Shown here: positions 1 through 64,000 of the stretch, piece after piece
How the letters are laid out: every line of letters begins with the position of its first letter
How positions within the stretch are numbered: position 1 is the first letter of the stretch
Assembly (NCBI GenBank): GCA_023078555.1
Contig: CM041198.1
Location: forward strand, 4,416,354 to 4,480,353
Direction of reading: 5' to 3'
Source: Ulva prolifera
Lineage: Eukaryota; Chlorophyta; Ulvophyceae; Ulvales; Ulvaceae
DNA: 64,000 nt
Program-made: the position numbers and the translations under genes
Notes under the pieces: model-generated
What the model was told of the DNA's origin: nothing
The model's input: the letters and a program-made list of their open reading frames with translations, nothing else
The model's database searches: none

Positions 1-13
1 TTTTGTGTTTCAC

Positions 14-121
14 TGCTCCGCTGAGGTCCAGAATGGCCTGTTAAGCCTCGGCAAGAAAATGCCAACCAGCCTATAATAAATTGCAGCTGCTCCGCTGAGG
101 TCCATAATATCCCCCCCCCCG
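14..121. repeat. 17-bp direct repeat and C homopolymer at the truncated copia edge
   Basis: TGCTCCGCTGAGGTCCA occurs at about 15-31 and again at about 89-105. A run of ten C lies at 111-120, followed by an A/G-rich and then GGC-rich stretch to about 160. Integrase homology ends exactly in this low-complexity DNA. It may be a recombination junction or a misassembled homopolymer region. Confidence 0.6.
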
Positions 122-165
122 TGTGAGAAAAAAAGGGGGGCGGCGGCGGTCCGGGGCCCCCTTAG

Positions 166-1140
166 ACACTGACGCTCTAGCACAATTCCGCTTGAGGTAG
201 AGCTTTAAGGCCTCAACCATGAACTCTCCCCCTTTGTTGGTGTGAAGGATGCGCACACCCGGTTCACTTGGCTTCACCACATTCACCCGAATGCGCTCAA
301 TGATGCAAGAGATCATGGCCGCAGCCTTACTCTTTTTACGCAAATAGACAATGAAAGTATAACGGGTGAAGGCGCACATCACAAACAAACATATTTCACA
401 CCGCCGATCCCAACATGAGTGATGGGACCAGCCAAATCAGCATGCAATTGCTCGCCAGGGTATTTCGCCTGGCCTAATAGCTCACGATTACTAGCTGAGA
501 CTTTACCCGCAGGCACTTTGCCAATTCTGCAGCCGTGACAACGATTCCCCATTGGCTCAGGGTCAACTTTCAAATATAAATCACCATAAAAGTCACCATT
601 TGACTGCATCCGCTTCAAAACCCAAGTCGAATGGTGAAACGACAAATGAGCGAGAAATGCAGGTTCCAGCAAGTGAGCATCATGTGGGACCTCAGCTCCC
701 CCAGCATTGGGGTGCTTCAGGTCAATCGCCGCAGCGGCCACATGACACCACTGCTTTTGATCCTCCACAACAGAGGTCGGACTGCTCTGGTCAGACCAGA
801 CCTCTCCCCTATTGACAGGATGGCCCTCAAGAACAGGGTTCTCGATGGAACACATTTTGAAAGCAAAGACACGACATTTATCCCCGTCCAGCTCCTGGTA
901 TTTGGACCCATCCTCTTTACCAGTAGCCATATCTCCAAAACCGGGGACATACAACACACTTCTACGCGTGTCTAAGTATATCTGCTCATGACGAAGACCC
1001 ATAGTACTCAGTATGGTGTACGGACACTCAGGGGCATAATACTGTTGAGAAAGGGCCTCGTAGCGCACAAGGCATGTGCACATGCGGATGCACGCACGAG
1101 GTGACACGTGGCAGTCACGAGCCCGCGAATGAGAAGACAC
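166..1140 (-). pseudogene. copia-type integrase (GAG-pre-integrase plus rve core), frameshifted
   Basis: The 1140-379 frame contains a GAG-pre-integrase/zinc-binding region, HLSFHHSTWVLKRM ... CHGCRIGK, with H-x4-H and C-x2-C spacing. The first half of the integrase core follows: LHADLAGPI (first catalytic Asp, codon 438-436) and GGVKYVCL. The frame ends at TGA, but the core continues one frame over from about 388: FTRYTFIVYLRKKSKAA ... RILHTNKGGEF. Copia integrases normally have (H/R)-T/S-D-N-G-G-E-F here; this copy has N-K, so the second catalytic Asp is lost (AAC, 238-236). Homology fades after about 170 into a GC-rich stretch. The intact enzyme would insert element cDNA in the nucleus. 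Confidence 0.85.
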
Positions 1141-1142
1141 AT

Positions 1143-1589
1143 TCCAGCTCTCTGTATAGGTCGAACAAGGTCATGGCTCAGGTATCTGACTTAGATACTG
1201 ACCATGCAGGTGTGATCCCAGATCTCAGGCGTCATGTGCTAAGTACTCCGCACAAATACTTAACATTTCGCCCAACTAAACTTACGGTATGACGCTTCCA
1301 CTCGCGCTTGCATTTGAACAAATACACACCCGGGATTTCCACATCCAGAGGGTGATTATTCCCATGCTCATCCACGTAAGTGCCCAGGTTCACCTGAATG
1401 GTTCACATGCCCATATTGGGGATCTTGCCTGGTCCCGCGCGATTGGCAGTCCTCTATCACGGACCATACTTGGTAAACATGTCATGATTGCCCACAACAT
1501 GAATATCAGAACCGTTACCTATGATGAAATTCCACAGCCTCAAGGCATCGTGATCCGGGAATTCTTCAGGCAGTTCTACGTCACAAACA
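1143..1589 (-). pseudogene. copia-type aspartic protease remnant
   Basis: Directly after the zinc knuckle the frame reads WNFIIGNGSDIHVVGNHDMF. This aligns with the copia protease active site, normally W-x-(I/L)-D-S-G-A-S-x-H-(M/V). The catalytic Asp codon is GGT (Gly) at 1519-1517 and the following Ser is Asn, so the enzyme cannot work. TGA and TAG stops follow at about 1456, then recognisable but interrupted sequence (PNMG, a TGA, TIQVNLGTYVDEHGNNHPLD) continues toward the pre-integrase region. In the living element this retropepsin processes the Gag-Pol polyprotein. Identity is inferred from position and motif remnant. Confidence 0.7.
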
Positions 1590-2616
1590 TCATTGGTCGC
1601 GGCCTGTTTGCGCTGGGGGCAGTTCGCACGCAAGTGTCCCTTCTTCTTGTAGAAGAAGCGGGTCCTGGTCTCCTCGCGAGGAGCCTTGCTAGCGTCGAGC
1701 GCGGCAACTGCAGAACCGTCGCCTCGCTTATTGCGTGAGCCTTGACCTAGTTTGCCCGCGGGTGGACCAGACCTAGCCTGCAGCCGCTGCTGCTTGAGCA
1801 AATCAGCATGCTCAGTCAAACGTGCAATGATAAGATGATGGGAGGAGTGTTGGACTTCGCCGCGCACAACATTGAACTCCTCCCCACTTCTAAAAGTTTC
1901 AAACGAAGCCATCGCTGGCCCACATCAGCACCTAGTGCCTCCAATTGAGTGTACACACTCATCACTTCACCACAGGAGGACCCAACATCTATATTTCTCT
2001 GTGACAGTGAGTTGAAACGGCTCCACAGTCTGTGGATCTCAGCTTCAGTGCTAGGCCTATACTTTGGAGTTAGATAGGCCCATGCTTCACACAGATTTGA
2101 CATGCGATAGACAGTGACCCTATCCGCGTAAGGCAAAAACAAAAGTTCTTGAGTCCTTGCTCTGGTGTGGACAAACTTTTCGTCCGCGGACGGTGCGTGC
2201 TGCAACAGATGATCTAGCTCGAATTGACCTAACCACAAAAAGACTTTCTGCTCGTACGCAACGAAGCTTTCGGTCTTAAAATTCCATTCAGGGAGTTTTT
2301 CTTTCGATAAATCAGGCTTGTTACATCCCCGAGATGCACGCAGCGCTTCGGTCAACGTCTCGAGTGTGATGAAAGACTCAGTGTGACCATGATCGTTCAC
2401 AACATGAGAGGAAAAAGGCACATACTGGCTGCTCTGCCCAGTGTGGGAAGAGGGTCGTGGTCGGACAACTCGTCCGCCACGACGCAACATGCCCGCGGGC
2501 TGTTCTCCTTCAGGGAGCTGCTGGTCAGCGTCCCTGTCGACGATTGGCTGCTGGTCAGCCTCGTCCTGCCCCTCCTCGCCAGGAGAGTTGGCGTTAGAGT
2601 GATCGGAGTTAGACAT
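1590..2616 (-). pseudogene. copia-type Gag with degraded zinc knuckle
   Basis: The Gag polyprotein would form the virus-like particle and bind RNA. The first part (2616 to about 1915) begins with an acidic, Gln/Pro-rich segment. A helical UBN2/copia-Gag-like region follows, recognisable by AWAYLTPKYRPSTEAEIHRL and SRFNSLSQ...YTQLEALGA. The frame then shifts by one base near 1912 into MASFETFRSGEEF...HLIIARLTEHADLL. The second frame holds a CCHC knuckle, KKKGHLRANC, but the first two Cys are replaced: the expected C-x2-C-x4-H-x4-C reads R, Y, H, C at residues 85, 88, 93 and 98 of the 1912-1457 frame. Both changes are single transitions from TGC. Start chosen at the ATG at 2616; nothing recognisable lies upstream. 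Confidence 0.8.
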
Positions 2617-3458
2617 CCTGCATTAGGTCGGACGGTGGTTTGTCGCGCGCAGCGACTCACCGATGGGATGCCTCGCAAGCCGACAGGTTGTGAAAATAAG
2701 CCAACGCGTTCGCTTTTCCCAGCGCTGATCATTAAAAACAAGCTTTCCCGAATTGTATCTAATAACAATATGCTACGAGATTGCTGAATGATGCCTGCGC
2801 TTATGACCGCGGTCTGAGCGCCGGCAGAACAGTGGAATGCCCGCCGTGTCTGCGCACAGACTTTGGCCGACGGCTTCCTATACAAGACCGTAAAGACATA
2901 ACGCAAACATTCATCGATACCATGACAGAAAGGCTATCCTTCGTACAGGTCAGACACGCAGTCTTACGTCAGGTCAGGAGGCCAGCATCTCATACCTACT
3001 GCGCACAGAGGTAGAACCAGAGAGATGCTTAAGGGGAGACATGATACAGCTAGTACCGTGAAACAGTGAGAAGAACGGTTACAGCTCTCTGTGTGCACAG
3101 CCATATATGCACACTGAATAGTCAAAATCACGGCGGGAGATCCCCGCAGGATCTCCCTCACTACTCCGGGACAATCCTGCTGGCGGCTTACCCCTACACC
3201 GGATCCGCGGATCGTCCTTGCATGGGTGCACCTGTCACCACATTGCTGCCCGCAGGCGCACGCACTGTGACAGTGTGTTGCTGCCCCCGTACGTTTGCAA
3301 GCTGCATCAACGCTGACATCAGCAACAATTAATTGCAACTGCATGTTTCATTACGTCAACGTAAGATCTTGCATGCGTAAAAGTAGACATGAGAGCAGGT
3401 GGTTAACCAATTGGCACATCTGGAGGCTCTGAGATGCGTACTTAAGGTGCACTGCTTT
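2617..3458. other. spacer, no gene recognised
   Basis: About 840 bp between the copia Gag start and the 3' end of the neighbouring multi-exon gene. The 5' LTR and leader of the copia element should start here, but I see no TG...CA-bounded direct repeat and no tRNA-complementary site. The short ORFs present have no recognisable motif. Confidence 0.5.
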
Positions 3459-6378
3459 CTATGATTTGTTGCCTCGCTTAGGAGGCTTGTTGCGTCGGCT
3501 ACTTGTCTGGTGTTTCCTCCTAGACGGGGCAACCGCAGCTGCTGGTGCAATCTCACGTTCCTCGGTGTCTGGCTCATGCAGTGCCACCGGCTATGCTGTG
3601 GAGTAAGTGCAGCACTCGAGTTTGCCTTGGGGACGGGCACAGGCATGAGTAGTCACATCTGTCCGGTGCACTCATAAACAGCAGTGGACATACCGCCGCA
3701 GTTTTATCATCACTTGATAGCTGGGTAGGCTGCTGTGCCACGCTGACCACCTTGCACTTCCTCCTAGACGGGGCAACCGCAGCTACTGGTGCAATCTCAT
3801 GTTCCTCGGTGTCGGGCTCCTGCAGTGCCACCGGCTATGCTGTGGAGTAAGTGCAGCACTCGAGTTTGCCTTCGGGACGGGCACAGGCATGAGTAGTCAC
3901 ATCTGTCCGGTGCACTCATAAACAGCAGTGGACATACCGCAGCAGTTTTACCATCACTTGATAGCTGGGTAGACTGCTTTGCCACGCTGACCACCTTGCA
4001 CTTCCTCCCAGATCCTGTTGACGCTGAGTTGACACCCGTTGGCCGGGCTGTAGCAGATGACCCCTGCAATGGCGACTTCCTTGGGGCATTGCCTCGACGG
4101 CTTCTTTTTTCTGCCCTCAAGTTCACTGTTGCTGCTACTGCCTGCTGTTTAGGCTCCCCGTCTTCATGGTCGGATTCAAACTTTGCTCCATCTGAATCTT
4201 CATTATCTGCCACGTCAGCCTCCTGGTGTGCCCCCAGGCTTGGTCTCAATGGAACTGTTGTGTTGAGAGCTTCAGTGAAGTTTATGAGCTCGTGCGGAGG
4301 TTGCAACCCATGGATCTTGAACAGGGCAGCCTGCGTGTATTTTCTTCTCTTGTGAGCGCCGTTCACATTGGTTTCGGTGCGTAGCTAGTGACACAGGCAC
4401 GACCGGTGCATCGCCCATGCATTTGAAATCTTACCACATATGGCACGATGCAATTCAGCATCAAGACACCCGCCACATGCAGGCGGCCTGACCTCGGACC
4501 TTCGATACTGGTGCGGGATGTTGGGGGCACCCCCTGTCCCGAGGGCTGGTTATCGGGCAACGGATCCTCGTCAGAATTTGCATCAATGTCCGTCTCGGCG
4601 GTCTCGTGTGAATATGCTTGCGACTGTCCATCAAATTGTGGCACTGGAACTGTCCATACGAGCAGGGGATGCCGTGTCTGGAAGAGCATGTAACCGGCGC
4701 TGACATTCTGACCAGATGCAGCAAAGATCCTTTTCATAGTGCACTCTTCTGGCGTTTCAAGCAGCTGTTTCTCTGTTTGATTTTTGAGGCTTTTGCACAG
4801 AGCGCTGTTGGTAGATGGGGTAAAGCGGAGACTTATCTGTGCTGTAGAAGGGGGTTCCCCAATCGTCACCCCATGCCTGTACATTTTCATATTTCTGCAG
4901 CTCTTGCGTCGAGTTGCCAACAGGCATGGTTGCATCGAGTGCCCCGTCCAGCGTCTTATCAAATTGCAGCATGTCTCCAAACTCCGCTGTCAAAGCCCGC
5001 AGCCCCTGCATACAAGACATCCTTGTACATGACATTTGCTACATGGAGCACAACTGTATCATGTGGTGTGGTGTCAGGTATAGATCACGTACGACACCAG
5101 TCTTCTTGGATGTGGCCAATCCACTGACCGCTCTTCTGGTCTCTTCTCGGTACTTTTTCGCGCCTAGTGACTTCTTGAAAGCTGCGAGCTCGTCAATGGC
5201 CTTATGCAGGCCCTCGACGATCAGCTTTCGGTCATCCACTGAAAATTCCCATGGCTCCTCTGTCAGCAAATGTTCCAGATTTTCAGTCCTCTGCAGGACC
5301 TGAGCCCATGATATGAAGATAAGATCACATGAGGTCCGTATTTTTGCTTGAATTGTCGGTGTCAATGACCTTGGATACCTGTCTAAAAGCGGCCTTGGCT
5401 TCCTTGGCAGAATCGGCCTTGAGCTCATGCTCGCAGCATCTGTCGATGTATTGAAACACCATTCGCAAAATCTCAGTCCGGCTCTTCTTAATCGACCACG
5501 CATTTCGGAATTGCTTCAGGCCTTCGACTTCCTGCAGCAGCGCAAAGTGAGAGCGCAGTTGCCTCGGTTGGTGTAGATTGCCCTTGGCGCCACCGGCTAC
5601 TCCTCCTCCTTCACAACATTCTGAATCGGCCATACCTCTGACGTCAGCCTTGCGATTGCTTCCTCCACATTCCATGCGTCAACCTCCGGATCCCTTAACA
5701 GGTTGCGGATGAGGCTTGAGATCACAGCTCCCAAGGCAAGTGATGGGAGAGTGGCAATTTCGAAATGGGCAGGTGCATGGCCGCATAAGTGAATGCGGCA
5801 ACCGTAATGCGAGGCATGAAAGTTGCAGCTTGATGTTCATTTCCCTTTCAGCCTGCAAGCACCGTGCGCCTCATTCAACATCGAAATTCCGATGTTGGAT
5901 TGAATGCCAATCATTGGCTCCTAACAATCACGCGCTGCATGAACGCAATATGCCCGAAGACGATCACGGCACGCACATGAGCAGCTCTTCTCACAATCCT
6001 GTTGCCGCTTTGCTGGCTCTGCCTTGTCGGGGACGGCACAGTCTCCCCGGACCGCGGCGGATCTAGACGGATGACACTAGTGGTGCGGTGCACCGCATGT
6101 GGCCATAGCATTTTCTGCTTGTACGGGATAATGACTTGTGACTCGAAGATCTCATCTACACAGTGGTCGTCGACTTCACATGCGCCTGCAACACTGTGAT
6201 ATAGCCGGAAACATCGAGAGTTGACTTTGCGTCCAAACTCGGCAGCACGACTGGTCAGGCAGTCTTCCTCCGAAACATTCTTCCGTTTCAAAAGCGAAAT
6301 ATGCAGCTCCTTGTCATCTATCACCACGATTAGAGCTGTCAAGTCCCTCACTCGAGGAGGTGGCGCTTGCTCTGCCAT
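3459..6378 (-). CDS. unrecognised multi-exon gene, product unknown (acidic and basic segments, coiled/helical middle)
   Basis: Joined exons give one coherent frame. Introns with GT...AG ends, all phase 0, are at 5532-5635, 5300-5378, 5006-5092, 4765-4882 (weaker), 4385-4434 and 3820-3937, with a last one at 3573-3693. Exons 5379-5531, 5093-5299, 4883-5005, 4435-4764, 3938-4384, 3694-3819 and 3459-3572 are all multiples of three; the stop is TAG at 3461-3459. The product has a charged helical middle (EVEGLKQFRNAWSIKKSRTE; LIVEGLHKAIDELAAFKKS), two acidic stretches (ETDIDANSDEDPLPD; NEDSDGAKFESDHEDGEP) and a very basic C-terminus (SSRRNKPPKRGNKS), suggesting a nuclear protein. The 5' part is unresolved: the ATG at 6378 opens MAEQAPPPRVRDLTALIVV, but how it joins the exon ending at 5636 is unclear. 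I recognise no family; a host gene or an unknown transposon gene are both possible. Confidence 0.55.
3515..4002. repeat. 244-bp tandem duplication, two copies, inside the 3' end of the unknown gene
   Basis: Copies at about 3515-3758 and 3759-4002 are nearly identical. Each unit contains the end of one exon, a complete intron starting GTATGT, and the start of the next exon. The duplication therefore creates one extra 126-nt exon (42 codons, 3819-3694) without breaking the frame. In the left copy the original acceptor CAG reads CAT, and an AG three bases downstream (GCATGAG) restores splicing in frame. Confidence 0.8.
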
Positions 6379-6562
6379 GGCAACGGTCTCTTTGGAACGC
6401 GTAAGTTATAACGCCGCAATACATTTGGGATTGTACAGCTACAGCGGAGTTGTATGGCTTACGTGTGCCGTGGTCGCTTGTGCTGCTTTTGGAATCCAAA
6501 CGCATCATTCGAACTAGAATTTCGAACAAGCGCGTGGACGTTGCCCGGGCCGCTATAGACAC

Positions 6563-7460
6563 CCCCTCATCTCGACGTTGAACGGACGCAAAATGTATGC
6601 GCCAGGTTTGGAAACATGGTCACTCGCTGACGCTTTTGTGCATGATTACGTGCACATGTATTCTGAAATTGACTCGCTCAGTTATCATCGCCTTGCAATT
6701 AGTGATTGAGCATGTCGGTCTGATGCACTCGTAGCCACATCGACCTTCAGCGCACGATGCGTTGTACACAAGTATTTCGTGTGCAATCGCTTTCAAAATT
6801 ATTTGACACGATTATGAGTTTATAATCGACATGTACAATGTGAAATGGATAGTCAATAATTTTGAAAGGTGTTGCACATCAAACGCAACTAGCTATATGT
6901 AGCGTCTAGCCTGAGCTGCAGTACCAGTGAGGTGCCTTCATGATGTTGCTCCGGGCACACGGATCCATTCAGTCAACGATGTAAGAGGTACCTCTAATGA
7001 ATAATGAATAACGTTGGTATTTTGTATATCGACGTGTCTGTCCTCATTCACAACTGCGGGAACAAATGAGTGGATATCCACCTCGACATGCTCATGGAAT
7101 ATGTCTGCACCTTTGCCACATGCTAGGCTTCTGCTTATATGCGGAAGCATTGGTTTCCATGAGTCACGAACCCTTGTCTGCAGATTTATAATTGGCATTG
7201 TCTGCTTCTGTGTTGTTCCAACCTTACACCTACGACTCCTCCTGTCATGAGTGCAACATTCACTACTACTCTTGGTCGTGCCAGACTATGTACATACGTA
7301 TCGTCCCTGAGTAGTGCAACACGGCAGGTTGGTGTTTATTCAAGCAACCAAGCGACGCTTGCAATGCAACACCGTGTACCAGGGGTATGCCCGCTTACTT
7401 TCACAATACTGAAAATCATTCGTGCACATAGTTGCCTCGATCATGCTGTGCCTGTATACC
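6563..7460. other. spacer with one long inverted repeat; no gene supported
   Basis: This AT-richer interval holds no ORF with recognisable motifs. A minus-strand stretch at 7198-6938 translates into an 86-codon open frame with protein-like composition but no family signature and no supporting splice chain, so I do not call it a gene. Confidence 0.45.
6780..6879. repeat. imperfect inverted repeat with nested inner hairpin (MITE-like)
   Basis: The left arm 6780-6807 and right arm 6852-6879 are reverse complements over about 28 bp with few mismatches; the core CTTTCAAAATTATT is perfect. Inside the 44-bp spacer a second dyad, CGATTAT...ATAATCG, sits near 6809-6828. The whole piece could fold into one long hairpin. 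This suits a small foldback or MITE-type element; I could not identify target-site duplications with confidence. Confidence 0.6.
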
Positions 7461-7900
7461 CATAGCACTGCAATCTCACACTTCTGCGAGCCTGTCGCTA
7501 CGGACAGCTCAGAGGCTGCTTGGAATTTGGATCTCAACTTTGGCAGCTCGAGTCAACAGTATGTTCATGCAAGGATGACAGAAGAGCAGCATCAGACCTT
7601 GATGCAGTGCATGGCCGTGTGCTGCAGTGACTTGCACCGTGCCCACAGCACTGCAATCTCACACTTCTGCAAGCCTGTCGCTACGGACAGCTCAGAGGCT
7701 GCTTGGAATTTGGATCTCAACTTTGGCAGGCAGAGTCAACAGTATGTTTATGCATGGATGACGGAAGAGCGGCATCAGCCCTTGATGCAGTGCATGGCCG
7801 TGTGCTGCAGTGACTTGCACCGTGCCCACAGCACTGCAATCTCACACTCATGCGAGCCTGTCGCTACGGACAGCTCAGAGGCTGCTTTGAATCTCCCAAA
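7461..7900 (+). repeat. 183-bp tandem repeat, two full copies and a partial third, open in one plus frame
   Basis: Copies begin at 7461, 7644 and 7827. The first two are about 95% identical and the third diverges near 7890. The period is exactly 61 codons, and the plus frame from 7422 to 7967 stays open across all three, repeating TAISHF-C-x-PVATDSSEAA and MTEE-x-HQ-x-LMQCMAV. The minus strand also has a partly open frame with a GTATAC donor-like site at the left copy, so the coding strand is uncertain. No family is recognised. If coding, it is a protein with about 61-residue repeats. Confidence 0.6.
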
Positions 7901-8146
7901 GGGACGCAATTGTGCTCATTGTGCCTTTGACGGCGACGGTGACAGAGATATGTCGGCTCTGAGGTGAATATGACACGGCCGAACAGAAGCCCAAACACAC
8001 GACTAGAAGCTACTGAGTTATATTTTCTTTATGAATCACACAAGACCGTGATTACCTCTCATCACAATCTTCATCACACGGTAGCCAACTCCCGGGCTTC
8101 CACTGCAAGTCCATCCTACCATGATATCCCATTTTCCCCACTGTCA

Positions 8147-10047
8147 TGAAGGTGTCACCGGCCGGGTCAGGAATGTACACACAAGGACAGTGAATGTGTC
8201 GCAGAAAACTGCAATCCTATAGCCCATTCCACGCCGTTTTGGTGCCAAGAAAAGGGCCCTCGGGATGGTACATGCTCCTAATGCTGGATCATCGTTGAAG
8301 TGAGTCTCCGACACCCTTCCTCACAACAAGATGGTCCCACATTTTCCCGACTGCAAACATGGCCTCGTCATTCGGCCGGCCCATACCCGCATGTTTCACT
8401 AGCAACAGTTGATTGATACGCATCACACATGCATTGTGTGCCCCACCAGCCCGGAAGGGAACATACACATACTGATCTGAGTGGGTACGCCCATATGCCT
8501 TGGTGCCGACCGCAGTACGGACTACAAATGCTCCGCGATGAATGGCCGCAGAGTCTGAGCACTGCACTTCAGCCTTCTGATCATCTTCATGGTCAATGCC
8601 GCCTTTCTGTCTGTTCTTAGTGCCCTTGATATGTTTTGCTTTCAACTAACCGGCTATCTCCAGTTTTCCTTCAACTCTGTGAGCTCTGCTTGCCCTGTCT
8701 GCCATTTCCGGGAGGCACTTGGCGAATGTACTCACCTGAAGACTTGCAAATCTGGAGTAGGTACAGTGCGGTTGTCACTGCAAATTGGGCCACAGAACAC
8801 GTTGCACAGATGCTAGTACAATTACACACCTCATCTCGATCTTCGCCGGTGTAGGCGGGTGACAGGGTGTGCAGCAAGGTGCCATAGTCGTCGCCCGTGT
8901 CCTTTGGCCGTGGTGACGGTGTCGGACGAATTGCGCGCAAAGGCTCATCAATGGACGGGTGTTGCTACTGGTTGGCGCGCAGCCCCATTTCAACCAGACA
9001 TACGCCGGCAGATGCTCTTGCTGCGTGCTTCGTTGCATGTCCAGTAATTGCGCCCTTCGTGTGGCGAATCATTCTCTCTCCCCAATCCTCACGTAGATAC
9101 GCTCCAGGCAATGTGGCCATGACTTGCTGAGGTATGTGAGCAAAGCAACGGTGGACAAGACATGTCAAGGACTTACAATGCAAGTGTTGTTCTGCATACT
9201 CACCAAATTGGAACAATTCCCTCTGTGCGTCTAAAATCTGTGCGTCGGTGTGTTGCCCTGGTCGATAGTGTAGCAAGTACAAAGTGAACTTCGGCAAATG
9301 GGCCCACATATTCAAGATCCCTGGATGAATTTCTGATCTTGCTCCGTACATGATCATGGCAATGGTAATCTCCATAGCGGTGTTCAACTCTTCAAAGAGC
9401 CACTTTGAAAATGGGATTCCCCTGCAAGCAATGGAGTTGAACATGGATAGCCACGATTACATTGAATTCTTGGAGAAGTGAGGCTTCCCGACGGAATTTC
9501 GGTGGGCGGCGATTGTATGCACTTGGATACTCAAATTTCTCACTGAAAGCGTCCATCCGATCTTGCAGCTGGCCTGCTAGGAAGAACCCCATGCCATCAA
9601 CTTCGAGGCCGTTCGTGGTGTTGCAAATCAATTCCATGAAGTTACGAAGTAGTTGCAAATCAATTCCATGAAGTTACGAAGTAGGCTGTACAGTATTGAG
9701 TGCGACATGGGATCCACGAAAGTCAATCGAAAACTGCATACAAACATACAAACATACAAAGTTAACATTCACAGCGTAAGAGACAGAATCTCCAAGTAAT
9801 CAGTCAACCACAGCGCTTACTCGTATCCCAACAAGCCGCTCAATTGGAACGGGTTCACTCCGCGACACCCAATATCCTTGTGTTTTTTGTTGGCATGATT
9901 ATGTCGCGAGTGCCCGGCTGCTTCGCAATCTGCACGGATCGTGCAAACCGCAGTCAACATCTGCATACCCGAGATAAGAAGACACGTCGCTGCAGTGACG
10001 TGTTGCTTATGGCTTGCACCACCAGCGTGCATTGAAGTCAACGGCAC
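8147..10047 (-). pseudogene. Tnp2-like (CACTA/EnSpm-related) transposase, central and C-terminal part
   Basis: The DNA transposase would cut and join element ends. Reading leftward: ...HKDIGCRGVNPFQLSGLLGY at the end of one exon, an intron at 9734-9820 (GTAAGC...ATGCAG), then FRLTFVDPMSHSILYSLL. The last matches the Tnp2 signature 'G-V-x-x-x-x-L ... D-(P/Y/L)-M-H'; here a Ser separates M and H. Next come RRPPKFRREASLLQEF, a frame change near 9400-9440, and PKFTLYLLHYRPGQHTDAQI ... CLVHRCFAHIP ... LREDWGERMIRHTKGA, resembling the DUF4218-like region with its W-x-E-R motif. One in-frame TAG follows at about 8964, then a possible intron with GTGAGT donor near 8736 and acceptor near 8646. The C-terminal frame ends near 8147 after a one-base shift at about 8300. 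A 32-bp tandem duplication also breaks the frame. The family is inferred from motif order. Confidence 0.7.
9621..9684. repeat. perfect 32-bp tandem duplication inside the transposase
   Basis: The 32-bp unit beginning TTGCAAATCAATTCC at 9621 is repeated exactly at 9653. Because 32 is not a multiple of three, the second copy shifts the frame just after the DPM-S-H motif. With a single copy the flanking frames (VDPMSHSILYSLLRNFMEL and NTTNGLEVDGMGFF) would be continuous. Perfect identity means the event is recent or an assembly artefact. Confidence 0.9.
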
Positions 10048-10112
10048 AGCGATTAGATATTATAGGCAATTGTACACGCAGGCATTTGATACCCATTGAA
10101 TAGCATGATCAA

Positions 10113-10869
10113 CTAATGTCGAGGATTACCACTACAACATGCATGAGTATCAATACGAATAGGGGCAAACGGACCTCGTTTGAGACGTCTATGATCTCTT
10201 GTGTGTGGGTTTGCAGAGTGCTGGCCGCCGTCTCTTGCCATTTCAGGCAATTTATACTTCTCAACATGTTGAGGGCAGGTGATGTTGAGGGCCTTGGTGC
10301 TGCAGGCGCGGTGCTGCACATCATCGACCAAGACACTTTGCAACGTAGCTTGGTCAGGCTGACCGTTCTTACCGAATTGCACATTAATGGTTTTCTCCTT
10401 CTGCTGGCACTTCTTACCAACGTAGATTATGTGTAATATAATCGCGATTATGGTGGGTGATGGAGACGGACGCATTCTGTACCGGCAGTAGGCGTGGCCA
10501 GAGGTGCTCATGACTGATGTCGAGAGCAGCTATGAGCTGGTGGCACGCGGAGCATATAGGCGGGAGCTGGCTGGAGCTCTTTAAGCAAGAGATGTTTGTA
10601 CTGTGCAGCTGATTGCTCTTCTTTAGCTCAGTTTGTCGGTCAAGCTGTAGTAAACTTATTGCGAGGTCACGGCTGGAGCGTCGTCGTCTGGTCTGAGCAA
10701 CTGCTTTTTTCGACTTCCCCGTGTAAATTATAGCTAGGACTCGTGCAGCTAATGCAGCTGTAAGAGGGGACAAGGCCAGCGATTCGACGCAACGTGCTGG
10801 AGCCAGGAAGGCAGGCCGGGAGCGATCGGGACTCTCGGGTCGGGCTGCTTCACCTCCACGAAGCGACAT
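10113..10869 (-). CDS. possible N-terminal exons upstream of the transposase, unrecognised
   Basis: Two minus-strand open stretches lie directly upstream of the Tnp2-like part in the same orientation: 10869-10414 (MSLRGGEAARPESPDRSRP..., Arg-rich) and about 10436-10113 (KEKTINVQFGKNGQPDQATL...). Their compositions are protein-like, but neither shows a family motif and I could not place a convincing intron between them. They could be 5' exons of the same transposon gene or an unrelated ORF. Confidence 0.3.
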
Positions 10870-11831
10870 CGCAGAAGCTCAGTCGGGTCAAGAGCAGGAG
10901 ATCATGCCGACGGGGAGGCAGCCTGGTCGCGGCGAGCAGCTACTCGCCGCGCCGCAGACGAGCGTGACTTCGACTCGGCCGTCGAAGCGGGAGTTCAGGC
11001 TCAGCTTCAGTCACTTCTTGGCTCAAATGATCGTCAGATATGTTGCATTGCTCAGGCTTGGTCCGCTTCTGGTCGTGATATTGTGGCAAAGCCCGCATGG
11101 ATACCAACTTGTCGATCAGAGCTGAAGCGAGAGAGCGTGGCGCTGACGTTCCCGCGGCCGCGGTACAGTCTCTGCTAAGTGATGTGTTCCTCGAGAGTAT
11201 TCAATCGAGTAGATTGTGAGTACACGGAGGCCAGATCCAGCGCTGCGAAATTTGCTCAGCTACACTCACGCAGCCGCTCCGTACGTCGCGCAGATTGTCT
11301 TGCACACATGGTTTGTCATGACTCATGACAGACCAGCTTCCGCTGACGGACACGCGTACCGGCACAGTAGCTGTCACTTTGTGTCGACAAGCAAGTTTTG
11401 GCGCATGACATGCACATGAAGCTTGACAGTGTCGCCTCGGAGATGATATGAGGAATGCACGAGCGCCGGTGGAGCTATGTGATATGCCTGGTAGACGGTT
11501 GTGACCCGCAAGCTTACAGAGATGTGTCGACAGCATGTCAGCTATGCTCACAGTTTGAACGCATTGTCATAATGCATGTTGCCTTCATCGTGAGCAGCCC
11601 TCATGGATTTACACATCAGAATAGGTGTAGCGGCGGCTTTGTGGCCGAGACAAATTTTCCATGCATGGGGTCCGGATTCAGTTTACCTGGTGAACAGCCT
11701 ATGCAAGGCTACATGAGACCAGGCTCGTTTCATGTGTGCCACGTGTCTTCGACACACATGTAGCGGGCATGCCGCCGCGCTGCATTTGGCAGGGCTTGAA
11801 CTCAGTTCAAGTCACAGGTTCAGGGTGAGCC
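10870..11831. other. spacer upstream of the DIRS element, no gene supported
   Basis: Short ORFs on both strands lack motifs. The 5' terminal repeat of the DIRS-like element should lie in or near this stretch, but I could not find a sequence here matching the 3' tail at 16,402-16,660, either direct or inverted. The composition becomes sharply more GC-rich from about 11,820. Confidence 0.4.
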
Positions 11832-11950
11832 ATGGCTGCTTCCGCGGCTGGCGGAGGGGCTCTCGGGAATGGGGCAGGCTGGGCTGCCCCATGGGTACTT
11901 GGGGAGGGTTACGGGTGGGGCAGTGATTTCGGGCCCTCATACAACCGAGG

Positions 11951-12973
11951 TTGGGCCGGACTGTAGCTTCCAAGGGGCGCGCAAATGCAGGGTCAGATTT
12001 CGCGCGATGGTCGCGGAGAGCGCCTCAGCGGGCGCCGCATGGCGATCCAACGGGGGCGGAGGTGGACATGGGTCGATGGGCTGCCGCGACCACAGCTGTC
12101 CAGCCGCCACCTGGGGGTGGAGATTCCAGACGATGGGAGCGTCGCTCAGAGGAGGAATAGGGGGCCCTGGAGCTGTTTAAACGGGAGGTTTCAGCCAGGA
12201 CGTCAACGGGGACTCTGGCAGTTCACCCGGCTATGTCGGCGAGGTGGGACCGCTTTGGCCGCGGTATTCGGCTGCTTCTGGACTCCAATGAGGAGCTGGA
12301 GCTGTCGGCAGACAAGGCGGCGGAGCGCACGGAGGCGTGGGTGAAGGCGGCGGTCCACCGCGTGTTCGCAGGGCCCCTCTCAGCACCGATGCATCATGAA
12401 GAGACGGCCTCCGGGCCGGAGAAGAAGCGGCATGCGGAGACGATATCTGTGCTTGAGGGCCTGTTCAGCAGCGATGTGACGCGTGTTCCCCGGTTGCCCG
12501 CGTCCCCTGATGACATGAGGCAGGCAGCGTGGCTGCCGGTGCCCCGCGAGGACATCATGAAGGCGGCGCGGACCAGCAAGTGCTTCCGGTGCGGAGCCAA
12601 GGACACCAGCGGCAAGCACTTCACGGGTGTGTGCGGGGCCAGCTTCGACACAGATCGCAATCCGCTCGTCTACAAAGGCAGGGCGGCCAGTGCTGGAGGG
12701 GGACCCGGACAGCTCTCTGGCTTCGGAATGCAGGATGGAGGGATGGGGGGGATGCGCGGATCCAGGTCGGATCGGCCCAGCCTCTCCATGGAGGAGATAC
12801 GGGCTTTTGTCGCCAGTGAGGTGCAGGCTCGCGGTGAGGACGCCTTGCGAGCCAAAGATGCCCGAGGAGGATGGCTCAGATCGCCGACGCCGCCTGCCGC
12901 AGTGCGCTTTCGGTCTCGGGAGCCGCCGCGCTACCCGGCGCCTCCTCCTCAGAGGACTCAGCGACGCGCATGA
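11951..12973 (+). pseudogene. DIRS-like gag ORF with Cys/His cluster
   Basis: In the frame 11951-12973 one TAG (about 12,158) interrupts an otherwise continuous protein: SRRWERRSEEE, stop, GALELFKREVSARTSTGTL, then MSARWDRFGRGIRLLLDSNE. The C-terminal half contains CFRCGAKDTSGKHFTGVC, a Cys2-His-Cys arrangement likely to bind zinc and nucleic acid, followed by a Gly-rich and Arg/Pro-rich tail. Position before RT and composition support a Gag-like structural role; there is no direct homology I can name. The stop TGA (12,971-12,973) overlaps the next ATG (12,970) as ATGA. A short upstream ORF at 11,832 (Gly/Trp-rich, ending at about 11,963) may be the original N-terminus. Confidence 0.6.
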
Positions 12974-13115
12974 TGGCACGGGGGGCCGAGGTGGGAGTGC
13001 ATGAGGCCGAAGCAGCAATTGGGCGGGGGGTTTTCAGAGGGCAGCAGGGAGGGTCGCTGGTGGGGCAGGGTGTTGTGGCAACGAGGGTTCCAAGAAACGG
13101 GGTAGACGGGTCAGG

Positions 13116-13154
<39 letters not shown>

Positions 13155-15304
13155 GATGAGATCAAGGAGCTCTACGAGGTCATGCGCGCGGTGAGGACGT
13201 TTTCCAGAGACGATCCGCCAGAAGGGGGGGTATGGGCATCGAGTATCGGGATGGACGATGTGTTCTGGGATGCATACCCGCGGTTTCAGGGTGGTTTCAG
13301 GGCAGGCAATCTCCTAGGGAGAGAGGGCGACTGGGACGGGGTTTTCGCAGAAGAGGATGTGCATCTGACAGCGCGGCTTAGACGATGGTTGCAGCAGGGA
13401 TACTGGGTATGGGTGGATCTCACGCTTTTGAGGGATGCGCAGCCGCGCGAGCTGAAGCTGAAGATGGAGGAGTTAAGATGGGCTGAGGCACACGTCAAGG
13501 ACACGCTGCTGTCGGTGGGGGCAATTGAAGAGGTCGCGATTGAAGATCTGCGGCCGGGGACCATAGTGTGCAATGTGGTCATTGCGTACAAGAACGGGGA
13601 GATGAGCCGGTTTTGCTGGTCCGGCAAGCCCACCAACAAGGGCTTGAAGGAGAAGAAATTCAAGATGGAGGCGTGGGCGGAGATAGCAGCGATGACGGCG
13701 CCTGGATTTTGGGCGTTCAGCTTAGATCTGGAGAAGGGTTATCTTCAGTTTGCGCAGGCGGAGGCAATGAAGGACTTCTGCGTCTTGCGGGTGGGGCAGA
13801 AGGTGCACAGGTACAAAGTCATGCCTTTCGGCCTAGCCTCCGCGCCCGCGATTTCTCATTTGCGGTGAAGAGGGTAGTAGCAATCTTTAGGTCAAGGGGG
13901 TTCAGGGTGAGCTTCTACATCGACGACTTGATCTTCTTCGCGGAGTCACGGGAGAGGGCACTGTGGATGAGGGCTCAGGTGCTGGGGATTCTACACAGGT
14001 TGGGGCTGAGGGTGTCGCGGAAGAAGAGCCTTCTTGAGCAGGGCCAGCTGCTAGGGCACCTGGGACTTTAAATGGACCTCCGGCATTGTAGATTGTACGT
14101 GCCGGAGCAAAAGGTAATGAGCTTCAAGATGATGGCAGCGGAACTTCTACGGACACACCGGCGGGTGGAAGGCAGGGCACTCGCTCGGGTAGTGGGCAAG
14201 CTGGTCGCGTTCCGGCCGGCGTGCCCAGGGGTGGTAGTTTTTTCTCGTGGGCTCATGTGGGGGGTAGCATCATCGCCGCTGAAGCGGGGTGCGACGGTGC
14301 AGATGGAAGCAGTGGTGCGAGGGGCGTTTCTGTGGCGGGATTATTCATGCAAAGTTGCACTAGGTGAGCTCGCAATCGCAGAACTGCGGTTCTGGTTGCA
14401 GAGCATTTTCCGGGTATGTTCAGCACGGTTTGGGAAGCATGTTGCCGTGGTAGGGCTGTTGGGCGAGTGCTTGGGGCAGGGGGGGGCTGTGTTGGGGCAC
14501 CTGGCGGGTGAGAGATCTGCACGCCGGTTCTGCGTGGCTGAGATTGTCAGCGGAGCGTGGGACAGGAGAGCCGAGGGCTCCCGGCCGGTACGCGCGTTGG
14601 CCAAGATGGTGGCCATTTGTGCCCAACACGGTGGCGAGTGGCGGCACAAGCGTGTGCATTTCTGTACTGACGTCGTTGGCGCGGCGGTTGCAGCGGCCAA
14701 GGGTTCCGTGCATGACACTGCGCTGCATGCATTGAGTATTAGGTTGTGGGGTACCGCGCTACGGTTTGGGATAGAGATCAGCTGCCAGGTTCTAGCATCC
14801 GACGGCATTGTGTTCCAAGGCGGCGAGGGATTTGCCCACGCCGCAAACCAGGCTGATTGTATGTTGAGTGAGAAAGCATTCCGTGATGTGTGGGCGTGGA
14901 AAGGGCCATTTGATGTGGATTGTTGTGCATCACCGGGTTCAGTACAAAGTCACCCCACAACAGGAGAGGAACTACCAGTCGTGTCGCCGTTCATGAACAC
15001 GGCATTGCATTCTGATGTGTTGTCGTTTGTCCATCCAGGCCGCCTGTATGCCTTTCCGCCGGGCCTGCTTGTGTATAGATTAATGGCTCATGTGCTGCGC
15101 GAGCGATTGCGTATGGTTATTGTCTTGCCGTGGTGGCCAACGCAGCCATGGTTCCCTTTGACCAAGTCCCGTGAGCTGATGCGCCTAGGTGTGTTGTCGG
15201 ATGTGGTTGTTCCCGCAGCTTCCATACGGGCGCACCCTTCTGGGGATAATTTTGATGTTTCCTCGACGAGGGTCGACATGGTGGCGGCCGCGTTCAACAT
15301 GTAA
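12970..15304 (+). pseudogene. DIRS pol: reverse transcriptase, RNase H and DIRS C-terminal domain
   Basis: After the G run, the frame from 13,152 has the RT fingers/palm: KNGEMSRFCWSGKPTNKGL, FKMEAWAEIAAM, FSLDLEKGYLQF (first catalytic Asp at 13,725) and VMPFGLASAP. A one-base shift near 13,850 is needed to continue with the catalytic FYIDDLIF (YxDD, 13,916-13,927) and GQLLGHLGL. A TAA at 14,069-14,071 falls before MDLRHCRLYVPEQKV, whose DIRS counterpart is continuous. RNase H follows: HKRVHFCTDVVGAAVAAAKG and ANQADCMLSE. Then the DIRS-typical VDCCASPGSVQS ... YAFPPGLLVYRLMAHVL and IVLPWWPTQPWFPLTK. The enzyme would copy element RNA and degrade the RNA strand. RT active-site residues are intact, but the frame is broken in at least three places. 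Confidence 0.88.
13118..13151 (+). repeat. 34-nt G homopolymer at a reading-frame change
   Basis: An uninterrupted run of 34 G lies between the start of the pol frame (MMARGAEVGVHEAEA..., frame of 12,970) and the RT frame (TDEIKELYEVMRAV..., frame of 13,182). The two frames differ by one base, and the run is exactly where they must join. Slippage during replication or sequencing would explain the difference. Confidence 0.9.
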
Positions 15305-15531
15305 TAGGGGATAGTCTAAGCAGCGACCTGTGGTATCGGTATATGCACACCTCCCCTCAGGCCTCGTGCTAGCGGGATGGTCGATCACGGGAACATACAC
15401 GCCGGAACTGCGAGGGGGGCACACACTCAAACTTATACAATCTGTCGGGCTGCCATTAATTGCGCACACACACGCACACATGACAGAGGGGGGCGTAATT
15501 CTGTTGCTTTTGGGTTCCATCCGGGGATGGT

Positions 15532-16401
15532 GTGCAGGGAGAGGATCTCCGGGAAGTGCTCACGGGGCTGGCATACAGTTCAAACACGCTGAAAGCGTAC
15601 ACTCAGCAATTTCAGCAATGTCAGAAATTCTGTGCCCGATTAGGGCTACCATTGCAATCAGAACAATCAGCCGCATACTGGATTTTGCATGCATCAGAAG
15701 TGCTGCACCTCAAGAAGGCCACAGTTCGTGCGAAGTTGGCAGCGTTTAAGTGGGATCACGCCACGCTGTGAGACCGTGGTCAGGTGAACACGACGATCGG
15801 GTCAGTGCTGTATCTCACTCAACGGGCCATTATGCGAAGAGCGGATGATCGGGAGCCCAAACTCTCGGTGGGCCGGGAGGGGTTGCGGGCAATTCAGGGG
15901 AGGTTGGGGATGGAGGGGAGGAGTGAACACGAGCAGCAGCTGTGGGCATGGTGGCTGCTGTCCTACCGTGCATTTTTGTGTTGCTCGGAGGCTGCGGCGA
16001 TTCGCTGGGAGCATTTGTCTTTTACCCGTGCCAATGATGGCGGGCGAGTGCTATTGCTGAGGCTGGCAGTGTCGGGTCGGCAGATCTTCAAGAACCACTG
16101 TGAGTCAATAGATTTCCGCATCCTCGCAGAGCCGGGTGGTCTATGCGCGGTGCAGGCCCTGATGGCATGGTGTTGTCAAAGCGGTCGCGCCGGGGGCTTG
16201 TGTTTGACTTGTCTCCGGAACAGGCTAGGGCTGAGCTGCAGCTGCGCAGTGCTGGGCGGCAGGCCGGGCCAGTATGGTTTGCATTCACTTCGCGCCGGGG
16301 CAGCTACCGATGCGGAGGCAGCAGGACGCCCGGTCATGGAGATAAAATTCTTGGGACGATGGCAGTCTGCAATGGTGATGCAGTACATGCGCGCGGGGTA
16401 G
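15532..16401 (+). pseudogene. DIRS tyrosine recombinase, one stop, catalytic Arg I lost
   Basis: The frame begins with a core-binding (SAM-like) domain, LTGLAYSSNTLKAYTQQFQQ, runs to a TGA at 15,769-15,771, then continues in the same frame through the catalytic domain to 16,401. Of the tetrad R-H-R-Y, this copy shows HSLR (H167, R170, counting from 15,784), W193 in LGRWQS and the nucleophile Y201 in QYMRAG. The first Arg, normally in the 'L-R-R-S-E' box, is Cys (FLCCSEAAAIRW, TGT at 15,979). YRs integrate circular cDNA without target duplication. The stop and the lost Arg make activity unlikely. Confidence 0.85.
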
Positions 16402-16525
16402 CAGTTGGCTGCCGAGTTCGGCCTCCCGGGTGCGGGCGTGCGGGGGTTGCGCGTTTTGTGATTACTTACTGCGGAAACCTCAGTTGTTTCAGAAATATAT
16501 AAGGGGTAGTGCCTGCAAGTGCTAC

Positions 16526-16558
16526 GTGCCTCCGGGCACCGGTGTTTATTCAACACCG
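16526..16558 (+). terminator. paired hairpins at the 3' end of the DIRS element
   Basis: Two adjacent dyads: GTGCC-TCCG-GGCAC at 16,526-16,539 and CGGTGTT-TATTC-AACACCG at 16,540-16,558. They lie about 125 bp after the YR stop, where the GC-rich element composition ends. They may mark the 3' terminus or RNA end of the element; this is inferred from position only. Confidence 0.4.
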
Positions 16559-16659
16559 CCGTCTGAGTGACCATAACCTTCACTTTCTTGGTGCGCTTGT
16601 TCTGTATACAGATGAACAAGCTTATGCCAGTAAGACGACAAGTTGATTCAGCACCATGC

Positions 16660-19341
16660 ACAAGAGTGCCGCACGGTGGTGTCTATGTCGGGGATAACGG
16701 CAGGGCAGGGGCGGTGATACCCAGCAAAAGCTGTCCAGTTTAGCTTGATTCCATCTGGAAGCAGGCGAATGCCTTGAATGCCACATCTGTCACAACTACT
16801 AAAGCCGGTGTGTCCAGTTGTCAAAGCCCATCCTCACCTCGCCGGGGTGTCTGCGAAAGAAAAGACGAAGACAGGATATACCTGCCGACATTTCCGCCTG
16901 AAAGTGTCCGAAACCCGTATGGGAAGACCTTCCACCACATATTTTCTTGCAATGCCAGCACGCATGGATCACAACACTGTGCTAGAAGCACCACATCGCT
17001 CCTATGGTGAAGTGACAGGGAAGATGGCCGGAGAGAAATGGCTCCCGCACACATACCATCTTTGGCAACAGAACCATTGGGTTCATGAGTCTTAAACTAC
17101 TCCCAAATGATTGACATGAACTCTTGCAAATTGTGTTACAAAAGAGTGAACGGGAGAAAACAAACACTGAAACCGAACTCTCGCAAATTGGATGGCTCTT
17201 TCTCCCCTCCGATAAAAGCTAGTGGATAACATGCTAAGTCTGTGTTGCAGAGGAAGCCGGGTAGATCAAGGCACTTGATGCCCACAACTGCTGTTGTCGC
17301 TCTGCCATGCTGGTGAAGCTGGACACCATCCACAAATAACGAATAACACAAAGTCAAGACATCGCCAGAAGCTGTCATGATTTCATCGCTAGGATCGGGA
17401 TCCACAAAAACCTCCGGTCTACATGTTGGTGCGGCTGCAGCGGTGGAAGGCCCAGCCACTTCTGGGGAAGCAAGGCCCGAGTCACCTGGGTGCTCGGAGA
17501 CCTGACTGGACAGGGCTGAGATGACGTGGCCATGCACTTCATCAAGACGCTTGTACACCAGAGAGTCTAACATGGTTCGTGTGCGCGTGCCCGCGAATTG
17601 TGCACGTCATTGTGCACGTCAACATCTCGACTCCAAACATGTGTCTCACTACGTCATCTAGCTCAAGAGTATAAGCACTGCAAACTTGCGAAAGTGCACA
17701 TGAATAAATGCATGCAGGGTGTATACATGACATGGCAACGGAGGTGAACAAACCTCCGTGCAGGCTGCAATTGATTGTTCCTCTTTGAGTAACGCAGGTT
17801 TCCACAATTGACACAACGTTCGCCGTGCCTCAAACGTCTCTCAGCCATTGGTTACGATCGACCATAAACAGTCGGGCATTGCCCATTGTCACACAAATCC
17901 CATGCATATGCATCCGGACCTTGGAGGCACAACACCCCATTGATTAGATGTTCAGACCTACGATGTTTACTATATGTCACACACAATGTCTTGTGTGGGT
18001 GCATCTCAAGCAGGACATCATTGCAGCATCACATACATGTACAATGGTTGTGCAGCCAACAAAACTCGGGGACACACCGAGGCATGAAATTGTTGTCGCC
18101 ACTCAGAAAGTCTCCGATGGACAACAGTCTGCATAAGTCATCGAACGCCCTTCGCGTCATACCGCCGCGCAATTTCATTGCGGCAAGGCAAAAGCAGGCT
18201 TGGCTGACTGTGATTGTGCTCCCAGATGCCACCACCTCGTCCGCGTTGTCTTGATAACATCGCACCGTGTATGGTCGAGGAGGTGGCAACCCCTCATCTA
18301 GTTGCGCAGCCTTCTGAAGATCCATGCGGTACAATAGCTCAGCAGTGAGAACCTGCATATTGACATCCGGAGCAGCCTGGAGACCTTGCGATGAGGAGGC
18401 CTCCAAAACTGCAGCACTGTCGACCCCTCCACGGGAACGGATCTCATCTTCTCCAAATCGGATGAGGCTGGCCACATCCTGCACCGCACAGAGCGTGACC
18501 TTAGACCTGTTTGATACGATCTAGAAGATAAATAAATGAGTGCCACATCGTAAAGAGATGCAGTGTCATAACGACTAGGAAACTTTTGCACTGGACACAA
18601 TAACGTGGACTGTCCGCATATTGTGCATCATCCTCTCCATTGACAGCCTCAAGAAGAGGCCTTGACTTTGTGGCGGCCGTGTCATCAACCTCCCAAGACA
18701 AGGGCACAACAACGAATGTCTCTTCCGACTGCTGATCATCACCTGGGGGCGGTATGTATGGTGGTAGCTTGGGCCCTTCGTCCTCAGCGTTCTGACAGCT
18801 GGTGTATATAATATATTCACTCCTGAAGACCCTGTTGGTCTTGAATATGGGCTAGCAGGATCACTCGGGTCATCATGCTGGGGTAATGGCGGAGATGGCT
18901 GCCTATGTTGAGCACTTGCGTCGCCACCTGCAGCAACATATACACAGCGCTCCGGCGTGACCACATTAGCTATGAGAAACAACTGTCCACCATCTGAAGA
19001 ACGTTGCGCTTGTGCGTCTTGGAAATGAAATGTCGACTCAGGTGCCCCGTGTGTCTAACCTTCTTGCCGCACCTTCTGCACCAGAACCAGCTGTATGTAA
19101 GACTCACAAATTCTTCCCTCGTTGGCTCCTCTGTTCGACTGAGATCTCGACCTCTTCTTTGCCAGTGACTGCGTCCATGGACGACGTTTCTGCTATCGCT
19201 AATACTACGCCATTCTCCGGACACAGATCGTGCCCTAGACAACCACAGATAATTTTCAAGTGGCTCGTACCAAACGTCGACGTGACTCAGACGATCGCAT
19301 CGCGCACGCACTGTGGAACTAAACCACCCACAGCCACGCAA
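16660..19341 (-). pseudogene. second Tnp2-like transposase, N-terminal and middle part, with C2H2 finger
   Basis: Reading leftward, 19,341-18,970 carries a C2H2 finger, WCRRCGKKVRHTGHLSRHF...TH (C-x2-C-x12-H-x5-H). An acidic/Pro-rich linker follows, then a conserved N-terminal region, QACFCLAAMKLRGGMTRRAF ... DNNFMPRCVPEFCW (18,484-18,029). Around 17,900-17,760 comes the Tnp2 cysteine cluster, LCDNGQCPTVYG ... ERCVNCGNLRYSKRN. The next exon (17,573-17,136) has LTLCYSLFVDGVQLHQHGR, matching the 'L-x-L-x-x-D-G-V' block. Near 16,850-16,760, DTPAR ... TTGHTGFSSCDRCGIQG matches the 'D-x-P-A-R ... G-H-x-G-Y/F-x-x-C-x-x-C' block. A TAG near 17,088 and a frame change before DTPAR show decay. A 16-bp near-repeat (17,118 and 17,175) lies at an exon edge. 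The D-x-M-H part is absent; the DIRS tail begins where it would continue. Several exon joins are unresolved. Confidence 0.75.
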
Positions 19342-20338
19342 TGCGAGGGTCCTTCAGCGATGGCGCCGTCCATGGCCTCGATCAGCGGCAGGAAGTAGAT
19401 GTAGCTGCATTTAGTTGACAAAGACGTACATGTCAAAATGCAGGATTATGGTGTGACAGCTAATACCATGCAGTAGCGGGTGAAGCAGAGTGACCGATAC
19501 AGCATTTCTGCCTACACCCGCGGCCGTATTGGCTCCCTTGCAAGCGGGCACGTCAAGGGCATATCGCGCGGGGTAGAAAAAAATGTCGTGTACAGCGTAT
19601 AGAGCTTAATTAATTCTTCAAAACGGCGAATTGCCGGAGCCACTCCACGCATCTAGATAATAGAGCGCGATGGTCGCGGCTGGTGAATGACATCAATACA
19701 TCGGTGGATCAGTTTTGGCAGGCCCGGCGACGACCTTGAGTATGATGTAGGTATGGCATTTAAAAAATCCCCGCAAACGTTCCCTAATGTTGCGTCTCAA
19801 GACCGGAGCAGCACAACGCTTCGCGAGCAACACGTAGCTATGCCTGAGCTGCGTCAGGTTACACACAACAAAATCTCCGTGACATCACACACAAATTCAC
19901 ATCTCCAAACCTTTCCGAATGTGGACCGCTTCAATGTGGGGACGAGGTACTCGTCATCTCAAGTGCACACCACCGATTAGTCAATCTGATGCAGCTGCAC
20001 TCCGTGTACCGGTTGGCACTCAAGTACTTGACTCTCCACGGCAGTATGCACAGTACAAGTCTTGCAATAGATCAATTAGCAATCCTTCTACTAGCACTGA
20101 ACCCATGTGTGCGGCTCCATGATGCAGTTCCCAAAGGGAGAGATGATTGACATCACTGCATATATCTGCTGATCAGCAACTCAAGTGTTGAGCACACCGC
20201 GCATCGGTGCACCGGTACCCCTCACGTCCACGCATCAAATACTCATGTTCCCCAGTGTTTTCACATGCTTTGAGGCTTCTTGAGGCCTGGCGTGCTGGTG
20301 GCCTTGGCTCATGCAGCCTGGCTCGCCATACATAACAG

Positions 20339-20732
20339 CTCACCCGAGGGGTGAGTGGTGCACACCCCTGCATCACTGAATGATGTGCATTGCACATGAA
20401 TCGGAGTCATTTCAACTCGCTTGACATGATCGAAGTCATTGTAGTGCCCAGCCACCGATATATGCCCACATGTGGGGAGTTGGTTACCAGGATCCCCTGC
20501 GCCTAGCTCACCCTGTCAATTGACGCACCCCGCAGGTGAGGAGAACTGAGTCCCGCTCTTACGTACATGCTTCCATGCGCAACAAATCATGAAATCAGCA
20601 TATCACATGGACACCTTGAGGCATATGATTTACAAGGAATGCTATTTAATGTGGATTCGAAAGACAACCTGTGACTTACAAAGTAGCTCACCCATTGGTG
20701 GCGCACCTTGCCTGGTGGCGCACCCAGGTGAG
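20339..20732. repeat. three CTCACC...GGTGAG dyads
   Basis: A perfect hairpin CTCACCC-GAG-GGGTGAG is at 20,339-20,355. Wider pairs of CTCACC and GGTGAG are at 20,507/20,535 and 20,687/20,727, the last enclosing two copies of GGTGGCGCACC. The spacing between units is about 168-180 bp. They could be diverged copies of one repeat or protein-binding dyads. Confidence 0.5.
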
Positions 20733-23700
20733 GCAATCCCACCAAAACCACTGTGCATGCGGTGGTCAACAGCCCTTGCGTAACAATGAGGACGCTGACG
20801 TACCGGATACCACGCAACGCTGCAGCTATCATGTACTTCTCAACATTGATCAATTGTGACTGCACAGTTCGGTAAACGATCCGAGAGCCAGATCCAAGTG
20901 CTCTGTGTCAGCAGGAGAGTGGCTGCGCTGTAGTAACGGACCGCGATTCAGCCCACGTACACCCGAAGACATGTGCCAAGGAAGAGGACAATCGTCCGTG
21001 ACTCCCTGCTCTTGACATATAAAGGTCGTGTGCCTTCCATCAACATTGCCATGATTGCCAAATTGACCCCAGCGCCACATGCGCATTACTGCGACAAGAC
21101 AAATGGCGGAGGGTGCACAGCATACGCCAGGAACGCCCGGACGCATGTTGCCCGCAGACGATCAGAACTGATTGTAAATCTCATTTTGATTACAATTTCG
21201 TGCAAGGTCGTCATGCGAGTTCTGACGCTATGTGTGTGATGCTCGGGCAAAATGATGTCCATCGTTGAGCATGCACGTCGTACTTCTCCCCCAACCTTTC
21301 TCCATCGTTATATGACAGCTGAATTGGCGAGAAAATAGATCGACAGCTTGTGTGGGTCTGAGCTGCGTACACATGTGATGTACTCCATGCTGGCCACACA
21401 CCTGATGCATGTTAGATGCAAGTTGTTGTTGTTATAAGCAAGGACCTATGCGCAGCATTCATCAAGCTAGCTAGTGGGCTGCAGAGCCGTTACCTGTGGA
21501 GCACTCAGGTCGTACGTCGGCAATGCACAGATCAAGGGATGTACTGTAATGCAGTGAGGCAATACAGGAACCACGTAAGACTGTAAGAGAATGGTTACAG
21601 TATACTTGGAGGCACATGACTATATGCCACCGATCAGTCAAGTCTACAGCGGTCATAATCACAGTGACCGCACACAATCCTCACATGGATTGTGCTGGAT
21701 TATGCTCATGCATATGATCATGCATATGTCCTAACATAACAGGAGTTGGGCCCGTGGCCACCACACTCATGTGCGTACTTGCACGTCATGCATTGTGTCC
21801 CAGGATGGACCTCATTTATGACAGTGGTCACCTAGAGGACATCTCTGAACCATTGCGAGTATAGATAGTGGCCATTCTCTGAGGTATGCGGCCTTGCCCT
21901 ACTGAAGAGTGTGGCATTTATGCATATGATGGCTGATCTCACAAGTGATGTCTACCTCCGTTGCAACCCCCCAGGCCTGATGTGAAACACCATACCATTG
22001 CATGAGGTACAGTCACATGCTTAGCATGTCTGCAAATGGCTTGATGCCATAGATTCGAGTCGCCGTTCCAAATCGGATCATGCTGCCTCGACACCATGAT
22101 CATGTTACACGTGTGCATGACCTTGTATCTCAGGCAGATGACCAATTCAATGATATGATGTTTTCTTTTGCAGGTGGAGGAGACGGGTGAATTATGCAGA
22201 TCTCGGATTACAACAATGGCCTATTACGATCGCTAACAGGCCTGTGCAATCGTGCAACCGGGATCACCATGTGAAGAGTCATATATGGCTAACTGCAGTC
22301 ATAGCAGTCATGCATGCATTAAGCCATTGAAGCACCAGCTTGACTAGAAGTGGTAGTGAACAGGTAGTGAGTGATTGTGGTCTGCGTGATTGCTATCAAA
22401 TGTAACATTGTTCACAGATACAAGGCGGCATGCTCTAGCAGGGCCATGAAAATTTTATGCACGGTGTGATGTAGCGATTTTGGAGTCTTTGCAGAAATTG
22501 CATCCAGTGCCGGCGCCATGTGTTTTGAACCAGCCCTCTTTCTGGATCTGATCGTTGAGAGCATCGCTGAGAGCACCATCGCGGCATGTACACAAAATAC
22601 CAAAGCCGCTCGAAGTGATGGAATGCTTGAATGCGTTGTGTCGTACGATACATGCTAGAGCATGGATGTGCAAATACAATAGAAAAGCACAGCTTCACTC
22701 AATGTCACTCAATGTGCCTCATAGAAACATTCATACATGTTAACCTAAATATGTGCAACTCCATTTCAGACCACTGTGGTATATATCAGTCCGGCTCTGA
22801 TGCCGTGCATATGCTTTCCCAGCTTGCACCAAACTTGTGGCAGTTCCAGGTGCTCTGCAACCAGTAGCAATGATCTGAGGCAGCCCTCCCGCAGCGATCA
22901 GGCCCTAATGAGGATCATTCCTTGCCACAAAAATGGTCAGGAAGCAGCATGGCTTTGCAGAATGTCAAAATTCGATGCGGCTACAAAGTTGTGCAGAATT
23001 GTAGCTGGCCGCGTTTGTGTTTGCAGTGTACTGAAGCAGCATGAAGGGATAGAGCATGAGAATATGTAGTAGCTGTGGAGATTTGCTGCATTCTGGTAGT
23101 GCCTGTGTTTTGACACGTGCAACCACACCAACCCCATTTGCATAGCTGATGGCGCACCCATCCCAAGAAAAAAAGGCATTTCAATGCGAGTACAACAAGA
23201 GTAATTACCACTGACATGCTTTTTTTTTCGGACTTGGCGTGGGTCCTTCGTAGACGCTGGTGTGGTCGCACCCGTGACCCGATTTAGGCAAACATCAACA
23301 TCACCACCTAAGACGCCTGACAATGGCATGACCCCATGCCTCGAACCAGGTTACGATGCTATCATGTCACCGCCACTTGTCAGGACCATTGCCTCTGGAC
23401 CTGAGGGGCCATGGATTGACAAGGAGATGTGGTGGGGGAACACAGCCACGTTTCAGATTAGGCTACTTATCACTATTGCCATTTTTATTGATCCATGTAC
23501 TAGAAAGACTGCGGTGGCAGGTGAGGGTGACGTCCAGAGTCTAACATCAGTACAACAGAACATTTCACATCAGCATGCCATCAGCCCGCTCGCCACATTC
23601 ATTAACATATGAATGTACGTGACACTGCGGCCATACCAAAGTCATCAGCGACAATGCTACAATTCTGTCTCCAGGTGACCCTGGGACGTATTTGAGGTAT

Positions 23701-24970
23701 GAGCCACTGCAGCTACGTGAGAATGATGATGTCACGGCCTCTTGCCAATTGACACAAAATTGCAGTCATGCAGCTCAGATGCAATGTAGCATTGATCAGA
23801 CTTCGAGCTCCGCACGACGTGACGCCCTGCACCTCCCAAGCTCGGTCAGCTGTGAAGTAGATGTGATCGCGAGGGTGGGGGAACACGAAACACACCAGAA
23901 GAAATGCTGAACACAACGGCACTTCAGCGTGCACCATCCTGATTGTATTTGTCAGCCGAGTTGTATCCTTGTCCAGGCGTCCTTCGATCAGCATCCACGG
24001 CGGTACACGCAGCTACACTATACCAGTCATTCTGATCTCGTCTGATCAAAAGGCACAGTAAACTCATGCAAGTAGTGAACACGGCCAGATGTACATGCCG
24101 GGACGAAGCCGCCGCAGCACGCACGGTCCTGGCACTGCAAACGAAATGCCTGCTTACGGCATGCGCGTACAGGTCGAGCAAAATGGTCGAATTACAAACA
24201 GAAAGCAATGCCTCTCAAAGCCCGTCACAACAGCACATCGACAGTGCAGCAGCGTCACGGTGCTCTGGCCAAGAGATGACCGCTTCAGGCACATACATTC
24301 GCTTGCATCTCCCGTGACCGTGGCGTCGGTGAGCCGCAGCCTTGGCATGGACAGCGGATATGTCTGGACTGTAGTGAAGTGGAGCCCCTGTCGCGATGTC
24401 ATAGTGTTTACGCATTTGTTAGTACGAGCTCACCTTATCAAAAGTATATCATGCACACTTCCAGAGCATTGGCTATACGATCGTGCTCCAGGCATTGGTC
24501 ATTACGTCAATCAAATCACTCGACTATAGCTCATTGAAATGGTAAACAACAGATACTTGGTTTTATCGTTTAGTGCACACACGACTTCGGCAAGCGTGAC
24601 ATGGACCATCGTGTCCACGTTTTCAACAAGATAGATGTGCTGTTGCCCGTCAATACCTCCGTCAATGCGCGCAAGGTATGCCGCTCAAGCAACATCAGCA
24701 ATCATCTTTTAGTCATCTTCTTTGCGACATCGACTGACATGGTTCAATCTGCGGCGATGAATGCGTGCGGAACGCAGGCGAGTGCGACGGCACCGACACC
24801 TTCAGATACGTTGTTTGTGTTGACTGCATGGTTTGATCGCTGTGGCTCGGTAGCTTTGCAAGTTGCAACAGTCTCAATGGACACTTGAGCTGCATGCGCA
24901 ACCTAGCTGCTGCTAGCTGCATCTCTGGCTTTGTACCGAATCGATGCTTCACGGCGTATCAGAATGCTTG

Positions 24971-25006
24971 CCGTCCATGGGGCCGTCCATTGGGCCGTCC
25001 ATGGGG
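24971..25006. repeat. 12-bp tandem repeat, three copies
   Basis: CCGTCCATGGGG is repeated three times in a row, the middle copy having one change (CCGTCCATTGGG). Confidence 0.9.
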
Positions 25007-25239
25007 CCTTCTTTAGCACATTAACTGCAACATGGTGTACCTTGTGGACTGTTTCACCAGACTTTTGTCATGTGCTCTTGGCGGCGTAAGCCTCCCATCC
25101 ACCGCAGCAGTCTTGCTTAGCATGCAAGCTAGTGCTTGGAGTACTTCGATCTATGGTAAATGTTTGCCACCAACAGGGAGGCATCCTAAAGGTGACATGA
25201 TCGTGACATGTGCTCACAGCTGTGTCTTTCCATCCACTA

Positions 25240-25620
25240 GTGCTGCCACGATCGTGAGAGCTGAACCCATGCCGTGGCCTGGCCTCAATGATGTGCCATG
25301 GTGGTCTGAGCTGCTCACCACTGTGGCTGTTGAGGTAACTCACACAATTGCAGAGGTAACCCTTACCAAAATAGAGTTTCCAAGTGCCCATCGTGGTTCC
25401 AATAACATGTCGTGAGCACAGTGGCCGCAGGTGCTGCCACGACGGTGAGGGCTGAGCCCCATAGTGTGGCCTGACCTCAATTCAGCACCATGATGGTCAG
25501 AGCAGCTCACCACCATGACTATTTAAGGTAATGCACACCATTGCACAACTCACCCTCACCATAGTGGAGTTTTCATTTGCCCACAATGGTTCCAGTTACG
25601 TGTTGCACGCACAATGGCCC
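25240..25620. repeat. diverged tandem duplication of about 190 bp
   Basis: The segments starting GTGCTGCCACGA at 25,240 and at 25,431 align for about 190 bp with scattered substitutions and small indels (for example CTCAATGATGTGCCATGG versus CTCAATTCAGCACCATGA). No frame is open across both. Confidence 0.7.
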
Positions 25621-25856
25621 AGACGCGGCGCCACCTTGGTGATGATGTATTCCGCTATGGCTACAGTGGGGCCATGTTGGCAAAAGAGAGCCGCCACGCC
25701 AACGTGGACCAATAGTATTCCAAGGCACGCTGTGAAGCAGTCCAGCATGGATTCCCAACCGTTCCGGGGTGACCCTGTGGGGCGTGAGCCTCCTGCGTGG
25801 ATTTGCGCAAACCTGCGTGGAACTTGTGTATCCATGATGGATGTGCCCGTCCCCAA

Positions 25857-25875
25857 CCCCCCCCCCCCCCCCCCC
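25857..25875. repeat. 19-nt C homopolymer
   Basis: A run of 19 C is followed by TTCCCCCCTTCCC. The length of such a run is unreliable in any assembly. Confidence 0.9.
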
Positions 25876-26582
25876 TTCCCCCCTTCCCTTGTGTAAGCCG
25901 CTCGGACGCGTGTGGCTGGCAACATAAGCGGTAATAACTACATCAAATTACGCGCCAGAATCGTTGCGCTAGCCAGCGCCACGTTTATACCATGCTTGGA
26001 TAGTGTTAAAAAAAATTAAGTGGCGGGGAGGGTTGGAATCGGTCGCGTGATCATGTTTCAAACGCTTCCGCTTCAATGTGCTGCGAAAGACAACCAATGG
26101 CGTTGAGATGTCGACAAAACAAACCTAAACGACTTCATACAAACTATACATTCCATGTATTCTTCATACACATAGTGCAATCGTTTATTGGCGGGCATCA
26201 ATGACACGGACGTCTACATCCGAGCCGATTGTTGTGCGCGCCTGAGATGTCGTGCCGGCAATCAAGGATGTGATATGTGAGGTATCGTAGCTAAGTAACA
26301 GCGCCCCAATCTCGCAAAGTTCAATTGTGGCCGTGTTGAAAGGACAATGGTACTGTCTCAAATCACGGATGGTCGCTAAATAACTTGAATATAGGCTGCA
26401 CATGTATATCATTGAATTGATATACCTAGATTGCTCACGAGATAGCGCTGCCTCGTGTTCATGCTGGCCTATTGCAATGAGGTTCACATTGCATTAATTC
26501 ACAAGAATCTCGAAAGCCGAGCCCTTTGCTACGAGTGCATTAGATTGTTGTTGCCGAGTATTTGTTAAAAATCTATTCTCGT

Positions 26583-26612
26583 GTCCGCAGACGTCCGCAG
26601 ACGTCCGCAGAC
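26583..26612. repeat. 10-bp tandem repeat, three copies plus a variant
   Basis: GTCCGCAGAC is repeated at 26,583, 26,593 and 26,603, followed by GTATGCAAAC at 26,613. Confidence 0.9.
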
Positions 26613-26970
26613 GTATGCAAACGCAATCGGCTAGAGGGTCACAAACTATCACACCCTCTACTGTCATGCGGGCGCCCTCTCACATTACAAGTGTATTACT
26701 ACATCCCTTGATTTGTGTCGTGATGGGCATCAGGTTGTATGGATGCCCATAGTCGCTTCATGGCCTCAAATCCGACAAATGACCCAAACCAGAGCGGATC
26801 CGAGACATGTGTTGTGTTCGTACGAGCCTAAATGGCACCTCTCTCGGATCGGGGCCGAATCGGGTCGGGGCGATGACGGGTCACTTTTGAAAAGTCAGAT
26901 ACACTGACGGCAATATCGAGCCCGGCAGCACTGACCGCTGCGTCAAGGGCAGCATACATGTGTTGGCTGC

Positions 26971-27070
26971 NNNNNNNNNNNNNNNNNNNNNNNNNNNNNN
27001 NNNNNNNNNNNNNNNNNNNNNNNNNNNNNNNNNNNNNNNNNNNNNNNNNNNNNNNNNNNNNNNNNNNNNN
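26971..27070. other. assembly gap (100 N)
   Basis: Exactly 100 N, the usual placeholder for a gap of unknown size. The satellite array begins immediately to its right and none is present to its left, so the left edge of the array lies inside the gap. Confidence 0.98.
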
Positions 27071-30000
27071 CCCTCAGCAACCTCTGCCCTACACCTTTAA
27101 AACCTCTCCCGACAGGGATGGCACTCCATGTTGACTGCTTAACATGCAATCTCGACCTAGCAATCTGCCCTAGCAATCTCGCCCTAGCACCTCGCCCTAG
27201 CATCTCGCCCTAGCAATCTCGCCCTAGCAATCTCGCCCTACACCTTTAAATCTCTCCCGTTAGGCTGGCACTCCATGTTGATGCTTAACATGCAATCTCG
27301 CCCTAGCATCCGCCCTAGCAATCTCGCCCTAGCAACTCGCCCTACACCTTTAACCTCTCCCGACAGGCTGGCACTCCAGTTGAATGCTAACATGCAATCT
27401 CGACCTAGCAATCTCGCCCTAGCAATCTCGCCCTAGCAATCTCGCCTAGCAATCTCGCCCTAGCAATCTCGCCCTTAGCAATCTCGCCCTAGCAACCTCG
27501 CCCTACACCTTTAAACCTCTCCCGACAGGATGGCACTCCATGTTGAATGCTTAACATGCAATCTCGCCTAGCAATCTCGACCCTAGCCATCTCGCCCTAG
27601 CAATCTCGCCCTAGCAACCTCGCCCTACACCTTTTAACCTCCCGACATGATGGGCACTCCATGTTGAATGCTTAACATGCAATCTAGACTAGCCATCTCG
27701 CCCTAGCCATCTCGCCCTAGCAATCTCGCCTAGCACCTCGCCCTACACCTTTAAATCTCTCCCGTCAGGTTGGCACTCCATGTTGAATGCTTAACATGCA
27801 ATCTCGACCTAGCAATCTCGACCTAGCCATCTCCGCCCTAGCAATCTCGCCCTAGCAATCTCGCCCTACACCTTTAAATCTCTCCCGTCAGGCTGGCACT
27901 CCATGTTGAATGCTTAACATGCAATCTCGCCCTAGCAATCTCGCCCTAGCAATCTCGCCCTAGCAATCTCTCCCTAGCAATCTCGCCTAGCAATCTCGCC
28001 CTAGCAAATTGCCCTACACCTTTAAACTCTCCGACAGGCTGGCACTCCATGTTGAATGCTTAACATGCAATCTCGACCTAGCAATATCGACCTAGCCATC
28101 TCGCCCTAGCAATCTCGCCCTAGCCAACCTCGCCCTACCTTTAAATCTCTCCGTTAGGCTGGCACTCATGTTGAATTCTTAACATGCAATCTCGGCCCTA
28201 GCAATCTCGCCCTAGCAATCTCCCCTAGCAACCTCGCCCTACACCTTTAAACCTCTCCCGACAGGCTGGCACTCCATGTTGAATGCTTACATGCATCTGA
28301 CCTAGCATCTCGCCCTACGCAACTCGCCCTAGCAATCTCGCCCTAGCAACTCTCGCCCTAGCAAATCTCGCCCTAGCAATCTCGCCACCATAGCAATCTC
28401 GCCCTAGCAACCTCGCCCTACACCTTTAAACCTCTCCGACAGGCTGGCACTCCATGTTGAATGCTAACATGCAATCTCGACTAGCATATCGACCTAGCCA
28501 TCTCGCCTAGCAATCTCTCTCGCCCTAGCAACCTCGCCCTACACCTTTAAATCTCTCCCGTCAGGCTGGCACTCCATGTTGAATGCTTAACATGCAATCT
28601 CGCCTAGCAATCTCGCCCTAGCAATCTCGCCCTAGCAATCTCGCCCTAGCAATCTCGCCCTAGCAATCTCGCCCCTAGCAACCTCGCCTACACCTTTAAC
28701 CTCTCCGACAGGATTGCACTCCAGTTGAATGTCTAACATGCAATCTGACCTAGCAATCTCGACCTAGCCATCTCGCCCTAGCAATCTCGCTAGCAACCTC
28801 GCCCTACACCTTTAAACACCTCTCCCGACATGATGGCACTCCATGTTGAATGCTTAACATGCAATCTAGACCTAGCCATCTCGCCCTAGCCATCTCGCCC
28901 TAGCAATCTCGCCCTAGCAACCTCGCCCTACACCTTTAAATCTCTCCCCGTCAGGCGCACTCCATGTTGAATGCTTAACATGCAATCTCGACCTAGCCAA
29001 TCTCGACCTAGCCATCTCGCCCTAGCAATCTCGCCCATAGCAATCTCGCCCTAGCAATCTCGCCCTAGCAATCTCGCCCTAGCAACCTCGCCCTACACCT
29101 TTAAACCTCCTCTCCGACGGCTGGCACTCCATGTTGAATGCTTAACATGCAATCTCCGACCCTAGCAATATCGACCTAAGCCATCTCGCCCTAGCAATCT
29201 CGCACTAGCAACCTCCGCCCTACACCTTTAAATCGCTCCCGTCAGGCTGGCACTCCATGTTGAATGCTTAACATGCAATCTCGACCTAGCAATCTCGCCC
29301 TAGCAATCTCGCCCTAGCAATCTCGCCCTAGCAACCTCGCCCTAGCAACTCGCCCTAGCAATCTCGCCCTAGCAATCTCGCCCTACACCTTTAAATCTCT
29401 CCGTTAGGCTGGCACTCCATGTTGAATGCTTAACATGCAATCTCGCCCTAGCAATCTCGCCCTAGCAATCTCGCCCTAGCAACCTCGCCCTACACCTTTA
29501 AACCTCTCCCGCAGGCTGCACTCCATGTTGAATGCTAACATGCAATCTCGACCTAGCAATCTCGCCCTAGCAATCTCGCCCTAGCAATCTCGCCCTAGCA
29601 ATCTCGCCCTAGCAATCTCGCCCTAGCAACCTCGCCCTACACCTTTAAAACCTCTCCCGACAGGATGGCACTCCATGTTGAATGCTTAACATGCTAATCT
29701 CGACATAGCCATCTCGCCCTAGCCATCTCGCCCTAGCAATCTCGCCCTAGCAACCTCGCCCTACACCTTTAAACCTCTCCCGGCATGCTGGCACTCCATG
29801 TTGAATGCTTAACATGCAATCTCGACCTAGCAATCTCGCCCTAGCAATCTCGCCCTAGCAATCTCGCCCTAAGCAATCTCGCCCTACACCTTTAAACCTC
29901 TCCCGGCAGGCTGGCACTCCATGTTGAATGCTTAACATGCAATCTCGACCTAGCAATCTCGCCCTAGCAATCTCGCCCTAGCATCTCGCCCTAGCAATCT

Positions 30001-33000
30001 CGCCCTAGCAATCTCGCCCTAGCAACCTCGCCCTACACCTTTAAACCTCTCCCGACAGGATGGCACTCCATGTTGAATGCTTAACATGCAATCTCGACAT
30101 AGCCATCTCGCCCTAGCCATCTCGCCCTAGCAATCTCGCCCTAGCAACCTCGCCCTACACCTTTAAATCTCTCTCTCCCGTCAGGCTGGCACTTCCATGT
30201 TGAATGCTTAACATGCAAATCTCAGCCCTAGCAATCTCGCCCTAGCAATCTCGCCCTAGTAATCTCGCCCTGGCAATCTCGCCCTAGCAATCTCGCCCTA
30301 GCAAATTGCCCTACACCTTTAAACCTCTCCCGACAGGCTGGCACTCCATGTTGAATGCGTAACCAGTGCAATCTCGACCTAGCAATCTCGCCCTAGCAAT
30401 CTCGCCCTAGCAATCTCGCCCTAGCAATCTCGCCCTACACCTTTAAAACCTCTCCCGGCAGGCTGGCACTCCATGTTGAATGCTTACATGCAATCTCGAC
30501 CTAGCAATCTCGCCCTAGCAATCTCGCCCTAGCAATCTCGCCCTAGCATCTCGCCCTAGCAATCTCCGCCCTAGCAACCTCGCCCTAACACCTTTAAACC
30601 TCTCCCGACAGGATGGCACTCCATGTTGAATGCTTACATGCAATCTCGACATAGCCATCTCGCCCTAGCCATCTCGCCCTAGCAATCTCGCCCTAGCAAC
30701 CTCGCCCTACAACCTTTAAATCTCTCCCGTTAGGCTGGCACTCCATGTTGAATCTTAACATGCAATCTCGCCCTAGCAATCTCGCCCTAGCAATCTCGCC
30801 TAGCAACCTCGCCCTACACCTTAAACCTCTCCCGACAGGCTGGCACTCCATGTTGAATGCTTAACATGCAATCTCGCCCTAGCAATCTCGCCCTAGCAAT
30901 CTCGCCCTAGCAATCTCTCCCTAGCAATCTCGCCCTAGCAATCTCGCCCTAGCAAATTGCCCTACACCTTTAAACCTCTCCCGACAGGCTGGCACTCCAT
31001 GTTGAATGCTTAACATGCAATCTCGACCTAGCAATATCGACCTAGCCATCTCGCCCTAGCAATCTCGCCCTAGCAACCTCGCCCTACACCTTTAAATCTC
31101 TCCCGTTAGGCTGGCACTCCATGTTGAATGCTTAACATGCAATCTCGCCCTAGGCAATCTCGCCCTAGCAATTCTCGCCCTAGCAACCTCGCCCTACACC
31201 TTTAACCTCTCCCGACAGGCTGGCACTCCATGTTGAATGCTTAACATGCAATCTCGACCTAGCAATCGCGCCCTAGCAATCTCGCCCTAGCAATCTCGCC
31301 CTAGCAATCTCGCCCTAGCAATCTCGCCCTAGCAATCTCGCCCTAGCAACCTCGCCCTACACCTTTAAACCTCTCCCGACAGGCTGCACTCCATGTTGAA
31401 ATGCTTAACATGCAATCTCGACCTAGCATATCGACCTAGCCATCTCCGCCCTAGCAATCTCGCCTAGCAACCTCGCCCTACACCTTTAAATCTCTCCCGT
31501 CAGGCTGGCACTCCATGTTGAATGCTTAACATGCAATCTCGACCTAGCAATCTCGCCCTAGCAATCTCGCCCTAGCAATCTCGCCCTATCGCCCTAGCAA
31601 CCTCGCCCTAGCAATCTCGCCCTAGCAATCTCGCCCTAGCAATCTCGCCCTACACCTTTAAATCTCTCCCGTTAGGCTGGCACTCCATGTTGAATGCTTA
31701 ACATGCAATCTCGCCCGAGCAATCTCGCCCTAGCAATCTCGCCCTAGCAACCTCGCCCTACACCTTTAAACCTCTCCCGGCAGGCTGGCACTCCATGTTG
31801 AATGCTTAACATGCAATCTCGACCTAGCAATCTCGCCCTAGCAATCTCGCCCTAGCAATCTCGCCCTAGCAATCTCGCCCTAGCAATCTCGCCCTAGCAA
31901 CCTCGCCCTACACCTTTAAACCTCTCCCGACAGGATGGCACTCCATGTTGAATGCTTAACATGCAATCTCGACATAGCCATCTCGCCCTAAGCCATCTCG
32001 CCCTAGCAATCTCGCCCTAGCAACCTCGCCCTACACCTTTAAACCTCTCCCGGCAGGCTGGCACTCCATGTTGAATGCTTAACATGCAATCTCGACCTAG
32101 CAATCTCGCCCTAGCAATCTCGCCCTAGCATCTCGCCCTAGCAATCTCGCCCTACACCTTTAAACCTCTCCCGGCAGGCTGGCACTCCATGTTGAATGCT
32201 TAACATGCAATCTCGACCTAGCAATCTCGCCCTAGCAATCTCGCCCTAGCAATCTCGCCCTAGCAATCTCGCCCTAGCAATCTCGCCCTAGCAACCTCGC
32301 CCTACACCTTTAAACCTCTCCCGACAGGATGGCACTCCATGTTGAATGCTTAACATGCAATCTCGACATAGCCATCTCGCCCTAGCCATCTCGCCCTAGC
32401 AATCTCGCCCTAGCAACCTCGCCCTACACCTTTAAATCTCTCCCGTCAGGGCTGGCACTCCATGTTGAATGCTTAACATGCAATCTCGCCCTAGCAATCT
32501 CGCCCTAGCAATCTCGCCCTAGTAATCTCGCCCTGGCAATCTCGCCCTAGCAATCTCGCCCTAGCAAATTGCCCTACACCTTTAAACCTCTCCCGACAGG
32601 CTGGCACTCCATGTTGAATGCTTAACATGCAATCTCGACCTAGCAATCTCGCCCTAGCAATCTCGCCCTAGCAATCTCGCCCTAAGCAATCTCGCCCTAC
32701 ACCTTTAACCTCTCCCGCAGGCTGGCACTCCATGTTGAATGCTTAACATGCAATCTCGACCTAGCAATCTCGCCCTAGCAATCTCGCCCTAGCAATCTCG
32801 CCCTAGCAATCTCGCCCTAGCAATCTCGCCCTAGCAACCTCGCCCTACACCTTTAAACCTCTCCCGACAGGATGGCACTCCATGTTGAATGCTTAACATG
32901 CAATCTCGCCCTAGCAATCTCGCCCTAGCAATCTCGACCTAGCCACCTCGCCCTAGCAATCTCGCCCTAGCATCTCGCCCTACACCTTTAAATCTCTCCC

Positions 33001-33179
33001 GACAGGCTGGCACTCCATGTTGAATGCTTAACATGCAATCTCGCCCTAGCAATCTCGCCCTAGCAATCTCGCCCTAGCAATCTCGCCCTAGCAATCTCGC
33101 CCTAGCATCTCGCCCTAGCAAATTGCCCTACACCTTTAAACCTCTCCCGACAGGCTGGCACTCCATGTTGAATGCTTAA

Positions 33180-36100
33180 CATGCAATCTCGACCTAGCAA
33201 TCTCGACCTAGCCATCTCGCCCTAGCAATCTCGCCCTAGCAACCTCGCCCTACACCTTTAAATCTCTCCCGTCAGGCTGGCACTCCATGTTGAATGCTTA
33301 ACATGCAATCTCGCCCTAGCAATCTCGCCCTAGCAATCTCGCCCTAGCAACCTCGCCCTACACCTTTAAACCTCTCCCGGCAGGCTGGCACTCCATGTTG
33401 AATGCTTAACATGCAATCTCGACCTAGCAATCTCGCCCTAGCAATCTCGCCCTAGCAATCTCGCCCTAGCAATCTCGCCCTAGCAATCTCGCCCTAGCAA
33501 CCTCGCCCTACACCTTTAAACCTCTCCCGACAGGATGGCACTCCATGTTGAATGCTTAACATGCAATCTCGACATAGCCATCTCGCCCTAGCCATCTCGC
33601 CCTAGCAATCTCGCCCTAGCAACCTCGCCCTACACCTTTAAATCTCTCCCGTCAGGCTGGCACTCCATGTTGAATGCTTAACATGCAATCTCGCCCTAGC
33701 AATCTCGCCCTAGCAATCTCGACCTAGCAACCTCGCCCTAGCAATCTCGCCCTAGCAATCTCGCCCTACACCTTTAAATCTCTCCCGACAGGCTGGCACT
33801 CCATGTTGAATGCTTAACATGCAATCTCGCCCTAGCAATCTCGCCCTAGCAATCTCGCCCTAGCAATCTCTCCCTAGCAATCTCGCCCTAGCAATCTCGC
33901 CCTAGCAAATTGCCCTACACCTTTAAACCTCTCCCGACAGGCTGGCACTCCATGTTGAATGCTTAACATGCAATCTCGACCTAGCAATCTCGCCCTAGCA
34001 ATCTCGCCCTAGCAATCTCGCCCTAGCAATCTCGCCCTAGCAATCTCGCCCTAGCAATCTCGCCCTAGCAACCTCGCCCTACACCTTTAAACCTCTCCCG
34101 ACAGGATGGCACTCCATGTTGAATGCTTAACATGCAATCTCGACATAGCCATCTCGCCCTAGCCATCTCGCCCTAGCAATCTCGCCCTAGCAACCTCGCC
34201 CTACACCTTTAAATCTCTTCCGTCAGGCTGGCACTCCATGTTGAATGCTTAACATGCAATCTCGCCCTAGCAATCTCGCCCTAGCAATCTCGCCCTAGTA
34301 ATCTCGCCCTGGCAATCTCGCCCTAGCAATCTCGCCCTAGCAAATTGCCCTACACCTTTAAACCTCTCCCGACAGGCTGGCACTCCATGTTGAATGCTTA
34401 ACATGCAATCTCGACCTAGCAATCTCGCCCTAGCAATCTCGCCCTAGCAATCTCGCCCTAGCAATCTCGCCCTACACCTTTAAACCTCTCCCGGCAGGCT
34501 GGCACTCCATGTTGAATGCTTAACATGCAATCTCGACCTAGCAATCTCGCCCTAGCAATCTCGCCCTAGCAATCTCGCCCTAGCAATCTCGCCCTAGCAA
34601 CCTCGCCCTACACCTTTAAACCTCTCCCGACAGGATGGCACTCCATGTTGAATGCTTAACATGCAATCTCGACATAGCCATCTCGCCCTAGCCATCTCGC
34701 CCTAGCAATCTCGCCCTAGCAACCTCGCCCTACACCTTTAAATCTCTCCCGTCAGGCTGGCACTCCATGTTGAATGCTTAACATGCAATCTCGCCCTAGC
34801 AATCTCGCCCTAGCAATCTCGACCTAGCCACCTCGCCCTAGCAATCTCGCCCTAGCAATCTCGCCCTACACCTTTAAATCTCTCCCGACAGGCTGGCACT
34901 CCATGTTGAATGCTTAACATGCAATCTCGCCCTAGCAATCTCGCCCTAGCAATCTCGCCCTAGCAATCTCGCCCTAGCAATGTCGCCCTAGCAAATTGCC
35001 CTACACCTTTAAACCTCTCCCGACAGGCTGGCACTCCATGTTGAATGCTTAACATGCAATCTCGACCTAGCAATCTCGACCTAGCCATCTCGCCCTAGCA
35101 ATCTCGCCCTAGCAACCTCGCCCTACACCTTTAAATCTCTCCCGTCAGGCTGGCACTCCATGTTGAATGCTTAACATGCAATCTCGCCCTAGCAATCTCG
35201 CCCTAGCAATCTCGCCCTAGCAACCTCGCCCTACACCTTTAAACCTCTCCCGGCAGGCTGGCACTCCATGTTGAATGCTTAACATGCAATCTCGACCTAG
35301 CAATCTCGCCCTAGCAATCTCGCCCTAGCAATCTCGCCCTAGCAATCTCGCCCTAGCAATCTCGCCCTAGCAACCTCGCCCTACACCTTTAAACCTCTCC
35401 CGACAGGATGGCACTCCATGTTGAATGCTTAACATGCAATCTCGACATAGCCATCTCGCCCTAGCCATCTCGCCCTAGCAATCTCGCCCTAGCAACCTCG
35501 CCCTACACCTTTAAATCTCTCCCGTCAGGCTGGCACTCCATGTTGAATGCTTAACATGCAATCTCGCCCTAGCAATCTCGCCCTAGCAATCTCGACCTAG
35601 CAACCTCGCCCTAGCAATCTCGCCCTAGCAATCTCGCCCTACACCTTTAAATCTCTCCCGACAGGCTGGCACTCCATGTTGAATGCTTAACATGCAATCT
35701 CGCCCTAGCATCTCGCCCTAGCAATCTCGCCCTAGCAATCTCTCCCTAGCAATCTCGCCCTAGCAATCTCGCCCTAGCAAATTGCCCTACACCTTTAAAC
35801 CTCTCCCGACAGGCTGGCACTCCATGTTGAATGCTTAACATGCAATCTCGACCTAGCAATCTCGCCCTAGCAATCTCGCCCTAGCAATCTCGCCCTAGCA
35901 ATCTCGCCCTAGCAATCTCGCCCTAGCAATCTCGCCCTAGCAACCTCGCCCTACACCTTTAAACCTCTCCCGACAGGCTGGCACTCCATGTTGAATGCTT
36001 AACATGCAATCTCGACCTAGCAATATCGACCTAGCCATCTCGCCCTAGCAATCTCGCCCTAGCAACCTCGCCCTACACCTTTAAATCTCTCCCGTCAGGC

Positions 36101-39100
36101 TGGCACTCCATGTTGAATGCTTAACATGCAATCTCGACCTAGCAATCTCGCCCTAGCAATCTCGCCCTAGCAATCTCGCCCTAGCAACCTCGCCCTAGCA
36201 ATCTCGCCCTAGCAATCTCGCCCTAGCAATCTCGCCCTACACCTTTAAATCTCTCCCGTTAGGCTGGCACTCCATGTTGAATGCTTAACATGCAATCTCG
36301 CCCTAGCAATCTCGCCCTAGCAATCTCGCCCTAGCAACCTCGCCCTACACCTTTAAACCTCTCCCGGCAGGCTGGCACTCCATGTTGAATGCTTAACATG
36401 CAATCTCGACCTAGCAATCTCGCCCTAGCAATCTCGCCCTAGCAATCTCGCCCTAGCAATCTCGCCCTAGCAATCTCGCCCTAGCAACCTCGCCCTACAC
36501 CTTTAAACCTCTCCCGACAGGATGGCACTCCATGTTGAATGCTTACATGCAATCTCGACATAGCCATCTCGCCCTAGCCATCTCGCCCTAGCAATCTCGC
36601 CCTAGCAACCTCGCCCTACACCTTTAAATCTCTCCCGTCAGGCTGGCACTCCATGTTGAATGCTTAACATGCAATCTCGCCCTAGCAATCTCGCCCTAGC
36701 AATCTCGACCTAGCAACCTCGCCCTAGCAATCTCGCCCTAGCAATCTCGCCCTAGCAATCTCGCCCTACACCTTTAAATCTCTCCCGACAGGCTGGCACT
36801 CCATGTTGAATGCTTAACATGCAATCTCGCCCTAGCAATCTCGCCCTAGCAATCTCGCCCTAGCAATCTCGCCCTAGCAATCTCGCCCTAGCAATCTCGC
36901 CCTAGCAAATTGCCCTACACCTTTAAACCTCTCCCGACAGGCTGGCACTCCATGTTGAATGCTTAACATGCAATCTCGACCTAGCAATCTCGACCTAGCC
37001 ATCTCGCCCTAGCAATCTCGCCCTAGCAACCTCGCCCTACACCTTTAAATCTCTCCCGTCAGGCTGGCACTCCATGTTGAATGCTTAACATGCAATCTCG
37101 CCCTAGCAATCTCGCCCTAGCAATCTCGCCCTAGTAATCTCGCCCTGGCAATCTCGCCCTAGCAATCTCGCCCTAGCAAATTGCCCTACACCTTTAAACC
37201 TCTCCCGACAGGCTGGCACTCCATGTTGAATGCTTAACATGCAATCTCGACCTAGCAATCTCGCCCTAGCAATCTCGCCCTAGCAATCTCGCCCTAGCAA
37301 TCTCGCCCTACACCTTTAAACCTCTCCCGGCAGGCTGGCACTCCATGTTGAATGCTTAACATGCAATCTCGACCTAGCAATCTCGCCCTAGCAATCTCGC
37401 CCTAGCAATCTCGCCCTAGCAATCTCGCCCTAGCAATCTCGCCCTAGCAACCTCGCCCTACACCTTTAAACCTCTCCCGACAGGATGGCACTCCATGTTG
37501 AATGCTTAACATGCAATCTCGACATAGCCATCTCGCCCTAGCCATCTCGCCCTAGCAATCTCGCCCTAGCAACCTCGCCCTACACCTTAAATCTCTCCCG
37601 TCAGGCTGGCACTCCATGTTGAATGCTTAACATGCAATCTCGCCCTAGCAATCTCGCCCTAGCAATCTCGACCTAGCCACCTCGCCCTAAGCAATCTCGC
37701 CCTAGCAATCTCGCCCTACACCTTTAAATCTCTCCCGACAGGCTGGCACTCCATGTTGAATGCTTAACATGCAATCTCGCCCTAGCAATCTCGCCCTAGC
37801 AATCTCGCCCTAGCAATCTCGCCTAGCAATGTCGCCCTAGCAAATTGCCCTACACCTTTAAACCTCTCCCGACAGGCTGGCACTCCATGTTGAATGCTTA
37901 ACATGCAATCTCGACCTAGCAATCTCGACCTAGCCATCTCGCCCTAGCAATCTCGCCCTAGCAACCTCGCCCTACCACCTTTAAATCTCTCCCGTCATGC
38001 TGGCACTCCATGTTGAATGCTTAACATGCAATCTCGCCCTAGCAATCTCGCCCTAGCAATCTCGCCCTATCAACCTCGCCCTACACCTTTAAACCTCTCC
38101 CGGCAGGCTGGCACTCCATGTTGAATGCTTAACATGCAATCTCGACCTAGCAATCTCGCCCTAGCAATCTCGCCCTAGCAATCTCGCCCTAGCAATCTCG
38201 CCCTAGCAATCTCGCCCTAGCAACCTCGCCCTACACCTTTAAACCTCTCCCGACAGGATGGCACTCCATGTTGAATGCTTAACATGCAATCTCGACATAG
38301 CCATCTCGCCCTAGCCATCTCGCCCTAGCAATCTCGCCCTAGCAACCTCGCCCTACACCTTTAAATCTCTCCCGTCAGGCTGGCACTCCATGTTGAATGC
38401 TTAACATGCAATCTCGCCCTAGCAATCTCGCCCTAGCAATCTCGACCTAGCAACCTCGCCCTAGCAATCTCGCCCTAGCAATCTCGCCCTACACCTTTAA
38501 ATCTCTCCCGACAGGCTGGCACTCCATGTTGAATGCTTAACATGCAATCTCGCCCTAGCAATCTCGCCCTAGCAATCTCGCCCTAGCAATCTCTCCCTAG
38601 CAATCTCGCCCTAGCAATCTCGCCCCCCCTACACCTTTAAACCTCTCCCGACAGGCTGGCACTCCATGTTGAATGCTTAACATGCAATCTCGACCTAGCA
38701 ATCTCGCCCTAGCAATCTCGCCCTAGCAATCTCGCCCTAGCAATCTCGCCCTAGCAATCTCGCCCTAGCAATCTCGCCCTAGCAACCTCGCCCTACACCT
38801 TTAAACCTCTCCCGACAGGCTGGCACTCCATGTTGAATGCTTAACATGCAATCTCGACCTAGCAATATCGACCTAGCCATCTCGCCCTAGCAATCTCGCC
38901 CTAGCAACCTCGCCCTACACCTTTAAATCTCTCCCGTCAGGCTGGCACTCCATGTTGAATGCTTAACATGCAATCTCGACCTAGCAATCTCGCCCTAGCA
39001 ATCTCGCCCTAGCAATCTCGCCCTAGCAACCTCGCCCTAGCAATCTCGCCCTAGCAATCTCGCCCTAGCAATCTCGCCCTACACCTTTAAATCTCTCCCG

Positions 39101-42100
39101 TTAGGCTGGCACTCCATGTTGAATGCTTAACATGCAATCTCGCCCTAGCAATCTCGCCCTAGCAATCTCGCCCTAGCAACCTCGCCCTACACCTTTAAAC
39201 CTCTCCCGGCAGGCTGGCACTCCATGTTGAATGCTTAACATGCAATCTCGACCTAGCAATCTCGCCCTAGCAATCTCGCCCTAGCAATCTCGCCCTAGCA
39301 ATCTCGCCCTAGCAATCTCGCCCTAGCAACCTCGCCCTACACCTTTAAACCTCTCCCGACAGGATGGCACTCCATGTTGAATGCTTAACATGCAATCTCG
39401 ACATAGCCATCTCGCCCTAGCCATCTCGCCCTAGCAATCTCGCCCTAGCAACCTCGCCCTACACCTTTAAATCTCTCCCGTCAGGCTGGCACTCCATGTT
39501 GAATGCTTAACATGCAATCTCGCCCTAGCAATCTCGCCTAGCAATCTCGACCTAGCAATCTCGCCCTAGCAATCTCGCCCTAGCAATCTCGCCCTACACC
39601 TTTAAAATCTCTCCCGCAAGGCTGCACTCATGTTGAATGCTTAACATGCAATCTCGCCCTAGCAATCTCGCCCTAGCAATCTCGCCCTAGCAATCTCGCC
39701 CTAGCAATCTCGCCCTAGCAATCTCGCCCTAGCAACTTGCCCTACACCTTTAAACCTCTCCCGACAGGCTGGCACTCCATGTTGAATGCTTAACATGCAA
39801 TCTCGACCTAGCATCTCGACCTAGCCATCTCGCCCTAGCAATCTCGCCCTAGCAACCTCGCCCTACACCTTTAAATCTCTCCCGTCAGGCTGGCACTCCA
39901 TGTTGAATGCTTAACATGCAATCTCGCCCTAGCAATCTCGCCCTAGCAATCTCGCCCTAGTATCTCGCCCTGGCAATCTCGCCCTAGCAATCTCGCCCTA
40001 GCAAATTGCCCTACACCTTTAAACCTCTCCCGACAGGCTGGCACTCCATGTTGAATGCTTAACATGCAATCTCGACCTAGCAATCTCGCCCTAGCAATCT
40101 CGCCCTAGCAATCTCGCCCTAGCAATCTCGCCCTACACCTTTAAACCTCTCCCGGCAGGCTGGCACTCCATGTTGAATGCTTAACATGCAATCTCGACCT
40201 AGCAATCTCGCCCTAGCAATCTCGCCCTAGNCCGACAGGATGGCACTCCATGTGAATGCTAACATGCAATCTCGACCTAGCAATCTCGACCTAGCCATCT
40301 CGCCCTAGCAATCTCGCCCTAGCAACCCGCCCTACACCTTTAAACCTCTCCCGACATGATGGCACTCCATGTGAATGCTTAACATGCAATCTAGACCTAG
40401 CCATCTCGCCTAGCCATCTCGCCCTAGCAATCTCGCCCTAGCAACCTCGCCTACACTTTAAATCTCTCCCGTCAGGCTGGCACTCAATGTTGAATGCTAA
40501 CATGCAATCTCGACCTAGCAATCGACCTAGCCATCTTGCCCTAGCAATTCGCCCTAGCAATCTCGCCCTACACCTTTAATCTCTCCCGTCAGGCTGGCAC
40601 TCCATGTTGAATGCTTAACATGCAATCTCGCCCTAGCAATCTCGCCCTAGCAATCTCGCCCTAGCAATCTCTCCCTAGCAATCTCGCCCTAGCAATCTCG
40701 CCCTAGCAAATTGCCCTACACCTTTAAACCTCTCCCGACAGGCTGGCACTCCATGTTGAATGCTTAACATGCAATCTCGACCTAGCAATATCGACCTAGC
40801 CATCTCGCCCTAGCAATCTCGCCCTAGCAACCTCGCCCTACACCTTTAAATCTCTCCCGTTAGGCTGGCACTCCATGTTGAATGCTTAACATGCAATCTC
40901 GCCCTAGCAATCTCGCCCTAGCAATCTCGCCCTAGCAACCTCGCCCTACACCTTTAAACCTCTCCCGACAGGCTGGCACTCCATGTTGAATGCTTAACAT
41001 GCAATCTCGACCTAGCAATCTCGCCCTAGCAATCTCGCCCTAGCAATCTCGCCCTAGCAATCTCGCCCTAGCAATCTCGCCCTAGCAACCTCGCCCTACA
41101 CCTTTAAACCTCTCCCGACAGGCTGGCACTCCATGTTGAATGCTTAACATGCAATCTCGACCTAGCAATATCGACCTAGCCATCTCGCCCTAGCAATCTC
41201 GCCCTAGCAACCTCGCCCTACACCTTTAAATCTCTCCCGTCAGGCTGGCACTCCATGTTGAATGCTTAACATGCAATCTCGACCTAGCAATCTCGCCCTA
41301 GCAATCTCGCCCTAGCAATCTCGCCCTAGCAACCTCGCCCTAGCAATCTCGCCCTAGCAATCTCGCCCTAGCAATCTCGCCCTACACCTTTAAATCTCTC
41401 CCGTTAGGCTGGCACTCCATGTTGAATGCTTAACATGCAATCTCGCCCTAGCAATCTCGCCCTAGCAATCTCGCCCTAGCAACCTCGCCCTACACCTTTA
41501 AACCTCTCCCGGCAGGCTGGCACTCCATGTTGAATGCTTAACATGCAATCTCGACCTAGCAATCTCGCCCTAGCAATCTCGCCTAGCAATCTCGCCCTAG
41601 CAATCTCGCCCTAGCAATCTCGCCCTAGCAACCTCGCCCTACACCTTTAAACCTCTCCCGACAGGATGGCACTCCATGTTGAATGCTTAACATGCAATCT
41701 CGACATAGCCATCTCGCCCTAGCCATCTCGCCCTAGCAATCTCGCCCTAGCAACCTCGCCCTACACCTTTAAACCTCTCCCGGCAGGCTGGCACTCCATG
41801 TTGAATGCTTAACATGCAATCTCGACCTAGCAATCTCGCCCTAGCAATCTCGCCCTAGCAATCTCGCCCTAGCAATCTCGCCCTACACCTTTAAACCTCT
41901 CCCGGCAGGCTGGCACTCCATGTTGAATGCTTAACATGCAATCTCGACCTAGCAATCTCGCCCTAGCAATCTCGCCCTAGCAATCTCGCCCTAGCAATCT
42001 CGCCCTAGCAATCTCGCCCTAGCAACCTCGCCCTACACCTTTAAACCTCTCCCGACAGGATGGCACTCCATGTTGAATGCTTAACATGCAATCTCGACAT

Positions 42101-45100
42101 AGCCATCTCGCCCTAGCCATCTCGCCCTAGCAATCTCGCCCTAGCAACCTCGCCCTACACCTTTAAATCTCTCCCGTCAGGCTGGCACTCCATGTTGAAT
42201 GCTTAACATGCAATCTCGCCCTAGCAATCTCGCCCTAGCAATCTCGCCCTAGTAATCTCGCCCTGGCAATCTCGCCCTAGCAATCTCGCCCTAGCAAATT
42301 GCCCTACACCTTTAAACCTCTCCCGACAGGCTGGCACTCCATGTTGAATGCTTAACATGCAATCTCGACCTAGCAATCTCGCCCTAGCAATCTCGCCCTA
42401 GCAATCTCGCCCTAGCAATCTCGCCCTACACCTTTAAACCTCTCCCGGCAGGCTGGCACTCCATGTTGAATGCTTAACATGCAATCTCGACCTAGCAATC
42501 TCGCCCTAGCAATCTCGCCCTAGCAATCTCGCCCTAGCAATCTCGCCCTAGCAATCTCGCCCTAGCAACCTCGCCCTACACCTTTAAACCTCTCCCGACA
42601 GGATGGCACTCCATGTTGAATGCTTAACATGCAATCTCGACATAGCCATCTCGCCCTAGCCATCTCGCCCTAGCAATCTCGCCCTAGCAACCTCGCCCTA
42701 CACCTTTAAATCTCTCCCGTTAGGCTGGCACTCCATGTTGAATGCTTAACATGCAATCTCGCCCTAGCAATCTCGCCCTAGCAATCTCGCCCTAGCAACC
42801 TCGCCCTACACCTTTAAACCTCTCCCGACAGGCTGGCACTCCATGTTGAATGCTTAACATGCAATCTCGCCCTAGCAATCTCGCCCTAGCAATCTCGCCC
42901 TAGCAATCTCTCCCTAGCAATCTCGCCCTAGCAATCTCGCCCTAGCAAATTGCCCTACACCTTTAAACCTCTCCCGACAGGCTGGCACTCCATGTTGAAT
43001 GCTTAACATGCAATCTCGACCTAGCAATATCGACCTAGCCATCTCGCCCTAGCAATCTCGCCCTAGCAACCTCGCCCTACACCTTTAAATCTCTCCCGTT
43101 AGGCTGGCACTCCATGTTGAATGCTTAACATGCAATCTCGCCCTAGCAATCTCGCCCTAGCAATCTCGCCCTAGCAACCTCGCCCTACACCTTTAAACCT
43201 CTCCCGACAGGCTGGCACTCCATGTTGAATGCTTAACATGCAATCTCGACCTAGCAATCTCGCCCTAGCAATCTCGCCCTAGCAATCTCGCCCTAGCAAT
43301 CTCGCCCTAGCAATCTCGCCCTAGCAATCTCGCCCTAGCAACCTCGCCCTACACCTTTAAACCTCTCCCGACAGGCTGGCACTCCATGTTGAATGCTTAA
43401 CATGCAATCTCGACCTAGCAATATCGACCTAGCCATCTCGCCCTAGCAATCTCGCCCTAGCAACCTCGCCCTACACCTTTAAATCTCTCCCGTCAGGCTG
43501 GCACTCCATGTTGAATGCTTAACATGCAATCTCGACCTAGCAATCTCGCCCTAGCAATCTCGCCCTAGCAATCTCGCCCTAGCAACCTCGCCCTAGCAAT
43601 CTCGCCCTAGCAATCTCGCCCTAGCAATCTCGCCCTACACCTTTAAATCTCTCCCGTTAGGCTGGCACTCCATGTTGAATGCTTAACATGCAATCTCGCC
43701 CTAGCAATCTCGCCCTAGCAATCTCGCCCTAGCAACCTCGCCCTACACCTTTAAACCTCTCCCGGCAGGCTGGCACTCCATGTTGAATGCTTAACATGCA
43801 ATCTCGACCTAGCAATCTCGCCCTAGCAATCTCGCCCTAGCAATCTCGCCCTAGCAATCTCGCCCTAGCAATCTCGCCCTAGCAACCTCGCCCTACACCT
43901 TTAAACCTCTCCCGACAGGATGGCACTCCATGTTGAATGCTTAACATGCAATCTCGACATAGCCATCTCGCCCTAGCCATCTCGCCCTAGCAATCTCGCC
44001 CTAGCAACCTCGCCCTACACCTTTAAACCTCTCCCGGCAGGCTGGCACTCCATGTTGAATGCTTAACATGCAATCTCGACCTAGCAATCTCGCCCTAGCA
44101 ATCTCGCCCTAGCAATCTCGCCCTAGCAATCTCGCCCTACACCTTTAAACCTCTCCCGGCAGGCTGGCACTCCATGTTGAATGCTTAACATGCAATCTCG
44201 ACCTAGCAATCTCGCCCTAGCAATCTCGCCCTAGCAATCTCGCCCTAGCAATCTCGCCCTAGCAATCTCGCCCTAGCAACCTCGCCCTACACCTTTAAAC
44301 CTCTCCCGACAGGATGGCACTCCATGTTGAATGCTTAACATGCAATCTCGACATAGCCATCTCGCCCTAGCCATCTCGCCCTAGCAATCTCGCCCTAGCA
44401 ACCTCGCCCTACACCTTTAAATCTCTCCCGTCAGGCTGGCACTCCATGTTGAATGCTTAACATGCAATCTCGCCCTAGCAATCTCGCCCTAGCAATCTCG
44501 CCCTAGTAATCTCGCCCTGGCAATCTCGCCCTAGCAATCTCGCCCTAGCAAATTGCCCTACACCTTTAAACCTCTCCCGACAGGCTGGCACTCCATGTTG
44601 AATGCTTAACATGCAATCTCGACCTAGCAATCTCGCCCTAGCAATCTCGCCCTAGCAATCTCGCCCTAGCAATCTCGCCCTACACCTTTAAACCTCTCCC
44701 GGCAGGCTGGCACTCCATGTTGAATGCTTAACATGCAATCTCGACCTAGCAATCTCGCCCTAGCAATCTCGCCCTAGCAATCTCGCCCTAGCAATCTCGC
44801 CCTAGCAATCTCGCCCTAGCAACCTCGCCCTACACCTTTAAACCTCTCCCGACAGGATGGCACTCCATGTTGAATGCTTAACATGCAATCTCGACATAGC
44901 CATCTCGCCCTAGCCATCTCGCCCTAGCAATCTCGCCCTAGCAACCTCGCCCTACACCTTTAAATCTCTCCCGTCAGGCTGGCACTCCATGTTGAATGCT
45001 TAACATGCAATCTCGCCCTAGCAATCTCGCCCTAGCAATCTCGACCTAGCCACCTCGCCCTAGCAATCTCGCCCTAGCAATCTCGCCCTACACCTTTAAA

Positions 45101-46600
45101 TCTCTCCCGACAGGCTGGCACTCCATGTTGAATGCTTAACATGCAATCTCGCCCTAGCAATCTCGCCCTAGCAATCTCGCCCTAGCAATCTCGCCCTAGC
45201 AATCTCGCCCTAGCAATCTCGCCCTAGCAAATTGCCCTACACCTTTAAACCTCTCCCGACAGGCTGGCACTCCATGTTGAATGCTTAACATGCAATCTCG
45301 ACCTAGCAATCTCGACCTAGCCATCTCGCCCTAGCAATCTCGCCCTAGCAACCTCGCCCTACACCTTTAAATCTCTCCCGTCAGGCTGGCACTCCATGTT
45401 GAATGCTTAACATGCAATCTCGCCCTAGCAATCTCGCCCTAGCAATCTCGCCCTAGCAACCTCGCCCTACACCTTTAAACCTCTCCCGGCAGGCTGGCAC
45501 TCCATGTTGAATGCTTAACATGCAATCTCGACCTAGCAATCTCGCCCTAGCAATCTCGCCCTAGCAATCTCGCCCTAGCAATCTCGCCCTAGCAATCTCG
45601 CCCTAGCAACCTCGCCCTACACCTTTAAACCTCTCCCGACAGGATGGCACTCCATGTTGAATGCTTAACATGCAATCTCGACATAGCCATCTCGCCCTAG
45701 CCATCTCGCCCTAGCAATCTCGCCCTAGCAACCTCGCCCTACACCTTTAAATCTCTCCCGTCAGGCTGGCACTCCATGTTGAATGCTTAACATGCAATCT
45801 CGCCCTAGCAATCTCGCCCTAGCAATCTCGACCTAGCAACCTCGCCCTAGCAATCTCGCCCTAGCAATCTCGCCCTACACCTTTAAATCTCTCCCGACAG
45901 GCTGGCACTCCATGTTGAATGCTTAACATGCAATCTCGCCCTAGCAATCTCGCCCTAGCAATCTCGCCCTAGCAATCTCTCCCTAGCAATCTCGCCCTAG
46001 CAATCTCGCCCTAGCAAATTGCCCTACACCTTTAAACCTCTCCCGACAGGCTGGCACTCCATGTTGAATGCTTAACATGCAATCTCGACCTAGCAATCTC
46101 GCCCTAGCAATCTCGCCCTAGCAATCTCGCCCTAGCAATCTCGCCCTAGCAATCTCGCCCTAGCAATCTCGCCCTAGCAACCTCGCCCTACACCTTTAAA
46201 CCTCTCCCGACAGGATGGCACTCCATGTTGAATGCTTAACATGCAATCTCGACATAGCCATCTCGCCCTAGCCATCTCGCCCTAGCAATCTCGCCCTAGC
46301 AACCTCGCCCTACACCTTTAAATCTCTTCCGTCAGGCTGGCACTCCATGTTGAATGCTTAACATGCAATCTCGCCCTAGCAATCTCGCCCTAGCAATCTC
46401 GCCCTAGTAATCTCGCCCTGGCAATCTCGCCCTAGCAATCTCGCCCTAGCAAATTGCCCTACACCTTTAAACCTCTCCCGACAGGCTGGCACTCCATGTT
46501 GAATGCTTAACATGCAATCTCGACCTAGCAATCTCGCCCTAGCAATCTCGCCCTAGCAATCTCGCCCTAGCAATCTCGCCCTACACCTTTAAACCTCTCC
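33180..46600. repeat. 12.1-kb long-range recurrence within the array
   Basis: Rare or diagnostic features recur at a constant offset of 12,109 bp: GACCTAGC doublet at 33,191 and 45,300; AATCTCTCCC at about 33,870 and 45,979; the header variant CTCTTCCGTC at 34,215 and 46,324; the CCGGCAGG header at 34,491 and 46,600. One 14-bp unit gained or lost after that changes the offset to about 12,124, as at AATGTCGCCC (34,980 and 47,104). The N at 40,231 lies between the two copies. Confidence 0.75.
40231..40231. other. single N, probable contig junction inside the array
   Basis: One N interrupts a unit (...GCCCTAG N CCGACAGG...). The sequence skips the end of a run and most of a header. Indels are frequent just after the N (to about 40,580) and increase just before it (about 39,530-39,970), while the sequence farther away is nearly error-free. 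Confidence 0.85.
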
Positions 46601-49600
46601 CGGCAGGCTGGCACTCCATGTTGAATGCTTAACATGCAATCTCGACCTAGCAATCTCGCCCTAGCAATCTCGCCCTAGCAATCTCGCCCTAGCAATCTCG
46701 CCCTAGCAATCTCGCCCTAGCAACCTCGCCCTACACCTTTAAACCTCTCCCGACAGGATGGCACTCCATGTTGAATGCTTAACATGCAATCTCGACATAG
46801 CCATCTCGCCCTAGCCATCTCGCCCTAGCAATCTCGCCCTAGCAACCTCGCCCTACACCTTTAAATCTCTCCCGTCAGGCTGGCACTCCATGTTGAATGC
46901 TTAACATGCAATCTCGCCCTAGCAATCTCGCCCTAGCAATCTCGACCTAGCCACCTCGCCCTAGCAATCTCGCCCTAGCAATCTCGCCCTACACCTTTAA
47001 ATCTCTCCCGACAGGCTGGCACTCCATGTTGAATGCTTAACATGCAATCTCGCCCTAGCAATCTCGCCCTAGCAATCTCGCCCTAGCAATCTCGCCCTAG
47101 CAATGTCGCCCTAGCAAATTGCCCTACACCTTTAAACCTCTCCCGACAGGCTGGCACTCCATGTTGAATGCTTAACATGCAATCTCGACCTAGCAATCTC
47201 GACCTAGCCATCTCGCCCTAGCAATCTCGCCCTAGCAACCTCGCCCTACACCTTTAAATCTCTCCCGTCAGGCTGGCACTCCATGTTGAATGCTTAACAT
47301 GCAATCTCGCCCTAGCAATCTCGCCCTAGCAATCTCGCCCTAGCAACCTCGCCCTACACCTTTAAACCTCTCCCGGCAGGCTGGCACTCCATGTTGAATG
47401 CTTAACATGCAATCTCGACCTAGCAATCTCGCCCTAGCAATCTCGCCCTAGCAATCTCGCCCTAGCAATCTCGCCCTAGCAATCTCGCCCTAGCAACCTC
47501 GCCCTACACCTTTAAACCTCTCCCGACAGGATGGCACTCCATGTTGAATGCTTAACATGCAATCTCGACATAGCCATCTCGCCCTAGCCATCTCGCCCTA
47601 GCAATCTCGCCCTAGCAACCTCGCCCTACACCTTTAAATCTCTCCCGTCAGGCTGGCACTCCATGTTGAATGCTTAACATGCAATCTCGCCCTAGCAATC
47701 TCGCCCTAGCAATCTCGACCTAGCAACCTCGCCCTAGCAATCTCGCCCTAGCAATCTCGCCCTACACCTTTAAATCTCTCCCGACAGGCTGGCACTCCAT
47801 GTTGAATGCTTAACATGCAATCTCGCCCTAGCAATCTCGCCCTAGCAATCTCGCCCTAGCAATCTCTCCCTAGCAATCTCGCCCTAGCAATCTCGCCCTA
47901 GCAAATTGCCCTACACCTTTAAACCTCTCCCGACAGGCTGGCACTCCATGTTGAATGCTTAACATGCAATCTCGACCTAGCAATCTCGCCCTAGCAATCT
48001 CGCCCTAGCAATCTCGCCCTAGCAATCTCGCCCTAGCAATCTCGCCCTAGCAATCTCGCCCTAGCAACCTCGCCCTACACCTTTAAACCTCTCCCGACAG
48101 GCTGGCACTCCATGTTGAATGCTTAACATGCAATCTCGACCTAGCAATATCGACCTAGCCATCTCGCCCTAGCAATCTCGCCCTAGCAACCTCGCCCTAC
48201 ACCTTTAAATCTCTCCCGTCAGGCTGGCACTCCATGTTGAATGCTTAACATGCAATCTCGACCTAGCAATCTCGCCCTAGCAATCTCGCCCTAGCAATCT
48301 CGCCCTAGCAACCTCGCCCTAGCAATCTCGCCCTAGCAATCTCGCCCTAGCAATCTCGCCCTACACCTTTAAATCTCTCCCGTTAGGCTGGCACTCCATG
48401 TTGAATGCTTAACATGCAATCTCGCCCTAGCAATCTCGCCCTAGCAATCTCGCCCTAGCAACCTCGCCCTACACCTTTAAACCTCTCCCGGCAGGCTGGC
48501 ACTCCATGTTGAATGCTTAACATGCAATCTCGACCTAGCAATCTCGCCCTAGCAATCTCGCCCTAGCAATCTCGCCCTAGCAATCTCGCCCTAGCAATCT
48601 CGCCCTAGCAACCTCGCCCTACACCTTTAAACCTCTCCCGACAGGATGGCACTCCATGTTGAATGCTTAACATGCAATCTCGACATAGCCATCTCGCCCT
48701 AGCCATCTCGCCCTAGCAATCTCGCCCTAGCAACCTCGCCCTACACCTTTAAATCTCTCCCGTCAGGCTGGCACTCCATGTTGAATGCTTAACATGCAAT
48801 CTCGCCCTAGCAATCTCGCCCTAGCAATCTCGACCTAGCAACCTCGCCCTAGCAATCTCGCCCTAGCAATCTCGCCCTAGCAATCTCGCCCTACACCTTT
48901 AAATCTCTCCCGACAGGCTGGCACTCCATGTTGAATGCTTAACATGCAATCTCGCCCTAGCAATCTCGCCCTAGCAATCTCGCCCTAGCAATCTCGCCCT
49001 AGCAATCTCGCCCTAGCAATCTCGCCCTAGCAAATTGCCCTACACCTTTAAACCTCTCCCGACAGGCTGGCACTCCATGTTGAATGCTTAACATGCAATC
49101 TCGACCTAGCAATCTCGACCTAGCCATCTCGCCCTAGCAATCTCGCCCTAGCAACCTCGCCCTACACCTTTAAATCTCTCCCGTCAGGCTGGCACTCCAT
49201 GTTGAATGCTTAACATGCAATCTCGCCCTAGCAATCTCGCCCTAGCAATCTCGCCCTAGTAATCTCGCCCTGGCAATCTCGCCCTAGCAATCTCGCCCTA
49301 GCAAATTGCCCTGCACCTTTAAACCTCTCCCGACAGGCTGGCACTCCATGTTGAATGCTTAACATGCAATCTCGACCTAGCAATCTCGCCCTAGCAATCT
49401 CGCCCTAGCAATCTCGCCCTAGCAATCTCGCCCTACACCTTTAAACCTCTCCCGGCAGGCTGGCACTCCATGTTGAATGCTTAACATGCAATCTCGACCT
49501 AGCAATCTCGCCCTAGCAATCTCGCCCTAGCAATCTCGCCCTAGCAATCTCGCCCTAGCAATCTCGCCCTAGCAACCTCGCCCTACACCTTTAAACCTCT

Positions 49601-52600
49601 CCCGACAGGATGGCACTCCATGTTGAATGCTTAACATGCAATCTCGACATAGCCATCTCGCCCTAGCCATCTCGCCCTAGCAATCTCGCCCTAGCAACCT
49701 CGCCCTACACCTTTAAATCTCTCCCGTCAGGCCCTCACTCCATGTTGAATGCTTAACATGCAATCTCGCCCTAGCAATCTCGCCCTAGCAATCTCGCCCT
49801 AGTAATCTCGCCCTGGCAATCTCGCCCTAGCAATCTCGCCCTAGCAAATTGCCCTACACCTTTAAACCTCTCCCGACAGGCTGGCACTCCATGTTGAATG
49901 CTTAACATGCAATCTCGACCTAGCAATCTCGCCCTAGCAATCTCGCCCTAGCAATCTCGCCCTAGCAATCTCGCCCTACACCTTTAAACCTCTCCCGGCA
50001 GGCTGGCACTCCATGTTGAATGCTCAACATGCAATCTCGACCTAGCAATCTCGCCCTAGCAATCTCGCCCTAGCAATCTCGCCCTAGCAATCTCGCCCTA
50101 GCAATCTCGCCCTAGCAACCTCGCCCTACACCTTTAAACCTCTCCCGACAGGATGGCACTCCATGTTGAATGCTTAACATGCAATCTCGACATAGCCATC
50201 TCGCCCTAGCCATCTCGCCCTAGCAATCTCGCCCTAGCAACCTCGCCCTACACCTTTAAATCTCTCCCGTCAGGCTGGCACTCCATGTTGAATGCTTAAC
50301 ATGCAATCTCGCCCTAGCAATCTCGCCCTAGCAATCTCGACCTAGCCACCTCGCCCTAGCAATCTCGCCCTAGCAATCTCGCCCTACACCTTTAAATCTC
50401 TCCCGACAGGCTGGCACTCCATGTTGAATGCTTAACATGCAATCTCGCCCTAGCAATCTCGCCCTAGCAATCTCGCCCTAGCAATCTCGCCCTAGCAATC
50501 TCGCCCTAGCAATCTCGCCCTAGCAAATTGCCCTACACCTTTAAACCTCTCCCGACAGGCTGGCACTCCATGTTGAATGCTTAACATGCAATCTCGACCT
50601 AGCAATCTCGACCTAGCCATCTCGCCCTAGCAATCTCGCCCTAGCAACCTCGCCCTACACCTTTAAATCTCTCCCGTCAGGCTGGCACTCCATGTTGAAT
50701 GCTTAACATGCAATCTCGCCCTAGCAATCTCGCCCTAGCAATCTCGCCCTAGCAACCTCGCCCTACACCTTTAAACCTCTCCCGGCAGGCTGGCACTCCA
50801 TGTTGAATGCTTAACATGCAATCTCGACCTAGCAATCTCGCCCTAGCAATCTCGCCCTAGCAATCTCGCCCTAGCAATCTCGCCCTAGCAATCTCGCCCT
50901 AGCAACCTCGCCCTACACCTTTAAACCTCTCCCGACAGGATGGCACTCCATGTTGAATGCTTAACATGCAATCTCGACATAGCCATCTCGCCCTAGCCAT
51001 CTCGCCCTAGCAATCTCGCCCTAGCAACCTCGCCCTACACCTTTAAATCTCTCCCGTCAGGCTGGCACTCCATGTTGAATGCTTAACATGCAATCTCGCC
51101 CTAGCAATCTCGCCCTAGCAATCTCGACCTAGCAACCTCGCCCTAGCAATCTCGCCCTAGCAATCTCGCCCTACACCTTTAAATCTCTCCCGACAGGCTG
51201 GCACTCCATGTTGAATGCTTAACATGCAATCTCGCCCTAGCAATCTCGCCCTAGCAATCTCGCCCTAGCAATCTCTCCCTAGCAATCTCGCCCTAGCAAT
51301 CTCGCCCTAGCAAATTGCCCTACACCTTTAAACCTCTCCCGACAGGCTGGCACTCCATGTTGAATGCTTAACATGCAATCTCGACCTAGCAATCTCGCCC
51401 TAGCAATCTCGCCCTAGCAATCTCGCCCTAGCAATCTCGCCCTAGCAATCTCGCCCTAGCAATCTCGCCCTAGCAACCTCGCCCTACACCTTTAAACCTC
51501 TCCCGACAGGATGGCACTCCATGTTGAATGCTTAACATGCAATCTCGACATAGCCATCTCGCCCTAGCCATCTCGCCCTAGCAATCTCGCCCTAGCAACC
51601 TCGCCCTACACCTTTAAATCTCTCCCGTCAGGCTGGCACTCCATGTTGAATGCTTAACATGCAATCTCGCCCTAGCAATCTCGCCCTAGCAATCTCGCCC
51701 TAGTAATCTCGCCCTGGCAATCTCGCCCTAGCAATCTCGCCCTAGCAAATTGCCCTACACCTTTAAACCTCTCCCGACTGGCTGGCACTCCATGTTGAAT
51801 GCTTAACATGCAATCTCGACCATGCAATCTCGCCCTAGCAATCTCGCCCTAGCAATCTCGCCCTAGCAATCTCGCCCTACACCTTTAAACCTCTCCCGGC
51901 AGGCTGGCACTCCATGTTGAATGCTTAACATGCAATCTCGCCCTAGCAATCTCGCCCTAGCAATCTCGACCTAGCCACCTCGCCCTAGCAATCTCGCCCT
52001 AGCAAATTGCCCTACACCTTTAAACCTCTCCCGACAGGCTGGCACTCCATGTTGAATGCTTAACATGCAATCTCGACCTAGCAATCTCGACCTAGCCATC
52101 TCGCCCTAGCAATCTCGCCCTAGCAACCTCGCCCTAGCAAATTGCCCTACACCTTTAAACCTCTCCCGACAGGCTGGCACTCCATGTTGAATGCTTAACA
52201 TGCAATCTCGACCTAGCAATCTCGACCTAGCCATCTCGCCCTAGCAATCTCGCCCTAGCAACCTCGCCCTACACCTTTAAATCTCTCCCGTCAGGCTGGC
52301 ACTCCATGTTGAATGCTAAACATGCAATCTCGCCCTAGCAATCTCGCCCTAGCAATCTCGCCCTAGTAATCTCGCCCTAGCAATCTCGCCCTAGCAATCT
52401 CGCCCTAGCAAATTGCCCTACACCTTTAAACCTCTCCCGACAGGCTGGCACTCCATGTTGAATGCTTAACATGCAATCTCGACCTAGCAATCTGGCCCTA
52501 GCAATCTCGCCCTAGCAATCTCGCCCTAGCAATCTCGCCCTAGCAATCTCGCCCTACACCTTTAAATCTCTCCCGACAGGCTGGCACTCCATGTTGAATG

Positions 52601-54599
52601 CTTAACATGCAATCTCGACCTAGCAATCTGGCCCTAGCAATCTCGCCCTAGCAATCTCGCCCTAGCAATCTCGCCCTAGCAATCTCGCCCTACACCTTTA
52701 AATCTCTCCCGGCAGGCTGGCACTCCATGTTGAATGCTTAACATGCAATCTCGCCCTAGCAATCTCGCCCTAGCAATCTCGACCTAGCAACCTCGCCCTA
52801 GCAATCTCACCCTAGCAATCTCGCCCTAGCAACCTCGCCCTACACCTTTAAACCTCTCCCGGCAGGCTGGCACTCCATGTTGAATGCTTAACATGCAATC
52901 TCGCCCTAGCAATCTCGCCCTAGCAATCTCGACCTAGCAATCTCGCCCTAGCAATCTCGCCGTAGCAACCTCGCCCTACACCTTTAAACCTCTCCCGACA
53001 GGCTGGCACTCCATGTTGAATGCTTAACATGCAATCTCGACCTAGCAATCTCGCACTAGCAATCTCGCCCTAGCAATCTCGCCCTACACCTTTAAATCTC
53101 TCCCGTCAGGCTGGCACTCCATGTTGAATGCTTAACATGCAATCTCGCCCTAGCAATCTCGCCCTAGCAATCTCGCCCTAGCAATCTCGCCCTAGCAATC
53201 TCGCCCTAGCAATCTCGCCCTAGCAACCTCGCCCTACACCTTTAAACCTCTCCCGACAGGATGGCACTCCATGTTGAATGCTTAACATGCAATCTCGACC
53301 TAGCAATCTCGACCTAGCCATCTCGCCCTAGCAATCTCGCCCTAGCAACCTCGCCCTACACCTTTAAACCTCTCCCGACATGATGGCACTCCATGTTGAA
53401 TGCTTAACATGCAATCTCGACATAGCCATCTCGCCCTAGCCATCTCGCCCTAGCAATCTCGCCCTAGCAATCTCGCCCTAGCAATCTCGCCCTACACCTT
53501 TAAATCTCTCCCGGCAGGCTGGCACTCCATGTTGAATGCTTAACATGCAATCTCGCCCTAGCAATCTCGCCCTAGCAATCTCGACCTAGCAACCTCGCCC
53601 TAGCAATCTCACCCTAGCAATCTCGCCCTAGCAACCTCGCCCTACACCTTTAAACCTCTCCCGGCAGGCTGGCACTCCATGTTGAATGCTTAACATGCAA
53701 TCTCGCCCTAGCAATCTCGCCCTAGCAATCTCGACCTAGCAATCTCGCCCTAGCAATCTCGCCGTAGCAACCTCGCCCTACACCTTTAAACCTCTCCCGA
53801 CAGGCTGGCACTCCATGTTGAATGCTTAACATGCAATCTCGCCCTAGCAATCTCGCCCTAGCAATCTCGACCTAGCAACCTCGCCCTAGCAATCTCACCC
53901 TAGCAATCTCGCCCTAGCAACCTCGCCCTACACCTTTAAACCTCTCCCGGCAGGCTGGCACTCCATGTTGAATGCTTAACATGCAATCTCGCCCTAGCAA
54001 TCTCGCCCTAGCAATCTCTCCCTAGCAATCTCGCCCTAGCAATCTCGCCCTAGCAAATTGCCCTACACCTTTAAACCTCTCCCGACAGGCTGGCACTCCA
54101 TGTTGAATGCTTAACATGCAATCTCGACCTAGCAATATCGACCTAGCCATCTCGCCCTAGCAATCTCGCCCTAGCAACCTCGCCCTACACCTTTAAATCT
54201 CTCCCGTCAGGCTGGCACTCCATGTTGAATGCTTAACATGCAATCTCGACCTAGCAATCTCGCCCTAGCAATCTCGCCCTAGCAACCTCGCCCTAGCAAT
54301 CTCGCCCTAGCAATCTCGCCCTACACCTTTAAATCTCTCCCGTTAGGCTGGCACTCCATGTTGAATGCTTAACATGCAATCTCGCCCTAGCAATCTCGCC
54401 CTAGCAATCTCGCCCTAGCAACCTCGCCCTACACCTTTAAACCTCTCCCGACAGGCTGGCACTCCATGTTGAATGCTTAACATGCAATCTCGACCTAGCA
54501 ATCTCGCCCTAGCAATCTCGCCCTAGCAATCTCGCCCTAGCAATCTCGCCCTAGCAATCTCGCCCTAGCAATCTCGCCCTAGCAACCTCGCCCTACACC

Positions 54600-57500
54600 T
54601 TTAAACCTCTCCCGACAGGCTGGCACTCCATGTTGAATGCTTAACATGCAATCTCGACCTAGCAATATCGACCTAGCCATCTCGCCCTAGCAATCTCGCC
54701 CTAGCAACCTCGCCCTACACCTTTAAATCTCTCCCGTCAGGCTGGCACTCCATGTTGAATGCTTAACATGCAATCTCGACCTAGCAATCTCGCCCTAGCA
54801 ATCTCGCCCTAGCAATCTCGCCCTAGCAACCTCGCCCTAGCAATCTCGCCCTAGCAATCTCGCCCTAGCAATCTCGCCCTACACCTTTAAATCTCTCCCG
54901 TTAGGCTGGCACTCCATGTTGAATGCTTAACATGCAATCTCGCCCTAGCAATCTCGCCCTAGCAATCTCGCCCTAGCAACCTCGCCCTACACCTTTAAAC
55001 CTCTCCCGGCAGGCTGGCACTCCATGTTGAATGCTTAACATGCAATCTCGACCTAGCAATCTCGCCCTAGCAATCTCGCCCTAGCAATCTCGCCCTAGCA
55101 ATCTCGCCCTAGCAATCTCGCCCTAGCAACCTCGCCCTACACCTTTAAACCTCTCCCGACAGGATGGCACTCCATGTTGAATGCTTAACATGCAATCTCG
55201 ACATAGCCATCTCGCCCTAGCCATCTCGCCCTAGCAATCTCGCCCTAGCAACCTCGCCCTACACCTTTAAATCTCTCCCGACAGGCTGGCACTCCATGTT
55301 GAATGCTTAACATGCAATCTCGCCCTAGCAATCTCGCCCTAGCAATCTCGCCCTAGCAATCTCGCCCTAGCAATCTCGCCCTAGCAATCTCGCCCTAGCA
55401 AATTGCCCTACACCTTTAAACCTCTCCCGACAGGCTGGCACTCCATGTTGAATGCTTAACATGCAATCTCGACCTAGCAATCTCGACCTAGCCATCTCGC
55501 CCTAGCAATCTCGCCCTAGCAACCTCGCCCTACACCTTTAAATCTCTCCCGTCAGGCTGGCACTCCATGTTGAATGCTTAACATGCAATCTCGCCCTAGC
55601 AATCTCGCCCTAGCAATCTCGCCCTAGTAATCTCGCCCTGGCAATCTCGCCCTAGCAATCTCGCCCTAGCAAATTGCCCTACACCTTTAAACCTCTCCCG
55701 ACAGGCTGGCACTCCATGTTGAATGCTTAACATGCAATCTCGACCTAGCAATCTCGCCCTAGCCATCTCGCCCTAGCAATCTCGCCCTAGCAACCTCGCC
55801 CTACACCTTTAAATCTCTCCCGTCAGGCTGGCACTCCATGTTGAATGCTTAACATGCAATCTCGCCCTAGCAATCTCGCCCTAGCAATCTCGACCTAGCC
55901 ACCTCGCCCTAGCAATCTCGCCCTAGCAATCTCGCCCTACACCTTTAAATCTCTCCCGACAGGCTGGCACTCCATGTTGAATGCTTAACATGCAATCTCG
56001 CCCTAGCAATCTCGCCCTAGCAATCTCGCCCTAGCAATCTCGCCCTAGCAATCTCGCCCTAGCAATCTCGCCCTAGCAAATTGCCCTACACCTTTAAACC
56101 TCTCCCGACAGGCTGGCACTCCATGTTGAATGCTTAACATGCAATCTCGACCTAGCAATCTCGACCTAGCCATCTCGCCCTAGCAATCTCGCCCTAGCAA
56201 CCTCGCCCTACACCTTTAAATCTCTCCCGTCAGGCTGGCACTCCATGTTGAATGCTTAACATGCAATCTCGCCCTAGCAATCTCGCCCTAGCAATCTCGC
56301 CCTAGTAATCTCGCCCTAGCAATCTCGCCCTAGCAATCTCGCCCTAGCAAATTGCCCTACACCTTTAAACCTCTCCCGACAGGCTGGCACTCCATGTTGA
56401 ATGCTTAACATGCAATCTCGACCTAGAAATCTCGCCCTAGCAATCTCGCCCTAGCAATCTCGCCCTAGCAATCTCGCCCTAGCAATCTCGCCCTAGCAAT
56501 CTCGCCCTACACCTTTAAATCTCTCCCGACAGGCTGGCACTCCATGTTGAATGCTTAACATGCAATCTCGCCCTAGCAATCTCGCCCTAGCAATCTCTCC
56601 CTAGCAATCTCGCCCTAGCAATCTCGCCCTAGCAACCTCGCCCTACACCTTTAAACCTCTCCCGACAGGCTGGCACTCCATGTTGAATGCTTAACATGCA
56701 ATCTCGACCTAGCAATATCGACCTAGCCATCTCGCCCTAGCAATCTCGCCCTAGCAACCTCGCCCTACACCTTTAAATCTCTCCCGTCAGGCTGGCACTC
56801 CATGTTGAATGCTTAACATGCAATCTCGACCTAGCAATCTCGCCCTAGCAATCTCGCCCTAGCAATCTCGCCCTAGCAACCTCGCCCTAGCAATCTCGCC
56901 CTAGCAATCTCGCCCTAGCAATCTCGCCCTACACCTTTAAATCTCTCCCGTTAGGCTGGCACTCCATGTTGAATGCTTAACATGCAATCTCGCCCTAGCA
57001 ATCTCGCCCTAGCAATCTCGCCCTAGCAACCTCGCCCTACACCTTTAAACCTCTCCCGGCAGGCTGGCACTCCATGTTGAATGCTTAACATGCAATCTCG
57101 ACCTAGCAATCTCGCCCTAGCAATCTCGCCCTAGCAATCTCGCCCTAGCAATCTCGCCCTAGCAATCTCGCCCTAGCAACCTCGCCCTACACCTTTAAAC
57201 CTCTCCCGACAGGATGGCACTCCATGTTGAATGCTTAACATGCAATCTCGACATAGCCATCTCGCCCTAGCCATCTCGCCCTAGCAATCTCGCCCTAGCA
57301 ACCTCGCCCTACACCTTTAAATCTCTCCCGACAGGCTGGCACTCCATGTTGAATGCTTAACATGCAATCTCGCCCTAGCAATCTCGCCCTAGCAATCTCG
57401 CCCTAGCAATCTCGCCCTAGCAATCTCGCCCTAGCAATCTCGCCCTAGCAAATTGCCCTACACCTTTAAACCTCTCCCGACAGGCTGGCACTCCATGTTG

Positions 57501-58630
57501 AATGCTTAACATGCAATCTCGACCTAGCAATCTCGACCTAGCCATCTCGCCCTAGCAATCTCGCCCTAGCAACCTCGCCCTACACCTTTAAATCTCTCCC
57601 GTCAGGCTGGCACTCCATGTTGAATGCTTAACATGCAATCTCGCCCTAGCAATCTCGCCCTAGCAATCTCGCCCTAGTAATCTCGCCCTGGCAATCTCGC
57701 CCTAGCAATCTCGCCCTAGCAAATTGCCCTACACCTTTAAACCTCTCCCGACAGGCTGGCACTCCATGTTGAATGCTTAACATGCAATCTCGACCTAGCA
57801 ATCTCGCCCTAGCCATCTCGCCCTAGCAATCTCGCCCTAGCAACCTCGCCCTACACCTTTAAATCTCTCCCGTCAGGCTGGCACTCCATGTTGAATGCTT
57901 AACATGCAATCTCGCCCTAGCAATCTCGCCCTAGCAATCTCGACCTAGCCACCTCGCCCTAGCAATCTCGCCCTAGCAATCTCGCCCTACACCTTTAAAT
58001 CTCTCCCGACAGGCTGGCACTCCATGTTGAATGCTTAACATGCAATCTCGCCCTAGCAATCTCGCCCTAGCAATCTCGCCCTAGCAATCTCGCCCTAGCA
58101 ATCTCGCCCTAGCAATCTCGCCCTAGCAAATTGCCCTACACCTTTAAACCTCTCCCGACAGGCTGGCACTCCATGTTGAATGCTTAACATGCAATCTCGA
58201 CCTAGCAATCTCGACCTAGCCATCTCGCCCTAGCAATCTCGCCCTAGCAACCTCGCCCTACACCTTTAAATCTCTCCCGTCAGGCTGGCACTCCATGTTG
58301 AATGCTTAACATGCAATCTCGCCCTAGCAATCTCGCCCTAGCAATCTCGCCCTAGTAATCTCGCCCTAGCAATCTCGCCCTAGCAATCTCGCCCTAGCAA
58401 ATTGCCCTACACCTTTAAACCTCTCCCGACAGGCTGGCACTCCATGTTGAATGCTTAACATGCAATCTCGACCTAGAAATCTCGCCCTAGCAATCTCGCC
58501 CTAGCAATCTCGCCCTAGCAATCTCGCCCTAGCAATCTCGCCCTAGCAATCTCGCCCTACACCTTTAAATCTCTCCCGACAGGCTGGCACTCCATGTTGA
58601 ATGCTTAACATGCAATCTCGCCCTAGCAAT
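54600..58630. repeat. 2,050-bp higher-order tandem duplication
   Basis: About 2 kb starting near 54,600 is repeated at an offset of exactly 2,050 bp. Matching marks include the GACATAGCC block (55,201 and 57,251), the TAGTAATC...CTGGC block, and the rare unit ACCTAGAAATC (56,421 and 58,471). The copies diverge near 56,596 and 58,646. Confidence 0.8.
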
Positions 58631-61600
58631 CTCGCCCTAGCAATCTCGCCCTAGCAATCTCGCCCTACACCTTTAAATCTATCCCGGCAGGCTGGCACTC
58701 CATGTTGAATGCTTAACATGCAATCTCGCCCTAGCAATCTCGCCCTAGCAATCTCGACCTAGCAACCTCGCCCTAGCAATCTCACCCTAGCAATCTCGCC
58801 CTAGCAATCTCGCCCTACACCTTTAAATCTCTCCCGACAGGCTGGCACTCCATGTTGAATGCTTAACATGCAATCTCGCCCTAGCAATCTCGCCCTAGCA
58901 ATCTCGCCCTAGCAATCTCACCCTAGCAATCTCGCCCTAGCAATCTCGCCCTACACCTTTAAATCTCTCCCGACAGGCTGGCACTCCATGTTGAATGCTT
59001 AACATGCAATCTCGCCCTAGCAATCTCACCCTAGCAATCTCGCCCTAGCAATCTCGCCCTACACCTTTAAATCTCTCCCGACAGGCTGGCACTCCATGTT
59101 GAATGCTTAACATGCAATCTCGCCCTAGCAATCTCGCCCTAGCAATCTCGACCTAGCCACCTCGCCCTAGCAATCTCGCCCTAGCAATCTCGCCCTACAC
59201 CTTTAAATCTCTCCCGACAGGCTGGCACTCCATGTTGAATGCTTAACATGCAATCTCGCCCTAGCAATCTCGCCCTAGCAATCTCGCCCTAGCAATCTCG
59301 CCCTAGCAATCTCGCCCTAGCAATCTCGCCCTAGCAAATTGCCCTACACCTTTAAACCTCTCCCGACAGGCTGGCACTCCATGTTGAATGCTTAACATGC
59401 AATCTCGACCTAGCAATCTCGACCTAGCCATCTCGCCCTAGCAATCTCGCCCTAGCAACCTCGCCCTACACCTTTAAATCTCTCCCGGCAGGCTGGCACT
59501 CCATGTTGAATGCTTAACATGCAATCTCGCCCTAGCAATCTCGCCCTAGCAATCTCGACCTAGCAACCTCGCCCTAGCAATCTCACCCTAGCAATCTCGC
59601 CCTAGCAATCTCGCCCTAGCAATCTCGCCCTAGCAAATTGCCCTACACCTTTAAATCTCTCCCGACAGGCTGGCACTCCATGTTGAATGCTTAACATGCA
59701 ATCTCGCCCTAGCAATCTCGCCCTAGCAATCTCGCCCTAGCAATCTCGCCCTAGCAATCTCGCCCTAGTAATCTCGCCCTACACCTTTAAATCTCTCCCG
59801 ACAGGATGGCACTCCATGTTGAATGCTCAACATGCAATCTCGACCTAGCAATCTCGCCCTAGCAATCTCGCCCTAGCAATCTCGCCCTAGCAATCTCGCC
59901 CTAGCAATCTCGCCCTAGCAACCTCGCCCTACACCTTTAAACCTCTCCCGACAGGCTGGCACTCCATGTTGAATGCTTAACATGCAATCTCGACCTAGCA
60001 ATCTCGCCCTAGCAATCTCGCCCTAGCAATCTCGCCCTAGTAATCTCGCCCTAGCAATCTCGCCCTAGCAATCTCGCCCTAGCAAATTGCCCTACACCTT
60101 TAAACCTCTCCCGACAGGCTGGCACTCCATGTTGAATGCTTAACATGCAATCTCGACCTAGCAATCTCGACCTAGCCATCTCGCCCTAGCAATCTCGCCC
60201 TACACCTTTAAATCTCTCCCGGCAGGCTGGCACTCCATGTTGAATGCTTAACATGCAATCTCGCCCTAGCAATCTCGCCCTAGCAATCTCGACCTAGCAA
60301 CCTCGCCCTAGCAATCTCACCCTAGCAATCTCGCCCTAGCAATCTCGCCCTACACCTTTAAATCTCTCCCGACAGGCTGGCACTCCATGTTGAATGCTTA
60401 ACATGCAATCTCGCCCTAGCAATCTCGCCCTAGCAATCTCGCCCTAGCAATCTCGCCCTAGCAATCTCGCCCTAGCAATCTCGCCCTACACCTTTAAACC
60501 TCTCCCGGCAGGCTGGCACTCCATGTTGAATGCTTAACATGCAATCTCGCCCTAGCAATCTCGCCCTAGCAATCTCGACCTAGCAATCTCGCCCTAGCAA
60601 TCTCGCCGTAGCAACCTCGCCCTACACCTTTAAACCTCTCCCGACAGGCTGGCACTCCATGTTGAATGCTTAACATGCAATCTCGACCTAGCAATCTCGC
60701 ACTAGCAATCTCGCCCTAGCAATCTCGCCCTACACCTTTAAATCTCTCCCGTCAGGCTGGCACTCCATGTTGAATGCTTAACATGCAATCTCGCCCTAGC
60801 AATCTCGCCCTAGCAATCTCGCCCTAGCAATCTCGCCCTAGCAATCTCGCCCTAGCAATCTCGCCCTAGCAACCTCGCCCTACACCTTTAAACCTCTCCC
60901 GACAGGATGGCACTCCATGTTGAATGCTTAACATGCAATCTCGACCTAGCAATCTCGACCTAGCCATCTCGCCCTAGCAATCTCGCCCTAGCAACCTCGC
61001 CCTACACCTTTAAACCTCTCCCGACATGATGGCACTCCATGTTGAATGCTTAACATGCAATCTAGACCTAGCCATCTCGCCCTAGCCATCTCGCCCTAGC
61101 AATCTCGCCCTAGCAACCTCGCCCTACACCTTTAAATCTCTCCCGTCAGGCTGGCACTCCATGTTGAATGCTTAACATGCAATCTCGACCTAGCAATCTC
61201 GACCTAGCCATCTCGCCCTAGCAATCTCGCCCTAGCAATCTCGCCCTACACCTTTAAATCTCTCCCGTCAGGCTGGCACTCCATGTTGAATGCTTAACAT
61301 GCAATCTCGCCCTAGCAATCTCGCCCTAGCAATCTCGCCCTAGCAATCTCTCCCTAGCAATCTCGCCCTAGCAATCTCGCCCTAGCAAATTGCCCTACAC
61401 CTTTAAACCTCTCCCGACAGGCTGGCACTCCATGTTGAATGCTTAACATGCAATCTCGACCTAGCAATATCGACCTAGCCATCTCGCCCTAGCAATCTCG
61501 CCCTAGCAACCTCGCCCTACACCTTTAAATCTCTCCCGTCAGGCTGGCACTCCATGTTGAATGCTTAACATGCAATCTCGACCTAGCAATCTCGCCCTAG

Positions 61601-64000
61601 CAATCTCGCCCTAGCAACCTCGCCTTAGCAATCTCGCCCTAGCAATCTCGCCCTACACCTTTAAATCTCTCCCGTTAGGCTGGCACTCCATGTTGAATGC
61701 TTAACATGCAATCTCGCCCTAGCAATCTCGCCCTAGCAATCTCGCCCTAGCAACCTCGCCCTACACCTTTAAACCTCTCCCGACAGGCTGGCACTCCATG
61801 TTGAATGCTTAACATGCAATCTCGACCTAGCAATCTCGCCCTAGCAATCTCGCCCTAGCAATCTCGCCCTAGCAATCTCGCCCTAGCAATCTCGCCCTAG
61901 CAATCTCGCCCTAGCAACCTCGCCCTACACCTTTAAACCTCTCCCGACAGGCTGGCACTCCATGTTGAATGCTTAACATGCAATCTCGACCTAGCAATAT
62001 CGACCTAGCCATCTCGCCCTAGCAATCTCGCCCTAGCAACCTCGCCCTACACCTTTAAATCTCTCCCGTCAGGCTGGCACTCCATGTTGAATGCTTAACA
62101 TGCAATCTCGACCTAGCAATCTCGCCCTAGCAATCTCGCCCTAGCAATCTCGCCCTAGCAACCTCGCCCTAGCAATCTCGCCCTAGCAATCTCGCCCTAG
62201 CAATCTCGCCCTACACCTTTAAATCTCTCCCGTTAGGCTGGCACTCCATGTTGAATGCTTAACATGCAATCTCGCCCTAGCAATCTCGCCCTAGCAATCT
62301 CGCCCTAGCAACCTCGCCCTACACCTTTAAACCTCTCCCGGCAGGCTGGCACTCCATGTTGAATGCTTAACATGCAATCTCGACCTAGCAATCTCGCCCT
62401 AGCAATCTCGCCCTAGCAATCTCGCCCTAGCAATCTCGCCCTAGCAACCTCGCCCTACACCTTTAAACCTCTCCCGACAGGATGGCACTCCATGTTGAAT
62501 GCTTAACATGCAATCTCGACATAGCCATCTCGCCCTAGCCATCTCGCCCTAGCAATCTCGCCCTAGCAACCTCGCCCTACACCTTTAAATCTCTCCCGAC
62601 AGGCTGGCACTCCATGTTGAATGCTTAACATGCAATCTCGCCCTAGCAATCTCGCCCTAGCAATCTCGCCCTAGCAATCTCGCCCTAGCAATCTCGCCCT
62701 AGCAATCTCGCCCTAGCAAATTGCCCTACACCTTTAAACCTCTCCCGACAGGCTGGCACTCCATGTTGAATGCTTAACATGCAATCTCGACCTAGCAATC
62801 TCGACCTAGCCATCTCGCCCTAGCAATCTCGCCCTAGCAACCTCGCCCTACACCTTTAAATCTCTCCCGTCAGGCTGGCACTCCATGTTGAATGCTTAAC
62901 ATGCAATCTCGCCCTAGCAATCTCGCCCTAGCAATCTCGCCCTAGTAATCTCGCCCTGGCAATCTCGCCCTAGCAATCTCGCCCTAGCAAATTGCCCTAC
63001 ACCTTTAAACCTCTCCCGACAGGCTGGCACTCCATGTTGAATGCTTAACATGCAATCTCGACCTAGCAATCTCGCCCTAGCAATCTCGCCCTAGCAATCT
63101 CGCCCTACACCTTTAAACCTCTCCCGGCAGGCTGGCACTCCATGTTGAATGCTTAACATGCAATCTCGACCTAGCAATCTCGCCCTAGCAATCTCGCCCT
63201 GGCAATCTCGCCCTAGCAATCTCGCCCTAGCAATCTCGCCCTAGCAACCTCGCCCTACACCTTTAAACCTCTCCCGACAGGATGGCACTCCATGTTGAAT
63301 GCTTAACATGCAATCTCGACATAGCCATCTCGCCCTAGCCATCTCGCCCTAGCAATCTCGCCCTAGCAACCTCGCCCTACACCTTTAAATCTCTCCCGTC
63401 AGGCTGGCACTCCATGTTGAATGCTTAACATGCAATCTCGCCCTAGCAATCTCGCCCTAGCAATCTCGACCTAGCCACCTCGCCCTAGCAATCTCGCCCT
63501 AGCAATCTCGCCCTACACCTTTAAATCTCTCCCGACAGGCTGGCACTCCATGTTGAATGCTTAACATGCAATCTCGCCCTAGCAATCTCGCCCTAGCAAT
63601 CTCGCCCTAGCAATCTCGCCCTAGCAATCTCGCCCTAGCAATCTCGCCCTAGCAAATTGCCCTACACCTTTAAACCTCTCCCGACAGGCTGGCACTCCAT
63701 GTTGAATGCTTAACATGCAATCTCGACCTAGCAATATCGACCTAGCCATCTCGCCCTAGCAATCTCGCCCTAGCAACCTCGCCCTACACCTTTAAATCTC
63801 TCCCGTCAGGCTGGCACTCCATGTTGAATGCTTAACATGCAATCTCGCCCTAGCAATCTCGCCCTAGCAATCTCGCCCTAGTAATCTCGCCCTAGCAATC
63901 TCGCCCTAGCAATCTCGCCCTAGCAAATTGCCCTACACCTTTAAACCTCTCCCGACAGGCTGGCACTCCATGTTGAATGCTTAACATGCAATCTCGACCT

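Follow-up and report, generated by a model that had tools for sequence, protein, structure and literature searches.

Overall organization of the locus

The window, a 64,000-bp stretch of contig C3 (C3:4416354–4480353) in an assembly of 88.9 Mb and 44 contigs, contains a tandem array that runs head to tail from position 27071 to the window end and beyond. The assembly belongs to the photosynthetic green lineage, as judged by 38 chlorophyll-binding matches and by above-cut-off matches to the SBP domain, a green-plant family; an LHC protein that it encodes also matches PDB entries for chlorophyll a-b binding proteins. Over positions 27798–64000, TRF describes the array as 268 copies of a period of 122 bp (score 35365). 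The features discussed below are, in window coordinates:

25400..26900, + strand: left flank, a dispersed repeat outside the array with matches on C1 to C10
26971..27070, no strand: assembly gap of 100 Ns, at which the array appears to begin on its left side (sequence and N scan)
27071..40230, + strand: array piece 1 (domain A), in which spacing is noisy between 27071 and about 32000 and once more immediately ahead of 40230
30036..30087, + strand: one 52-bp header, as an example (direct reading)
30088..30157, + strand: a run of five 14-bp units, as an example, the first being a GACATA variant and the last an AACC variant
33107..34600, + strand: a 1494-bp stretch identical to 45216–46709, which ties piece 1 to piece 2
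40231..40231, no strand: single-N join adjoining a truncated block (N scan and header-class counts)
40232..64000, + strand: array piece 2 (domain A), which continues beyond the window as far as the single-N join at 66208, where domain B takes over
54549..56597, + strand: higher-order repeat copy 1, 2049 bp identical to 56599–58647
56599..58647, + strand: higher-order repeat copy 2, 2049 bp identical to 54549–56597

The preliminary description of this DNA assigned the last 36.9 kb of the window to the array and held that the array extends further. The extension is confirmed, but position 27071 is the point at which sequence restarts after the 100-N gap and not a biological boundary. To the left of the gap, the dispersed repeat at 25400–26900 matches 69 other places in the assembly, across C1 to C10. 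Pfam was run on 18 distinct flank frames, and frames at 13.0–14.1 kb matched reverse transcriptase weakly, with scores under the family cut-off. A frame across a 183-bp tandem repeat at 7459–7892 matches PF23364 at 27.2 bits (cut-off 27 bits). Within the clean array of the window there is no open frame of 60 amino acids or longer, as the eight that are listed all touch the gap or a noisy edge; judged by its open frames, the array in the window is non-coding.

Block structure of the array

Blocks were parsed with a fuzzy header anchor, which found 275 headers in the 36,930 bp of the window's array and 1,800 in the 200,000 bp of C3 beyond it, as well as 95 in a more distant C3 stretch (C3:4745354–4755353, referred to here as L029), 41 and 54 in two C4 stretches (C4a and C4b), and 60 in a C7 stretch. 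The distance between headers is exactly 52 + 14n bp in all 59 intervals on C7 and in all 93 on C4 (40/40 and 53/53), where chance alone would be expected to spread the spacings over 14 phase classes. This spacing bears out the 14-bp unit and the growth of blocks in 14-bp steps that had been proposed at first reading, and it sets the header at 52 bp instead of the proposed 54 bp. In the window, 185 of 274 spacings are exactly of this form, 54 are one base short, and 35 are otherwise off. The adjoining C3 sequence has 1317 exact spacings out of 1799, with 278 at +1, 200 at −1, and 4 other, and L029 has 59 out of 94, with 30 at +1 and 5 at −1. The classes that are one base long or short can be accounted for by headers of 53 and 51 bp, and forms of 51, 52, and 53 bp are indeed found among the common block sequences. 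There are also two header sequence classes, A and B. The header is not, then, the fixed element that it was at first taken to be.

The number of units per block (rounded) is 4–9 in the window, plus one block with 2; it is 2–9 in the contiguous C3 stretch, reaches 11 once in L029, and goes as high as 15 on C4. Blocks on C3 average 111 bp outside the window and 134 bp inside it. The monomer is thus an unusual one that is elastic in length, consisting of a header and a variable run. No header interval in the contiguous 237 kb of C3 is longer than 178 bp (one of 206 bp occurs in L029), indicating that this stretch holds no inserted element.

Irregular spacing has its own distribution. All 35 of the 35 oddly spaced blocks in the window begin before 42071. 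With finer bins from which the +1 class is left out, there are 27 odd blocks, 19 of them in 27070–33070, 7 in 37570–40570, and 1 between, and 4 further odd-spaced blocks fall in two bins past 66000. Most odd spacings are found no more than about 6 kb from the 100-N gap or just before the join at 40231, and we infer that they are consensus errors near contig ends. An N scan of the contiguous 237 kb of C3 found single Ns at 40231 and 66208 and, besides these and the 100-N gap, no further N; a truncated block marks the first of the two positions, and a switch in header class marks the second. Where it was read, the C3 array is stitched together from three or more assembled pieces, so that its order over long distances is not entirely certain; some of its exact duplications could be assembly errors. 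The array illustrates how single-N joins and contig ends can mimic block variation.

Higher-order repeats and domains A and B

The 2073 blocks parsed on C3 represent only 433 distinct sequences, 221 of which occur once, and unique 200-mers start at just 46,523 of 236,730 positions in the contiguous stretch. Multi-block units recur in near-identical form, as in higher-order-repeat satellites, with exact repeats of 1.5–5.3 kb. A scan of the 200 commonest lags returned exact repeats of up to 5304, 4612, and 4350 bp at lags of 5284, 7821, and 5041, respectively. Among the exact repeats listed, one lies wholly within the window, the 2049-bp duplication at a lag of 2050, in keeping with the kilobase-scale repeats that the preliminary description had noted.

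The array of the window belongs to domain A only. CAGTCC header counts are zero before the 59–67 kb bin, and domain B, from about 66.2 kb onward, is a mixture of CAGTCC, AGGTTATC, and ACTTCCCG header forms. It is conceivable, if unlikely, that domain A (to 66207) was misjoined to domain B during assembly, in which case its location on C3 would be false. The switch between the domains falls at the N at 66208 by which they are joined, and domain A is connected to the left flank by 100 Ns. The longest exact match to domain B is 260 bp for piece 2 of domain A and 245 bp for piece 1, compared with 1494 bp between the two A pieces and 5304 bp within B. When sharing of 60-mers is compared in 7-kb windows, however, A and B share more (mean 0.23, range 0.12–0.42) than A shares with C7 (0.16) or C4 (0.13), although the value for A and L029 (0.18) is only slightly above that for C7. 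The corresponding values for domain B are 0.47 within B, 0.41 with L029, 0.10 with C7, and 0.06 with C4. Sharing between one A window and B also declines with distance from the join, as it would for true neighbours: it is 0.31 next to the join and, after an uneven decrease, about 0.2 past 144 kb, the lowest value (0.13) being at 151 kb. Considering the exact-match lengths together with the pattern of 60-mer sharing, A and B are distinct domains, and they are probably, but not certainly, true neighbours.

Genomic distribution

The preliminary description proposed searching the whole assembly for the header, and that search places the family, among the matches listed, in three arrays: about 322–327 kb on C3, about 149–180 kb on C4, and 7–8 kb on C7. 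Each is composed of similar units in long head-to-tail order, as is characteristic of satellite DNA. Across the whole assembly, the header core with up to three mismatches occurs 3854 times in forward and 71 times in reverse orientation, and from densities of 6.7–9.4 headers per kb we estimate that the three arrays hold roughly all header copies. No place on C1, C2, or any contig other than C3, C4, and C7 is among the matches listed; C1 and C2 appear to be without exact header copies, and stray copies elsewhere are possible.

The extents of the arrays were determined as follows. The C3 array was read or probed from 4443424 to 4765099, being contiguous to 4680353 and then sampled in L029. Its length is taken from the end-points, with 65 kb (4680354–4745353) represented by search hits only and the rightmost 10 kb or so by small probes, of which those at 4757500, 4760000, and 4765000 are in the array and that at 4770000 is outside. 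The first listed place on C4 is at 9496235, all six probes placed between 9560000 and 9645000 are inside the array, and those at 9490000 and 9670000 are outside; 14 kb was read besides the probes, and the C4 length assumes that the array is continuous. The C7 array, on the minus strand, extends from 6255009 to at least 6262313, and a probe at 6263000 is outside it.

Among the chromosomes sampled, block repertoires are chromosome-specific, with the contiguous C3 stretch containing none of 93 blocks from C4, 5 of 59 from C7, and 58 of 94 from L029. A match to a published satellite was one of the results that the preliminary description had said would count against it; four consensus strings were not found in the literature searched, which does not prove that the family is unpublished. 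Neither viral_contigs nor genome_contigs, which cover viruses and prokaryotes, contains an exact match to a header 27-mer, and viral_contigs contains none to a dimer of the unit; these results say little about eukaryotes. As far as was searched, the satellite is new as a sequence and known as a kind.

Taken together, we consider it likely that the array belongs to a non-coding, putatively heterochromatic satellite DNA family that resides on three chromosome-size contigs and has been shaped by slippage or unequal exchange and by amplification on the kilobase scale. The family can be explained without invoking any function encoded in its sequence. A more specific role, in which the C3 and C4 arrays are CenH3-bound centromeres and the other chromosomes use other sequences, seems improbable to us. 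C3 and C4 do each carry a single large array (at 36–38% and about 85–86% of the contig, respectively), the contiguous C3 sequence is free of insertions, the higher-order repeats are chromosome-specific, and other tandem repeats flank the C4 array (at C4 9490000 and 9670000), as in pericentromeres. Yet, among the matches listed, the family is confined to C3, C4, and C7 and does not provide one locus per chromosome, and the lack of listed matches on the remaining chromosome-size contigs makes a general centromeric satellite less likely. The C7 copy is short and lies near telomere-like repeats, and mean block length on C3 is both variable and below the usual nucleosome repeat. Two divergent H3 genes can be regarded, from their sequences, as candidates for CenH3. 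The gene at C5:7027706 (C5:7027706–7027966) has a long insertion in the loop region, and the gene at C4:901805 (C4:901544–902008) has a CENP-A/H3.1 chimera as its best PDB match (57 bits, compared with 54 bits for ordinary H3).

Known green-algal centromeres provide a further comparison. As excerpted, a survey of six green algae describes putative centromeres rich in transposable elements in every one of them, which speaks against a centromeric satellite here, and it reports CENH3 ChIP-seq for two Chlorella species whose centromeres are without tandem satellites (PMC11005252). Such centromeres, with their Zepp-like LINE and Copia elements, resemble the present arrays in being discrete, repeat-rich chromosomal loci but, according to the same excerpt, are transposon clusters, unlike a satellite array (PMC11005252). 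If the arrays were CenH3-bound, they would bring satellite centromeres into the green algae, whose surveyed centromeres are built of transposons. The fuller proposal that C3 and C4 have satellite-based green-algal centromeres with a length-elastic monomer, the C7 array being a seed or a relic, is less probable still.

It is unlikely that the array is a subtelomeric satellite that was moved or placed inside the chromosome by rearrangement or scaffolding. Both large arrays, on C3 and C4, lie over 1 megabase away from the ends of their contigs, the terminal 50 bases at either end of C3 contain neither satellite nor telomere repeat, and none of five telomere-like dimers is present in the window. 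Two observations point toward a subtelomeric origin. The C7 array, 255 kb from the contig end, stops no more than about 2.7 kb short of degenerate TTAGGG/TTAGGGG repeats (probe 6265000), and the repeat of the left flank recurs in diverged form, with 81% and 64% identity, at the C1 end and close to where C5 begins. The Arabidopsis-type telomere 28-mer has no exact match in the assembly.

Run length change and end units

For a satellite that turns over by slippage and amplification, the reading that we favour, the most direct record comes from differing C3 blocks that have identical two-block contexts on both sides. In this set of 74 pairs, 44 differ by only 1–2 substitutions and 30 differ in length. 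The length difference is 14 bp in 16 pairs and 28 bp in 9 (25/30 in all); the remaining five comprise three pairs that differ by 1 bp, one by 8 bp, and one by 9 bp. These values directly support the early suggestion that runs change length by whole 14-mers, with homogenisation.

The ends of runs tend to keep variants of their own. End units were counted in distinct runs of at least four units taken from exact-phase blocks, with shorter runs and off-phase blocks dropped. The GACC unit, GCAATCTCGACCTA, stands first in 59 of 125 distinct runs on C3 outside the window compared with 25/541 elsewhere in the runs. The same preference for first place is seen in the window (17/43 versus 9/204), L029 (12/19 versus 1/78), C7 (14/16 versus 4/66), and C4b (11/30 versus 35/212, p 0.013). 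In C4a the GACC unit is not enriched at first place (4/19 versus 21/111, p 0.76), so the end-unit rule is not universal. At the other end, the AACC unit, GCAACCTCGCCCTA, stands last in 17/43 runs of the window versus 6/204 elsewhere, in 25/125 versus 19/541 on the rest of C3, in 3/19 versus 2/78 in L029 (p 0.05), in 3/16 versus 0/66 on C7, in 7/19 versus 0/111 in C4a, and in 11/30 versus 1/212 in C4b. That these end variants are common to three chromosomes suggests that the end units predate most copy-number changes.

A mechanism can be proposed in which runs gain and lose 14-mers through replication slippage or short unequal exchange, mainly within the run, as the retention of particular variants by first and last units would imply. 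Kilobase stretches might then be copied by unequal crossing-over or a related form of amplification inside one chromosome, with exchange between chromosomes being rare. This order, with slippage or unequal exchange in runs leading to amplification of blocks and kilobase units, would be the simplest. The array is a clean natural record of how a satellite evolves on three scales: the runs count gains and losses of 14-mers, the headers and end units supply an alignment frame, and the kilobase duplications show the amplification step. Its greatest use is as a model of satellite turnover.

Relation to other tandem repeats

Like human alpha satellite and the CEN satellites of plants, the family forms long, head-to-tail, non-coding arrays with near-identical multi-block repeats and chromosome-specific variants. 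It differs from them in that its monomer has no fixed length, being a 52-bp header plus 2–15 copies of 14 bp, in that it occupies three contigs only, among the matches listed, and in that it is known from sequence alone. With minisatellites and VNTR loci it shares a short unit, copy-number variation by whole units, and variants at the ends of runs; here, however, there are thousands of short runs parted by a near-constant header and not one locus. The intergenic spacers of rDNA also have short repeats nested within a larger tandem unit. A match to such a spacer was the other result that the preliminary description had named as contrary to its reading; the window has no Rfam match and thus no rRNA, so that no adjacent rRNA genes are seen there, and the tandem order is uninterrupted through the contiguous 237 kb of C3.

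Sequence of the header

The header contains the motif CATGTT-N8-AACATG. We rejected this dyad as a proven feature, as a perfect 6-bp arm arises in 134 of 1000 block shuffles, and the fold of the header DNA is unremarkable (z near 0 on both strands); neither result favours a centromeric role. A header variant with 8-bp arms is expected by chance in 7 of 1000 cases and is a minority form, accounting for 98 of 1800 headers on C3 outside the window. Local alignment offers a hint, suggestive only, that the header could itself be derived from 14-mers. Aligned to a trimer of the unit, the header scores 10, whereas shuffles average 5.9 and 53 of 2000 of them reach 10; the B header scores 11, reached by 16 of 2000.

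Tandem repeats outside the satellite arrays

The C4 satellite array is flanked by other short tandem repeats, each site being represented by the 40 bases read there, and their presence on both sides of the array suggests a multi-satellite region. The small C7 array is adjoined by degenerate repeats that are internal to the contig, lying 255 kb short of its end. A palindromic minisatellite, with the unit AGTGGCCATTCG NN GAATGGCCACT, is arranged as short tandem clusters; its exact matches across the assembly number 320 on the forward strand and 318 on the reverse, a palindrome usually being scored on both strands.

C4:9490000, short tandem repeat
C4:9670000, short tandem repeat, 19-bp unit
C7:6265000-6265099, degenerate TTAGGG/TTAGGGG repeats
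C7:6252000-6261999, palindromic minisatellite cluster at about 1270-1700 within this stretch
C3:4850000, palindromic minisatellite
Window 3514-4012, tandem duplication, 244 bp, 2.0 copies, 96% matching
Window 7459-7892, tandem duplication, 183 bp, 2.4 copies, 94% matching

Divergent histone H3 genes

Two divergent histone H3 genes were observed, one on C5 whose loop region carries a long insertion and one on C4 whose top PDB match is a CENP-A/H3.1 chimera.

C5:7027706, divergent histone H3 gene
C4:901544-902008, divergent histone H3 gene

Retroelement-like region

Weak reverse-transcriptase matches are found in plus-strand frames at window 10700-16500, together with an HSLRAGAAT motif that we take to be reminiscent of tyrosine-recombinase (DIRS-like) elements, a putative label. 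A run of 34 G residues lies within one frame of a retroelement-like region, at window 13118-13151.
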